Assembly: GCF_000430785.1 (NCBI RefSeq)
Contig: NZ_AUMR01000049.1
Span: forward strand, 1 to 49,148
Length of the DNA stretch: 49,148 nt
Direction of reading: 5' to 3'
Origin: Ectobacillus panaciterrae DSM 19096
GTDB lineage: Bacteria; Bacillota; Bacilli; Bacillales; Bacillaceae_G
Program-made: the position numbers and the translations under genes
Notes under the pieces: model-generated
Told to the model about the DNA's origin: nothing
Database searches by the model: none
Seen by the model: the letters and a program-made list of their open reading frames with translations, nothing else
Shown: positions 1-49,148 of the stretch, piece by piece
Layout: each line of letters opens with the position of its first letter
Numbering within the stretch: position 1 is the first letter of the stretch

Positions 1-323
1 AACAACCATCAGGAGTGGAAACCATTTATGTTGATTCTGGAGCAGATGCTGCGGATTATCGGATTATGAAGTTAGCAGAAAAAGGAGATATAATCGTTAC
101 GCAAGATTATGGTCTTGCTTCGCTAGGTTTAGCAAAAGGGTGTACGGTTCTTCACCATAATGGGTATAGCTATACAAATGAAAACATTGACCAATTATTA
201 CAAACACGTTATTTGAGTGCAATGGCTCGAAAAAGCGGAAAGCGTACAAAGGGGCCAAAACCATTTACATCAGAAGATAGGGAGAAATTTAGGGGGCTTT
301 TTAAAAGAGCGATTTCACGTTAA
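1..323 (+). CDS. yqxD: YaiI/YqxD family protein (UPF0178), 5'-partial
   Basis: C-terminal about 107 residues of a YaiI/YqxD (DUF188, UPF0178) protein; the family is usually near 150 residues. The frame is open to the first base of the window, and the GTG at 15 lies inside the conserved part, so the true start is upstream. Visible family features are [20 protein letters not shown], then [19 protein letters not shown] (PIN-like acidic positions) and the C-terminal [16 protein letters not shown]. The biochemical role is not established; the fold is related to PIN nucleases. In many Bacillaceae the gene sits near dnaG/rpoD, but nothing here shows that context. The stop codon lies inside a 14-bp inverted repeat. 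Confidence 0.85.
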
Positions 324-394
324 AAAAGAACTGTCCATTTTTAAGGAAAACCTAGAAAAATAATATTGTGACAAGTATTTCAGTTCTTTTTTAA
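320..394. repeat. 14-bp perfect inverted repeat around the yqxD stop
   Basis: TTAAAAAAGAACTG at 320-333 and its exact reverse complement at 381-394, separated by 47 bases. It contains the yqxD stop codon. The loop is long for an intrinsic terminator, so it could be a terminator variant or the ends of a small inserted element. Confidence 0.5.
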
Positions 395-781
395 AGCCTT
401 ACACTACACTCACATGAATAAACAGTATAATTATTTCCTGTAAAGAAAGAGTGCAATTCTTATTCTGGAATTGCGCCCGATTGCGGAAGATCAAGAAAAT
501 GATTATGATTGCTGCTTATAGCTTGTTGTACTAACGTACCCGTTCAAGAAAAGCGTACCTTTCAGCAAAAAGCCAAAGGGTACACTTTTGTGTGCAGTAT
601 TATTCTTTTCTTAGCTGGTAATGCGTAAGCCTGTTACACGGTAGTTTGCTTATACTCTACGAATCACTTTTTTGTTTTTTTCCATTTTAAATTATTTGAT
701 TGAGTGTTACCTGCGATCTAAAAAGGAGTTCGAATAAACGCAAAGTAAGGTAATATCTTAAAGTTTGATTAATTGATTTTC
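395..781. other. Intergenic stretch without a recognised gene
   Basis: AT-rich non-coding sequence. The only clear structure is a 7-bp hairpin at 453-474 (GCAATTC/GAATTGC). No start codon with a ribosome binding site and no convincing reading frame were seen. Confidence 0.5.
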
Positions 782-1435
782 TTATCGAATGTACTTGTGC
801 GAGCCGTCACAGTAGGGCTGCTTTTGAGATAGTCCACAAGTGCAATCATTTAATCCCTTTCCATTGAGAATTTGCTGCATACATTTTTCAACCCTTAACT
901 CTCGAGTTTTGGATTGTTTGGGTTCAGAAAAATAAAGAATATATGCTCTTTGCCGTCCCGGCGTCAATGCTTCAAAAGCAGTTTTCAAGGCAGGGATTTC
1001 ATCGAATTTATTTTGAAATTCTTCAGGAATTATGAATTCTGTATTCTTTTTAAAATTCACTTCCAAACCGGCTTTTTCAACTTCAATGGCTTCATAAATA
1101 TAGGCTTTCAAAATGGTTTCCATTTCAACTATTTCTTGAACATTGGTGAACCGAATCTGGCGCGCCGCCTGTACATTCTCCGTTTGTTGGATTAGAATCC
1201 CATGGGCATCCTGTAACAAGGCACCTTTGTGAAACAGAAGCGCACAATATTCTTTAAATCCATGTATTAAAACTATGTTTTTTTTCTCAAACGTGTAACA
1301 AGGATGCATCCACTTAAATTCTTCGGTCAGCTCACAGTCAAGAACGATATTTCTCAACTTCTCATATGCTTCCTTCCACTTTTTAGCTTTACTTAAAAAT
1401 TCATCAACCTTAGGATTCATTCTACTATTTGTCAT
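782..1435 (-). CDS. YdeI/DUF1801-type protein with C-terminal CDGSH iron-sulfur motif
   Basis: 217 residues. The body matches the YdeI/OmpD-associated, DUF1801-like family: an N-terminal domain with HPCYTFEKKNIVLIHGFKEY, and a C-terminal segment with ALTPGRQRAYILYFSEPKQS followed by an EKCMQQILNGKGLND-type end. After that end the chain continues with CTCGLSQKQPYCDGSH, which fits the CDGSH [2Fe-2S] signature C-x-C-x2-S-x3-P-x-C-D-G-S-H. The protein therefore joins a YdeI-like domain to a mitoNEET-like cluster site. The ATG at 1435 follows GAGGGGTG; a TTG sits just upstream. Substrate and role are unknown; a redox or iron-sensing function is inference. A degenerate copy of its own 5' end lies immediately upstream. 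Confidence 0.75.
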   Translation of the reverse strand: MTNSRMNPKVDEFLSKAKKWKEAYEKLRNIVLDCELTEEFKWMHPCYTFEKKNIVLIHGFKEYCALLFHKGALLQDAHGILIQQTENVQAARQIRFTNVQEIVEMETILKAYIYEAIEVEKAGLEVNFKKNTEFIIPEEFQNKFDEIPALKTAFEALTPGRQRAYILYFSEPKQSKTRELRVEKCMQQILNGKGLNDCTCGLSQKQPYCDGSHKYIR

Positions 1436-1453
1436 CAAGGAACACCCCTCTTC

Positions 1454-1550
1454 AATTTTTCGATCAGCTGACAGTCAAGAATGATCATTCTCAATTTCTC
1501 AAATTCTTTCTATCACTTTTTGGCTTTACTTGAATATTCATCAACCTTGA
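1454..1550 (-). pseudogene. Decayed copy of the 5' end of the YdeI/CDGSH gene
   Basis: About 97 bases closely matching the region around 1325-1417 of the neighbouring gene (both contain CAGTCAAGAA, TTTGGCTTTACTT or TTTAGCTTTACTT, and ATTCATCAACCTT). It is read in the same direction and interrupted, so it is a partial tandem duplication. The sequence from 1551 to about 1680 is not recognised. Confidence 0.6.
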
Positions 1551-2009
1551 ATATTTTCCATGACCCACTTGGCAAGCTTGCTCGAATCGGTTTAGGCGGA
1601 TCAAACCTTCTCGATCGATGTGGTGAACTGAAAATCCAATTTGATTGAATGTTTCAATCATTTTCATCAAATCACATTTAAGAATAAAATTGCTTATTTA
1701 TTACTTAATGATAATGATAACTTAGAGTTCAATTTACTTCCTAACAATTCCTTCTCTTATTCCACAAAATGGCCCGTTTGTTGAATAGCGAATAATAACC
1801 TAATCTCTCCTTAAACTACACTTTTATATATATTTCTGTATAAGGATTACTACCAACATATTTGTCCAGAAAATCACCACTTTCTGAACACTCCCTTTTT
1901 TATTTAGCTATGTTAATCTTTAATGTTGATATTTTGATGATAAAAAAGAATAGTAACTTCTATAACCTCATCATATCACTTTACAATGTTGTATATTCTA
2001 TACATGTGA

Positions 2010-2038
2010 AGTTTACATAACATGTCATTATCGGAAGT
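2010..2038 (-). other. dif-like site A
   Basis: On the + strand AGTTTACATAA (2010-2020), a 7-base centre CATGTCA, then TTATCGGAAGT (2028-2038). Read on the minus strand this is a XerC-type arm followed by a XerD-type arm. The XerD-side arm is identical to that of the Bacillus subtilis dif site as I remember it. The centre is one base longer than the usual 6, so recombination competence is uncertain. Confidence 0.55.
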
Positions 2039-2252
2039 TAGATTTTATCAAAAATCCTTTTATACTAAGGATTTCTCTTAATCTCCAATATTATGAAATA
2101 TGCAGGATTTTATACATGCCTGTAATGGTGCGAGTTTGGGATCTCTGGTTATGTACTAGATATGCTAAAAATGCAATATTTTACCGATTGAAATTATCTT
2201 TTAAATTATTATGAATTTGAATCGACATTTTATACAAAATACCTTTACATGC

Positions 2253-2290
2253 AAAAAGAGCCACATTTAATGGCTCTTTTTGTATTTTTT
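2253..2290. terminator. Bidirectional intrinsic terminator
   Basis: AAAAAGAGCCA, a 7-base loop, TGGCTCTTTTT and further T residues; T-rich on both strands. Confidence 0.75.
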
Positions 2291-2470
2291 TTAGCATGTG
2301 ATGGTACCACATGCCCATCAAGCTAGTGAAGGACAAGATGCGGATTGAAGTATAAGTGCACTGCTATGTATCTTCAATTTGTTTGTCCTCCGTCGTTTTC
2401 TACAAAAATGCCCACGCCAAAGAAGCCCCGGATAAGCAATTTTATATTAACTGGCAGCTCCCTCCTGGAT

Positions 2471-2516
2471 CAACAAAAAAGAAGCATCCAGACCCGGTCG
2501 TCTGCGATGCTTCTTT
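2471..2516 (-). terminator. Terminator of the DJ-1-like gene
   Basis: AAAGAAGCATC (2478-2488) pairs with GATGCTTCTTT (2506-2516), with an inner AGAC/GTCT stem. The T run follows on the minus strand, just after the DJ-1-like stop codon. Confidence 0.8.
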
Positions 2517-2527
2517 GGCTTCCCCTT

Positions 2528-3889
2528 TCATGCGGAAACAGTCTTTCTCCTTACGAAACGTCTGTCTGCCAAATAAACGACGACCAGAGACAACAAGCCG
2601 ACACCGATCGGGATGCCGAACGCTTCGTACGAAAATGGTGCTCCTTCAAGCTTAAGCTGGCTTGTGGCGCGGTACTCGAGCCGCTTGGCGGCGAATTTTG
2701 CCGTCCGGATATCTTCCTGCTTCGCCAAATCTTCAAACGCAGGCTCCATTGCGAACCGCTCCGGCGCATCACTGTGCAGGTAAAGCTGCTCAGCCTTTCC
2801 GCCGTTCTCGTTCCAGTTTCGGATATCGCCCGCAGCGCGCGTCTTAACGTCCGGTCCCACAAAAATCATTTTGTCGAGTTTCGGAGCATCTGCTATTTGA
2901 TATCGAGCGATCAGGTTCAGACCGTGCCGGGTAACAACCGGCTCGCGTTTGCTTGATATCGTCAACGTTGTCGTCGTGCCGGAAGCCCCGTACGTGTCAA
3001 AAACCGAGGATAACATCAGCTCGTCGGCCCCGTCATACAGTAGGACCCCGTTCTTTTTTTTGCTCCATTGAAACGCGTTGTTCAAAACATAGACGATATC
3101 GCTCAATCCGGTCGTGAAAGGCTCCATTTGCGGATGCTGAACAAAATCGTAGGAAGGGTAATTCATTTCCTTCGCCACTTTCTCCGCTGTCGGCTCTCCC
3201 ATTTGCCGGGATATGACGTACAGCGTGGCATCGATCCCCGAAGTCAGGCCGGCCGAAGAGACCATGTTGCCGTCAGGTACGTAACGCTGATCCCTTTTCC
3301 AGGTAATCTCGGTATATTTCTTTTCCCATCTTCCGATATTTTTCCAATGCGCTGCCGCAGATTTTCCGTTCAGCAGGCCGGTATCCGCCAAATTTTCCGC
3401 TCCATCGCAGATGGACAACAAGGTCGTTTCCTTGCCGGAGTGTTTCCTTATCCAATCGCGGACAGGCTTGTATTTCGCCTCATCCAAAATCGGCATGTAA
3501 GGGATCACGATTATATCCGGACCTTTGCCCGTCAATTTGTCTAACTCGTCGAAAGTGTAATGTGGTACGACATCAAGGCCGCCTGTTAACGATTTGATGT
3601 TTTTGTCGGGAGCTACCGCAAACACATTGTATGAGCTCGTCATGGAGAACATTTCGTATGGTACGAGAAAATCGAACACCTCGGTCACTTCATTCGCCAA
3701 AATAACGGCCACTGTCGGCTTTTTCGAATCATAGGCAGGAGCTTGAATGCTTTGTAAAGAAACAGGAACCGGCTTATCGTAAACCGACATAGTCTCCTGC
3801 AGCGTGCTCATGAAACCGATCGCTCCGGTTCCTCCCACAAACAGAACGAAAACGCACACATACACGATGAAACGCCATACTTTTTTCAA
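2528..3889 (-). CDS. Membrane-anchored DJ-1/PfpI (class I amidotransferase-like) protein
   Basis: 453 residues from a TTG start preceded by GGGGGAAAAC. An N-terminal hydrophobic segment (about residues 5-28) and a C-terminal one (about 425-443), followed by the basic end RRFVRRKTVSA, suggest anchoring at both ends with the bulk outside the cytoplasm. Residues about 55-230 are a DJ-1/PfpI domain of the GlxA/AraC-linked type: TVAVILANEVTEVFDFLVPY at the start and a nucleophile elbow LLSICDGAENLADTGLLNG, with Cys as the likely reactive residue. There is no helix-turn-helix domain, so it is not a GlxA-type regulator. The function of residues 260-420 is unknown. Its GC content is clearly higher than its neighbours, a sign of transfer. 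Confidence 0.75.
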   Translation of the reverse strand: MKKVWRFIVYVCVFVLFVGGTGAIGFMSTLQETMSVYDKPVPVSLQSIQAPAYDSKKPTVAVILANEVTEVFDFLVPYEMFSMTSSYNVFAVAPDKNIKSLTGGLDVVPHYTFDELDKLTGKGPDIIVIPYMPILDEAKYKPVRDWIRKHSGKETTLLSICDGAENLADTGLLNGKSAAAHWKNIGRWEKKYTEITWKRDQRYVPDGNMVSSAGLTSGIDATLYVISRQMGEPTAEKVAKEMNYPSYDFVQHPQMEPFTTGLSDIVYVLNNAFQWSKKKNGVLLYDGADELMLSSVFDTYGASGTTTTLTISSKREPVVTRHGLNLIARYQIADAPKLDKMIFVGPDVKTRAAGDIRNWNENGGKAEQLYLHSDAPERFAMEPAFEDLAKQEDIRTAKFAAKRLEYRATSQLKLEGAPFSYEAFGIPIGVGLLSLVVVYLADRRFVRRKTVSA

Positions 3890-4023
3890 TTGTTTTCCCC
3901 CATTTATAAATTTATTGGTTTACACAAACGGATTTAGATAATTTCACCAAACTAAACTCATACAAATTTTTTTGATTATCAATTAATCAAAGATATAAAT
4001 ATTTAAAAATACGAAAACTTTAT

Positions 4024-4170
4024 CATTATTTTCCTCCACCTTTTCATTGGATATCGTGGTTTTATCGACTAGGGTTCTGCTTTGTTGGATGATTTCATTG
4101 TACGTCGTTTGATTGCTTCCAAACCCGCAACCTTTTGGGGGATTACCGCAGAATTTTGGAGTACCACCGC
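4024..4170 (-). pseudogene. Decayed copy 1 of a Cys-containing peptide gene and adaptor start
   Basis: About 147 bases matching 8134-8285. On the minus strand it encodes GGTPKFCGNPPKGCGFGSNQ and onward, with two Cys separated by six residues. Compared with copy 2 it has a one-base deletion near its 3' end, which shifts the frame past the normal stop. It retains the GGTGGAGG ribosome binding site and ATG of the following adaptor gene, but the adaptor itself is gone. A 107-codon frame (3983-4306) spans it, but its start lies in a hairpin and it is probably not a real gene. The peptide family is not recognised; a secreted or bacteriocin-like precursor is inference. Confidence 0.55.
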
Positions 4171-4289
4171 CAAATTGAGATAGCGCCATAGAGGCAAGGC
4201 GCTTTAGAGCGTGGCATAAACGGTATTTTTTAGTTGTTATAAAGCAATGAAAAATATTTTTAGCAACCCAAATAGCACAATAAACAGCA

Positions 4290-4333
4290 AAAAAGCTTGG
4301 AGTCATTACATTTTACATTTCCAAGCTTTTTTA
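4290..4333. terminator. Terminator-like hairpin downstream of the response regulator
   Basis: AAAAAGCTTGG (4290-4300) and CCAAGCTTTTTT (4321-4332) with a 20-base loop; T runs on both strands. Confidence 0.55.
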
Positions 4334-4408
4334 TTGCCTAACCTAATTCACTTTTTTATTCCTTCTTCAACTAAAGCGCCCCGAGTTGAAGAATAACAAG
4401 GATTTTTT

Positions 4409-4550
4409 TTAAGTAATTCGTGATACTTTAGTCGAATTTTCATTAGTAACAACTACAAATGATTTGTTCGATGTTATTAACACTTCTTCGATAAAAGAAA
4501 GACCTGGTGCATAAATAAAGCTTCCACCAAGCTTTAATGAGTTTCTCTCC
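4409..4550 (-). other. Unrecognised open fragment, no start codon
   Basis: A frame of about 46 codons, open on the minus strand and ending TAA at 4409-4411, contains GGSFIYAPGLSFIEEVLITS. It has protein-like composition but no start codon and no ribosome binding site. Probably a gene remnant in the gap after the response regulator; family not recognised. Confidence 0.25.
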
Positions 4551-4592
4551 TAAAAGGGGACCCGATAAATTAATTCTGGTCCATTAAAATGG

Positions 4593-5240
4593 CTAATATA
4601 AATCTTCCATTGGCAAAATCCCCAGATTTTTTGCTTTTTTTATCGCTTCCACCCGTGAATTTACTTTTAGTTTTTGAAAAAGTTCTGTCAGACTATATTC
4701 CAATGATCGTTGACTAATCAACAAAGTTTTAGAGATTTCTTTATTGCTAAGTCCCTTTGCCAATTCTCTTAACAGTTTATCCTCTTTTTGAGTAATGGTC
4801 GTTTTTTCATTTGCTTTTTCACTTTCCAAAACAATTTCCTTACGTCTCAATTGTTTAAGGAGCTGCATCGGAACGATAGCTTCTTTCCTAGCTGCGCTGC
4901 GTATAGCCTGGATTACTTGCTCCCTGGTGGATGTTTTTGAAATAAAACCAGAGATACCAGATTCCATCAGCAAATTAAAATGAGGAGCAATTTCAAATCC
5001 TGAATAAATAAGAATGATCGCATCGGGAACAAGGTCAAGGACCTTTCGAGCTAGATCAGCTCCGTTCATATTGGGCATATATAAGTCAAATAGAATCACG
5101 TCAAAATTCTGAAGACGTACCAGATCTGGGACACAATACACGTCCGTCTCAATCGTGACATTCATGTCCTTTTCAGATTCAATTAACAATTTCGTTCCTT
5201 CAACGACCGACCTATGATCATCAACCAATAATATTTCCAT
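4593..5240 (-). CDS. ComA/NarL-type response regulator
   Basis: 215 residues. The N-terminal receiver domain has the acidic pair ILLVDDH (D7, D8) and the likely phospho-acceptor Asp52 in VILFDLYMPNMNG. The C-terminal LuxR/NarL helix-turn-helix spans about residues 150-210, with LLRELAKGLSNKEISKTLLI and the ComA-like RSLEYSLTELFQKLKVNSR. The overall pattern resembles Bacillus ComA. The ATG at 5240 follows AAAGGTG; a GTG at 5249 is in frame. It overlaps the upstream kinase gene by 20 bases, so the two are translationally coupled. Targets are unknown; the flanking peptide/export remnants suggest a peptide-linked locus (inference). Confidence 0.88.
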   Translation of the reverse strand: MEILLVDDHRSVVEGTKLLIESEKDMNVTIETDVYCVPDLVRLQNFDVILFDLYMPNMNGADLARKVLDLVPDAIILIYSGFEIAPHFNLLMESGISGFISKTSTREQVIQAIRSAARKEAIVPMQLLKQLRRKEIVLESEKANEKTTITQKEDKLLRELAKGLSNKEISKTLLISQRSLEYSLTELFQKLKVNSRVEAIKKAKNLGILPMEDLY

Positions 5241-7425
5241 AGTAATCACCTTTTTGTTGTATAGTTGTTGGGATATAAATATCTACCTGAAATCCTTCAT
5301 TAGGAGCTGATGTAATGTCTATTTTTCCATCTAAACTAAGTACCCTATTGGTGATACCTGCAAGACCCATATGTTTAAATGCTCCTTCGAAACTCGATAA
5401 ATCCACTCCGATACCATTATCTTTATACGAATAATGAATTTGTTCTTGATTTCCGCTTAAAACCATTTTTACCTTCGATGCTTTTGAGTGTTTGGTGGCG
5501 TTATTTAACAGTTCTTGAACAATTCGATACATTGCAAGGATTTGATCCTCATTAAGCGGATTTTCCAATTCTAATGCAGAAAATTCAATCTCGTAATTTG
5601 TAAACATCCGAGCGTATGAAAATAAACTTTTTAAAGAATCTACCAGTCCCAACTTTAAGAGAAATGGAGGACGAAGTTCATTACAAGTAATACGAATTTG
5701 ATGAATGGCATCAAGCAATCCTTCCTCAATTTGGATAAGTTCATCTTTTGTTTCCTTATTAAATATTGTGCTGGAGCGTAATGATTCAAGCTTTCGATAC
5801 CAAATAATCAAATCCTGTAAAACAGAATCATGCAAGTCACTGGAAAGTGATGCTCTTTCCTTCTCAGATAGTCGAAATAAAAGCCGTAACATCCATTTAG
5901 GTGTTTCGTTATTCTTGACCATGTCCTCAAGTCTTTTCATCAGATCTTCAATGAAATGAAGATTATCATACAGTATCGAAACATAATGAACGGCGGTGTC
6001 AAGCCATTCCTCTTCCATTTTAACCAAGGTTTGTTCGATCGCCAATTTTAAAAATACCTGCTTTTCCTTGTCGGCAATTTTAATCCATTTCTCATTTTTA
6101 TTTTGGAGAGTTAATTCCTGACCTCTAGGTATTTCTTCAATGGATACACTTTTAATTGGCAATATTTCTTTTACTTCTTCAATCAGGCGTTTTTCCAGTT
6201 CTGTTACTTTCATGACATTAGCAAGGTCGTTAGAGAAACGATTGATACTTTGCTGAAGGGACTTATATCTTTCTTCACTTTTAATTAATTCAAGCTCTTC
6301 TCTTTTTCGTTTCGTAATGTCCTTTACAATACCATGTACTCCATTGAGTTCACCCAAAAGGAAGATCGGAACAAAGGTAATATTGACAATTTTCTCACCT
6401 TGTCCAGAACGTGTAATGCGACATTCGACATCTCTTGGTTCCTTCAATTGCATGACCTCAGATAGGATTTGGTAAACAGGCATGTGATCTTCATCATAAA
6501 TCAAGCCAATAAAACAACGGTCAGGAAGCTGATCCATTTGGATGCCAGTAATCTTTTCAAAGGTTTGATTGGCATTGACAAAATTACCTTTTAAATCAAT
6601 GGAAAATACTCCATCCAAATTATTTTCAAATAAGGACTTATATCTTTGCTCGCTCTCCTCAAGAGCAAGCTCCGACTGTTTTTTTTCTGTAATATCCAAA
6701 ATAATGCCGTCAAGTCGTTCGATAGCACCCATTTTATCCTTATAAGGATGGATGATCATCCTTGCCCATTTTGTTTGATTTTCCATATGGATAAATCGTA
6801 CTACTTCATTAATGGGTAATCCCCTATCCAGCTTTTCCTTTATTTCCCCCATGAGCCTTTCGTTATCATGAGGATGGATATGATCATGTATCCGAATGGG
6901 ATTATACATGATTTCTTCTCTTGGAATCCCGGATATTTGCTCTATGGACTCTGAACAAAATGTATAATGGTGAAAATCGGTGTTTGTGGACATCACAGCT
7001 GCGTTTATGCTGTTTAATATACTTTCAAGCAATTGCTCTGTCTTTTTGCGTTCTGTTATGTCTCTAACTACCGCTACAACATATATAACATTCCCATTGT
7101 CATCAAAAACAGGCTTTACTTTTGTCTCAACATAAATGGTTGAACCCTTTGCATGAATGATTCGATATTCTAAAGCTACAGAAGTTTGGGTCTGAACAAC
7201 TTGGATATGCGATAAGCGGACACGGTCTCTATCCTCCGGATGAATCAGGTCGAATGCATCCATCCCTTCATACTCTTCAATAGTATAACCAGATGTTGAT
7301 TGAAAAGATGGCGATACATATCTCACAATAGCATCATTATCAACCAGAACGATCACATCGGATGTATTCTCAGCAATGATTTTGTACCTTTCCTCTTTAC
7401 TCAACAGATTTTGATTATTTTTCAA
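5221..7425 (-). CDS. Cytoplasmic PAS-PAS-PAS sensor histidine kinase (HisKA_3)
   Basis: 734 residues with no transmembrane segment. Three PAS/PAC units: about 10-130 (YKIIAENTSDVIVLVDNDAI ... VVAVVRDITERK), 130-255 and 260-385 (each ending in a DITEKK or DITKRK-type motif). A coiled region follows, then the HisKA_3 phosphoacceptor helix with LSSDLHDSVLQDL (His near residue 531), and a HATPase domain with the N-box LLNNATKHSKASKV and the G-box DNGIGVDL. The class is NarX/ComP-like, but without the ComP membrane domain, so the signal is probably cytosolic (redox, ligand or protein). It forms an operon with the ComA-like regulator. Confidence 0.9.
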   Translation of the reverse strand: MKNNQNLLSKEERYKIIAENTSDVIVLVDNDAIVRYVSPSFQSTSGYTIEEYEGMDAFDLIHPEDRDRVRLSHIQVVQTQTSVALEYRIIHAKGSTIYVETKVKPVFDDNGNVIYVVAVVRDITERKKTEQLLESILNSINAAVMSTNTDFHHYTFCSESIEQISGIPREEIMYNPIRIHDHIHPHDNERLMGEIKEKLDRGLPINEVVRFIHMENQTKWARMIIHPYKDKMGAIERLDGIILDITEKKQSELALEESEQRYKSLFENNLDGVFSIDLKGNFVNANQTFEKITGIQMDQLPDRCFIGLIYDEDHMPVYQILSEVMQLKEPRDVECRITRSGQGEKIVNITFVPIFLLGELNGVHGIVKDITKRKREELELIKSEERYKSLQQSINRFSNDLANVMKVTELEKRLIEEVKEILPIKSVSIEEIPRGQELTLQNKNEKWIKIADKEKQVFLKLAIEQTLVKMEEEWLDTAVHYVSILYDNLHFIEDLMKRLEDMVKNNETPKWMLRLLFRLSEKERASLSSDLHDSVLQDLIIWYRKLESLRSSTIFNKETKDELIQIEEGLLDAIHQIRITCNELRPPFLLKLGLVDSLKSLFSYARMFTNYEIEFSALELENPLNEDQILAMYRIVQELLNNATKHSKASKVKMVLSGNQEQIHYSYKDNGIGVDLSSFEGAFKHMGLAGITNRVLSLDGKIDITSAPNEGFQVDIYIPTTIQQKGDYYGNIIG

Positions 7426-7603
7426 TGCTATCCCCTCCTGGGATCAATCGTATAGTATTAATTATAAAGGCCAAATAATCTATCCAACACGCAAAAAAAT
7501 AGTAAGTGCCCGCAATAATTCACTTCTATCGTATATACGGTGGTGTATTATCAAGACAATTCGGACATGAAAAGATGGATAATTTAAGAAAATTAATAAA
7601 AAA

Positions 7604-7635
7604 GCGATGAGATTATTCTCTTCGCCATTTTTTAA
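7604..7635 (-). terminator. Terminator after the ABC exporter remnant
   Basis: GCGATGAGA-TTAT-TCTCTTCGC hairpin at 7604-7625 with A/T runs on both sides. On the minus strand it closes the peptide-export remnant and separates it from the kinase operon. Confidence 0.6.
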
Positions 7636-7649
7636 TATTCATACACTAG

Positions 7650-7825
7650 TCAACCTGCCACCTCCCATTGATCCCTTTTTGGGTCCCCATTCATCTTTTT
7701 TTGTTTCGAATAAAGGTTCTTATAATAACCGTTTTGTTTCATCAGGCTTTCATGATTTCCGCATTCGACGATTTCACCGTTTTTCATCGCAAAAATCGTA
7801 TCAGCATTCAAAACAGTCGAATGAA
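7650..7825 (-). pseudogene. C-terminal remnant of an ABC exporter ATPase
   Basis: On the minus strand, STVLNADTIFAMKNGEIVEC, then GNHESLMKQNGYYKNLY and a short tail ending at TGA (7650-7652). This is the H-loop-distal end of an ABC transporter (permease-ATPase type). Everything upstream is missing: the sequence joins directly, in another frame, to the truncated adaptor gene, so an internal deletion has removed most of both genes. It belonged to the same peptide-export locus as the adaptor and peptide fragment. Confidence 0.75.
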
Positions 7826-8136
7826 GCCTTTATTTTGTCCCCTTGTTTTGTTTCCATCAAAACATCGCCATTTTTAACCTGGTCGCCTACTTTTACTTTA
7901 ATTTCTTTAATCTGTGCTGCTCCTTCACTCATGATCGTCTTTTTGTTTTTTGCTTCTACTGCACCTGAAAAACTGTAATAGGTTGTAATGTTACCTGTTG
8001 TTGCTTTTTCTTCTTCAAAATCACCAGGTCCCTTTGGCGTAAATAACATGGCTGAAATTATAAATGCTGCTACAAGCCCAACAATGGACCAAATCACAAT
8101 CTTCTTTTTACTCTTCTTTTTTTGTTTTGTATTCAT
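7801..8136 (-). pseudogene. Truncated HlyD/MacA-type export adaptor
   Basis: 111 codons. A basic N-terminus, one transmembrane helix (IVIWSIVGLVAAFIISAML), then the start of the membrane-fusion/biotinyl-lipoyl-like domain (TTYYSFSGAVEAKNKKTIMS; KEIKVKVGDQVKNGDVLMET). Normal adaptors are 350-400 residues. After about residue 103 the frame runs into the ABC exporter remnant and stops. Expression signals look intact (GGTGGAGG, then ATG), and the start lies 13-20 bases after the stop of the upstream peptide fragment, so these formed an operon. The product would be non-functional for export. Confidence 0.75.
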
Positions 8137-8285
8137 TATTTTTCCTCCACCTTTTCATTGGATATCTGTGTTTATTTCGACTAGGGTTCCACTGCTATAT
8201 TGGATGGTTTCATTGTATGGTGTTTGATTGCTTCTAAACCCGCAACCTTTTGGAGGATTACCGCAGAATTTTGGGGTGCCACCGC
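8134..8285 (-). pseudogene. Copy 2 of the Cys-containing peptide gene (3' part)
   Basis: On the minus strand it encodes GGTPKFCGNPPKGCGFRSNQ followed by TPYNETIQYSSGTLVEINTD, IQ and a TGA stop just before the adaptor ribosome binding site. The frame is closed by TGA a few codons upstream of the glycines, so the leader and start are lost. It is about 80% identical to 4024-4170. Two Cys spaced by six residues in a Gly/Pro-rich segment could be a processed core peptide, but no family is recognised. Confidence 0.5.
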
Positions 8286-8329
8286 ATATCCATCAAGCTA
8301 AGAGACAATCATCCCAAAAAGGAGTGTTA

Positions 8330-8582
8330 GTAGGCGGATAAAAAACCCTTCTTTAAGAAAAATGAAACGTTTGGCTTAAAAATAGGCTTTTCCTTTATAG
8401 TATCGTTAATAGTTGTCTACTCAATTAATGTGAACTCCAATGTCATTGTAAAAGAGCTAGGAATGGCAAAAAAATCCGTTCTTGAACACCTTCACCAACT
8501 GCAAAATGAAGGATGGATAAGGAAAGATAAAGGAGGATATTGCCTGATTGTGGATGATGAGGAACGAAAAAAATGGCAATAA
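8330..8582 (+). pseudogene. Fragment: hydrophobic segment joined to a winged-helix end
   Basis: A frame open from a stop near 8330, without a start codon, encodes a hydrophobic stretch (GLKIGFSFIVSLIVVYSI). It is followed by VNSNVIVKELGMAKKSVLEH and a basic HLHQLQNEGWIRKDKGG segment typical of a winged-helix C-terminal end. It is followed at once by a strong terminator. Probably the 3' end of a truncated regulator. Confidence 0.4.
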
Positions 8583-8615
8583 AAAGGTCCCGATACAATT
8601 GGGACCTTTTTAGTA
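8581..8615 (+). terminator. Intrinsic terminator
   Basis: AAAAAGGTCCC (8581-8591), 9-base loop, GGGACCTTTTT (8601-8611). It overlaps the stop of the winged-helix fragment and also faces the convergent WXG-like pseudogene. Confidence 0.85.
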
Positions 8616-8650
8616 TGTACTTCAGGCTTTACTAACAATATAGAAGCCTT

Positions 8651-9599
8651 TTAAGCGTACATGGCTCGTTGTTCTTCCATAATCGGAATGACACATTTAT
8701 TGAGCTCTCCTTGGGTGAGAAGGTTATCTGTGCGAAGGATCAATTCATTCCCGCTTGTTGTGGTAATGATGAGTACAGCACTGCCGAAACGCAGATCCGC
8801 ACGTAGATCTGCAATCGTTTGCCAAGGCACATTCCCTGTTTCGTGCTGGATTCCATTTTCACTTAGTGTGAATATGGTTCGGTCTTCTGATGCGAGCGCA
8901 GCGCGTGCCAGCTTTGTAAGAGGTATGAGTAAATAAGCTGCTCATGATGCCTTCAGATATGTTGGATAACGTCACGGTGTAATCTTGTTCTTTCGCGAGA
9001 TTGGCGCTGAACGAATCCTTGATTTTTGGAATTTCCGAGGCTGTATTAATAACAACTGCCCCTGGCGCTCCTGCTTTTACCATTTGCTTCGGAATACTGC
9101 CTACAAATTCAAGCTGCTTGCCTAAACTCAAGACGTTTTTGGTCAGGAAGCTTTCCATTTTTCCTTTTTGAACCCAAGCTGCACTTTGCACTCGGTGCAA
9201 GCCGTTCTCTGCTTTCACGATCTCCATGCTGTTTGTTTTGAGCAAAGTCCCTGCAAGACCCGCCTTTACAAATGGAAACGCTGCACCTACTCCGACACCT
9301 ACATCCTTTAGTGTTTGTGCCCAAACAAGAATGCCTGCTGCATCTGCTTTTTCAAATCGCGCCGCAGTGTCATGTAAATATTTAGCCAGGTCGCGATACC
9401 GATGTTGCAAGGCTTCGATCTGACGTACCGCTTCATGCGAAAGTCGTTCTAGTTCTAATTTTCTCCTTGCTTCTAGTTGCATGTTCATCAGGGATTGATG
9501 AAGGCGTCTATGTATATTTTCAATTGCCTCTCCGGTTTGCGTACATTGATTTGCAGCTTCCCGTAAATGAGAGGCGTGACATACGTATACTCTCTTCAT
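8651..9599 (-). pseudogene. WXG/LXG-like protein, frameshifted
   Basis: The first frame (9599 to about 8930) gives a helical N-terminus resembling LXG/WXG-type type VII secretion substrates: heptad-rich, with HLREAANQCTQTGEAIENIH and RYRDLAKYLHDTAARFEKAD, then a Gly-rich hydrophobic stretch at about 90-115. Near 8910-8940 the coherent frame changes. The other frame continues with LTKLARAALASEDRTIFTLS, then NVPWQTIADLRADLRFGSAV, a PH-like beta-rich end, and stops at 8651. One indel thus splits the gene. No toxin domain is visible, so it is either an accessory protein or a truncated substrate. A sequencing error could also produce the shift. Confidence 0.55.
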
Positions 9600-9738
9600 G
9601 TTGATTACAAATTTTATTATAACGCAGGTTTGTCAGTCAAAATATACCTTTTACATTTTTTAATTACTTTTGGCAAGTTAATAGATGCATCTTCTATTTG
9701 CACAAAAAGGACCTTCATCTCCCGACGAGGCCCTCTTG

Positions 9739-10446
9739 TCACTTTTCTGTTCGGTCGTAATTTTCAAAGAATAATAATTTCTTCCTCTTGCGATCTGGAA
9801 GCATTTTAGTTTTTCGTATTATATAGTAATTATTTTTCATTTTCTTAGAAACAATGACATAATAAATGGATAGGAGAATTAACATATAGGCTCCATATAC
9901 ACCAAATGATAACAACTTATTTTGGGTAAAACTTGCTCCGGCAAAAGTAATAATTAAAATGTTAGGTATTTTCCCAATTGTAGAAGCAAGGAAAAATGTT
10001 GTCCAATTTACTTTACTTAGTCCGCAAACAATATTCATAACAAGTGCTGGAACAATCGGAACCAACCTAAAAAATAAGATAGCCATAAAAGAGTTTTTTT
10101 CTAAATAGGATTCATATTCCTGTAATTTTAGATACTGTTTTAATTTGTTTTGTGCCAAATCCCTAAATCCGTACCGTGATAAAAAGAACAATAGCATGGT
10201 TCCTATCATTGCGCCGGTTAACGATATTAATATCCCTTGTAATACACCGAAAATCGCACCAATGCCCCCAGCCAGCACGACAAAGGGAATAATGGGGAAA
10301 AATACAGTCATAGCGACAAGTGAGATTCCAATCAGAACAGCATATATCCCGCCCTCTTTTACAATTTCAAGCAGCATATCCTTTTGTGTAAAACCTAGTA
10401 CAATAATACCTGCCACTAAAAGTAGACTAATTATTTTCTTAAACAT
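9739..10446 (-). CDS. TVP38/TMEM64 (DedA-like) membrane protein
   Basis: 235 residues with about six hydrophobic segments. The SNARE-associated/VTT domain features are PIIPFVVLAGGIGAIFGVLQ, the FFLSRYGFRDLAQNKLK segment, and FMAILFFRLVPIVPALVMNI followed by GLSKVNWTTFFLASTIGKIP. These match the TVP38/TMEM64 family (YtxB, YdjX). The C-terminus is strongly basic. DedA/VTT proteins are membrane proteins linked to lipid translocation and envelope homeostasis. The ATG at 10446 is preceded by AAGGAG; an upstream ATG includes that site in its coding sequence and was rejected. It stands alone on the minus strand. Confidence 0.85.
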   Translation of the reverse strand: MFKKIISLLLVAGIIVLGFTQKDMLLEIVKEGGIYAVLIGISLVAMTVFFPIIPFVVLAGGIGAIFGVLQGILISLTGAMIGTMLLFFLSRYGFRDLAQNKLKQYLKLQEYESYLEKNSFMAILFFRLVPIVPALVMNIVCGLSKVNWTTFFLASTIGKIPNILIITFAGASFTQNKLLSFGVYGAYMLILLSIYYVIVSKKMKNNYYIIRKTKMLPDRKRKKLLFFENYDRTEK

Positions 10447-10660
10447 CCATATCTCCTTATTCAAAATGGTATTATATTTATATGAAAAACATTATATCAG
10501 AGAGAGGAATGTAAATGCTTCGTTCCCTCATTTTTCCCAAAATGTTCCATATAATATTTTCATTAACCCATATCAGGAAGAACTGTGATTTAGATTCTCA
10601 ATTGAGTTCGTCCATTTTACTCTTATAACCACAATATCTGCGAATTATTAATACTATAAT

Positions 10661-10705
10661 AATAAGTAGTAACTTATCGTACTTGACGATAAGTTACTAC
10701 TTATT
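10661..10705. terminator. Perfect 20-bp hairpin, probable bidirectional terminator
   Basis: AATAAGTAGTAACTTATCGT at 10661-10680, 5-base loop, and its exact reverse complement at 10686-10705, followed by T residues. It lies between divergently placed genes, so its role as a terminator is not obvious; it could also be a small insertion. Confidence 0.5.
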
Positions 10706-10909
10706 TTTTATACGTTAAAGAAACAATATCAATGCTAATTTATCATAGTAGTTATAGTTTTTATCGTACATACGTTTGCGATAATGTATATATACATTTA
10801 CTTAGTAAGACCCCTTCCAGACCACTGGAATAACAACAAAGTTGTACAGAAAGTAACTGTGTTGTTGTGAAGGATGAATTTTCTCTTTCTAAATAAGGAG
10901 ATGTGACCA

Positions 10910-11701
10910 ATGTTTCATGTAGATCAACGCCCAAAATCAACTGGCGATTTAGATAGGATAGAAATTTCTACAACAGAATTAATGATACATGGTAAGACTA
11001 AAAATATTACGAAATTAAAATCTCTATCAAATCTAGAAAAGCTATGGGTCTATACAGTAAATCAAGAAGAGTTCGATACTATTATTGGCTTAGTAAATCC
11101 TCAGTTTCTTTACGTTAAGGAAATGAGAGTGGAAGATTTATCATCGCTTGAATCGCTCTCAAACATCGAAACGCTTGAGTTAGAATGGAATCCAAAAGCA
11201 AGTAGATTATGGGATATAACCAAAAATACCTCATTAAAATCCTTAACAATTATTGATTTTAAAAGATTAAATGATATTAGAAATATACAAAGGTGTAAGA
11301 AGCTGGAATCGTTACACTTAGAAGGAGGTATTTGGAATACGCTAAAGTTAAATACACTGGAACCGCTAAAACATCTAAGTAATCTGAAATATCTCTTTTT
11401 ATCAAATATCAGCGCGAAAGATGAATCATTAGAACCTGTTTCTCAATTAACAGGGCTTCAAGAATTAAAAATTTCTAATCAGTTTCCAACAGAAGAATAC
11501 GCAAGGCTATCTGTCACTCTTCCGAATACACAATGTGAATATTTCCAGCCATATATTTATTTGTCAAATTCTATTGATGATAAAGATATAATGGTTATAG
11601 GCAAGCGTAAGCCACTTTTAAATTCAAAAGTTGATATGAAGAGAATGAAAAAATATGAGGAACAATTTAAATCGCTACAAGATAAATATAGAGATTTATA
11701 A
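10910..11701 (+). CDS. Leucine-rich-repeat protein
   Basis: 263 residues, no signal peptide or membrane segment, so probably cytoplasmic. Irregular leucine-rich repeats run through residues about 30-190: ITKLKSLSNLEKLWVYTVNQ, LSSLESLSNIETLELEW, LKSLTIIDFKRLNDIRNIQR, LESLHLEGG, LEPLKHLSNLKYLFLSN and LTGLQELKIS. The C-terminal 70 residues are charged and not LRR-like. Such LRR proteins usually mediate protein binding; the partner is unknown. The start is well placed after AAGGAG. The gene is monocistronic and ends in a good terminator. Low GC and isolation in an accessory stretch suggest cargo. Confidence 0.75.
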   Translation: MFHVDQRPKSTGDLDRIEISTTELMIHGKTKNITKLKSLSNLEKLWVYTVNQEEFDTIIGLVNPQFLYVKEMRVEDLSSLESLSNIETLELEWNPKASRLWDITKNTSLKSLTIIDFKRLNDIRNIQRCKKLESLHLEGGIWNTLKLNTLEPLKHLSNLKYLFLSNISAKDESLEPVSQLTGLQELKISNQFPTEEYARLSVTLPNTQCEYFQPYIYLSNSIDDKDIMVIGKRKPLLNSKVDMKRMKKYEEQFKSLQDKYRDL

Positions 11702-11715
11702 GACCAATGAAACCT

Positions 11716-11750
11716 TATGCCCCTTTCTAATTAACAAGGGGCATATTTTT
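11716..11750 (+). terminator. Terminator of the LRR gene
   Basis: TATGCCCCTT (11716-11725), loop, AAGGGGCATA (11736-11745) then TTTTT. Confidence 0.85.
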
Positions 11751-11854
11751 ATCTACATAAGTTATATATACGCGACGTAAAGGTACGATCAATATTAGTT
11801 TTTTTGAAATTTAGTATTGATAATTCGCATAAATTGTTGCTTTTAGAGTAAGCG

Positions 11855-12175
11855 TCACACAAGCTTATGCAACCAATTATGTAGCCATTCTTCTGGCATT
11901 TTTACATTTGAAAAATCCATTTCTTGAAGTTCTGAAGTGGAGTATGTATTGGTAAGAAACAATTCCCACTGAGTATCAATTTCCATCGCTACATCGAGAC
12001 CTTTATCATTATCGTAGTTATCTTCTTCTGAAGTTTCCATACTACACCAATAATCATCACAATATTCATAACACCAATCAGCAAGCTCTTTATGAGAAAT
12101 TTGATTATTTATTGTATCAAGAATTAGGCTTTTTAAATTCTCTACTGTACGGTCTAAATTATCTAGTTTGAACAA
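11855..12175 (-). CDS. Small acidic hypothetical protein
   Basis: 106 residues from a TTG at 12175, chosen because AAGGAGGAG lies seven to ten bases upstream. The protein is acidic and aromatic-rich, with KELADWCYEYCDDYWCSMET in the middle and MPEEWLHNWLHKLV at the end. No signal peptide or membrane segment. The composition resembles small immunity-type proteins found near secreted toxins, but no family motif is recognised and no toxin partner is adjacent. Confidence 0.55.
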   Translation of the reverse strand: MFKLDNLDRTVENLKSLILDTINNQISHKELADWCYEYCDDYWCSMETSEEDNYDNDKGLDVAMEIDTQWELFLTNTYSTSELQEMDFSNVKMPEEWLHNWLHKLV

Positions 12176-12630
12176 ACATACTCCTCCTTTTCTTAAGTAT
12201 ATCAGGAGCAACAAACATTACGAAAACAGCCTAATCATTATATACCATGCTTCTTATTCGACTAAACTGCCCCGTTAGCCAAGCATGCAGCAATGCTGCA
12301 CCATAGAGGATGGAATATAAACCGTCTTTCCATGGTAGTTAAATAAGGTATAGAATGATAAAAATCTACATTCACCTTTAACAAAGCCAAGAAATAAAAA
12401 AGGCGCGAAATGGATTATCGGGTTCTCTTTTGGAGTACAAAAACTAAAATAGCAAGGTAATTCGTAACCAAATTCGCATAGGGATTGGTTGCTTATTTTT
12501 TGTTGATATATCAAGGTTTCTGGTCATTTTGGGCATAAATTCGCAGAAGTACAATGTTCGTTGTATACCAGCTAAAAGGGGTGCTAAAATAGGTACCAAA
12601 ACCACTGCTAATTGAAGGGAGAACACCGAC

Positions 12631-12882
12631 ATGTCGGGGAAGCTGGAATTTATCAAACCCAAGAACAAGCAAGTTGAACCTGTGGATTGGCACATATCTG
12701 AACGAACACGGGCGATTGTGAGATATTACGCTGAGTATTGCGAATACAGCGAACAAGAAATCGTGGACGAGTTCCTGCAACGCAATCTCCTAAAAGACAA
12801 GCAGTTTCTGGAATGGGTGCAATCCCGTCGCAACAACAAACGCATTCTCAAAGCGATTGGACTGTCACAACACGAGGAGTGA
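12631..12882 (+). CDS. Small basic hypothetical protein of the putative transposon
   Basis: 83 residues, soluble, rich in charged residues: KNKQVEPVDWHISERTRAIV, then RYYAEYCEYSEQEIVDEFLQ and a basic end. It looks like a small DNA-associated helical protein, possibly ribbon-helix-helix-like, but no family is secure. AAGGGAG precedes the ATG by a slightly long distance. It is followed after 7 bases by a broken gene with its own ribosome binding site, so the two formed an operon inside the element. Confidence 0.5.
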   Translation: MSGKLEFIKPKNKQVEPVDWHISERTRAIVRYYAEYCEYSEQEIVDEFLQRNLLKDKQFLEWVQSRRNNKRILKAIGLSQHEE

Positions 12883-12889
12883 AACGATT

Positions 12890-13163
12890 ATGACGAAGTT
12901 GAACGAAGCGAACTGTTAGAATGGGGCAAATACAAGGGATACGACACATGCTCGATCTATCATCTCGGTGAACTGTTCCTGCGGGAACAGTTGGCACGCA
13001 TACCTTCTCGAAGTACGCTCAGTACGCCCTAACAATTCTGCGTACGTTCTACAACTTCTGCGTTCCGTTCAAAACGGGTAACGGCAATGAATTGACTCCT
13101 GCCCAGCGGTTGGGTCTGACCGAACGAACTTTTACTCTGTATGATATCATCTACATGAGGTGA
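12890..13163 (+). pseudogene. Broken gene with transposase-like C-terminus
   Basis: ATG at 12890 after GAGGAGTG gives only MTKLNEANC before a stop. A second frame continues LLEWGKYKGYDTCSIYHLGE then LFLREQLAR. A third frame gives KYAQYALTILRTFYNFCVPF followed by LTPAQRLGLTERTFTLYDII and a stop at 13161. The pieces read as one ancestral protein with at least two frameshifts. The final TPAQRLGL-type segment is like the end of DDE transposases, which fits a position inside an element with inverted repeats, but the assignment is tentative. Confidence 0.5.
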
Positions 13164-13280
13164 AGGTATATATATCGTTATGTCGAGTATTGAGAATATA
13201 CGGATTGTGGTGTATCATTAAGACCAAATCACAGGGTCATGAGCAACGACATCACTTTAATCTAGTGAGGAGGACGCAAT

Positions 13281-13679
13281 ATGAAAAAAATGAATGCAAT
13301 TGTAAGTGTTTGCGTACTTCTATGTTTAGCGGCTTGTACGAACGATACGAAGTCTTCTGCGGGTAAGCCGCAAACAAGCGCAGAGCAGACCCAAGCACAA
13401 AACAAAAAAGTTCGTACAGAGCAAGACGTGATGGAAGCAGTATTCAATCAGTTATCCCAAGAAAACAAGGAACGGATTGTAGGAACGTGGAAAGATGCGA
13501 CAGTATCCAAAACGGTTCTAAAGGAAAGCATGATAGGCTCCAATGCAGATAAATCGTATGTTGGGAAAGAAGTATATCTGGTTAATTTTACGACAAATGA
13601 AAAACAAAAACCAAACAACATAGTGGTGTTTGCAGATACAAGAACCTTCCAATTGGTCGGATACGGTCTCGTTGATTAA
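13281..13679 (+). CDS. Small secreted lipoprotein
   Basis: 132 residues with a type II signal peptide: basic MKKM, a hydrophobic core and lipobox LAAC with Cys19, then a Ser/Gln/Lys-rich linker. The mature domain (about 45-132) contains EQDVMEAVFNQLSQENKERI and ends NNIVVFADTRTFQLVGYGLV. It resembles small Bacillus lipoproteins of unknown function. AGGAGG precedes the ATG. It has its own terminator and lies between the inverted repeats at 12420-12442 and 13780-13802, so it appears to be cargo. Confidence 0.75.
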   Translation: MKKMNAIVSVCVLLCLAACTNDTKSSAGKPQTSAEQTQAQNKKVRTEQDVMEAVFNQLSQENKERIVGTWKDATVSKTVLKESMIGSNADKSYVGKEVYLVNFTTNEKQKPNNIVVFADTRTFQLVGYGLVD

Positions 13680-13690
13680 AGAACATAGAC

Positions 13691-13722
13691 AAAGGGATTG
13701 GCAAATATGCCAATCCCTTTAC
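13691..13722 (+). terminator. Terminator of the lipoprotein gene
   Basis: AAAGGGATTGGCA (13691-13703) pairs exactly with TGCCAATCCCTTT (13708-13720). Confidence 0.85.
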
Positions 13723-13968
13723 TAATTCTACTGCGAATTCTTATGCGATTTAGTCTGCGAATTGAACTACTCATTCATGTTTTGTACTTCAAAAGAGAAC
13801 CCGTTAGAAATGGATTTCCGACCTTTTCTTGTTTATATATAGTCATTAAAGGTAACGGTATGTATGTGTAAGTTACCCACTAAAAACATACATATATTAC
13901 CTTTTCACTATTTGTATATTAATTCATTTTTTTGTATTTAAACTGATTTGTAGTTGCAGCATTGATTG

Positions 13969-14028
13969 GATACAACTTATTTGTAAAAGGTCAAACTTAA
14001 GTAGGAAAGATACATCTTATTTGTCACT
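13969..14028 (+). repeat. 20-bp direct-repeat array 1 (3 units)
   Basis: Units start exactly every 20 bases at 13969, 13989 and 14009. The first is GATACAACTTATTTGTAAAA; the last ends TTGTCACT. Periodicity of two helical turns is typical of iterons or operator arrays. Confidence 0.7.
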
Positions 14029-14203
14029 TTACAGCTATATATTCATCCTGTCACTTCCAAATACAAATTAATGGATTTATTTTTACACAATTCGAAATGG
14101 TGATGATATTACTAATTAAATTTAAATTCCGATAACTCCCAAACGTAATGCGTAATAATTCTAAAACATGTATATAAACACAAATAGAATTTTCATTATA
14201 TAC

Positions 14204-14283
14204 GATACAACTTTATTATGAAAGGTACTACTTAAATATAAACGGTACAACTTATTTATAAAGGGTACAACTTATTTATCACT
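14204..14283 (+). repeat. 20-bp direct-repeat array 2 (4 units)
   Basis: Units start at 14204, 14224, 14244 and 14264. The third is GGTACAACTTATTTATAAAG; the last ends TTATCACT like array 1. Same family as array 1. Confidence 0.75.
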
Positions 14284-14301
14284 TCACATTAATGTCATGA
14301 T

Positions 14302-14430
14302 ACAAAACGCAAGTATCCTATTCCGTTTACCAACCTTCTAGTTGGTGTTTTTGTTTTTCTTCTCTGTTACAATTCGTAGGTATCCTCATTTTTACGACCT
14401 TTCGTCTGTTGTTACAATACGTAAGTATCC
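14302..14430 (-). repeat. Three dispersed inverted copies of the GGATACTTACG repeat
   Basis: ACAAAACGCAAGTATCC (14302-14318), ACAATTCGTAGGTATCC (ending 14384) and ACAATACGTAAGTATCC (ending 14430). They are reverse complements of the unit in the arrays at 17460 and 19131, but not at a 20-bp spacing. Confidence 0.6.
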
Positions 14431-14570
14431 TACTACAAAGGATTCTGTCATTTTTTATTTTCTTTTGCATATCTATGCAATGCGCCCCTCTTCCTTAATC
14501 GAACAATTGCTCAGACAAGATAGGGAGTAACCTTCACAATCCACACTCTTGGGTTTTCTTCATAAAAAAA

Positions 14571-14623
14571 AGATTCCCATTTTGGGAATCTCAGATTGTT
14601 GAAAACGCCTAATAAGGCGTTTT
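14571..14623 (-). terminator. Double hairpin terminator downstream of the phzF-like gene
   Basis: AAAACGCCT/AGGCGTTTT (14602-14623) and AGATTCCCA/TGGGAATCT (14571-14591), the latter followed by eight T on the minus strand. Minus-strand transcripts cross dif-like site B before reaching it. Confidence 0.75.
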
Positions 14624-14626
14624 TGT

Positions 14627-14654
14627 GGTTAACATAATCAGTGCTATCAGAAGT
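14627..14654 (-). other. dif-like site B
   Basis: GGTTAACATAA, centre TCAGTG (14638-14643), CTATCAGAAGT. Located 96 bp after the phzF-like stop codon. Its centre is identical to that of site C. Confidence 0.6.
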
Positions 14655-14749
14655 TAATATGTCTAAAGCCTATAAAACTTCCCTCCATCTAGCAATCCAG
14701 AAGGGGGCATATTCATATAACTCAGATTATTAGTAGTAAACTATTTTAC

Positions 14750-15619
14750 TTAAATATCAATCCACTTTTCTTTGAATGTAGAAGCAAAGCCTCCCACCTG
14801 AACATTTGCAAAATCACCTGAATGAACAGATACATTTACAGTAATTTCTGAGGAGCTATTCATTGTATATCCTTGCTCAAAAGTAAAGATTCTTTCTTTG
14901 CTTTCTTTCTTGTCATCATATTTTACTAAATAACAAGCTAAAGCCGCATTTGATGTACCAGTAGCACTTTCTTCAGGAATATCATATAAAGGTGCAAAAT
15001 TCCTACAATGAGCTGTGGAATCATATAAAGTTTCTAGTGTAAATACATGATATCCAGTTACATTATATTTTCTACTTATTTCAGTGATTTTTTTCATATC
15101 AGGGTTAACTTCCAATAAGTCAGTAAGGCTTCTTACAGGTACAATGATGTCACGTAAGCCTGTTGACACGATTTGGATGGGCATGTTAGGCATCAACTGG
15201 TCTTCAATTATACGTAATGATTCTATAATTTCCTCAAAAGGTAGGACTTTTAAAAAACTCGGAGGGTTTTGCTGTAAGAAAACCATATGATTTTCGTAAA
15301 TTTGTACATTTAGTACCCCTGCTTTTGTTTCTGTTGTATATATTCCTGGATTTACTATTCCCTTTTGAGTTAGTAAGGAAAAAGTCGCAACCGTCGCATG
15401 CCCACATACATCTACTTCTTCATTCGGTGTAAAATATCTAATTTGATAATCTGAATTTATAGAGGGCAATATAAAAGCAGTCTCTGAAAAACCTAATGTA
15501 CTTGCAATAAATTGCATATCTTTTTCTGTGAGGTCTTTCGTATCTAGAACAACTCCTGCCGGGTTTCCGCCTTCTCCATCTTTAGTAAAGGCAGATAAAA
15601 TGTATACTTTAGTTCTCAA
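14750..15619 (-). CDS. PhzF-family isomerase-like protein
   Basis: 289 residues. Family landmarks are the N-terminal FTKDGEGGNPAGVVLD, GFSETAFILPS, the conserved VDVCGHATVATFSLL, a second half starting near residue 150, and the ATGTSNAALACYLVKY segment. PhzF proteins are two-domain DAP-epimerase-fold enzymes; the acidic residue in GFSETAF is the usual catalytic position. The substrate cannot be told, and no phenazine genes are present. The start chosen is the TTG at 15619, preceded by AGAAGGA; a GTG at 15649 would run into the inverted repeat next to site C. The gene lies alone between dif-like sites B and C. Confidence 0.85.
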   Translation of the reverse strand: MRTKVYILSAFTKDGEGGNPAGVVLDTKDLTEKDMQFIASTLGFSETAFILPSINSDYQIRYFTPNEEVDVCGHATVATFSLLTQKGIVNPGIYTTETKAGVLNVQIYENHMVFLQQNPPSFLKVLPFEEIIESLRIIEDQLMPNMPIQIVSTGLRDIIVPVRSLTDLLEVNPDMKKITEISRKYNVTGYHVFTLETLYDSTAHCRNFAPLYDIPEESATGTSNAALACYLVKYDDKKESKERIFTFEQGYTMNSSSEITVNVSVHSGDFANVQVGGFASTFKEKWIDI

Positions 15620-15646
15620 TACATTTTCCTTCTTTCGTAATTTATA

Positions 15647-15677
15647 CACTGATTATGTCATGTTCACATAATCAGTG
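15647..15677. repeat. 11-bp inverted repeat overlapping dif-like site C
   Basis: CACTGATTATG (15647-15657) and CATAATCAGTG (15667-15677), nine bases apart. The right copy is the XerD-side end plus the centre of site C, so the left copy may be a fragment of another site in opposite orientation. Confidence 0.5.
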
Positions 15678-15688
15678 TTATCGATAGT
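15661..15688 (-). other. dif-like site C
   Basis: TGTTCACATAA, centre TCAGTG (15672-15677), TTATCGATAGT. It lies 96 bp after the stop of the 84-residue membrane protein and just upstream of the phzF-like gene. Confidence 0.65.
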
Positions 15689-15783
15689 CAATGTATCTAG
15701 GATCCTATAAAAAATCCCTTTAGGCTTTATCTATCCAAAAATTGGATTAACCTATTTTTTGTTAAAATGTTGGAGGTAATCCC

Positions 15784-16038
15784 CTAAACACCCGATTTAA
15801 TCATTAAAAAGAATAATATAACGCCTGCTAATATAATTATTAAAATAAAATATATGTTTATTGTTGATGCAACTACTGCTTTTTTCTGTGTCATCATATT
15901 GTATAAACTATATGCTATGCCTAAAAATAGTAACGAAATTCCAATATGTGGGGTGTATTTTCCTACATCCATCCAAAATATCAAAACAGCTGATACAGGA
16001 AAAATAAAAGGAAGAGCACGTGAAGTAATTTTACTCAT
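15784..16038 (-). CDS. Small three-helix membrane protein
   Basis: 84 residues with three hydrophobic segments: ALPFIFPVSAVLIFWMDV, IGISLLFLGIAYSLYNMM and IYFILIIILAGVILFFLMI. No catalytic motif and no recognised family. The ATG at 16038 has GGAGTG upstream; a GTG three codons earlier was rejected. It stands alone between dif-like sites C and D on the same strand as its neighbours, like a single-gene cassette. Confidence 0.65.
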   Translation of the reverse strand: MSKITSRALPFIFPVSAVLIFWMDVGKYTPHIGISLLFLGIAYSLYNMMTQKKAVVASTINIYFILIIILAGVILFFLMIKSGV

Positions 16039-16111
16039 ATTATTCACTCCATGTTTTTAATTCAAAATCATGTAATCGCCTCCCACTTATCTTAGGTAAG
16101 GAAAGACTTTT

Positions 16112-16139
16112 AGTTCACATAATGTGTGTTATCGGAAGT
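16112..16139 (-). other. dif-like site D
   Basis: AGTTCACATAA, centre TGTGTG, TTATCGGAAGT. 73 bp after the GNAT stop codon. Both arms match the local consensus almost perfectly. Confidence 0.65.
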
Positions 16140-16211
16140 TTTTTTGTTTATTTAGAATAGGTTCTTATACCGTTAACAAAGTGGAATCTAGTTCTTTAAT
16201 GGTTCATTGTT

Positions 16212-16673
16212 CTATAGAATAAACTTAAAAACATCTATTTCTTGCCCTTTATCATCTGAAATAGTTTCCACAAAACTCCATCCTCTATTTTGATAGTACG
16301 TTGAAGCATTTTCTGTTCTTAAATATAATTCTTTATAACCTAATTCCTTAACAATTTTTAATGTTTCACTTATTAAATTCTGTCCTACACCTTTACTACG
16401 ATGTTCAGATTTTGTATATAAAGAAGCAAGCCAAGGCTTGTATATTTTTCGTTCTTTTAAATCATTTTCAAATATTGATACTGTGCCTATACACTCATTT
16501 TCTTCTATTGCTATTAAAGTAATTGGCAATTGTTTAGAGTGTGTATTTGAAAAGTATGTAAAAACGTCATCAAAAGTCATTTTACTACCTGTATTAACTA
16601 CAAATTCTTTATATATCATATTTGAAACATCATTGATAAAGTCAGCTTGGTTTTCTAATAAATCAATAACCAT
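16212..16673 (-). CDS. GNAT-family N-acetyltransferase
   Basis: 153 residues, one GNAT domain. Acetyl-CoA binding motif A is visible as LYTKSEHRSKGVGQNLISET (R/Q-x-x-G-x-G/A type), preceded by the beta-strand LIAIEENECIGTVSIFEND and followed by ELGYKELYLRTENASTYYQN and RGWSFVE. The acceptor is unknown. A clear AGGGAG precedes the ATG. The start lies 14 bases after the stop of the lipoprotein gene, so both are probably one transcript. Confidence 0.85.
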   Translation of the reverse strand: MVIDLLENQADFINDVSNMIYKEFVVNTGSKMTFDDVFTYFSNTHSKQLPITLIAIEENECIGTVSIFENDLKERKIYKPWLASLYTKSEHRSKGVGQNLISETLKIVKELGYKELYLRTENASTYYQNRGWSFVETISDDKGQEIDVFKFIL

Positions 16674-16687
16674 AAAATATTCTCCCT

Positions 16688-17065
16688 TTATTCTTTTCTT
16701 TTTAGTTTCATTTGAAACGTCTCTTTTTTACCGTTCCATTCAACCGTTACCGTAAACGGTTCCTCCCGGTCATACGTCGCACATCCACTGCAGAATGAAC
16801 TCAGATTGATTCTACCGTTATCTAGCGGCATATTACCGTTACTTTCCCAAATGCCATCTGTTACGCGCCATTGTACGTGCTTGATACTGCCTCTATCTTT
16901 ACCTTTGTAGAGAATGTAACCTTCGCGTCTTTCGCTGTCCTCAGACTGGATAATCATCAACGTACCTTTCCAGTGCTTGCTTTCTCCAGCATAGCGCATC
17001 GTGTCATCACATCCGGCAAGTATGGTAAAACAGACGAAGGCCAACAACAATCCTATTCGTTTCAT
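16688..17065 (-). CDS. Small lipoprotein
   Basis: 125 residues. MKRIGLLLAFVCFTILAGC is a lipoprotein signal peptide with lipobox LAGC. The mature part is a beta-rich domain containing WKGTLMIIQSEDSERREGYI and ending EPFTVTVEWNGKKETFQMKL. A Cys pair (FCSGC) is also present. No family recognised; similar small lipoproteins are common in the B. cereus group. The ATG at 17065 follows GGGGGA. First gene of a two-gene unit with the GNAT gene. Confidence 0.7.
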   Translation of the reverse strand: MKRIGLLLAFVCFTILAGCDDTMRYAGESKHWKGTLMIIQSEDSERREGYILYKGKDRGSIKHVQWRVTDGIWESNGNMPLDNGRINLSSFCSGCATYDREEPFTVTVEWNGKKETFQMKLKRKE

Positions 17066-17303
17066 TGGCAATCCCCCTTTACATAATTTTACCAGTCACC
17101 ACAACGTTTGAGTACCGCTTTTTACCATAGAATTCTTTATCTATTCATCCAAGCTTTGGAAACCCCTATTCCTTACAATTTTTCTTCACTTGTGTACTGC
17201 GGCAACTATTTATTGCCTTCTGCATACTTAGCAAGGATTTTCGCGATCGGAATACGTTAGTAATGGGAGGCAACGGCAAAAGACCCCTCCAAACCGGAGA
17301 AGT

Positions 17304-17330
17304 CTTTCACATAAGATTGAGATCGGAATT
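17304..17330 (-). other. Degenerate dif-like site E
   Basis: CTTTCACATAA, a 5-base centre GATTG, then AGATCGGAATT (8 of 11 positions as in the consensus). It abuts a hairpin on the XerD-arm side like sites B, G and J. It lies 199 bp after the DUF1700-like stop codon. Confidence 0.4.
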
Positions 17331-17459
17331 GTAGCGCATGTATGCACGAACTCCTTGCCCGGAAACAAAAAGATCATTCCAAGGGTATAGTCCGCCTGAC
17401 AGTATAGAAGACAGGCATAACCATTGCAATTTCATAAACCTTTTCTGATGGGCCATCAG

Positions 17460-17499
17460 GATACTTACGTTTTGCTTGGGATACTTACGTTTTGTAATT
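17460..17499 (+). repeat. 20-bp direct-repeat array 4 (2 units)
   Basis: GATACTTACGTTTTGCTTGG at 17460-17479 and a second unit at 17480-17499, followed by TTGTCACC as in arrays 1 and 2. Confidence 0.7.
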
Positions 17500-17529
17500 T
17501 GTCACCTCAACCGATGCTTTTTCGTTTCT

Positions 17530-18288
17530 TTAATAGAGATACACTTTTTTCTTTCGTGAGGAGTATGTGAGGAAAAGATATGTCATGATTAATACTCCGA
17601 AAAGGCTGAACAGTCCATACGGGATGAAGTAAAAATCTTTAAAATGCGGATTCTCTTCATATCCGAATTCTGCATACCAATGCTTGTTTTCATAAACGAA
17701 ACCGCCCCCATACTTATGAGTTTGATTGTCCCCATACGTTATCACGTTTTCTTTCTTTGCCAATGCTTGCGACAAATCCTCACTGTTTAACTTCTCTGGA
17801 CTGTCTTGTGGTTTTTGATAAAGAGAGAGAGAAACTTTTTTATCGTTCGCTAATTTTTTAACAGTTGAAATGATTTCTTCCTTCTTACTTGAAGAAAGAT
17901 TATCTTCGTGTAATGATTGCACCATCATTCTATGGACAGCTTGATTCGTTCTTTTGCTTTCATCCGCAATCTTATGGTCTCTCCAAGTCAATCCCATCCA
18001 AGATAACAAACAAATAACGAAACAAACAAGAGAGAAATGGAGCAACGGTTTGAACATTTGCTTTCGTGCTGTGAATAACCCGAACAGCCCTTTTGTCAAT
18101 TGTTTTTCATCACCAAATCGTTCTAACGCAATGGAAATAGCTTTCTGTTTCGATTTCCCCTCTGCCTGTAATTCCTCAATCGCTTCAAGTAAATGCGAAC
18201 GCATTTCCTCTTTCAATTCTTGTATTTCCTTTTTATCGCCCTCAACATGGGCATACATCTTGTTTACAAATTCATCAATTCGCTTCAT
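17530..18288 (-). CDS. Permease-prefix/DUF1700-like membrane protein
   Basis: 252 residues. Residues 1-75 form the HAAS/permease-prefix-type helical module (KRIDEFVNKMYAHVEGDKKE, EEMRSHLLEAIEELQAEGKS, AISIALERFGDEKQLTKGLF). One transmembrane helix is near 82-98, an outside domain of about 120 residues follows (VITYGDNQTHKYGGGFVYEN), and a second helix lies near the C-terminus. Such proteins are regularly encoded right after PadR regulators and act as their membrane partners. The start overlaps the padR stop (ATGA), so they are translationally coupled. Confidence 0.75.
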   Translation of the reverse strand: MKRIDEFVNKMYAHVEGDKKEIQELKEEMRSHLLEAIEELQAEGKSKQKAISIALERFGDEKQLTKGLFGLFTARKQMFKPLLHFSLVCFVICLLSWMGLTWRDHKIADESKRTNQAVHRMMVQSLHEDNLSSSKKEEIISTVKKLANDKKVSLSLYQKPQDSPEKLNSEDLSQALAKKENVITYGDNQTHKYGGGFVYENKHWYAEFGYEENPHFKDFYFIPYGLFSLFGVLIMTYLFLTYSSRKKKVYLY

Positions 18289-18626
18289 ACATCATGTCCC
18301 CCTTCCAAAAAAGAATCTATGATTTTTTTAACAAACTGCCATTCCGAGCGTTTTTGCTCGAAGCCTTTCTTGCCTAAGGGTGTGAGTGTGTAATATTTTC
18401 TTCTTCCCCCTGGACCTTGTTCATCTCCCCAGTAGGATTCAATCCATCTATTCTTTTCTAAACGTTTTAAAGATAGATACAGCGTACCTTCCTTCAATTC
18501 AAACTGATTCTCGCTTTTTTCTAGAACGAGCTTCGCTAATTCATATCCATACATATCTCTGTCTTGTAGTAAGGAGAGGATCAATGTATCGATATGTCCT
18601 TTTAAAACCTCCTTGTTTATTTCCAA
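18285..18626 (-). CDS. PadR-family transcriptional regulator
   Basis: 113 residues, PadR winged helix: LKGHIDTLILSLLQDRDMYG, then GYELAKLVLEKSENQFELKE, GTLYLSLKRLEKNRWIESYW, and the wing GPGGRRKYYTLTPLGKKGFE. The TTG start is preceded by AGGAGGTG. PadR proteins of this short class repress their own operon; a TACCT-N9-AGGTA inverted repeat upstream is a candidate operator. The partner gene follows with a 4-base overlap. Confidence 0.9.
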   Translation of the reverse strand: MEINKEVLKGHIDTLILSLLQDRDMYGYELAKLVLEKSENQFELKEGTLYLSLKRLEKNRWIESYWGDEQGPGGRRKYYTLTPLGKKGFEQKRSEWQFVKKIIDSFLEGGHDV

Positions 18627-18661
18627 ATTTTTTCACCTCCTATATCCTTTATAAATGTAAT

Positions 18662-18680
18662 TACCTAATAATGCAAGGTA
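18662..18680. promoter_or_regulatory. Candidate PadR operator
   Basis: Inverted repeat TACCT (18662-18666) / AGGTA (18676-18680) with a 9-base spacer, about 36 bp upstream of the padR start. Symmetry and position fit autoregulation; binding is inferred. Confidence 0.4.
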
Positions 18681-18700
18681 TTCCTTCAAAAAATGTAAGA

Positions 18701-18746
18701 AAAACCTGTATCGTAGATTACCAAGTAATCATTGATACAGGTTTTT
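18701..18746. terminator. Long bidirectional hairpin terminator
   Basis: AAAACCTGTATC (18701-18712) pairs with GATACAGGTTTTT (18734-18746), with an inner GATTAC/GTAATC stem. Confidence 0.65.
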
Positions 18747-19038
18747 CATCACGGGAGAATATTCCCTTTATATATATTTAACATATAGGGGCTTTTGTGT
18801 TTTCTCAGCGTATCATATCCGTGTTGAGGTGTCGGAATACCAATTAACACACTCATTAGGTTAATAAGAAAACACTATTCTTTAACAGAGCCTTTTTGTT
18901 AATTGCCCTTTCAAAAAATGGATGTTCTGCTTGTGGTTAACTTATAAGCATATGCTTTATTTTTTCCGTAAATTCATTTAAGCAATCCTCCACCTACTGG
19001 TAGCGGTGGCTGTCTCAATTATGGCTTGTCTTATCCCT

Positions 19039-19080
19039 AATAAATAAGCCTGTCCTCTGCAATGGACAAGCTTATTTATT
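19039..19080. terminator. Hairpin terminator
   Basis: AATAAATAAGC (19039-19049) and GCTTATTTATT (19070-19080) with an inner GTCC/GGAC stem, followed by TTTT. Confidence 0.65.
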
Positions 19081-19130
19081 TTTATGCAATATATACGTAT
19101 TTATATTAAATTGATGATTTTTGAACACAG

Positions 19131-19210
19131 GGTACTTGCGTTTTGTTTGGGATACCTACGTTTTGTTCAGGATACTTACATTTTGTCTGGGATACTTACG
19201 TTTTGTCTTT
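19131..19210 (+). repeat. 20-bp direct-repeat array 5 (4 units)
   Basis: Units start at 19131, 19151, 19171 and 19191; consensus GATACTTACGTTTTGTYTGG. Same family as array 4 and, inverted, as the copies at 14302-14430. It lies 30 bp beyond the argS stop. Confidence 0.8.
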
Positions 19211-19239
19211 CGTCAATTAAGTAAATAAAGTAAAAAAAC

Positions 19240-20925
19240 TTACATCTCATCCGGGCTTTGTATCCCCAATAAACGTAAACCTTCTTTCAACACCACTGTC
19301 ACTGCATACACAAGTGCCAGTCTGCTTTGTTTTCCTTCATCCTCTTCCAGTATGCGGACATTGCCGTAATACTTATTGAACGCCTGCGCCAAATCCAAAA
19401 TGTATTTTGAAATGTGAGATGGCTCATAACGCTCAAACGCTGTTTCGACCACTTTTGGGAAGCTTTCTAATAGCTTCACGACAGCCCAACTTGTGTCATC
19501 TGCCAGTGCAGCGCTGACGTTATCCGGTGTAAAGTCCGACTTTCTCAAGATTGAGCAAGCACGCGCATGCGTGTACTGCACATACGGTCCTGTCTCTCCT
19601 TCAAACTTTAGCATATGCTCTAAGGAAAACTCGATGTTATGGATACGCTCATTTTTCAAGTCATGGAACAAAATGGCACCCACGCCTACTTGTTTCGCAA
19701 CTTCTTCTTTGTTCGGAAGAGACGGGTTTTTGTCCTCAATATTTTGTTTCGCCAAAGCGATTGCTTCTGCGATGACTTCTTCGAGCAGAACGACTTTTCC
19801 TTTTCTTGTAGACATTTTCTTACCGTCCTTTAAGATTAAGCCGAACGGTACGTGAGACATTCCCTCTACCCAGGAATAACCCATTTTCTTCAGCACTGCG
19901 AATATTTGTTCAAAGTGGAGACTTTGCTCTCCTCCCACAACATACAAAGCGCGGTCAAATTTATACATTCCTTGACGATACATCGCTGCGGTTAAATCAC
20001 GAGTTGCATATAAAGTCGCTCCGTCCGATTTTTTGATCAAACAAGGCGGCATGCCTTCTTCTAATGAAACGACTTTAGCTCCTTCAGACTCCGTAAGCAA
20101 ACCTAAGTTTTCGAGATAGTCTGCCATCTTATCCATTTTATTATTGTAAAATGCTTCGCCGTTAAAGCTGTCGAACTTGACGCCAAGCAGCTCATAAATA
20201 CGTGAAAACTCCTGCAGGGATTCGCTGCGGAACCATGTCCATAGCACAACAGCTTCCTGATCTCCATCTTCCAATCTTTTAAACCATGCGCGTCCTTCGT
20301 CCTCCAATTCCGGATGCTCTTTTACTTCTTCATGAAAATGCACATAGAGGCGAAACAATTCTTTAATCGGATTTTGTTTGACCTTCTCTTCATCGCCCCA
20401 CTTCTTATAGGCAGCAATCAGCTTGCCGAACTGTGTGCCCCAGTCCCCGATGTAGTTGATGCCCACTACTTCATAGCCGCATTTTTCACTGATGCGCTTG
20501 AGAGAATTTCCGATTACAGTAGAACGTAAGTGTCCCATAGAAAACGGCTTTGCGATGTTGGGAGATGAATAATCGATGACAATTGTTTTACCTGTTCCAA
20601 ACTCTTTGTTTCCATATAGTTCTTTCTCTTTAACAATCGTTCCAATCACATCTTTGCTTACATGATGACGGTTTAAAAAGATGTTCACGTACGGGCCGGC
20701 CGCTTCCACTTTCGCAAACAGCGGAGACTGGAGCTGTAAGGCAAGCTCAGATGCAATCTGGACAGGCGCTTTTCGGAACGCTTTCGCTAGTTCAAAGCAA
20801 GGAAAGGCAATATCGCCGTGCTGTTCATGCTTCGGTTTTTCCAGCAGTCTTTCGATTTTTTCTAATGACAGAGCATCTTTTAGCACTTGATATAGTTCTT
20901 TGGCAGCGTCAATTTTATATTTCAT
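19240..20925 (-). CDS. argS: Arginyl-tRNA synthetase
   Basis: 561 residues, full length for bacterial ArgRS. It attaches arginine to tRNA-Arg in the cytoplasm. The N-terminal additional domain (about 1-100) is followed by SSPNIAKPFSMGHLRSTVIG, the class I HIGH-type motif in its ArgRS form. GGEQSLHFEQIFAVLKKMGY and the KMSKS-equivalent GKKMSTRKGKVV come next. The C-terminal DALR anticodon-binding domain includes GPYVQYTHARACSILRK. The ATG at 20925 follows GAGGAGG; a 15-codon extension to 20970 has no site. Expression is controlled by a T-box leader. Confidence 0.96.
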   Translation of the reverse strand: MKYKIDAAKELYQVLKDALSLEKIERLLEKPKHEQHGDIAFPCFELAKAFRKAPVQIASELALQLQSPLFAKVEAAGPYVNIFLNRHHVSKDVIGTIVKEKELYGNKEFGTGKTIVIDYSSPNIAKPFSMGHLRSTVIGNSLKRISEKCGYEVVGINYIGDWGTQFGKLIAAYKKWGDEEKVKQNPIKELFRLYVHFHEEVKEHPELEDEGRAWFKRLEDGDQEAVVLWTWFRSESLQEFSRIYELLGVKFDSFNGEAFYNNKMDKMADYLENLGLLTESEGAKVVSLEEGMPPCLIKKSDGATLYATRDLTAAMYRQGMYKFDRALYVVGGEQSLHFEQIFAVLKKMGYSWVEGMSHVPFGLILKDGKKMSTRKGKVVLLEEVIAEAIALAKQNIEDKNPSLPNKEEVAKQVGVGAILFHDLKNERIHNIEFSLEHMLKFEGETGPYVQYTHARACSILRKSDFTPDNVSAALADDTSWAVVKLLESFPKVVETAFERYEPSHISKYILDLAQAFNKYYGNVRILEEDEGKQSRLALVYAVTVVLKEGLRLLGIQSPDEM

Positions 20926-20943
20926 ATTCCCATCCTCCTCATA

Positions 20944-21188
20944 AAAATAAAAAAGCTCGCCTCTAAACAAGAGACGAGCTTTCCCATGGTACCACCCTTT
21001 TGGTTCTTTGAACCTCTTTCCCCTTTGTAACGAGGTTGGGGACCCCCGGCTTGCCCTACTTCGTTTCAGGCAAACGTCTCCGAAGTGCGTTTCATCCGCT
21101 CCGTTGCATCAGGCTCCCACCGTCCCTGACTCGCTGTTGCTTCAGTTGCCGACTACTCTCTTCATCCTAGACTTTTCGAAATTTTCTT
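20944..21188 (-). ncRNA. T-box leader of argS
   Basis: On the minus strand, the T-box core GGTGGTACCATGG (20985-20998 region) is followed by a terminator AAGCTCGTCTC / GAGGCGAGCTTTTTT (about 20952-20981). Upstream is a structured leader of about 190 bases with a GAGTCAGGGACGGTGGGAGC segment typical of T-box stem I 3' regions. Uncharged tRNA-Arg should stabilise the antiterminator and raise argS transcription. I did not assign the specifier codon with certainty. Confidence 0.85.
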
Positions 21189-21195
21189 ACTGTTT

Positions 21196-21223
21196 ATTAT
21201 ATACGACTGTCGTTATTTTGCAA
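21196..21223 (-). promoter_or_regulatory. Sigma-A-like promoter for the argS T-box transcript
   Basis: On the minus strand TTGCAA (21218-21223), 16-base spacer, TATAAT (21196-21201). It lies at the 3' end of the upstream methyltransferase gene and would start the T-box RNA near 21188. Confidence 0.6.
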
Positions 21224-21997
21224 GCTGCTTTTCACGCCAAAATGAAATTTCGCAGATTTGCGGCGAAATACGGAAAAACCGTATAGTTCAAAGCGACTGC
21301 TGCGAAAGTGATCCTTGAGTACAACACGCTTTTTCGCCACACGCAGCGCCTCTTCCATCGTTGCATCTGTTATGTCATTATATAATGCGAAGTGCTTTAA
21401 GCCGCGAATGCCATCTGATTCGAGAATGCTTTCTTCAAACATCGGGTCGAGGTACACGACATCGAAGGAGTCAGCCTTACAATCTTGTAGATATGTAAGA
21501 TGATCGGTATGAAGGACTGAAATACGGCGCATCGCTTCATTCATTTCTGATATATCAGCATGCCACGTTTTCAAGCCGTTTTTCACGATATATGCTAGAT
21601 AACGGTTCCCTTCGATTCCAGTCACTGCTCCTGATGCTCCGACTGTATAGCTTGCGACAATGCTGTCGGATGCCATGCCGAGTGTACAATCAAGCATGGT
21701 CATTCCTTCTTCCAGCTGCGCTGCCTGCAAAAACGGATCATGCTCCCCGCGCATTAGGCGTTTGATTCGGAAGCTGGAGGAGTTGGGATGAAAAAAGAAA
21801 GAATCCTCGCCTCCGTATGGATATATCTCTAACCGATTTTTTCCTACTACAAGTATATCGTCATGAAGTCTCTCCTGCATATTTGGAACGGAATCATCTT
21901 TTCTTATCGCAAAAGGACTATCCAAATCTGCGGCGACCTGCTTTGCATATACGGTCATTTCCTGATTCGTTCTTCCTGCTGTTGTTACAATCATCAT
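21197..21997 (-). CDS. Class I SAM-dependent methyltransferase, RsmJ/YpiP-like
   Basis: 266 residues. The N-terminal region binds no recognised ligand; the Rossmann core begins near residue 100 with GMTMLDCTLGMASDSIVASY (motif I, D-x-T-x-G type). AVTGIEGNRYLAYIVKNGL comes next, and then FDVVYLDPMFEESILESDG, where DPMF is the catalytic-loop equivalent seen in RsmJ-type rRNA guanine methyltransferases. It resembles the Bacillus YpiP group; the exact target is uncertain. The ATG at 21997 is chosen because TTGGAGTG lies just upstream. Confidence 0.75.
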   Translation of the reverse strand: MMIVTTAGRTNQEMTVYAKQVAADLDSPFAIRKDDSVPNMQERLHDDILVVGKNRLEIYPYGGEDSFFFHPNSSSFRIKRLMRGEHDPFLQAAQLEEGMTMLDCTLGMASDSIVASYTVGASGAVTGIEGNRYLAYIVKNGLKTWHADISEMNEAMRRISVLHTDHLTYLQDCKADSFDVVYLDPMFEESILESDGIRGLKHFALYNDITDATMEEALRVAKKRVVLKDHFRSSRFELYGFSVFRRKSAKFHFGVKSSLQNNDSRI

Positions 21998-22011
21998 ATC
22001 ACTCCAAAACA

Positions 22012-22035
22012 AAAAGGGAGAAATTTCTCCCTTTT
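22012..22035 (-). terminator. Terminator of brxA
   Basis: AAAAGGGAGAAA and TTTCTCCCTTTT form a perfect palindrome next to the brxA stop, with a T run on the minus strand. Confidence 0.8.
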
Positions 22036-22471
22036 AGCAATGCTGTTCGAAAGCTTCCAGAAGGTTGTTCATGATGCCTTCTAGGCTGTTTCCTTCGATT
22101 TCATGACGATGGATGAAATGCACGACTTCTTTCCCCTTCAATAACGCCATAGACGGAGAAGAAGGCGGAATTTCGTCAAAGTACGATCTCATCATCGCAG
22201 TCGCGTCCTTATCCTGACCCGCAAACACAGTCACAAGATGATCCGGATGCTTTTCTTCCGCACGCAATAATGCTTGTGCCGCAGCCGGACGTGCAAGCCC
22301 CGCCGCACAGCCGCATACAGAGTTGATGACTACAAGCGTTGTGCCAGTCGCGTTTTCGATATAGTTTTGTACATCTTCAGCCGTCGTCAGTTCTTGAAAG
22401 CCGGCGCGAACAAGCTCTTGACGCATCGGGATAACCATTTGTCTCATGTATTCTTCATATGCATTTACCAT
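22034..22471 (-). CDS. brxA: Bacilliredoxin BrxA/BrxB family (YphP/YqiW)
   Basis: 145 residues. MVNAYEEYMRQMVIPMRQEL opens the protein; the redox motif CGC is in VVINSVCGCAAGLARPAAAQ; VTVFAGQDKDATAMMRSYF, then SPSMALLKGKEVVHFIHRHE follow, ending in a conserved C-terminal Cys. Bacilliredoxins have a thioredoxin-like fold and remove bacillithiol from S-bacillithiolated proteins after oxidative or hypochlorite stress. Length and motifs match YphP (BrxA) closely. GAAGGAG precedes the ATG at 22471; upstream in-frame codons to 22582 are not part of the protein. Confidence 0.92.
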   Translation of the reverse strand: MVNAYEEYMRQMVIPMRQELVRAGFQELTTAEDVQNYIENATGTTLVVINSVCGCAAGLARPAAAQALLRAEEKHPDHLVTVFAGQDKDATAMMRSYFDEIPPSSPSMALLKGKEVVHFIHRHEIEGNSLEGIMNNLLEAFEQHC

Positions 22472-22728
22472 GTTTTTCTCTCCTTCAAAAATCATATCCA
22501 GCTTCATGATACCATATATATACCGATTTTTACTATTCCTTAGTATGTCTGAACTTAGAAATATTGATTTAAAGATGATCACTCATCGGATTTCTCCGTG
22601 CATTGTTTCACGAACGGCTCGAATGAAACTTAAATCTCATAGTTCTCCGCATCGAGCAGAAGTGCTTCGGCTTCTTTATATTGCTTGTTCATTTCACTGG
22701 TTTCTAAATAAGTACAGTGTTCACAAAA

Positions 22729-23124
22729 CTATGACTTCAGTTTGCGATTCGGTATTTCACACACACCGTCCGTACAATGCCCAGTCGGTACGATAGAACG
22801 GCGGGATGCGATGAAATCATATAATCGCTGCCCCATCCCTATCCAAATTGAAAGCTGTACAAAAGGCACAAGCAGCCAATAGTACGGAATTTGTTTCGCC
22901 AGTTTACGAACCGCATAAATGCCCTCATGCCATTTCTTCCCGTCATATACATACAATCTGTCTTCCATTTTCTTTAAAAGCTCAGGAGATAATGCGTAAT
23001 CTGCTGCAACTGTTGGCTCGCGAAACGAAATAAACTTCACTTTTCGCTGTACATCCAGCTTTTTCGTTCGTTCCGAAACAGCCGTGCAAAGCGGACACCA
23101 AGCATCATAAAATACTGTAATCAT
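22729..23124 (-). CDS. DCC-family thiol-disulfide oxidoreductase (DUF393)
   Basis: 131 residues. It begins MITVFYDAWCPLCTAVSERT, the D-x-x-C-P-x-C signature of DCC (DUF393) proteins, followed by a short thioredoxin-like core (KVKFISFREPTVAADYALSP) and a helical C-terminus with IGMGQRLYDFIASRR. A GHCTDGVC segment near the end has two more Cys. The family is redox-related with no defined substrate. The start codon has GGGAGAG upstream. It lies 28 bases after ypgR and is probably co-transcribed with it. Confidence 0.85.
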   Translation of the reverse strand: MITVFYDAWCPLCTAVSERTKKLDVQRKVKFISFREPTVAADYALSPELLKKMEDRLYVYDGKKWHEGIYAVRKLAKQIPYYWLLVPFVQLSIWIGMGQRLYDFIASRRSIVPTGHCTDGVCEIPNRKLKS

Positions 23125-23152
23125 ATCTCTCCCGCCTTCTGTTTTCTATAGT

Positions 23153-24283
23153 TTATTCTGCATTCCGCGATTCGGTCATTTGTTTCCAAACGGAGCCTTT
23201 TGCTTCCTCCCCGCCTTCAATGCGCTCAATTGCCAAACGTGCCTGCATGGCCACTTCGAATTCAGGATCATCCTGTGCATCTTTTAAGGCCGGGAGAGAA
23301 CTTTCATCGCCTTCTTCAAACAAGAACATCGCTGCTCTCCAGCGCACAAGCTTGCTTGTATCCTTCAGCGATTCAATCATTGCAGGCATCGCTTCTTTAT
23401 CGCCGATATCGGACAAACAGTCTCCTGCCGTCCGGCGTACGCTTACCGCTCTGTCTTTTAATGCTGTATATAGAAGCGGCATGACAGCTTCGCCCTTTAT
23501 CATACCTAAATAAGCCGTTGCGAGGCGGCGAATGGACACCTTCTCGTCATGCAGCGCTTTTTCTAGGACAGGAATGTCTTCTTCTGTCGGGTCCATTTGT
23601 TCGAGTGCGGCGTAACGATTCTTCCAGTCCGAATCCTCCATCATTTCCATCGTAACCTTGTACGGCTCGCGCTTCTTCACAACAAGCTCTTTTGCACCTG
23701 TTTGATTCAGCAAATCGTTCATTAACGTGTTGACTCGTTCTTCCGGGTATGCAGCAGCAATCTCATCCACTACTTCCTTTCCGATATCGGCCAGTTCTCC
23801 GTAACGAGTTCCCTGCTCTGCCCACTTGCGCTCCTGCACAACGTTCGGCGCCGTCATTTGCAGCTTCATAATGGCACCTTTAAAATACGGAGGAAGTCCA
23901 AAGCGCTCTTCTGTTTCGCCGTCTGTCAGCTTTACCTGCATCGGAATGCCGTAAAACAGTTGAATAAACACCTTCACTTCACCGTAATGTGCATTTAAAC
24001 TCTGCGCTTGTGCATCCGTTGCTTCCGCTTCCCCAAAAACGGCGCGCACGTTTTGCAAAATCGGCTTCCAATCATACTTGGCGTTACGTTCTACCGCAAG
24101 AAAGTCCGCTACATGGTAAACACCCTTCACACCTTCAATCGCAAGAATGTGCTGAATTTTTTCAGGTGCTCCGGATATATTTTCTCTCGTATAATTGTTG
24201 CGTGCGCCTGACGGCAATACTTCATTTAATATAACCTTCATTGTATTCGGACTCGGTGTCGGTTCAATTGCTTTAATCTTCAC
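23153..24283 (-). CDS. ypgR: YpgR/CvfC-type protein: NifU-N-like domain plus HEAT repeats
   Basis: 376 residues from a GTG start with AAGGAGAG. Residues 1-90 form a Nfu/NifU N-terminal-like domain (KIKAIEPTPSPNTMKVILNE; IEGVKGVYHVADFLAVERNA). Residues about 210-360 are four to five HEAT-like repeats, for example DIPVLEKALHDEKVSIRRLA and VMPLLYTALKDRAVSVRRTA, then MPAMIESLKDTSKLVRWRAA. Orthologues are annotated as conserved virulence factor C in staphylococci and YpgR in Bacillus. The molecular role is unclear; a scaffold or protein-binding role is inferred. Confidence 0.88.
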   Translation of the reverse strand: MKIKAIEPTPSPNTMKVILNEVLPSGARNNYTRENISGAPEKIQHILAIEGVKGVYHVADFLAVERNAKYDWKPILQNVRAVFGEAEATDAQAQSLNAHYGEVKVFIQLFYGIPMQVKLTDGETEERFGLPPYFKGAIMKLQMTAPNVVQERKWAEQGTRYGELADIGKEVVDEIAAAYPEERVNTLMNDLLNQTGAKELVVKKREPYKVTMEMMEDSDWKNRYAALEQMDPTEEDIPVLEKALHDEKVSIRRLATAYLGMIKGEAVMPLLYTALKDRAVSVRRTAGDCLSDIGDKEAMPAMIESLKDTSKLVRWRAAMFLFEEGDESSLPALKDAQDDPEFEVAMQARLAIERIEGGEEAKGSVWKQMTESRNAE

Positions 24284-24343
24284 GTATTCTCTCTCCTTCG
24301 TTGTTTCCTTGCATCTAGTGTAGCACGTTAGAAACAGTTGTTG

Positions 24344-24682
24344 CTAATGAGACGCACGTTCTTTTTTGTGCTCAAGGAATGTTACATTCTCTGCTGCAAC
24401 CTCTGTCCGGTATATTCGCTTTCCTTGTTCATTCTCATAGTGATTAGTATGGATTCTGCCGGTAATTCCTATAAGCGCTCCTCTTTTGCAGTAAAGCGCT
24501 ACATTTTCCGCAGGCTTTCGCCAAATCGTACAGTCGATGAAGTCTGCTTGCTTCTCGCCTTGACTGTTGCGAAATCCTCGGTTTACCGCCACGCGTATTT
24601 TGGCGTATGCGATTCCTTGTTTAGTGTATAACAGCTCTGGGTCTCGTGTTAAGCGGCCGATTAAAACAACGCGATTCATCAT
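24344..24682 (-). CDS. ssbB: Short single-stranded DNA-binding protein (SsbB/YwpH-like)
   Basis: 112 residues, one OB fold: [20 protein letters not shown], then [40 protein letters not shown] and [20 protein letters not shown]. It lacks the long Gly/Gln linker and acidic tail of the replicative SSB, so it is the competence-type SsbB that protects internalised DNA and aids RecA loading. Two adjacent ATG codons could serve as start; GAGGGGATG lies upstream. Single gene. Confidence 0.9.
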
Positions 24683-25023
24683 AGATTCTCATCCCCTCCA
24701 CTTGTTTTCTCTATTATAGGGAAAGAACGAGAATGAGAAAAATCAGGAAAAAACAATTTTCCAGAAGCTGTTTTTCTTGATTCTTATACAAAACTGATGG
24801 TACATGCCCTCGGTACTTTAAAATTAGTCTATGTGTTTACAGCACCGTATACCATTTCCGTACTTTATTAGCCAAAAGGGTTGTTGTTCCCTCGAGAAAA
24901 CCCAAATTCTTATTGAACTCTAAATTGAAATCCGTTTACAATAAATATAGTAATCCTTGTATTACATATAAAATATATAAACAAACTCTATGTATCTGTT
25001 TAAAGCGTCAAGGGGGAAAACAT
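24683..25023. other. Intergenic region between divergent ssbB and WXG100-like genes
   Basis: AT-rich; must carry promoters for both genes. A possible + strand promoter around 24925-24955 (TTGAAA ... TATAGT) has a short spacer and is not called. No repeats or genes seen. Confidence 0.4.
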
Positions 25024-25407
25024 GTGAAAATTCGTATAAAGCCTGAGCAGGTTATGGATGTCGCTAAGCAATTTCAACAAGCTCAGCAACAAGCTCAAAC
25101 GCTAGCAGCCAGTTTAAGAAAAAGCATTTATGGTCTAGAATCACAATGGAATGGCGTTACGAGAGAGAGGTTCTTTCAAAACTTCCAGCAGTCAAATAGA
25201 ATCATTGACCAATATGCTACACAAACACTTAAAGCGGACCATGGGGTTATGATTTTGGAGTCTAACAATCACCAATGGTTATTATATCAATCAGACAATA
25301 AACCATCGTTTCTTGTCTCCTATTTGTCTGAAGAACTGTTGGAAAGCCAAATAGAGAAACTCTTACATATTCACAACTCTAAAGAGGTGCATCATGAGAA
25401 ATCCTAA
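25024..25407 (+). CDS. WXG100-like protein with an unrelated C-terminus
   Basis: 127 residues from a GTG at 25024, preceded by AAGGGGG. Residues 1-60 match an ESX/WXG100 helical hairpin: KPEQVMDVAKQFQQAQQQAQ, then LESQWNGVTRERFFQNFQQS, with W-N-G as the WXG turn. In normal WXG100 proteins the second helix continues to about residue 97; here it breaks after about residue 65. A beta-containing segment follows (ADHGVMILESNNHQWLLYQS; SFLVSYLSEELLESQIEKLL). It may be a chimera or a specialised accessory subunit of a type VII-like system. The next gene overlaps it by 14 bases. Confidence 0.65.
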   Translation: MKIRIKPEQVMDVAKQFQQAQQQAQTLAASLRKSIYGLESQWNGVTRERFFQNFQQSNRIIDQYATQTLKADHGVMILESNNHQWLLYQSDNKPSFLVSYLSEELLESQIEKLLHIHNSKEVHHEKS

Positions 25408-25663
25408 AAACGACAGCTTTTTCACGTCAAAAGTTCTGCCAATCCTCCAGTCTATTGTTGGCATTCTGGCATTGGCTTATCAAGTATTAGAGGTTGTTGT
25501 AAAATATTTTATGATTTTGGTAATTGCTATCTTTATAGGGCTAATTTTCTTTTTTATTTTCATGAAAGAGTTTGGATTGGCCTTAATAAGCACTGTAGCT
25601 GTGATGGGCTGGTACTTTTTTTATTGGCTATTCTACCGAAAAGATAAAAAAAAGCGAAAGTAA
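25394..25663 (+). CDS. Small membrane protein coupled to the WXG100-like gene
   Basis: 89 residues with about three hydrophobic stretches (VLPILQSIVGILALAYQVLE; FMILVIAIFIGLIFFFIFM; LISTVAVMGWYFFYWLF) and a basic tail RKDKKKRK. AGAGGTG precedes the ATG, within the upstream coding sequence, so translation is coupled. No family recognised. The pairing with a WXG100-like protein suggests an envelope partner or holdfast for it, which is inference. Confidence 0.7.
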   Translation: MRNPKNDSFFTSKVLPILQSIVGILALAYQVLEVVVKYFMILVIAIFIGLIFFFIFMKEFGLALISTVAVMGWYFFYWLFYRKDKKKRK

Positions 25664-25792
25664 CTGTTCTTAGTTCAAACAATACCCCCTCCTGCTTATA
25701 TGATATGCACTCCTTAAGGACATATATAAAACTCCCGGGTGATTTATATATATATCTTGGAGGTGCGTATCATTTAGCTGGAAGGGGTTTCT

Positions 25793-25820
25793 TGTTCACA
25801 TAACCCCGATTATCGGAAAT
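25793..25820 (-). other. dif-like site F
   Basis: TGTTCACATAA, centre CCCCGA, TTATCGGAAAT. 102 bp beyond the stop of the fragment at 25922. Confidence 0.6.
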
Positions 25821-25921
25821 TACGATTTATTAGTGTAATGTAATTTGCACACGTTTTTTAATAATTTCCTTGTTTTTATAAATCCAAAGAACATATCCTC
25901 ATTTATCTTTAACAATTCTAG

Positions 25922-26134
25922 CTAATGCACGAAATAAGCCATAAATATGGTTTGTATACTTAACATGACGTACCATACAGCTCTTACCTCAGCTTCAATA
26001 AGAGGATTTTGATTACTGTACCTTTCTATAACTAAAGAAATAAGATTAAACCACTGTTGTCTTAGCTCCTTATCAGTGAACGTTTCACTTAATACGCTGG
26101 TAAGACAATGACCACAACAACGAATAGAAATCAA
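25922..26134 (-). CDS. Unrecognised short protein or gene remnant
   Basis: 70 codons. MISIRCCGHCLTSVLSETFT, then DKELRQQWFNLISLVIERYS and a hydrophobic end WYVMLSIQTIFMAYFVH. The composition is coding-like, but there is no ribosome binding site, and it lies 11 bases after the DUF2785 gene. Probably the degenerated 3' part of a gene. Function unknown. Confidence 0.3.
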   Translation of the reverse strand: MISIRCCGHCLTSVLSETFTDKELRQQWFNLISLVIERYSNQNPLIEAEVRAVWYVMLSIQTIFMAYFVH

Positions 26135-26145
26135 ATCTATCAGGC

Positions 26146-26979
26146 TTAACTATACAGAAACCTCTTCAATGCTTTCAAAGTTTCAAGCACAGCAACTGTA
26201 AACGCAGAGTTTTCCTCTTTCTCTAAAGCTTGGAAATACAAGCTTCTTAAGAACATTCTAATATTTTGTACTAAGGTATCATCTTGAGGAGTTGAAGTTT
26301 TTTCAATTACCGTAAAGCTGTGAAGCCAGCTCTTCCATTCTTCATCAGAAAGGACATTCTGATTCCGCAGAGACATTACTGCTGTCGCTAACCTCTCATC
26401 CTCAAAGTTTATGTACAAGTAATCGTGCAAGCAAACCTTATGACGAACAGCAGCAAGCATTGCATGACCGAACTCGCGATCCCGCAAAGAGCGAGCCAGA
26501 GCGCTTAGTGCATCTGCCGCATGAGCTGTAGAATGCGCCCACCCTTTCCCGTCTACATATCCTCTTGCATCCTGTTCGAGATACACATACTCAAGAACCT
26601 GCTCCGCAACGCTGTACAGCTGTTCTTCAGATAAGAGCGGCTCCTTTTCATGAACGGATAAAACGAGCGGTGGGATAAGAATAGAGAAGGCACGCTTAAA
26701 AACGGAGTCCGTTCCTTTCTCGCCGATTTCGTAAAACAAATAATCAGGACTCAGCGCCTGCAGCAGCAGCCCGCGAAGCTCCTTCTGTCTAAATACCCCG
26801 CCTATAATCCATCGTGCCAGCGTACTGTAAATCAGTTTATCGCGCAGCTCGGCATCGGGCGATCCAATGTGGTCGAGCATCCATTGCGCGTACGGATATG
26901 CGTCTACGTCGTCCGGTACAGAATAATTGTTATTTCTGATGTGTTGTAGCTCTTGCTTCAATTCGTATTGGTCCATCAT
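26146..26979 (-). CDS. DUF2785 domain-containing protein
   Basis: 277 residues, all helical, soluble. Family features are the opening ELKQELQHIRNNNYSVPDDV, the central GYVDGKGWAHSTAHAADALS (the most conserved DUF2785 segment) and ALARSLRDREFGHAMLAAVR. No catalytic role is established. Tandem ATG codons follow AGGATATAAA. It lies about 230 bases downstream of the DUF2252 gene on the same strand with unrecognised sequence between them, so co-transcription is not certain. Confidence 0.8.
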   Translation of the reverse strand: MMDQYELKQELQHIRNNNYSVPDDVDAYPYAQWMLDHIGSPDAELRDKLIYSTLARWIIGGVFRQKELRGLLLQALSPDYLFYEIGEKGTDSVFKRAFSILIPPLVLSVHEKEPLLSEEQLYSVAEQVLEYVYLEQDARGYVDGKGWAHSTAHAADALSALARSLRDREFGHAMLAAVRHKVCLHDYLYINFEDERLATAVMSLRNQNVLSDEEWKSWLHSFTVIEKTSTPQDDTLVQNIRMFLRSLYFQALEKEENSAFTVAVLETLKALKRFLYS

Positions 26980-27212
26980 AATATTTTATATCCTTTCTTA
27001 AAGGTTTTCCGACAATCTAAGCTAATTCTATCACTGGGATGTATAATCTGCCAGTGGGGTTCTCTCCACAGTTCGACATACAGCATTTTTTCTCCCCTGA
27101 TGCCTAGATTGAGGGATCAAAGAAATCTCTTTAGCGTTAGCCTTCTCACTCATCCGGCCAAATTTTCTTATATAAGGTTCACCGTAACAGGTGTACCAGC
27201 AACAACACTTTT

Positions 27213-28559
27213 TTATGTCTCTATGTTAAACTCTTTCCTGCACCAATCACAGAACAATTCATAGTCTTCATTCACTTGCTGCTTATATACCATCGAGGAA
27301 AATACTAACTGTGCACAAAACGCTTCAAAATCCCTTCCGATTGCCCGTAAGATCTCTTCTTCGCTATGGTATGTCAGCAACTCATGCTGCACATCCACAT
27401 CAGCGCGCGCATGAATTTTTGCTGTGATTCGGCCCATAATCTCGACTGTCGAATCAATTTCTTTTGCACTCGTCATATGCTTTGCTTTCACTCTCTTTTT
27501 AAATGGGGAGCGTTCTCGTACGTAGAAGTGTCGGCCATTCATTGTAATAAATCCGAGATACGGGTCCTCATGATGATGCATCGCTTTCTGTGTTGTAATC
27601 ACCCGTTCACCCTGATGCTGATACTTCTGCCAAAATTGTTCATTATAAGGCAAGAAATATCCCGGAATCGGCGTACGTACCTCTTTTACTTCTAATACAA
27701 GATCATCTAGCTGCAGGTGATCTCTCTCTCCTTCAACAAGGACATAATACCGCTCCAGTCCAATAGAAGCTGTTCCTGAACCATGCTTACGCGCTATATC
27801 TTTAATACGATAAAACATATGACCGCGCCTATCTTCCGTATCCAAAGTTTCTATATACTCTTCCCAAGCTTGTTCAAGCACAGCCCGCTCTTCGCTGCTC
27901 ACAGGCTGAATTTCATCTGACCATATAAAACAACGACGATTGTCCTCATTTACAAATGTAATATCTGCAAGCAATTTATTAGATTGGCGCTTCATGAGCT
28001 TCTTCAATACTTTACGTATCGGACCTTCTGTATTGTCCTTCGTAAAAAATAATGTAACCGGATCTTCCTTCCTTCTTTCAAATCGGAGCAGCTGTTTGTA
28101 ATAAGCACTTAGATAGGTTTTGATTCTTTCTTCCTGCTCACCTTCACTAAGGCCCTGCGCTTCACAAAATAATGCAATACTAATCGTCATACGCAAAATA
28201 TCATACAAATACGATCCCATATATCCTTCATCAAAATCGTTCACATCATATACAATTTCCCCTTGCTCATTCTGGAACGTGCCGAAGTTTTCAAAATGCA
28301 AATCTCCTTGAATCCAAGTCGGTTTATCTTCCGGCGTGTGGAAAGAGAATGGAATCTTCGTTATATCATAATAGAATAAATAAGCACTTCCTCGATAGAA
28401 GCGAAAGGGATTTTCCATCATTGTTCGGTATTTCTCTCGTCTCATCTCTCGATCTAACGCCATGCTATGCTCATCAAATTGATTTAAGACAGTCTCAATT
28501 ATTTGCTGGCGTAACATCCGCCTTGTTTCTTTTACCCGTTCAAGCAAATTGGTGACCAT
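27213..28559 (-). CDS. DUF2252 domain-containing protein (kinase-like fold)
   Basis: 448 residues, typical DUF2252 length. The conserved path is NPFRFYRGSAYLFYYDITKI, TWIQGDLHFENFGTFQNEQG, then VYDVNDFDEGYMGSYLYDIL, which resembles the catalytic HGDLHxxN and metal-binding D of aminoglycoside-phosphotransferase-like kinases. GSGTASIGLERYYVLVEGER follows, and YVRERSPFKKRVKAKHM lies near the end. The substrate is unknown. GGAAGGAC precedes the ATG. The 3' spacer (26980-27212) contains no recognised gene. Confidence 0.85.
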   Translation of the reverse strand: MVTNLLERVKETRRMLRQQIIETVLNQFDEHSMALDREMRREKYRTMMENPFRFYRGSAYLFYYDITKIPFSFHTPEDKPTWIQGDLHFENFGTFQNEQGEIVYDVNDFDEGYMGSYLYDILRMTISIALFCEAQGLSEGEQEERIKTYLSAYYKQLLRFERRKEDPVTLFFTKDNTEGPIRKVLKKLMKRQSNKLLADITFVNEDNRRCFIWSDEIQPVSSEERAVLEQAWEEYIETLDTEDRRGHMFYRIKDIARKHGSGTASIGLERYYVLVEGERDHLQLDDLVLEVKEVRTPIPGYFLPYNEQFWQKYQHQGERVITTQKAMHHHEDPYLGFITMNGRHFYVRERSPFKKRVKAKHMTSAKEIDSTVEIMGRITAKIHARADVDVQHELLTYHSEEEILRAIGRDFEAFCAQLVFSSMVYKQQVNEDYELFCDWCRKEFNIET

Positions 28560-28972
28560 TCTATGTCCTTCCTTTCAGCTAACATACCAGTAATTCCCTA
28601 ATCCAATTCTATCATCCTTTTTCTATAATTGCTCAGAGGATGTTCAAAATATTCTTAATTATAACTCCGGACGTATTGTTAAGTCACATATATAATATAT
28701 AAATGATTTATAATTTCGACATAGGAACTGCTATACAGAACCAAAGCCTGCACCCGCTTCCTCTCTCTTACCCTTGTATGGGGTAGGAAAAGAGTTTGAC
28801 CGCTTCTATGTTCTGCCGGATGCTCTTTCCCCACTATAAAAAGATGTTTTTTTATTCAGTTGTATATAGGTGAAATTCTAAATAGAAAAGGACCAATTCC
28901 TCTATACAATCGGCCCTTTTCAAAATATCTAATATAATACTTAAAACAGATTCTGCGTTCTTACTCTATTTA
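28560..28972. other. Intergenic region carrying a MITE-like element
   Basis: Apart from the element at 28695-28869 there is only AT-rich sequence and a short CCTTTTC/GAAAAGG inverted repeat near 28888-28921, which may end the HAD transcript. Confidence 0.45.
28695..28869. repeat. MITE-like dispersed element, copy 1
   Basis: About 175 bp similar to 43375-43563. Shared landmarks are ATATATAAAT and TTTCGACAT at the left, CTGCTAT, CCAAA, CTTCCTCTCTC, GCTTCTATG/GCTTCTGCA, CGGATGCTCT, TCCCC, and an A/T-rich right end TATTCAGTTGTATATAG. The ends resemble the perfect palindrome at 37075-37123. No coding capacity. It may belong to the bcr-type repeats of the B. cereus group, which I cannot confirm. 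Confidence 0.55.
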
Positions 28973-29755
28973 TTAGATTAATCCTAACTTTTCAAGACCG
29001 TGTTTAACTCCATCTTCCTCTGCAGACATCGTGACCAGATTGGCATAGGCTTTTACTTCCGGTCTTGCGTTCCCCATAGCTACTCCCATACCAACTAAAG
29101 ACAGCATCTCAATATCATTTAATCCATCGCCAAAGGCAACAGTCTCTTCCGCCGAAACTCCTAATTTATCCAGCATCTTCAGAATTCCGGTAGCCTTGGT
29201 TCCATTTGAAGCATTCACATCACATGTCCGCATCCCCGGAGAGCTCCATCTTCTAAAATGCAGCTCAGGGATACTTTGTTGGTAAATGTGTTCCTCTTCC
29301 ATTTCACAATGGAGGAACATCTGGTAAATATCTTGATCTAACCAGAACGTCGGAGAAGCTTGTTGCGGTTTCCACATGTCGTTCTGAAAAGCTTCTGCTA
29401 CATATGGATGTCCAATTTCTGTTGCCCTAAATTCAGATCCCCCAAGGTATGTAATGGGATGTTGATATTCTTTTGTCCATCCATGCAGTTTTTCGAGCAC
29501 CGTCTTTTCGATGGGAGCTTGGTGAATCACTTCCCCTTGATGAAGCACGTATGAACCATTGAAAAAGATCATGGAATCGATTCCTATTTCTTTAATGACT
29601 GAACTTGCAAAATAAGGAGCTCTTCCTGTTGCAATGACTACATGAATCTGCTTTTCTTTTAAACGTTGAATTGCCTGCTTTGTTGCATTTGTTATGCTTT
29701 TTCCATGAGGTAAAATCGTACCGTCAATATCTAAAAAAACAGTTTTATAACTCAT
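28973..29755 (-). CDS. Cof-type HAD phosphatase
   Basis: 260 residues. HAD motif I is VFLDIDGTILPHGKSIT (D-x-D-G-T), motif II VIATGRAPYF, motif III Lys in NGTKATGILKMLDKLG, motif IV AFGDGLNDIEMLSLVG. The large C2B cap (about residues 80-185) places it in the Cof/YkrA subfamily, which hydrolyses sugar phosphates, FMN-type or similar metabolites. The start codon follows AGAAGGAGG. A single-gene unit on the minus strand. Confidence 0.92.
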   Translation of the reverse strand: MSYKTVFLDIDGTILPHGKSITNATKQAIQRLKEKQIHVVIATGRAPYFASSVIKEIGIDSMIFFNGSYVLHQGEVIHQAPIEKTVLEKLHGWTKEYQHPITYLGGSEFRATEIGHPYVAEAFQNDMWKPQQASPTFWLDQDIYQMFLHCEMEEEHIYQQSIPELHFRRWSSPGMRTCDVNASNGTKATGILKMLDKLGVSAEETVAFGDGLNDIEMLSLVGMGVAMGNARPEVKAYANLVTMSAEEDGVKHGLEKLGLI

Positions 29756-30095
29756 ATCGAAATTCCTCCTTCTGTCATATCCACATTTCTAATGTAAAAG
29801 TTCATAATTTAAAAAACTATTTATAACCATAAACTTAATTTAATTACATGTTAGTTAAAGTTTCTTCTACACATGCAGAACGAATAAATTGATTTTTTCC
29901 TCTTTGTTATAGCTCATGAAATTAAGGTCTTATATATTCAGTAACACTTTCCATTCAAATCATAAACAGGCGTTTTTCCAACTGACTGTTTCACGTATGC
30001 ATATATGGCACATTGCTTTTTCAGTATAACTTACCGGTTTTCGAACTGTCTATATTAATGGCCTGAGAAGCTACAGAGTGGTTAGGTTCCACAAG
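29756..30095. other. Intergenic region upstream of the SASP gene
   Basis: AT-rich, no gene or repeat recognised. Confidence 0.4.
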
Positions 30096-30127
30096 GGAAT
30101 AACATCCCGTTTTTAAGGGGTATACTA
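30096..30127 (+). promoter_or_regulatory. Sigma-G-type promoter of the SASP gene
   Basis: GGAATA (30096-30101), 18-base spacer, GTATACTA (30120-30127). This is close to the forespore sigma-G consensus (TGAATA, CATACTA), as expected before a SASP gene. Confidence 0.7.
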
Positions 30128-30171
30128 GGAGCACAGCCACTCGGCTGAATCTAACAACGAGGTGAAAAATC

Positions 30172-30357
30172 ATGGCAAACCGTAACAAATTGGTGGTTCC
30201 TGGTGCTGCATCTGCGTTAGATCAAATGAAGGCTGAAATCGCGCAAGAGTTTGGTGTCCAGTTGGGAGCTGATGCGACAGCTCGCGCCAACGGTTCAGTC
30301 GGAGGCGAAATGACTAAACGTTTAGTCGCAATGGCGCAACAACAATTGCGCGGTTAA
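30172..30357 (+). CDS. Alpha/beta-type small acid-soluble spore protein
   Basis: 61 residues, typical SASP length. It contains the two family blocks: [20 protein letters not shown], with the GPR protease cleavage region at AEIAQEFG, and [20 protein letters not shown]. These proteins coat DNA in the dormant spore, give UV resistance and supply amino acids in germination. GAGGTG precedes the ATG. Monocistronic, with a sigma-G-like promoter and a strong terminator. Direct evidence that the host forms spores. Confidence 0.97.
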
Positions 30358-30360
30358 CGA

Positions 30361-30396
30361 AAACAGGCTCTTCCAAAAGGAAGAGCCTGTTTTTTG
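30361..30396 (+). terminator. Terminator of the SASP gene
   Basis: AAACAGGCTCTTCC and GGAAGAGCCTGTTT with a 4-base loop, followed by a T run. Confidence 0.92.
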
Positions 30397-30405
30397 TTTT
30401 TTAAA

Positions 30406-31095
30406 TCAAAATATAAACATTAAGAAAACCTTATATGCAATGAATAAACTTTGCGCTAAGAACAAAGTTCCCCAAATAGGTGCCGCTATAATCGTGCTTT
30501 TAGCCAAACTGGTCGCATCCCCTGCATCTCGTGGTTGTATCCAACTTAAACGAAATATAGTTAGAGAATCAGTGACGGAACAAATTAGAACCACTGAAGA
30601 AAAGAATAGTGTTGCAAAAATATTTAATGTTGGATTCCCATAGTATAAAAGTATTCCACATAATCCAATGAACGAAATTAGCCAAAAAACTCCTTTCGTA
30701 TTCCGAACCCAAAATACTAAATTAAAGGCTGCCGAAAGAATAAAAAAGTACAATAGCCAATGCATTTTATGTGTATGAATGAAATAAAAGCAAAGGAAAG
30801 CGACTAAAGAACTTGTTGTATAACCGGCATAAGCAGTAAAAATACGACTTAACCATCCTTTAAAGATTCTGCCTGTTTGCCATGTCTCTGCTAATCCTTT
30901 TGCCTCATCACTAGCAAATAAGCTAATTTTCTTCACTCTGCCTCCGAACAACATAGCCATAATTGCATGGCCGTCTTCGTGATACATTGTGCTTAGGCAA
31001 GAAAAGTACTCTCCTATATCAAGTTTCCCTATTCTCAAAAATGGACTGACTACAGCTAGTATAATTGCACTATATAGTAACCAATCTTGATTCAT
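30406..31095 (-). CDS. M50-like membrane metalloprotease homologue
   Basis: 229 residues, six or so transmembrane segments. MYHEDGHAIMAMLFGGRVKK carries a HExxH zinc motif (H-E-D-G-H) placed as in M50B peptidases. Later hydrophobic segments include LYFFILSAAFNLVFWV, and NPTLN may correspond to the second-site NPxxN-type motif although the third ligand Asp is not evident. Intramembrane protease activity is therefore plausible but not certain. The ATG at 31095 is preceded by GAGGAGG; an earlier ATG at 31119 lies upstream of that site. It converges with the SASP gene. Confidence 0.7.
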   Translation of the reverse strand: MNQDWLLYSAIILAVVSPFLRIGKLDIGEYFSCLSTMYHEDGHAIMAMLFGGRVKKISLFASDEAKGLAETWQTGRIFKGWLSRIFTAYAGYTTSSLVAFLCFYFIHTHKMHWLLYFFILSAAFNLVFWVRNTKGVFWLISFIGLCGILLYYGNPTLNIFATLFFSSVVLICSVTDSLTIFRLSWIQPRDAGDATSLAKSTIIAAPIWGTLFLAQSLFIAYKVFLMFIF

Positions 31096-31515
31096 ACAAA
31101 ACACCTCCTCTTTATTCATTTCTATTTCATAACCAAATTATAATCAAACAGAATTATTTTGGTATGAAATGTTATGCTCTTGTTTGTTTCTCAAAATTAA
31201 AGGCTGTTTTCACAAAATTGTTGTTTTGCGGAACATACAAAAGGTCGGTTTTAGTGCAAAAATAATTCACTCGAAACATAGAACAGCATCTTGAATCGCT
31301 GTCGGATAAGCTGGATGCTTAGCGATTGTAATAACACGAGGTTTGGGAACATGACAAGAAGCCAAGGCTTTCTTAAAAAGCGCTTGGCTGATGCTGCGTT
31401 TCTCTATTTACTCAAATAAAATCAATGCTGTTTCCTTTGGAATCTACTGCACATTCCTTAAGGGGATCCTCAGACTATCAAATAATACTCTTTTTAAAAA
31501 GAAGGTTTCTTTCCC
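31096..31515. other. Gene-free stretch with an IS6 remnant
   Basis: 31096-31266 shows nothing recognisable. The rest is the IS6-type transposase fragment listed separately. Confidence 0.5.
31267..31432 (-). pseudogene. IS6-family transposase remnant
   Basis: Across frameshifts the minus strand reads DFYLSK, stop, RNAASAKRFLRK, then ALASCHVPKPRVITIAKHPA, YPTAIQDAV and a stop at 31267. This matches the central DDE segment of IS6/IS240-type transposases (usual form KRFLKKAL ... PRVITVDKNPAYP). The catalytic D of VDKN is replaced by A. Ends of the element are not visible. Confidence 0.75.
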
Positions 31516-31955
31516 CTATTCATTATTACCAGCCAATACATCGGCAAAAGCTTTTACATACTCGGGCAAATCTGGGGGACGGCGGCTTGAAACAAGATGT
31601 CCGTCTACTACCACCGGCTCGTCCAACCATTTTGCCCCTGCATTCTCCATATCATCGCGGATACCTGGGGTGCTTGTTACCTTTTTTCCTTGCAAGATTT
31701 TTGCAGAAATTAGTACCCAACCAGCATGGCAGATTTGGCCAATCGTTTTTTTACTTTCCTCCATATGCTGCACTAACGCAAGAACTTCCGGAAAACGGCG
31801 AAGCTTATTCGGCGCCCAGCCGCCTGGCACAAGAAGCGCATCGTATTCTTCAGGATTAATATCACCAAATGCAAAATCAGATTCTGCTGGAACCCCATAT
31901 TTGCCTATATACGTTTCTCTTGCCTTCTCCCCTGCAAATTTCCCAGCTGTTATTA
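31516..31955 (-). pseudogene. 5'-truncated PfpI/DJ-1 family protease
   Basis: The frame, open from the thrC stop region, encodes the C-terminal about 145 residues of a PfpI-type protein: DFAFGDINPEEYDALLVPGG, then TIGQICHAGWVLISAKILQG (nucleophile Cys and adjacent His) and KKVTSTPGIRDDMENAGAKW. The N-terminal 40-50 residues are absent and no start codon or ribosome binding site exists; the break coincides with the last codons of thrC. It is a remnant, unrelated in detail to the DJ-1-like gene at 2528. Confidence 0.75.
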
Positions 31956-33353
31956 ATGGGAAGAACTAAAGAGTCTCTCCAGCTCGCGAACGATTTCGTT
32001 ATTATCTGCATCTACAATCTCTTGATATTGAGGTTTATTGAACAGTTGATTAATTTTTTCAGGAAATACCTGTTCGATATGGCAGCGTTCAATGGACTCA
32101 TTGAACTTTGCCGGATGAGCTGTTGCAAGCGTTACATAAACCTCACTCGATTCATTGTATTTTTCGTATGCGGCAACTCCACAGGCAGTATGCGGGTCAA
32201 GTAAATAGTTAGATTCGTCATAATATTTACTGATTGTTTGTAAGCATTCCTCTCCCATTACCCCATGAGCAGCAAAATCATCTTTGACCTTCTGAAGCAG
32301 TTCTTCGCTAACGACTATTTTTCCTTCCGACTTGAATTGGTCCATTAAAGAAGATACTAAACTCGGATTTTCATCGAGCAAATAGTAAAGATAACGCTCG
32401 AAATTACTCGCCACTTGGATATCCATAGAAGGGCTATATGTGCTGTGGAATTGACCCGGCATGTAAACTCCGTCATGGATAAAACGTTCTAAAATATTGT
32501 TCTCGTTCGTAGCTAATATGAGCTTATTAATAGGAAGACCCATTCTCTTCGCAAGATAACCGGCAAAAATATCCCCGAAATTTCCAGTCGGAACACTGAA
32601 GTTAAGACTCTTTATACCAGTCTGTTTAGCGACTTGGAAATAGGCATAGAAATAATAGACGGTTTGAGCCAGAATACGAACGAAATTGATTGAGTTGATG
32701 GCACGAAGGTGGTATTTGTTTTTAAAATCAACATCGGCGAACAATTCTTTAATGATTCTCTGACAATCGTCAAAGGTTCCTTTCACCGATAGGTTCAAGA
32801 CATTTTTGTCATGAACGGTAGTCATTTGCAATTCCTGTACTTTGCTTACTTTTTGATGAGGATGTAAAATGCAGATTCGAATGCCTTCCTTTCCTCTTAC
32901 CCCTTCAATCGCTGATGCTCCTGTATCCCCTGAGGTAGCTCCAAGAATATGAATGATTTTATTTTGTCTCTTAGATACATAAGAATACAAATTCCCCAAG
33001 AATTGCAAGGCAATGTCTTTAAACGCGAAGGTCGGACCATGGAAAAGCTCAAGTACATACATATTATCCTTGACTTTTCGAACAGGCGTTACTTCTGGAT
33101 CACGAAAAGTAGAGTAGCTCTGATGAATTAACTCCTTTAGTTCATTCTCTGGAATTTCGCCTTCTATATAGTATGAAAAAATTTCGTATGCCAATTCCTG
33201 ATACGTAAGCTTTGCCATTTCCTCTAGCCTTGTTTGGGGAATCTGTGGTATTTTGCTTGGGATTAAGAGGCCTCCATCATCTGCCAGTCCCATCAAGACC
33301 GTATCAATAAATCCAATCTCGCTTACATTTCCTCGTGTGCTAACAAAGTTCAT
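31953..33353 (-). CDS. thrC: Threonine synthase, long form
   Basis: 466 residues. It converts O-phosphohomoserine to threonine with PLP. The N-terminal MNFVSTRGNVSEIGFIDTVL and the PLP-lysine context LELFHGPTFAFKDIALQFLG identify the longer threonine synthase subgroup common in proteobacteria and yeast. The typical Bacillus ThrC is about 350 residues. Other motifs are GATSGDTGASAIEGVRGKEG, VPTGNFGDIFAGYLAKRMGL and LDPHTACGVAAYEKY. It is complete, with TGGAGG before the ATG, and is not with hom or thrB. It may be a second, horizontally acquired copy. Confidence 0.92.
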   Translation of the reverse strand: MNFVSTRGNVSEIGFIDTVLMGLADDGGLLIPSKIPQIPQTRLEEMAKLTYQELAYEIFSYYIEGEIPENELKELIHQSYSTFRDPEVTPVRKVKDNMYVLELFHGPTFAFKDIALQFLGNLYSYVSKRQNKIIHILGATSGDTGASAIEGVRGKEGIRICILHPHQKVSKVQELQMTTVHDKNVLNLSVKGTFDDCQRIIKELFADVDFKNKYHLRAINSINFVRILAQTVYYFYAYFQVAKQTGIKSLNFSVPTGNFGDIFAGYLAKRMGLPINKLILATNENNILERFIHDGVYMPGQFHSTYSPSMDIQVASNFERYLYYLLDENPSLVSSLMDQFKSEGKIVVSEELLQKVKDDFAAHGVMGEECLQTISKYYDESNYLLDPHTACGVAAYEKYNESSEVYVTLATAHPAKFNESIERCHIEQVFPEKINQLFNKPQYQEIVDADNNEIVRELERLFSSSH

Positions 33354-33627
33354 AATTATCCTCCATATGTGAAAATTAAATTTATTACTATAGTTACCCG
33401 AATTTGGACCTATGTCAATATAATAAACAAATTAAATAGAGAAAATATCAACATTTTCAATATAAATAGCTCGTATCCCCAAATTCACATGGACTTTTAT
33501 TAGCTCTATACGTCCTATTAAAAACCTTTCCTAATCAAAACTTTACATATACAAATAAAATTTCTTGTTCTCTCAAGCTTCTTCATCTAAAGTATATAAT
33601 TATATACATCAACAAAGAGGTGAGACG

Positions 33628-34272
33628 ATGGGACTGAGACTCTTTCGGTATTTTCTTTTTTTCTTAGGATTAACTTTCTTCGGACTCGGTAACGCCATTG
33701 CGGTAAAGGTTAAATTTCTGGGCCTGCATCCGTGGGAGGTTCTGAATGTAGCGCTCTATCAACGATTCGGATGGACAATCGGCACATGGAGTGTTGTATG
33801 CGGCTTACTTCTCGTCCTAGTTTCCTTAGCGGTGGACCGAAGATACATTAACATAGGGACATTCTTAAATGCTCTGCTGATTGGTCCTATTATGGACTTT
33901 TTCTTGCGGCTGAACATTCTTCCTCACGCTACTCATTATTTGTGGATAAATCTTCTTATTTTACTTGCTGGAATTACGATTACAGGTATCGGAGGCGGCA
34001 TGTATGTGGCTGCTGGGATTGGTGCAGGACCGCGGGACGGATTCATGCTTTCCATTTCGGATAAGACAAGATTATCTGTAAGTCGCGCTAGAATTATTGT
34101 GGAAAGTGTCGTGTTAGTGATTGGATATTTTCTAGGTGGTCCTGTGTTTATCGTGACATTCCTCTATACGTTTATTCAAAGTCCTATATTTCAGCAGTCA
34201 TTGAAGATGGTTCGAGCGTTTCTAGATGCCCAGGAGAGAAAACAGAAGGGACAAATAAGCACAAGTTTGTAG
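33628..34272 (+). CDS. YczE/YyaS-like integral membrane protein
   Basis: 214 residues, five or six hydrophobic segments (FLFFLGLTFFGLGNAIAVKV; IGTWSVVCGLLLVLVSLAV; LWINLLILLAGITITGIGGG; IIVESVVLVIGYFLGGPVFI). The GLHPWEVLNVALYQRFG segment and the GIGAGPRDGFMLSISDKT loop are hallmarks of the YczE/YyaS/YitT-related family, whose role is unknown though YczE affects surfactin-type production in B. subtilis. The ATG at 33628 follows GAGGTGAG. Monocistronic. Confidence 0.8.
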   Translation: MGLRLFRYFLFFLGLTFFGLGNAIAVKVKFLGLHPWEVLNVALYQRFGWTIGTWSVVCGLLLVLVSLAVDRRYINIGTFLNALLIGPIMDFFLRLNILPHATHYLWINLLILLAGITITGIGGGMYVAAGIGAGPRDGFMLSISDKTRLSVSRARIIVESVVLVIGYFLGGPVFIVTFLYTFIQSPIFQQSLKMVRAFLDAQERKQKGQISTSL

Positions 34273-34281
34273 CTATACAAA

Positions 34282-34311
34282 AACTCCTTCAGCAAGGGAT
34301 CTGAAGGAGTT
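34282..34311 (-). terminator. Terminator beyond dif-like site G
   Basis: AACTCCTTCAG (34282-34292), 8-base loop, CTGAAGGAGTT (34301-34311). The T run (TTTTT) follows on the minus strand, so it serves the LysR transcript after that crosses site G. Confidence 0.75.
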
Positions 34312-34314
34312 GCG

Positions 34315-34342
34315 TGGTCACATAACACAGATTATCGCAAGT
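34315..34342 (-). other. dif-like site G
   Basis: TGGTCACATAA, centre CACAGA, TTATCGCAAGT. 69 bp after the LysR stop codon and 4 bp before the hairpin. Confidence 0.6.
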
Positions 34343-34410
34343 TAGTACATATCCATACTTTTTATAAAATGGTTTAAACATCAAAAAGAGAAAGTTATTA
34401 GAGAATCGAC

Positions 34411-35283
34411 TTACATGATATCCTGCAAGTCTATACTTTCTATAAAATGAACAAATGCTTTGACTATATTTATTTCTAGAGATTCTTCAGAATACAACAT
34501 CCATGTTTTTCGTAATATAGGTTTCCCTTCTGAATTCTTTATCGCGATTTTATGTACAGTTTCTATCTCATCGAGTATCATACTTGGCACAATAGCATAC
34601 CCTAAGCCATTCATAACCATTTCTTTGCAAGTTTCCACCCTATCTACTTCTATACTAGTGCAGGGTGGCTGCGGATAATTTTCTCTCCACCAATTGTCAA
34701 GTAACATCTTTAAAGAATAATCGGTGTAATAATCAATTCTAGGTAAACTAGGGAGCTCTTTTATATTGATTTCTTCTTTCGAAGCGATACATATGTTTTC
34801 TTCCATTAACAAACGCTTTGGTCCTTGCCAAGAGTAATCCCCGCGGATAAAAGCAATATGAATATCTCCATTATAGATGACATTCATGATGTCTTTACTG
34901 AACCCTGTCGTTATTTTAAATTCAACATTCGGATATTGATCTTTAAATAGTTTTAATAAAGCAGGGAGTTTATGCTGAGCAAAAAAGTTAGAAACGGCTA
35001 ATCGTAATGTCCCTGTAACTTTATGATTCATATTGAGTACAGTTTCTTTCATTTGCTGCATTTTTAGCAGCATTTCATCCGCGCATTTTGCTAAGTATTC
35101 CCCCTGAGGAGTAAATTGAACTCCTCTTCTCCCTCTATTTATAATTTTCACCCCAAATTCCTTTTCTATTTGTTGTATACGATTCGTCAATGTAGGTTGA
35201 GATATATATAAACTATCTGCAGCTTTCGTAATATTTTTCTTACTGTAAAGAACTTGTAGCATAATCCAGTCTTTATCTTGCAT
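34411..35283 (-). CDS. LysR-family transcriptional regulator
   Basis: 290 residues. The N-terminal winged helix-turn-helix spans residues 5-65 (LQVLYSKKNITKAADSLYIS, QPTLTNRIQQIEKEFGVKII). The substrate-binding domain starts near 90 (GTLRLAVSNFFAQHKLPALL; PNVEFKITTGFSKDIMNVIY; MVMNGLGYAIVPSMIL). It is divergent from the AbrB-type transporter gene, and the 180-bp shared region is the likely operator. It most likely controls that transporter in response to a small effector not deducible here. CysB/CynR-like relatives share the layout. Confidence 0.92.
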   Translation of the reverse strand: MQDKDWIMLQVLYSKKNITKAADSLYISQPTLTNRIQQIEKEFGVKIINRGRRGVQFTPQGEYLAKCADEMLLKMQQMKETVLNMNHKVTGTLRLAVSNFFAQHKLPALLKLFKDQYPNVEFKITTGFSKDIMNVIYNGDIHIAFIRGDYSWQGPKRLLMEENICIASKEEINIKELPSLPRIDYYTDYSLKMLLDNWWRENYPQPPCTSIEVDRVETCKEMVMNGLGYAIVPSMILDEIETVHKIAIKNSEGKPILRKTWMLYSEESLEINIVKAFVHFIESIDLQDIM

Positions 35284-35465
35284 AGAATCTCTCTCTTTCA
35301 GCCATAGGTTTTTTTGATGGCAAAAATAAAAAAATAAATATTTTACCTATATCTAAAAATATACTACATTAGCTATAAGGATTGAACTTTATTTTGCACT
35401 GTTGATCCTATACCTGAGGCACAGCCCCCTAGAAGTGAAGAACAAAGAGAAAGAAGGCTTTAGAG

Positions 35466-36602
35466 ATGAAAAAAGAGAAAGTATTTTTTCAAAATATAGG
35501 ATTTATTGTACTAAGCGGAATTGGCGGATATATTCTCTCCCTAACAGGTATATCTATTGGATGGATGATCGGATCATTAATAATGAGCGGTTTCCTTTCT
35601 TTTTGGCAGCCTGCTTGGCTAAGAATGAATAAAAATCAAAACGGAATTCAAAAATACTGGCTGTTTATTGGACAATGGACCTTAGGTATTGAATTAGGGC
35701 AAAGAATTAATACCGCTGTTCTGCATACATTTAGAGAACATTGGATGACAATTATTATCATGCTTTTCGTATCTATCCTGCTTTCTTTACTTTCAGGATT
35801 TGCTTTATGGCGCTTTAGTCAAACAGACATGTTAACGAGTTTTATTGGAACAGCCCCTGGCGGACTCTCAGCCATGCCCGGGATTGCACAAGAGGCAGGA
35901 GCTAATACAGCTGTAGTAAGTCTCACTCAAACAATCCGTGTTCTTCTAGTTACAGGGACTATTCCTATTTTTGTCTCTTATTGGAACACGAACAATATGG
36001 GGCATGAGCATGGTACTTCTACTATTCATCCTTCATTTGAAATACATTCTCTTTTATGGACGGGTGTTTTAGTGATAGTGGCATCGGTTGGTTATTTCAT
36101 AGGGAAACATTTAAAATTCCCCTCTCCATGGCTGTTAGGAAGCATGCTAGGTGTTGCCCTTATACAAACAATTGTCGGCTCCTATAAAGAACACGATATG
36201 ATTGCATGGTGGCCACATTGGCTTATCATTTTATCCCAAATTTTGATGGGATCAAGTATTGGATCTCGTTTAAATAAAAAAATGTTTATTGGAGTAAAGC
36301 GAATGTTGGTGGTCAGCTTACTGGGTTCGTTAGCTTTGACTATTTCCATGTTCTTATGTGCATTCTTTGTATCGAAATTAACAGGTATTGCATGGAATAC
36401 CTCCGTCCTAGCATTTGCGCCGGGTGGTATTGCAGAGATGGCGACGACCGCAGCGGTACTTCATGCAGATTCTACATTTGTAGTAGCTGTGCAAGTCCTT
36501 CGAGTCCTCCTAGTCATTATGATGTTACCTCCATTCTTTCGATTGTTAGATCGCCGTATCTCAGAAAATGTTATAAGTATTAATAAAGAAAAATCGATGT
36601 AA
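35466..36602 (+). CDS. AbrB-family membrane transporter (ammonia monooxygenase-like, PF05145)
   Basis: 378 residues, about ten transmembrane segments in two repeats. Each repeat carries the family motif: FIGTAPGGLSAMPGIAQEAG and LAFAPGGIAEMATTAAVLHA, with VSLTQTIRVLLVTGTIPIFV and VAVQVLRVLLVIMMLPPFF as partner helices. Despite the name, this family is unrelated to the AbrB DNA-binding regulator; members are putative transporters, often next to LysR regulators as here. The substrate is unknown. The ATG at 35466 is supported by upstream AAAGAAGG, slightly far. Confidence 0.85.
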   Translation: MKKEKVFFQNIGFIVLSGIGGYILSLTGISIGWMIGSLIMSGFLSFWQPAWLRMNKNQNGIQKYWLFIGQWTLGIELGQRINTAVLHTFREHWMTIIIMLFVSILLSLLSGFALWRFSQTDMLTSFIGTAPGGLSAMPGIAQEAGANTAVVSLTQTIRVLLVTGTIPIFVSYWNTNNMGHEHGTSTIHPSFEIHSLLWTGVLVIVASVGYFIGKHLKFPSPWLLGSMLGVALIQTIVGSYKEHDMIAWWPHWLIILSQILMGSSIGSRLNKKMFIGVKRMLVVSLLGSLALTISMFLCAFFVSKLTGIAWNTSVLAFAPGGIAEMATTAAVLHADSTFVVAVQVLRVLLVIMMLPPFFRLLDRRISENVISINKEKSM

Positions 36603-36693
36603 GTCTGCTATGAACGTTACGGTTCTTGCCTAGCGACACAAATATATGAACTTCACCGAAGGGCATGCAAAAGTTATGAGGGGATTGTTCCCC

Positions 36694-36786
36694 TCACTTT
36701 ATGAAATCAATTTCTAATAAATAGTACAGAAGAAATCCACCTAGTAAACATACAATGTAGAACCAAGCTTCTGATTTTGGATTCAT
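36694..36786 (-). CDS. 30-residue single-pass membrane peptide
   Basis: MNPKSEAWFYIVCLLGGFLL and a tail ending FIK. One transmembrane helix. Its ATG overlaps the stop of the thioredoxin-like fragment (TAATG), so it was coupled to that gene. The upstream gene is broken, so expression is doubtful. Function unknown. Confidence 0.4.
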   Translation of the reverse strand: MNPKSEAWFYIVCLLGGFLLYYLLEIDFIK

Positions 36787-36905
36787 TAGGTTAGACCTGC
36801 TTTCTCTAAGATTGCTTCCACTTTACTTTGAACAACTCCAGCAACACGTTCGATTTCTACTCCATTATGATCTAAAAGAATCAACTGAGGTGTTCCCATA
36901 ACATT
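36786..36905 (-). pseudogene. C-terminal fragment of a thioredoxin-like protein
   Basis: On the minus strand NVMGTPQLILLDHNGVEIER, then a GVVQSKVEAILEKAGL end. This is the cis-Pro strand (GTP) and C-terminal helix of a TlpA/thioredoxin-like protein. The CxxC half is absent and replaced by a nucleoside deoxyribosyltransferase-like fragment, so the junction is a deletion or rearrangement scar. Confidence 0.6.
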
Positions 36906-37061
36906 GTATTGAGCATTCCGCCTTTTCCAAGTGTGAAAGCAACATTGATTACTGGAATGTTTAGGGCATAAGCAAGACCAGCTTCTCAAATGGTACCCAT
37001 ATCTTTGCCATTAGTAATTGCTACGACGAACTCTGCTTGTCTAATTCCATTTCCTTCAAAA
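36906..37061 (-). pseudogene. Fragment of a nucleoside 2-deoxyribosyltransferase-like protein
   Basis: FEGNGIRQAEFVVAITNGKD, then MGTI, an in-frame stop in place of a Trp/Cys codon, and EAGLAYALNIPVINVAFTLG. The last segment (x-E-A-G-x-A-Y-A-x-x-x-P-V-I) is the conserved part of PF05014 enzymes. No start codon; upstream is the palindrome at 37075-37123. Confidence 0.6.
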
Positions 37062-37074
37062 GTTTGTCGTCTTA

Positions 37075-37123
37075 CTATATACAAGTGAATAAAAAAAGAC
37101 GTTTTTTATTCACTTGTATATAG
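37075..37123. repeat. Perfect 22-bp palindromic hairpin resembling MITE ends
   Basis: CTATATACAAGTGAATAAAA and two more A at 37075-37096, a 5-base loop, and the exact reverse complement at 37102-37123. The right arm matches the right end of the element at 28695-28869 (TATTCAGTTGTATATAG), so this may be the two terminal repeats of the same family with the interior lost. Confidence 0.6.
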
Positions 37124-37145
37124 CAAGACTGCTTATGTTACGTAT

Positions 37146-37173
37146 TGTTTATATAATATAATTTATCGGCATT
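37146..37173 (-). other. Possible decayed dif-like site
   Basis: TGTTTATATAA, TATAAT, TTATCGGCATT: same order, spacing and orientation as the other sites, but only about 9 and 8-9 matches per 11-base arm. AT-rich, so chance is possible. 82 bp from site H. Confidence 0.25.
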
Positions 37174-37227
37174 AAATCTATCTATACACTAAAAGCTCCC
37201 CCATATTATTCACTGGAGGAGTTGTCG

Positions 37228-37255
37228 TGTTCACATAACCCAGATTAACGGTAGT
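37228..37255 (-). other. dif-like site H
   Basis: TGTTCACATAA, centre CCCAGA, TTAACGGTAGT. 160 bp after the last gene of the homogentisate operon. Confidence 0.55.
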
Positions 37256-37266
37256 TCATCACAACA

Positions 37267-37294
37267 AAAGAGTCAGTTTCGAAACCGACTCTTT
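37267..37294 (-). terminator. Hairpin after the homogentisate operon
   Basis: AAAGAGTCAGTTTC pairs with GAAACCGACTCTTT with one mismatch; continues TTGTTG on the minus strand. Lies 120 bp after the operon's last stop codon. Confidence 0.65.
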
Positions 37295-37414
37295 AATACT
37301 ATCTATACGATATTCTTCGCTACAATTGGTCCGTTCTCTGTAAATGCGTAAGCATATGAGAAATTGGTTTTTTACGAAATAAATCTATGTACGTCTCTCC
37401 TCAAAACGAAATTA

Positions 37415-38038
37415 TTATTTCATCGATGGCTTTTTTCGTTCTAAAATAAACGTATCAGCGACTGCACGGGTATACAATGGACCCGCTAATCGTCCAATCG
37501 GCTGCAGTTTTTCCGTGTCGATTTTCCCGTCATAGTACAATTCATCTTTGACATGGATGTTCACAACCTGCCCAATCACAAGACTGCCCGCACCCGGTTG
37601 ATCGCCAAAGTGCAGAACTTCATGCAGAACGCATTCAAGCTGTACATCGCTTTCCTGTACACGCGGCGGCTTTACAATCCCACTCTCTGCTTTCGTCAAG
37701 CCAACCTCTTCAAACTCATCCACTTCCGAGCTAAACTCAACCGCGCAGTCATTCATTTGGTCCACAATTTTTTCACCGACAATGTTCACGACAAATTCAC
37801 GAGTAGCTTCAATATTGTTTAGTGTATCTTTGCGTGCACCATCCGTCCCTCTTCTCATCGGGGAAAAGCAAATCATCATTGGGTCTGCGCAAATTGCGGT
37901 AAAAAAGCTAAATGGAGCAAGGTTTGCTTGGCCTTCTTTATTGATTGTTGAAACAAAAGCGATCGGACGGGGTTGAATGGCGCCTGTCATCAATTTATAA
38001 GCTTCACTCCAAGGCAATGCATCCGGTTTAATTTTCAT
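37415..38038 (-). CDS. Flavin reductase family protein (FMN-binding)
   Basis: 207 residues. FMN-binding split barrel of the flavin reductase/DIM6-NTAB family: YKLMTGAIQPRPIAFVSTIN (conserved G-x-x-x-P-R-P), then LAPFSFFTAICADPMMICFS and a KDTLNNIEATREFVVNIVGE segment. The role is reduced flavin or direct ring chemistry; in this operon it may serve an aromatic-degradation step, but the partner is unknown. The ATG at 38038 follows AAGGAGAG; an upstream extension to 38170 would overlap hmgA. Last gene of the operon. Confidence 0.85.
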   Translation of the reverse strand: MKIKPDALPWSEAYKLMTGAIQPRPIAFVSTINKEGQANLAPFSFFTAICADPMMICFSPMRRGTDGARKDTLNNIEATREFVVNIVGEKIVDQMNDCAVEFSSEVDEFEEVGLTKAESGIVKPPRVQESDVQLECVLHEVLHFGDQPGAGSLVIGQVVNIHVKDELYYDGKIDTEKLQPIGRLAGPLYTRAVADTFILERKKPSMK

Positions 38039-38084
38039 GGCAGTTCGCTCTCCTTTATCATTTTTAGCCAAGAAGACTCCTTCC

Positions 38085-39242
38085 TCAAATTGTGGACCAA
38101 CTGTACATGTAAGCAGGATCCTCATAGTGATGCGCCTGCTTAACCACACGAAGCGGACGGAACGTATCAATCATAACAGCCAGCTCTTTTGTCTCTTTTT
38201 TGCCGATACTGTTTTCCATTTTACCTGGATGCGGACCGTGCGGCAGACCGCTCGGATGAAGGGTAATCGAGCCTTCTTCAATCCCGCGTCGGCTCATGAA
38301 ATCACCATCAACATAATATAGGACTTCATCACTCTCAACATTGCTGTGCACATAAGGAGCCGGAATCGCTTCTGGATGATAATCGTACAAGCGCGGCACA
38401 AAGGAGCAAATCACATAATTATGCGCTTCAAATGTTTGATGAACTGGTGGTGGCTGATGGATACGCCCGGTAATCGGTTCAAAATCATGAATGCTAAACG
38501 CATACGGGAACAAATAGCCATCCCAGCCTACAGCATCCAGAGGATGAAAATCAAACAGATAGGAAGTCAACATGCCCTGTGCTCGCACACGAACTTCAAA
38601 TTCCCCTTTTTCATCTTTCGGCTCTAACTTTTCCGGTGTTCGAAGGTCGCGTTCACAGTATGGCGAATGCTCAAGGAGCTGGCCGTACTCATTGCGGTAG
38701 CGCTTCGGCGGCATGATTGCGGAGTTCGATTCAACAACAAGAAAGCGTGCTTCGTTCGTCTCCAGGACAACACGGTATGTCGTGCCAATCGGGATGACTA
38801 CATAGTCGCCTGGGTAGAAAGAGAGCTCACCAAAGATGCTTTCGATTTTCCCTTTTCCTTCATGCACGTACAGCATTTCATCGCCTTCTCCGTTACGGTA
38901 AAAATACGACATCTGCTGATTAGGACGAGCAACTCCCATCGCCAAGTCATCATTAGCCATTAAAATGGTTCTCGCTTCGAGAAAATCTCCTCTTGCTTCC
39001 GTATTCCGTGTGCGAAAATGGCGGTGCTTAAGGGCATCCTTCTCCTCGAACTCATAGCGAATATCTTTTATTTTTCTCGCTTCTCTTACTTGCGTTGGCG
39101 GATTGATATGATAAATGAGTGATTGAATGCCGGAAAACCCTTTCGTTCCCATTAATTGTTCGTAATACAACCCGCCGTCTTCTTTGCGAAATTGTGTATG
39201 GCGTTTAGACGGGATCTTCCCCATCTTTACATAATGCGGCAT
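38085..39242 (-). CDS. hmgA: Homogentisate 1,2-dioxygenase
   Basis: 385 residues, two-domain cupin (HgmA family). It opens the homogentisate ring to maleylacetoacetate with Fe(II). Visible: GDEMLYVHEGKGKIESIFGE, then FYPGDYVVIPIGTTYRV, YVHSNVESDEVLYYVDGDFM (His and Glu ligand region) and LHPSGLPHGPHPG (His ligands). It is shorter than human HGD (445) and matches the Bacillus/actinobacterial form. AAAGGGGGAG precedes the ATG. It is between the aminotransferase (16 bases) and the flavin reductase. Confidence 0.92.
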   Translation of the reverse strand: MPHYVKMGKIPSKRHTQFRKEDGGLYYEQLMGTKGFSGIQSLIYHINPPTQVREARKIKDIRYEFEEKDALKHRHFRTRNTEARGDFLEARTILMANDDLAMGVARPNQQMSYFYRNGEGDEMLYVHEGKGKIESIFGELSFYPGDYVVIPIGTTYRVVLETNEARFLVVESNSAIMPPKRYRNEYGQLLEHSPYCERDLRTPEKLEPKDEKGEFEVRVRAQGMLTSYLFDFHPLDAVGWDGYLFPYAFSIHDFEPITGRIHQPPPVHQTFEAHNYVICSFVPRLYDYHPEAIPAPYVHSNVESDEVLYYVDGDFMSRRGIEEGSITLHPSGLPHGPHPGKMENSIGKKETKELAVMIDTFRPLRVVKQAHHYEDPAYMYSWSTI

Positions 39243-39258
39243 GAATGCTCCCCCTTTC

Positions 39259-40362
39259 TTATTGCATCACTTCACGAAGTGCTTGAATGAATTCTTCGTT
39301 TTCTTCCTTTGTTCCGACCGACACACGAATGGTTTCTGGAAGTCCCAGCACGCCCCCTGAGCGGACAATGATTCCTTTATGAAGAAGCGAATGGAACACA
39401 TCGTCCCCTGATCGATTGAGCTTTACCATCACAAAATTCCCCTGCGACGGGAAGCAGCTAAGCCCCATTTTTTCGACTTCTGTCGAAATATACTGACGTC
39501 CTTCATCATTTTCTCGTTTGCACTTCTCAATAAAACCTGAATCCTCTAAAGAAGCCAGCGCAGCAGCTTGTGCCATTCGGTTCGTGTTGAAAGGTTCTTT
39601 CACTTTGATGAGTTCCTGTACAAAGGTCGGATGCATAATGCCGTATCCGATGCGCAAAGCGGCCAAGCCGTATATTTTCGAGAAAGTTCGCAGCACAATC
39701 AGATTCGGATAAGAATGGACAAGCGGTACTGTGTTCAAGTAATCTTCTGTTGTCACATATTCAAAGTACGCTTCGTCAATCACAAGCAGAATATGATCTG
39801 GGACTCGGTCAATAAACGACTTGAGCCCCATCTTGCTGACAATCGTTCCGGTCGGGTTGTTCGGATTGCACACAAAGATCATGCGTGTTTGATCCGTAAT
39901 GGCAGCGAGCATGCCCTCAAGATCATGTACTCCCTCGATAAGCGGCAGAATGACCGGTTCTCCCCCCTCGATTCTCACATTCGTCTCATATCGTGGAAAT
40001 GTAACATCAGCCATGATCGCTTCATCGCCGGGACGAATGTAGCTGCGTGTCAACAAATGAAGAATCTCGTCTGAACCGTTGCCAACGAGGATTTGCTCGG
40101 AGGCGACCTCCAGCTTTTCGGCCAGCTTTTCCGCCAATACGGGGGCCGTTCCCTCCGGGTAAAACGTGATTTTTTCCATTTCCCTCATCAGTGCGTCTTT
40201 TGCTAGCGGAGAATAGCCTAATGGATTTTCATTAGAAGCAAGTTTAATAATCCGGTGAAGGCCAAGCTCCCGCTTTACTTCTTCAATCGGTTTACCTGGT
40301 TTGTAAACACCCAGGTTTTGGAGTTCTTTTCTTGATGTGATCTTATGCCCGAGTACTGCCAT
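39259..40362 (-). CDS. HisC-like PLP aminotransferase, probably tyrosine/phenylalanine aminotransferase
   Basis: 367 residues, fold type I. Motifs: KLASNENPLGYSPLAKDALM, MIFVCNPNNPTGTIVSKMG, VIDEAYFEYV, and the PLP lysine in VLRTFSKIYGLAALRIGYG. Sequence class is histidinol-phosphate aminotransferase, but its place between fumarylacetoacetase and homogentisate dioxygenase, with no his genes, argues that it makes 4-hydroxyphenylpyruvate from tyrosine. HisC enzymes commonly accept aromatic amino acids. GGGGGAAA precedes the ATG. A 12-residue relic of a close copy lies at 43003-43036. Confidence 0.85.
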   Translation of the reverse strand: MAVLGHKITSRKELQNLGVYKPGKPIEEVKRELGLHRIIKLASNENPLGYSPLAKDALMREMEKITFYPEGTAPVLAEKLAEKLEVASEQILVGNGSDEILHLLTRSYIRPGDEAIMADVTFPRYETNVRIEGGEPVILPLIEGVHDLEGMLAAITDQTRMIFVCNPNNPTGTIVSKMGLKSFIDRVPDHILLVIDEAYFEYVTTEDYLNTVPLVHSYPNLIVLRTFSKIYGLAALRIGYGIMHPTFVQELIKVKEPFNTNRMAQAAALASLEDSGFIEKCKRENDEGRQYISTEVEKMGLSCFPSQGNFVMVKLNRSGDDVFHSLLHKGIIVRSGGVLGLPETIRVSVGTKEENEEFIQALREVMQ

Positions 40363-40383
40363 GATTTTTCCCCCATCCTGTTT

Positions 40384-41331
40384 TTATGTAATTTTATTGC
40401 GGAGTGTACCCAATCGTTCGACAGAAAGCTCAACGATGTCCCCCTTTTGCAGCCAGCGATGAATATGTGTGCCTAGTTCAAGGATACATCCTGTTCCTAC
40501 AGTACCTGAACCAATGACGTCGCCGGGATATAGTGTACAATCTTGTGATGCGCGTTCAATCATTTGGGAAAAAGAAAAATATAACGTGTTCATATTTCCT
40601 TGTGACAGCAGGCGGCCGTTCACCGATGCCTTCATTTCAAGGTTGAAATGCTCGCCATTACGGCAATCCTCCAGCTCGTCTTTCGTCACAAGATACGGTC
40701 CCATGGATGTCGCAAAGTCTTTTCCTTTGGCCGGCCCTAAACCCACTTTCACTTCTTCACGCTGAACGTCACGGGCACTCCAATCGTTGAGAACTATAAA
40801 TCCTTCTATATGCTCCAATGCATGTTCGCGAGAGATGTTCTTTCCCTCTTTGCCAATGATACAGGCCACTTCCAACTCATAATCAAGCCATTCGGTGAAG
40901 CTCGGCTTTTCCACCGCTTCATCATGCCCTTTGATCGCACCTGTGTTGGAAAAATAAAAGACCGGGAAGTGATACCACTCTAGCACCAGATCAAGCCCTC
41001 TATTTTTACGTGCGGTTTTCACGTGCTCTTCAAAAGCATAAAAATCGCGGAAACTGGGAGGCCTTGGAATCGGTGCGGCCAACTTGGTGTCAGTAAACAG
41101 TCCCAACGGGCTTACAGCAAAATTGGCTTCTTCTTGAACAGATCGAAGCCAATTCTTCTGCTCCTGGGGAAGCTGCAAATAATCAAGAAGAGAAACGGGA
41201 AGGGACATCATTTCCCCTCTCGTTTCTGCAAGATAACTATACGTCTCTTCCAAGTCATAGATACTATCATTTTGAAGCCAACCAGCCCTTACTGTTTGTT
41301 TATCTGCAACATGGTAACTTACAAGTTTCAT
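40384..41331 (-). CDS. Fumarylacetoacetate hydrolase family protein
   Basis: 315 residues. C-terminal FAH domain from about residue 90: FRDFYAFEEHVKTARKNRGL, then LDYELEVACIIGKEGKNISR (Glu metal ligands), GFIVLNDWSARDVQREEVKV and LYPGDVIGSGTVGTGCILEL. It should cleave fumarylacetoacetate, or possibly maleylacetoacetate directly, to acetoacetate and a C4 acid. The start overlaps the hppD stop (TAATG), and GAGGAAAT lies eight bases upstream. No maleylacetoacetate isomerase gene is in the cluster. Confidence 0.88.
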   Translation of the reverse strand: MKLVSYHVADKQTVRAGWLQNDSIYDLEETYSYLAETRGEMMSLPVSLLDYLQLPQEQKNWLRSVQEEANFAVSPLGLFTDTKLAAPIPRPPSFRDFYAFEEHVKTARKNRGLDLVLEWYHFPVFYFSNTGAIKGHDEAVEKPSFTEWLDYELEVACIIGKEGKNISREHALEHIEGFIVLNDWSARDVQREEVKVGLGPAKGKDFATSMGPYLVTKDELEDCRNGEHFNLEMKASVNGRLLSQGNMNTLYFSFSQMIERASQDCTLYPGDVIGSGTVGTGCILELGTHIHRWLQKGDIVELSVERLGTLRNKIT

Positions 41332-42452
41332 TAAATATTTCCTCGACGCTCTTGTTCACGTTCAATGGATTCAAATAGTGCTTTGAAGTTTCCATCGCCA
41401 AAGCCGAGTGCGCCTTTGCGTTGAATGATTTCAATGAACAGGGTCGGACGGTCCACGATTGGCTTGGTGAAAATTTGTAATAAATAGCCTTCATCATCAC
41501 GATCAACCAGAATATTAAGCTCTTGAAGCTTTTTCAGATCTTCATCGATTTCTCCTACTCGATCGGTCAGCTCTTCATAATAAGCAGCAGGTGTATGAAG
41601 GAATTCTACGTCATTTGCTTTCAGTGCACTAACAGTTGCCACAATGTCATTCGTCAGGAGAGCTAAATGTTGGACACCGGCCCCCTTGTAGAAATCCAGA
41701 TATTCTTGAATTTGCGATTTCCGTTTTCCATCCGCAGGTTCATTAATCGGGAACTTGATGCGTCCTGTTCCATTCATCATAACTTTAGACATGAGGGCTG
41801 AATATTCCGTTGAAATATTCTCATCGTCAAAGTGTTTCAGCACATTAAAGCCAAATACTTTTTCATAATATGTGGTCCATTCATCCATACTTTCTACATT
41901 TCCTACAATATGGTCGATTCCGACAAGACCTGTAGATGAATGAACGCCCTCAAACGCATATGGCTCATATCCCGGGAGAAAGGCTCCCTTATAGTCTACT
42001 GTTTCAATCAGCGTATGGATGGTATCTCCATAAGTGCCGATGACCGCTTTCTTAACAAGGCCGTTTTCATCGCTTTCAGTCCATGGCTTGCGAATCGCGA
42101 TGCCGCCTCTCTCTACCGCTCCTTTATACGCTTCTTCCACATTGGACACTTTCAGCGCAATGTCTTTCGCTCCTTCGCCATGCAGTTTCACAAATGAAGC
42201 AACATCCGTACTATCTTCAAGGGCGCCAGTAACAACGAGACGAATCGCCCCCTGCTCAAGAACATAAGAAATACGATCACGGCAGCCTGTTTCCAGTCCT
42301 CGATAGGCTTTAACTTTAAAACCGAACGCCTTGGAATAATAATAAGCAGCCTGTTTTGCATTCCCTACATACAGCTCCACATGGTGAATATTCTGTACAG
42401 GGAAAATTTCTTCTTTCTGTTGTTTTTTTGATTCTACTAGGTTTTTAGACAT
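41331..42452 (-). CDS. hppD: 4-hydroxyphenylpyruvate dioxygenase
   Basis: 373 residues, two vicinal oxygen chelate domains. It turns 4-hydroxyphenylpyruvate into homogentisate. Ligands and landmarks: IHHVELYVGNAKQAAYYYSK at the start, GIDHIVGNVESMDEWTTYYE (first His of the active domain), GVQHLALLTNDIVATVSAL (second His) and PTLFIEIIQRKGALGFGDGN (Glu). TGGAGG precedes the ATG. First gene of a five-gene operon: hppD, FAH, aminotransferase, hmgA, flavin reductase. Confidence 0.95.
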   Translation of the reverse strand: MSKNLVESKKQQKEEIFPVQNIHHVELYVGNAKQAAYYYSKAFGFKVKAYRGLETGCRDRISYVLEQGAIRLVVTGALEDSTDVASFVKLHGEGAKDIALKVSNVEEAYKGAVERGGIAIRKPWTESDENGLVKKAVIGTYGDTIHTLIETVDYKGAFLPGYEPYAFEGVHSSTGLVGIDHIVGNVESMDEWTTYYEKVFGFNVLKHFDDENISTEYSALMSKVMMNGTGRIKFPINEPADGKRKSQIQEYLDFYKGAGVQHLALLTNDIVATVSALKANDVEFLHTPAAYYEELTDRVGEIDEDLKKLQELNILVDRDDEGYLLQIFTKPIVDRPTLFIEIIQRKGALGFGDGNFKALFESIEREQERRGNI

Positions 42453-42603
42453 TGAGATAACCTCCAGTTTTTTTGATTAACGAATAAAGTCATTCATACA
42501 AAAAAGAATTATAATTCGCAGAATCCTAATATTTTATTAAAATGTTATTTTTTTCTCGAAACGTCCTGTGCGTTGGAAAACTTCAACTGACGGAAGTTCT
42601 ACT

Positions 42604-42834
42604 TTATTTTTCTACCTCTATATGCTCTACAATGTTTGCAAGAAGTTCATCAACAGTATTACCGACAATATTTTTCCCATTAATTAAGGTAAATGGCTGT
42701 ACTAAACATTGACCGCAATAATTTAGACATCGATCCTCTACTACATCGACATTTGAAAGTTGTTTCAAGTGATCTTTTAACTCGTATAAATCTTCTTCAG
42801 AATTACCAGGACAAAACTTAGCAATAAACTCCAT
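42604..42834 (-). CDS. yuzB: YuzB-family protein (DUF1450)
   Basis: 76 residues. FCPGNSEEDLYELKDHLKQL, then VEDRCLNYCGQCLVQPFTLI and NGKNIVGNTVDELLANIVEH. The conserved Cys (FCP and CLNYCGQC) suggest a small thioredoxin-like ferredoxin fold that could bind a 2Fe-2S cluster. The family is common in Bacillus with no fixed role. AAAGGAGGTG precedes the ATG. It is upstream of hppD on the same strand with a 150-bp gap, so probably a separate unit. Confidence 0.85.
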   Translation of the reverse strand: MEFIAKFCPGNSEEDLYELKDHLKQLSNVDVVEDRCLNYCGQCLVQPFTLINGKNIVGNTVDELLANIVEHIEVEK

Positions 42835-43002
42835 TTTGACACCTCCTTTACACTAATATTTTAGAAATACTATTTGGGGTGATTTTACATTCGATTTTGA
42901 ATATTACGCAAGAACATGCATAAACACAAACACGCTTTAACGCAGTGAACGTTACCTCTTTTACAGGATAAAGACGTCTATGTAAGCGTTATTAAAAAAT
43001 AC

Positions 43003-43036
43003 ATTCGTTTCATAGCGTGGAAATGTAACATCAGCA
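43003..43036 (-). pseudogene. Relic of a HisC-like aminotransferase
   Basis: On the minus strand it reads ADVTFPRYETNV, identical to residues in the aminotransferase at 39259, and 20 bases (CGTGGAAATGTAACATCAGC) are shared with about 39993-40012. The flanks have no similarity. A small fragment left by a duplication or rearrangement. Confidence 0.5.
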
Positions 43037-43213
43037 AACTTAAGGAAAGTAACCACATTTTTACGGCACAGGAGTTAAGTGAATAATCCGATAATTAAAT
43101 GATAGAATATTAACGATTAAATTTACATAAAAAAACGAACGTATTTTTGTTTTTCATTATTCATTTTGAATAAAAATAGGATTATACTCCTTCATTTTGA
43201 AAGTAGGGATTTT

Positions 43214-43342
43214 ATGAATCAATTGGACATTAGCTTGCTGGAGCCTACAAATAGACGAATGTATGACTGTGAGCAAATTATCAAAGAAATTATGTCATGT
43301 TCACATAATGTAACTCGGAAGTTCTGCCGTTCAAAAAAGTAA
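43214..43342 (+). CDS. Short ORF running through dif-like site I
   Basis: 42 codons: MNQLDISLLEPTNRRMYDCE, then QIIKEIMSCSHNVTRKFCRS and KK. The second half is encoded by the dif-like site and the following hairpin. The first 25 codons look protein-like and may be the 5' end of a gene cut off at the site. The ribosome binding site is weak (AGGGA). Confidence 0.3.
   Translation: MNQLDISLLEPTNRRMYDCEQIIKEIMSCSHNVTRKFCRSKK
43298..43322 (-). other. Shortened dif-like site I
   Basis: TGTTCACATAA, then TGT, then AACTCGGAAGT: both outer arms are recognisable, but about three central bases are missing. Probably inactive. Confidence 0.45.
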
Positions 43343-43357
43343 ACATTTTTGAACGGC
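43326..43357. terminator. Hairpin after dif-like site I
   Basis: GCCGTTCAAAAA and TTTTTGAACGGC, perfect 12-bp stem with an 8-base loop, no long T run outside. Confidence 0.5.
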
Positions 43358-43374
43358 TCAATATACTGGTTTTA

Positions 43375-43563
43375 CTATATAAATACAATTTATAAGTTCG
43401 ACATTTCCATGTGCTATGTGCAACCAAAAGGGAGTATGGTATGCTTCTTCTCTCCGGTTTCCCCTTGCATGAACCAAAGGCTTGAGCGCTTCTGCACTTA
43501 GTCGGATGCTCTCTCCCCCTAAAAGAAAAGTTTTTATGTCGATTTTTTTAGTTGCATTTATAG
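43375..43563. repeat. MITE-like dispersed element, copy 2
   Basis: About 189 bp with ends CTATATAAATACAA and TTGCATTTATAG (imperfect terminal inverted repeats). The interior matches copy 1 at 28695-28869 in TTCGACAT, CGCTTCT and GTCGGATGCTCTCTCCCC. No coding capacity. Confidence 0.55.
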
Positions 43564-43689
43564 AATCCATAAAGTCACTGTAAGATTATCTAACAATAAG
43601 CCTGTTAAAAAATTAAAATAAGCTTATACTGATATAGATATTTTTATTTTGACTTGAATAAAAATTAAACTTAAAGAGGGATAGTAAAA

Positions 43690-44202
43690 ATGATTAGACG
43701 TATTCAAGAAAAGGATTTAAACGATATTTTAGAAATTTATAATGATGCAATAGTAAATACTACGGCTGTTTATGACTATACACCACACACAATTGAAGAT
43801 AGAAGATTATGGTATAAACAGAAAATAGAAGGTGGATATCCTGTTCTAGTGTTTGAGGAAAATCATAAGATAATTGGCTTTGCCACTTTTGGACCGTTTA
43901 GAGCGTGGCCGGCATATAAATATACAATTGAACACTCAGTTTATGTGCATAAAGATTATAGAAAAAACGGTATTGGGACCACATTGTTAAAAGAAATAAT
44001 AAGAATTGCCAATGAACAAAAATATGCTACGCTTGTTGCTGGAATTGATGCTGCTAATGAAAAAAGTATAAAAGTACATGAGCGATTAGGTTTTACTTAT
44101 TCAGGAACAATAAAAAAAGCAGGATTTAAATTCGGTAAGTGGCTTGACCTTGCTTTTTATCAACTGGATCTTAATGGTCCTGAAAGACCAACAGAAGGGT
44201 AA
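43690..44202 (+). CDS. Pat/YwnH-like GNAT acetyltransferase
   Basis: 170 residues. Phosphinothricin/methionine-sulfoximine acetyltransferase-like GNAT: DLNDILEIYNDAIVNTTAVY, then IIGFATFGPFRAWPAYKYTI, EHSVYVHKDYRKNGIGTTLL (acetyl-CoA loop R-K-N-G-I-G) and VAGIDAANEKSIKVHERLGF. Members acetylate glutamate-analogue inhibitors such as methionine sulfoximine. AAAGAGGG precedes the ATG. Low GC; it lies next to the MITE-like element, in accessory DNA. Confidence 0.88.
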   Translation: MIRRIQEKDLNDILEIYNDAIVNTTAVYDYTPHTIEDRRLWYKQKIEGGYPVLVFEENHKIIGFATFGPFRAWPAYKYTIEHSVYVHKDYRKNGIGTTLLKEIIRIANEQKYATLVAGIDAANEKSIKVHERLGFTYSGTIKKAGFKFGKWLDLAFYQLDLNGPERPTEG

Positions 44203-44408
44203 AGATCATAACTTAAGGATATTAAAAACAAATGTGGTGAATTAAATAATGCAGTTCTTTTGGTTTTGTCTGGTTATTTCCCTGATTCCCCTTTTCAGCA
44301 GAGAAATGTGGAGAACAACTACTACATATACACAATCCCATTCAGGAAAAAGGCTTTTTTGAAGTAAAGGTCCATCGTTTTTATATAACAGCTGCACGCT
44401 AGATAAAA

Positions 44409-44438
44409 CAAACCCTCCTGCTTCTGCAGGAGGGTTTG
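44409..44438 (-). terminator. Terminator of the BI-1-like gene
   Basis: CAAACCCTCCTGC / GCAGGAGGGTTTG perfect 13-bp stem next to the stop codon, T-rich on both sides. Confidence 0.9.
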
Positions 44439-44442
44439 TTGT

Positions 44443-45174
44443 TTAATCATTTCTCGCAAAATACGAAACAAATCGAAGAATCTCAAGATACAGCCACACC
44501 AGTGTAAGCATTAAGCCGAGCGCACCGTACCATTCCATATACTTCGGCGCACCGGAACGCGCACCGTTTTCGATAAAATCAAAATCGAGCACGAGATTCA
44601 GGGATGCGATCACGATAACTACAGCACTTACAATGATTGCAATCGTTCCGCCGTCATGCAGAAACGGAACCGCTACGCCGAACAATTGAAGTACCGCAAC
44701 CACCAGATACATTAGGACTACGCCTAAAGTAGCAGATAATACGCCCATGCGGAATTTATCAGTCACTTTAATAATGCGCGTTGCATACAACAACAGCATT
44801 GCAAACAAGATGGACACGGTAAGCAGAACAGCTTGCAGTACGACTTGATCACCGAAGCGCTGCATATACATCGCAGAAATCGTGCCTAGCACAATTCCTT
44901 CCACCGCTGCATAAACCGGTGCTGTGACTGGAGAAATCTTCGGCACGAACGTTGTGATGAAAGCGGTGAGCGCTGCGATAATGAGAGCGCCAATCATCAC
45001 AGCTATGTTCATTTTATTTTGCATGACCTGCATGTACGCATAGACTGACGTGCCAAGCAATAAAATCAGCATGATAAACGTTTTACCGACCGTACCGCCG
45101 ACAGTCATCGCAGAAGCGCTTGCCGGCGCTTTGCGGAATGCATCTTCTTTTAACATTGGATTGTTTGTTCTCAT
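44443..45174 (-). CDS. Bax inhibitor-1/YccA-like membrane protein
   Basis: 243 residues, seven hydrophobic segments. After a short cytosolic N-terminus (LKEDAFRKAPASASAMTVGG), helices include FIMLILLLGTSVYAYMQVMQ, IGALIIAALTAFITTFVP and VYAAVEGIVLGTISAMYMQR. Later LVLDFDFIENGARSGAPKYM appears, the conserved D-F-x-x-I-x-x-G segment of this family, and EWYGALGLMLTLVWLYLEIL. Members of the BI-1 superfamily include calcium-leak channels such as YetJ; function here is inferred only. The ATG at 45174 is preceded by AGGAGGTG. Confidence 0.85.
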   Translation of the reverse strand: MRTNNPMLKEDAFRKAPASASAMTVGGTVGKTFIMLILLLGTSVYAYMQVMQNKMNIAVMIGALIIAALTAFITTFVPKISPVTAPVYAAVEGIVLGTISAMYMQRFGDQVVLQAVLLTVSILFAMLLLYATRIIKVTDKFRMGVLSATLGVVLMYLVVAVLQLFGVAVPFLHDGGTIAIIVSAVVIVIASLNLVLDFDFIENGARSGAPKYMEWYGALGLMLTLVWLYLEILRFVSYFARND

Positions 45175-45246
45175 CCAATCCACCTCCTGAAAGGTTATTA
45201 TTACCATTTTAACGGGTTTTTGTCCCTAATTCAATTATATGCGCAT

Positions 45247-47139
45247 TTACGCTTTCAATCCTTCCACAATTTCAGAAAGTTCGCCCCAGCGCTCAATGGC
45301 CTGTTCGAGCGCTTCTTCCGTTTGCTGCTGCTCATCTGTAAGCTTCTGGGCGCGTTCAAAATCAGAACCAACGTTCTCGAGCTCTCCCGCAATTGTCTCC
45401 AGTTTTTCTTCAAGCTCAGCTATTTTTTCTTCAATTGTATCCCACTCGCGCTGTTCATGATAAGAAAGCTTGCGTTTTTTCTGCTTTGGCTGCTCTTCCG
45501 CTTTCTTTTCTTTTACCGTTTCAGCTTTTTGCAGCGCTTCCGTTTGTTTCTTTTCGTCCAAATAGTCCGTGTAGCTGCCGAAGAACACGCGTACATGTCC
45601 GTTTCCGTCAAATATGAACAGCTCTTCCGCTGTTTTATCGAGGAAGTAGCGATCATGCGACACCGTAATGACCACGCCAGGGAAGTCTTCCAAATAATCT
45701 TCAAGCACAGTCAATGTTTGTGTATCTAAATCATTCGTCGGCTCGTCCAACAGCAGTACATTCGGCTCGTCCATTAAAATGCGAAGCAAGTATAACCTTC
45801 TTCTTTCTCCGCCGGACAGCTTGCCGATCGGCGTGCCGTGCGTGCTCGGAGGAAATAGGAATCTCTCCAGCATTTGCGAAGCGCTGATTACTTTCCCATC
45901 CAGCGTATGAATGACCTCTGCGCCCTCTTTGATATATTCAATCATGCGCTGATTCAAGTTCATATCTTCATTTTCTTGCGTGTAGTACGCAACCTTCACT
46001 GTTTGTCCAACCTCAATCTCACCGCTGTCCGGCATGAGTTTGCCAGTCAGCATATTTAACAGTGTGGACTTTCCGCTTCCGTTTGCGCCGATAATACCGA
46101 TTCGGTCGCCAGGCTTCACGATATAGCTGAAATGATCCAGCACGACTTTATCGCCGAATACTTTTGTTACGTCTTTCAGCTCCAGCACCTTTTTGCCGAG
46201 ACGACTGCCGCCAATGGAAATGTCAACCTGCTGTTTCGCTGCCGGTCCTTCTTTTTTATCCAATTCTTCAAAGCGCTGAATACGCGCCTTTTGCTTCGTC
46301 GTACGCGCTTTCGCTCCGCGGCGGATCCATGCAAGCTCGCGGCGGTATAAATTTTGACGTTTCTCTTCCTGTGCAATCTCCATTTCTTCCCGCATCGCTT
46401 TCGCCTCTAGAAAAGCACCGTAGTTTCCTTCATAGCTGTAGAGTTTGCCGTTATCAAGCTCTAAAATGCGGTTTGTCACTCTGTCCAAGAAATAACGATC
46501 ATGCGTTACCAATAGCAAGGAGCCTGTATAGCGCGATAAATATTCCTCCAGCCACTCGACGGTTTCGTGGTCCAAATGGTTCGTCGGCTCATCTAAAATG
46601 AGAAGATCCGGCGTTTGAATAAAGCACTGCGCCATTGCGACGCGCTTTTTTTGCCCGCCCGAGAGCGCTCCTACCTTCGCTGTGAAATCCGTAATCCCCA
46701 ATTTTGTCAACAGCGCTTTTGCGTTTGCGTTCGCTTCCCATGCATTCATCGCATCCATGCGCTGCTGTAATGCGAATAAGGTTTTTTGGATGGATTCATT
46801 TGCCGAATCTTTCTCCAGCTGCAATAAAACCGTTTCATATTCGCGTAGCAAGCGAATGAGCGGTGTGTCGCCGAAGAATACTTGCTCCAACACTGTCAAG
46901 CCTTCATCAAACTGCGGCTGCTGTGACAAATAGCTAATCGTATAACCGCGCGTATGGCTTATTTCGCCAGCATCAGCCTGCTCTAAGCCAGCAATAATTT
47001 TTAACATCGTTGATTTTCCTGTTCCATTGACGCCGATTACACCTACATGCTGTCCTTCTGTAATACTGAAAGTCAAATCTGTAAATAACGGTTTTTCTCC
47101 GTATGATTTTGTTAAGTTTTCTACTTGTAACATTTTCAT
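45247..47139 (-). CDS. yfmR: ABC-F ATPase, Uup/YfmR type
   Basis: 630 residues, two ABC domains and no membrane part. Walker A GVNGTGKST and GANGSGKST; signatures LSGGQKKR and LSGGERRR; Walker B LLILDEPTNHLD and LLLDEPTNDLD. The linker between domains carries the charged ABC-F P-site tRNA interaction region (RRGAKARTTKQKARIQRFEE). The C-terminal coiled coil (about 545-630) is that of Uup/YfmR proteins, which relieve stalled ribosomes. The ATG overlaps the ypgQ stop (ATGA), so the genes are coupled. Confidence 0.9.
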   Translation of the reverse strand: MKMLQVENLTKSYGEKPLFTDLTFSITEGQHVGVIGVNGTGKSTMLKIIAGLEQADAGEISHTRGYTISYLSQQPQFDEGLTVLEQVFFGDTPLIRLLREYETVLLQLEKDSANESIQKTLFALQQRMDAMNAWEANANAKALLTKLGITDFTAKVGALSGGQKKRVAMAQCFIQTPDLLILDEPTNHLDHETVEWLEEYLSRYTGSLLLVTHDRYFLDRVTNRILELDNGKLYSYEGNYGAFLEAKAMREEMEIAQEEKRQNLYRRELAWIRRGAKARTTKQKARIQRFEELDKKEGPAAKQQVDISIGGSRLGKKVLELKDVTKVFGDKVVLDHFSYIVKPGDRIGIIGANGSGKSTLLNMLTGKLMPDSGEIEVGQTVKVAYYTQENEDMNLNQRMIEYIKEGAEVIHTLDGKVISASQMLERFLFPPSTHGTPIGKLSGGERRRLYLLRILMDEPNVLLLDEPTNDLDTQTLTVLEDYLEDFPGVVITVSHDRYFLDKTAEELFIFDGNGHVRVFFGSYTDYLDEKKQTEALQKAETVKEKKAEEQPKQKKRKLSYHEQREWDTIEEKIAELEEKLETIAGELENVGSDFERAQKLTDEQQQTEEALEQAIERWGELSEIVEGLKA

Positions 47140-47777
47140 GCTTTGGCATTCCACTCTTTCATAAATTGTTGAATGAATTCTTCCATATAAGCATGGCGTT
47201 CTCCTGCCATGTGCTTTGCCGTTTCTGTGTTCATTAAATCTTTCAGCTTTAACAGCTTTTCATAAAAATGATTTAAGGAAGGGTCATTCGCGCGGCGGTA
47301 TTGCTCCTTCGTCATAGATTCGCGCGGCGGAATATTTGGATCGTACATCAAACGTCCCTTGGCGCCTCCGTATGCAAAAGTACGCGCTATACCAATTGCT
47401 CCGATAGCATCCAAACGGTCTGCATCCTGTACAATCTTTCCCTCTAGCGTCTCCACATTGCCGCCGTGCCCGCCTTTAAAGGACATGTTCATAATGATAT
47501 GGAGGATATGACGAACGTCGTCTTCTTTTACCGCAAGCTTTATAAGCCAGTCCTGTACGCGTTTCAGTCCCGCCTCTTCGCTTTCGTTGAGCTTTTCATC
47601 CGCTACATCATGCAAAAGCGCTGCCATCTCAATGATAAAACGGTCGCCGCCTTCTTTTTCACTGATTGCGATTGCTAATTTATGTACGCGTTCAATATGA
47701 TACCAGTCGTGTCCGCTGGCATCGTTTCCTAAAAAATCTTTTACAAAAATAATGGTTTTTTCAATATTTGTTTTCAT
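47136..47777 (-). CDS. ypgQ: HD-domain phosphohydrolase, YpgQ/YedJ-like
   Basis: 213 residues. HD ligands: GHDWYHIERVHKLAIAIS, then MAALLHDVADEKLNE (H-D) and the distal Asp in EGKIVQDADRLDAIGAIGIA. The GIARTFAYGGAKGRLMYDPN segment is typical for the YpgQ/YedJ group, which acts on nucleoside triphosphates. The ATG at 47777 is preferred over a GTG three codons earlier. First gene of a pair with yfmR. Confidence 0.88.
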   Translation of the reverse strand: MKTNIEKTIIFVKDFLGNDASGHDWYHIERVHKLAIAISEKEGGDRFIIEMAALLHDVADEKLNESEEAGLKRVQDWLIKLAVKEDDVRHILHIIMNMSFKGGHGGNVETLEGKIVQDADRLDAIGAIGIARTFAYGGAKGRLMYDPNIPPRESMTKEQYRRANDPSLNHFYEKLLKLKDLMNTETAKHMAGERHAYMEEFIQQFMKEWNAKA

Positions 47778-47983
47778 ATTCTTCACCCAGTTTCTTATTG
47801 TACCATGAACCGTATCGCCATCACATCTTTTCTGGTCTGCCTGTATATATTGAAGAGTAGCAAGTGCCGCTCCTTATCATACTTTTGTGTGAGAAAAGCT
47901 GCTACCGGCGGCGGATGCCGGCACTCTACAAATCCTATACACTAACAGTAAGAGAAAATCACGAACGATAAAGGAGAATCCAT

Positions 47984-48144
47984 ATGCCACATTATATTTG
48001 CACCGCATGCGGTGTTCAATATTCAAAAAGCGCACATACACCTGCTCATTGTACAATTTGCAGCGAAGAACGACAGTATGTTAATCCTAATGGTCAAGCA
48101 TGAACGACGTTAGAAGAAATGAGACAAAGTCAAGTGTTCAAAAA
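47984..48144 (+). pseudogene. N-terminal remnant of an MBL-fold hydrolase
   Basis: After a good AAAGGAG site the ATG opens MPHYICTACGVQYSKSAHTP, then HCTICSEERQYVNPNGQA and TGA. Reading through, TTLEEMRQS continues in frame. The family normally has a Trp (TGG) at the TGA position, so a point mutation made a stop. The paired Cys (CTAC, CTIC) form the zinc-ribbon start seen in some Bacillus metallo-beta-lactamase-fold proteins. The hydrolase domain itself is absent. Confidence 0.65.
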
Positions 48145-48190
48145 CGACATAAGTGTTCAAAATTATAGTTTTTGCTAAGACAAACAAAAA

Positions 48191-48214
48191 AAGCCTGTTC
48201 AATTTAACAGGCTT
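48191..48214 (-). terminator. Terminator beyond dif-like site J
   Basis: AAGCCTGTT / AACAGGCTT, followed on the minus strand by seven T. It ends exactly where the XerD-side arm of site J begins and serves the SPW gene. Confidence 0.75.
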
Positions 48215-48241
48215 CTTAACATAATCCAGATTATCAGTAAT
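48214..48241 (-). other. dif-like site J
   Basis: TCTTAACATAA, centre TCCAGA, TTATCAGTAAT. 51 bp after the SPW-protein stop codon. Confidence 0.5.
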
Positions 48242-48291
48242 TAGCATGTACAGTAATCTAAATCTCAAAGATATACTTGAACATGCATTTC

Positions 48292-48639
48292 TTAATCTAC
48301 GGCTGTTGGTTTAGATTTGGAGTTGGAATTGGACCCTAGATTCAATAAGCTAAATATGACAGTAATCAAACCAAGGATTACACTTGACCAAACCTCTCCT
48401 TTTGTTAATGAAAAGATAAATGGGAAAATAACAAACCAGACACCAGTAATGACTGAGACCCAGTTTTGCCACGAACCCCAACCAGGTTTGTTATAACCTC
48501 CAAATGATACGATAAGCTGAATGGCTCCGAAAACTACACTTGACCAAACGGCTCCTGATTGGTCTGAAAAGCCAACAACCCAAGGTGCGATAATAAACCA
48601 GATACCGATTAATGCATTTAACGTACTTCTTGTTTTCAT
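48292..48639 (-). CDS. SPW-repeat membrane protein
   Basis: 115 residues with four hydrophobic segments in two repeats: LNALIGIWFIIAPWVVGFSD and WVSVITGVWFVIFPFIFSLT, each followed by a W-S-S-V-x-x-G helix. This is the SPW repeat (PF03779) pattern of small membrane proteins of unknown role. AAGGAGGTG precedes the ATG. Single gene, followed by dif-like site J and a terminator. Confidence 0.88.
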   Translation of the reverse strand: MKTRSTLNALIGIWFIIAPWVVGFSDQSGAVWSSVVFGAIQLIVSFGGYNKPGWGSWQNWVSVITGVWFVIFPFIFSLTKGEVWSSVILGLITVIFSLLNLGSNSNSKSKPTAVD

Positions 48640-48778
48640 GAGTGCACCTCCTTAAAGTTTACGAAATCTTTAACAATTTCGTTATTGAATTATATGATTA
48701 TAAATCATGAATATTAACCAAATTAACTAAAAAGATAAGACAAGTGGCTATTACTACCGGCCTTAATTTTATGGCCTT

Positions 48779-49148
48779 TCAGAACTTCAAAAGAAAGTCT
48801 TTATTTATTTTATAAATAAAGACTTTCTCAGAGTGACGAGAAACCCAAAGGGTTTCTCGTTTCTTAAAAGAACGATTTGTTTCAAAATAATAAAATAGAA
48901 TAACATACAGAAGAAATTGTGAGGAATAGTCCTTCACCTTACCTATTTTGGTAAGGTGAAGGGCTATTTTTTTCATGTTTTGGCAGGCAGCTGTGAGGTA
49001 TGCCTGCATTTGGACAGACTTCAGCCCGCGAAATCGAGCATAACGATAGCCATGGAGCTCTTTGGCATCAGCGAAGCTCCGCTCAATCGTGGAACAGCGA
49101 ACCTTGTACAGTCGCTTTCCTGTTTTGGTTCGTTTATTGGCTCGGACT
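48779..49148 (-). CDS. IS1182-family transposase, C-terminal part (cut by window end)
   Basis: The frame is open to the last base. [20 protein letters not shown], then [20 protein letters not shown] and [20 protein letters not shown] are the C-terminal signature (E-R-x-F-x-D-x-K-x-x-H-G-x-R) of IS1182/IS4-like DDE transposases, with the catalytic Glu in ERS. The last about 60 codons run through three hairpins (CTTCACCTTACC, GAGAAACCC and AAAGTCTTTATTTAT stems), so the functional end may be near 48950 and the rest is terminator/IS end. Confidence 0.85.

Follow-up and report, generated by a model that had tools for sequence, protein, structure and literature searches.

The window, the whole 49,148-nt stretch of DNA analysed here, carries ten dif-like sites in a single orientation, and the genome to which it belongs (G000) yields 142 six-nt-centre and 81 seven-nt-centre matches at no more than three mismatches, in two lists that may overlap (reversed controls, 1 and 0). 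The sites cluster in arrays that run mostly one way among accessory genes, homologous segments begin and end at their cores, and half-sites are exchanged within their centres. Judged from sequence comparison, these loci are best read as integron-like cassette arrays run by the housekeeping XerC/XerD recombinases, and it is quite probable that the array sites serve XerC/XerD (CodV/RipX) as secondary recombination sites bounding gene cassettes.

Dif-like sites and their genomic setting

A two-arm matrix, trained in part on sites of the window's own genome, scores ten window sites at 13 bits or above, each of them on the minus strand (Table 1), and 40 dinucleotide shuffles gave two hits in total; an untrained plain pattern with at most three mismatches finds six window sites and none in 100 shuffles. 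An earlier note on this DNA had also listed ten sites, all pointing the same way. By matrix score, those at 2010, 14627, 15661, 16112, 25793, 34315, 37228 and 48214 stand, while 17304 is ruled out at 0.8 bits. At 43298 the right arm is good (16.1 bits) but a left arm is missing: the best fit takes a centre of 3 nt and a left arm scoring -0.5 bits, which makes this entry at most a decayed half-site. Two sites had been overlooked (14710 and 37146), which brings the real total again to ten, with the uniform orientation intact. That such a number is abnormal proved an understatement at genome scale, and the pattern of conserved arms around variable centres extends to both genome-wide lists of matches.

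Table 1. Positions of sites, cassette genes and gene-less segments within the window
Feature	Position	Strand	Score or basis
Palindrome TGTATA-N3-TATACA, begins 5 bp past right arm of 2010 site	1990..2004	-	sequence
Dif-like site, 7-nt centre TGACATG	2010..2038	-	36.5 bits
Dif-like site, centre CACTGA	14627..14654	-	26.7 bits
Gene-less mini-module separating sites 14627 and 14710	14655..14709	-	position
Dif-like site, centre TCTGAG	14710..14737	-	17.3 bits
PhzF-like gene, site on each side	14750..15649	-	PF02567, 2.1e-60
Dif-like site, centre CACTGA	15661..15688	-	28.8 bits
87-aa ORF, site on each side	15784..16047	-	no Pfam match; mechanical ORF list only, dropped by gene caller
Dif-like site, centre CACACA	16112..16139	-	36.1 bits
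GNAT acetyltransferase gene of 16112 cassette	16212..16673	-	PF00583, 2.2e-10
Dif-like site, centre TCGGGG	25793..25820	-	31.6 bits
Dif-like site, centre TCTGTG	34315..34342	-	24.6 bits
Dif-like site, centre ATTATA	37146..37173	-	24.0 bits
Hairpin segment, gene-less mini-module	37174..37227	-	fold of 37174-37230: -16 kcal/mol, z -3.21
Dif-like site, centre TCTGGG	37228..37255	-	27.7 bits
Dif-like site, centre TCTGGA	48214..48241	-	22.5 bits

Similar expansions occur in Priestia and in one Planococcaceae-like genus, the hosts including a genome that shares its GTDB order with Priestia, Priestia endophytica, and plasmids of Priestia, Peribacillus, Cytobacillus and Bacillus. The analysis places the window's genome in the GTDB order of Priestia, a broader assignment than the Bacillaceae of the earlier note. 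Consecutive sites no more than 5 kb apart have the same orientation in 86 of 91 pairs in G000, 230 of 244 in Priestia and 20 of 25 in a further genome, G002, and 248 of 249 sites are intergenic. Neighbouring six-nt sites rarely have an identical centre (2/37 pairs in G000, 6/230 in Priestia), a point against the XerC/XerD reading: provided that the centres must be identical, simple excision of a single cassette would seldom be expected. The intergenic and strand counts, like the orientation and centre-sharing counts for G000 and G002, refer to sites of at least 13 bits; a six-nt-only collection (67 loci scanned, 64 with sites) held 340 sites, reduced to 331 by removing nine near-duplicates. 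The 17 sites that G523 has in loci left of dif all lie on the minus strand, and its eight in loci right of dif all on the plus strand; polarity relative to replication fails as a general rule, as the listed sites of a KF18-like chromosome flip sign within 1.81-1.87 Mb.

Parts of this setting would suit a repeat at gene 3' ends or a repeated regulatory element (linked to terminators or acting as an operator) that resembles dif by form only: the sites are intergenic, terminator-like hairpins adjoin some of them, and among the six-nt sites of G000 with a same-strand left neighbour, 13 of 56 lie within 10 bp and 34 of 56 within 100 bp of the gene end. Within the window, the fold of 14655-14712 (-14.1 kcal/mol, z -0.74) is a possible hairpin that is not significant. 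However, the strand of the right-hand gene in Priestia is unbiased (same in 47 cases, opposite in 46), and both core-bounded segments and half-site exchange in the centre, described below, are unexpected of a transcribed element, making this explanation highly improbable.

Core-bounded segments and exchange of half-sites

Homologous segments placed in differing contexts end at site cores far above chance. Endpoints fall in cores in 21 of 115 cases for plasmid loci (null mean 0.81, maximum 5, in 2000 null runs; sites of at least 12 bits), the other 94 lying away from cores; for chromosomal loci, with sites of at least 13 bits, the counts are 10 of 44 in G370/G313 (null mean 0.5, maximum 5) and 9 of 33 in G000 (0.62, maximum 5). 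Between pBM700 and KF18 unnamed4, a segment with 98% identity over 1880 bp stands in a new context with both its ends in cores. The earlier note had proposed to look among relatives for segments that are present or absent with limits falling exactly at the centres. Such segments occur in complete Priestia plasmids, in a comparison of two Priestia genomes and within the window's own genome. This last case includes one end of the 16112 cassette: the gene end at site 16112 carries another right half in contig C148 (junction CAC/ACA versus CAC/TGA). A segment with 94% identity to the GNAT acetyltransferase gene of this cassette is present in locus L050.

Half-site exchange is seen in 32 pairs sharing the left side (same-left, 51 distinct sites) and 25 sharing the right (same-right, 46 distinct sites); the pairs are non-independent. 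Where two sites have one flank in common, the arm on the common side is co-inherited and the opposite arm is at background, which places the crossovers inside the 6-nt centre. Crossovers in this position point to Xer-type strand exchange and contradict a merely transcribed 3'-UTR element, one of the cases in which the earlier note would have given up its proposal. Same-right pairs keep some identity at centre positions 1-3, so the crossover is located less precisely than one would judge from the same-left pairs; the 40-bp-flank comparison is not relied on, because many same-left pairs in it have just a terminator-like element in common.

Mosaics might also be produced by RecA-type recombination between short repeats. 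Gene-less mini-modules resemble one another at many places (flanks compared for sites with at most four mismatches, at 112 of 131 places), so homologous exchange could give some of the shared flanks. Yet the breakpoints lie in a 6-nt centre whose flanking arms are often non-identical, the endpoints cluster in cores, and a 28-bp repeat offers little length for homologous exchange; there is very little chance that RecA accounts for the mosaics.

Core-bounded segments, half-site exchange and arms like those of the probable dif all support the Xer-mobilised gene modules that the earlier note had suggested. In the XerC/XerD reading, each site would consist of two arms around a centre of 6 or 7 nt, one of CodV/XerC type (ACTTCCGATAA-like) and the other of RipX/XerD type (TTATGTNAACT-like). 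A cassette would begin with the right half of a site and run through the left half of the following one, and its content would often be a single short accessory gene or a lone terminator-like hairpin. Recombination between two sites would swap half-sites within the centre, so that cassettes could travel singly or in blocks among arrays, chromosomes and plasmids. Circles or cointegrates are the likely intermediates, the housekeeping XerC/XerD pair is the probable enzyme, and the process may still be active.

The chromosomal dif, the palindrome and candidate recombinases

The probable true dif of G000 (contig C19:46245-46271, centre TATATA) is a different site, with flanks similar to those of dif in other species; the arms of the array sites match its own. 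Chromosomal dif is single, close to the terminus and conserved in its centre, whereas the array sites (142 and 81 matches) are dispersed, with variable centres. The B. subtilis dif served by CodV/RipX has two 11-bp half-sites flanking a 6-bp centre, as described in PMC5357621, and so resembles the array sites in layout and in kind of arms; as one terminus-proximal site, it differs from their number, dispersal and variable centres.

In G000, 30 of the 34 sites with a 7-nt centre have the palindrome TGTATA-N3-TATACA beginning exactly 5 bp past the right arm; in Priestia, 135 of 331 sites have it. Its occurrence at 0 of 37 true difs rules it out as a component of ordinary dif. Priestia gives no support for a role as cassette-gene promoter, since the gene that follows on the right is found there on the two strands with equal frequency; at the seven-nt sites of G000, the right-hand gene is on the same strand in 25 cases and on the opposite strand in 6, so it could act as a promoter there.

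All 19 genomes checked, with or without arrays, have at least two matching proteins of ~300 aa, taken as XerC and XerD, and no other recombinase type common to all array lineages was found. Integron integrase (TIGR02249) is above cut-off in none of eight array genomes, the best match reaching 100 of 265 bits; from the integrase-search matches, 18 chosen places were fetched, not every weak match. A dedicated tyrosine recombinase that adopted dif-like sites could nevertheless move the cassettes, for example the C141-like family of 392-aa plasmid-type recombinases. Array sites have two features that true dif is without, the 7-nt centres and the fixed-register palindrome. Another point against the XerC/XerD model is that in the Planococcaceae-like arrays the right arm reads ATATGT, unlike TTATGT in their own dif, a difference beside the centre. 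G000 has 20 PF00589 matches in total. C141-like proteins are present in four of the eight array genomes (G000; G002, 55% identity; G351 and G293, 36-38%, two copies each) and on a B. arachidis plasmid (51%), and two of the genes lie near arrays, one 2.3 kb ahead of the first array site in L297 and the other ~0.9 kb past a site in L372. Against this, none was among the candidate ORFs fetched from the other four array genomes (G313, one; G370, three; G523, one; G605, three), the 5-kb loci around C141-like genes in L369 and L370 hold no array site, and the family is widespread: 101 plasmid records from many Bacilli contain it, at 104 places in all and rarely more than once each, B. subtilis and B. 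velezensis plasmids included. C141-like proteins are accordingly rejected as the general enzyme and retained as a rival. Integrase C95 occurs in G000, G002 and the array-poor G004, is split in G010 and is found in 0 of 8 f44 genomes checked, which rules it out as the general enzyme for the Priestia family. Overall, a dedicated recombinase seems unlikely. A phage or IMEX origin was rejected by two tests: a mini-module is unmatched in 50,697 phage records, and the commonest core (23 specified bases, exact match) is unmatched in viral contigs.

A more far-reaching reading that keeps XerC/XerD as the enzyme is tentative and rather doubtful. The arrays would represent a third kind of gene-cassette system, one without a dedicated integrase, run by CodV/RipX in Bacillota at superintegron size. 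The site would be extended, comprising core plus palindrome in fixed register, and the six-nt centre would be built from two separately inherited trimers, the XerD-side trimer serving as a class code. On this view, mid-centre junctions would arise because a single strand exchange leaves a Holliday junction that a host resolvase or replication, in place of a second Xer exchange, resolves at the branch point.

Comparison with known systems and significance

Integrons are regarded as the chief natural gene-cassette platform, and chromosomal integrons (superintegrons) form long one-way arrays of single-gene cassettes, each followed by a recombination site, and include genes for small accessory enzymes. 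The arrays described here share the one-way order, the pairing of gene with recombination site and the small accessory enzymes; they differ in having 28-29 bp dif-like cores instead of attC, and in the eight array genomes IntI was not found above cut-off.

Dif modules have been described from Acinetobacter plasmids (PMC13141974). Three reports (PMC13141974, PMC11705084, PMC12907356) present pdif sites as a XerC arm, a variable 6-nt spacer and a XerD arm bounding accessory modules on mosaic plasmids, with C/D and D/C sites alternating so that neighbours are inverted, and with up to seven modules on non-cointegrate r3-T5 plasmids. The likeness to pdif drawn in the earlier note holds for the arm and spacer layout, to which G000 adds 7-nt centres, and for modules gained and lost with boundaries at the sites. 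It is only partial, because array neighbours are direct repeats in long arrays, without alternation. The arrays are also much larger, lie on chromosomes as well as plasmids, and have terminator-only mini-modules, the fixed-register palindrome and, in G000, two site classes (6 and 7 nt); their hosts are the Bacilli named above, whereas Acinetobacter modules belong to Rep_3/OrfX plasmids. PMC5357621 describes cer and psi as Xer-dependent plasmid sites that resolve dimers with ~180 bp accessory sequences, PepA and ArgR; array sites likewise join a Xer core to adjoining accessory sequence, but the latter is a 15-bp palindrome, and there are many sites per replicon.

Some Bacillus relatives carry dozens to hundreds of dif-like copies among small accessory genes that, by genome comparison, are shuffled as cassettes precisely at these sites, apparently with no integron integrase. 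If the XerC/XerD reading is true, soil Bacilli, including the industrial Priestia megaterium, have a large cassette platform for which no integrase gene is required and which integrase-based searches would overlook, and it would help to account for the mosaic make-up of small enzymes in these genomes and plasmids. Two questions also become testable: the extent to which Xer recombination tolerates mismatched centres, and the reason why hundreds of Xer sites leave chromosome dimer resolution undisturbed.

Dif-like sites in the window and the genome

The earlier note proposed that ten dif-like sites in one orientation bound Xer-mobilised gene modules in the window. A two-arm matrix (11-nt left arm, 6- or 7-nt centre, 11-nt right arm), trained partly on the genome's own sites, also returned ten sites, all on the minus strand, against 2 matches in total over 40 dinucleotide shuffles; a plain pattern that had not been trained, at most 3 mismatches allowed, found 6 window sites and none in 100 shuffles. 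Eight of the ten proposed positions were confirmed by the matrix. Position 17304 is rejected at 0.8 bits, 43298 preserves the right arm alone, and the sites at 14710 and 37146 had been overlooked.

The window is the whole of contig C35 in a draft of 5.41 Mb and 189 contigs (genome G000). Across this genome, at up to 3 mismatches, the six-nt pattern matched 142 times (66 on the plus and 76 on the minus strand) and the seven-nt pattern 81 times (33 and 48), against 1 and 0 matches for the respective reversed controls; the two lists were counted separately and may overlap. Small contigs hold many sites spaced a few hundred bases apart, as would be expected if repeats had interrupted the assembly. 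The true dif is probably a site on contig C19 with the centre TATATA; several other genomes have a dif region to which its flanks also align, outside the core. With this site as dif, the array sites have the arms of the cell's own dif around a different centre.

Over 43 loci, the first scan at 13 bits or more recovered 247 sites against 0 in reversed sequence, and 249 once centres of 5-8 nt were admitted; by the rough gene caller of this analysis, 248 of these 249 are intergenic. A same-strand gene precedes 56 of the 76 six-nt sites of G000 that have a left neighbour, at a median of 58.5 bp, and 13 of the 56 sites lie within 10 bp of the gene end. At seven-nt sites the consensus extends further. 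A gene-less module of 86-88 bp often separates a six-nt site from the next seven-nt site; in G000 loci no gene lies in 21/22 six-then-seven intervals, one or two genes lie in 19/23 seven-then-six intervals, and 16/37 six-then-six intervals are empty of genes. Three copies of the 86-88-bp module on other contigs contain a terminator-like hairpin (z -3.2, -4.5, -5.2), and the two copies in the window fold with z -0.7 and -3.2. The 34 single-gene modules in G000 loci carry ORFs with a median length of 155 aa, and 8 of 10 G000 cassette proteins examined match Pfam families: GNAT (three), FMN reductase, SnoaL-like, MerR/TipAS, DUF4259 and an immunity protein. Priestia plasmid regions, inspected by eye and including genes not between sites, hold GNAT, NUDIX, DinB, GrpB, SDR, DUF1697 and VOC among others.

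A palindrome, TGTATA-N3-TATACA, scored at 10 or more of 12 letters and starting exactly 5 bp past the right arm, accompanies 30/34 seven-nt sites of G000, 13/15 of G002, 9/83 six-nt sites of G000 and 135/331 Priestia sites, with a background of 4/16,550 random positions; it is found at 0 of 37 true difs. Because the register is the same in different lineages, the palindrome may be an accessory binding site.

Coordinates of dif-like sites, recombinase genes and other features (bare positions refer to the window)
Feature	Position	Strand	Remark
dif-like site, 7-nt centre	2010	minus	two-arm matrix
dif-like sites	14627, 14710, 15661, 16112, 25793, 34315, 37146, 37228, 48214	minus	two-arm matrix
Probable true dif	C19:46245-46271
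C141-like tyrosine recombinase genes	L057, L297:13939-15120, L331:8844-10040, L369, L370, L372, L385
Tyrosine recombinase pair, presumably Tn554-like	L035:2148-5538 (contig C62)		between array sites
T-box leader	20967-21177	minus	RF00230, 95.2 bits; upstream of the next ORF
ORF, taken by us to be arginyl-tRNA synthetase	19240-20925	minus
Tandem ~20-bp units, GGATACTTACGTTTTG-like	17456-17504, 19127-19215		clusters separated by 1.7 kb, one on each side of a PadR/HAAS gene pair
Second ~20-bp repeat family, GATACAACTTATTT-like	13969-14022, 14204-14277		two clusters
Direct repeat, 113 nt	1299-1411, 1436-1548		81% identity, 137 nt apart; overlaps DUF1801/OmdA gene start

Distribution among genomes and plasmids

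In a survey of the order (397 genomes, broader pattern, up to 2 mismatches), 331 genomes had a match, mostly 1-3, and among the matches listed the usual one was the true dif. Seven genomes had at least 16: G000 (151), G313 (Priestia endophytica DSM 13796, 93), G351 (taken as P. megaterium KF18 or a twin, 70), G370 (51), G293 (50), G180 (22) and G205 (16). A class survey of 398 genomes, some in common with the first, added G605 (28) and G523 (18) to G000 at this threshold. The group of these two, which we guess to be Planococcaceae-like, has 12 loci with 59 sites in all, the true dif included (control 0), and the right arm there is usually ATATGTAAAC. In one genome of the order survey, G029, the reversed control pattern matched more often (8 and 7 times) than the real one (1 and 1), perhaps owing to an unrelated repeat family.

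Plasmids carry array sites, and so do chromosomes (contig C1 of both G523 and G351). With a mini-module as query, 10 plasmid records matched, from Priestia, Bacillus arachidis, Peribacillus and Cytobacillus, and pieces of a 24-kb array-bearing region of plasmid pBM700 are common to 157 plasmid records, 153 of them Priestia. On G523 C1 (loci L355-L360 and L367), the 17 sites in the loci left of dif (1.53 Mb) all lie on the minus strand and the 8 to its right all on the plus strand, so the array polarity flips at dif; this flip is absent from the KF18-like chromosome. On contig C2 of G495, two dif-like sites recur with a period of ~11.4 kb over 43 kb (630-43796), as if a small plasmid had been assembled repeatedly head to tail, or were a multimer. 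The plasmid record CP079755.1, labelled Klebsiella grimontii, looks mislabelled or contaminated, since it has matches to a small acid-soluble spore protein region of Bacillus type and to a C141-like integrase.

Candidate recombinases and known systems

All 19 genomes checked encode at least two matching proteins of ~300 aa, presumed to be XerC and XerD. In B. subtilis, CodV binds the left half-site of dif and RipX has a preference for the other (PMC5357621). The presumed XerC and XerD are the only recombinases seen in all array lineages, and we infer that they carry out array recombination. Comparison with reference tyrosine recombinases picked out four similar ORFs in the 1.57 Mb of array loci: the Tn554-like pair at one locus and two C141 relatives (B. 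arachidis plasmid, G293). C141-like proteins (~392 aa) are encoded in G000, G002 and the B. arachidis plasmid and, two in each genome, in G351 and G293, and may act on the arrays of some lineages; none occurs among the ORFs fetched from G313, G370, G523 and G605. These proteins score far under the cut-offs of the XerA, XerC and XerD models and occur, mostly in one copy each, on 101 plasmid records (53 from Priestia); a plasmid-maintenance recombinase would be expected to have such features. Another integrase, C95, was rejected as the array enzyme of the Priestia family, from which it is absent.

By kind, the arrays are a variant of Xer-site gene modules. They are like a superintegron in scale and direct repetition but lack its integrase, none scoring over the cut-off in 8 array genomes. 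Searches of the open-access PMC literature turned up the Acinetobacter system and general papers on Xer, and none of the results described arrays of this sort in Bacillales; subscription papers and preprints lay mostly outside this scope.

Cassette movement and the centre of the core

Several segments are shared between contexts with boundaries at cores. In G000, two different contexts (L031:15370-16782, L044:1889-478) share a 1413-bp segment at 88% identity that ends inside a core on either side. The comparison of G370 with G313 gave four blocks, 1.1 to 3.8 kb long and 87-97% identical, whose ends lie in a core or no more than 20 bp away, and many further alignments that end elsewhere. The pBM700 block L298:27986-29865 (histidine phosphatase, GrpB, NUDIX) corresponds to a block of KF18 unnamed4 at 98%, both ends in cores, and an SDR cassette common to pBM700 and pMLY91_1 has one end in a core; its second end lies outside, by 2 bp in pMLY91_1 and by 36 bp in pBM700. 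The GNAT gene at window site 16112 recurs on contig C148; the common sequence covers the left arm and CAC, after which centre and right flank diverge (CAC|ACA versus CAC|TGA), and no recognised site stands at its far end in the window. Counting endpoints within 5 bp of a core, for alignments of at least 300 bp and 85% identity, gave 21/115 in 11 plasmid loci (mean of 2000 shifts, 0.81), 10/44 for G370/G313 (0.50) and 9/33 in G000 (0.62), with a maximum of 5 over the shifts. Endpoints are mostly away from cores, as transposons and decay would give, and the excess at cores is still large. At L298:19381-19408, pBM700 and four fabF/HTH-backbone plasmids (L299-L301, L303) have the same centre and right half, with three different left halves among pBM700 and its counterparts, resembling an array end that stays fixed.

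The 331 Priestia sites include 32 pairs with only the left flank in common and 25 with only the right. In same-left pairs, left-arm identity is far above background (at position 2, 0.88 versus 0.32), centre positions 1-3 are raised (0.47, 0.56, 0.59 versus 0.27, 0.30, 0.33), positions 4-6 are at background (0.28, 0.34, 0.44 versus 0.28, 0.34, 0.42) and the right arm is by and large at background. In same-right pairs, the left arm does not exceed background, and identity is raised in the right arm and at centre positions 4-6 (0.48, 0.56, 0.88) and 1-3 (0.48, 0.56, 0.44). These profiles place the crossovers inside the centre; the same-left pairs point to its middle, and the same-right pairs do not resolve the position.

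In Priestia, centre positions 4-6 co-vary strongly (0.37-0.40 bits) and consist largely of a few trimers (GTT 66, ACA 61, TGA 36, TCA 22, ATT 21), whereas co-variation is weak among positions 1-3 (~0.04) and amounts to 0.05-0.14 between the two halves. Pairs of sites with identical centres are in excess (Priestia 85, null 7.4; G000 620, null 44), against a null that ignores shared ancestry and co-variation; neighbouring sites seldom have identical centres (6/230 Priestia, 2/37 G000). Acinetobacter recombination requires closely related centres, according to PMC11705084 and PMC13141974. If this rule holds here, exchange would take place mostly between distant sites or different replicons, and the arrays would be fairly stable.
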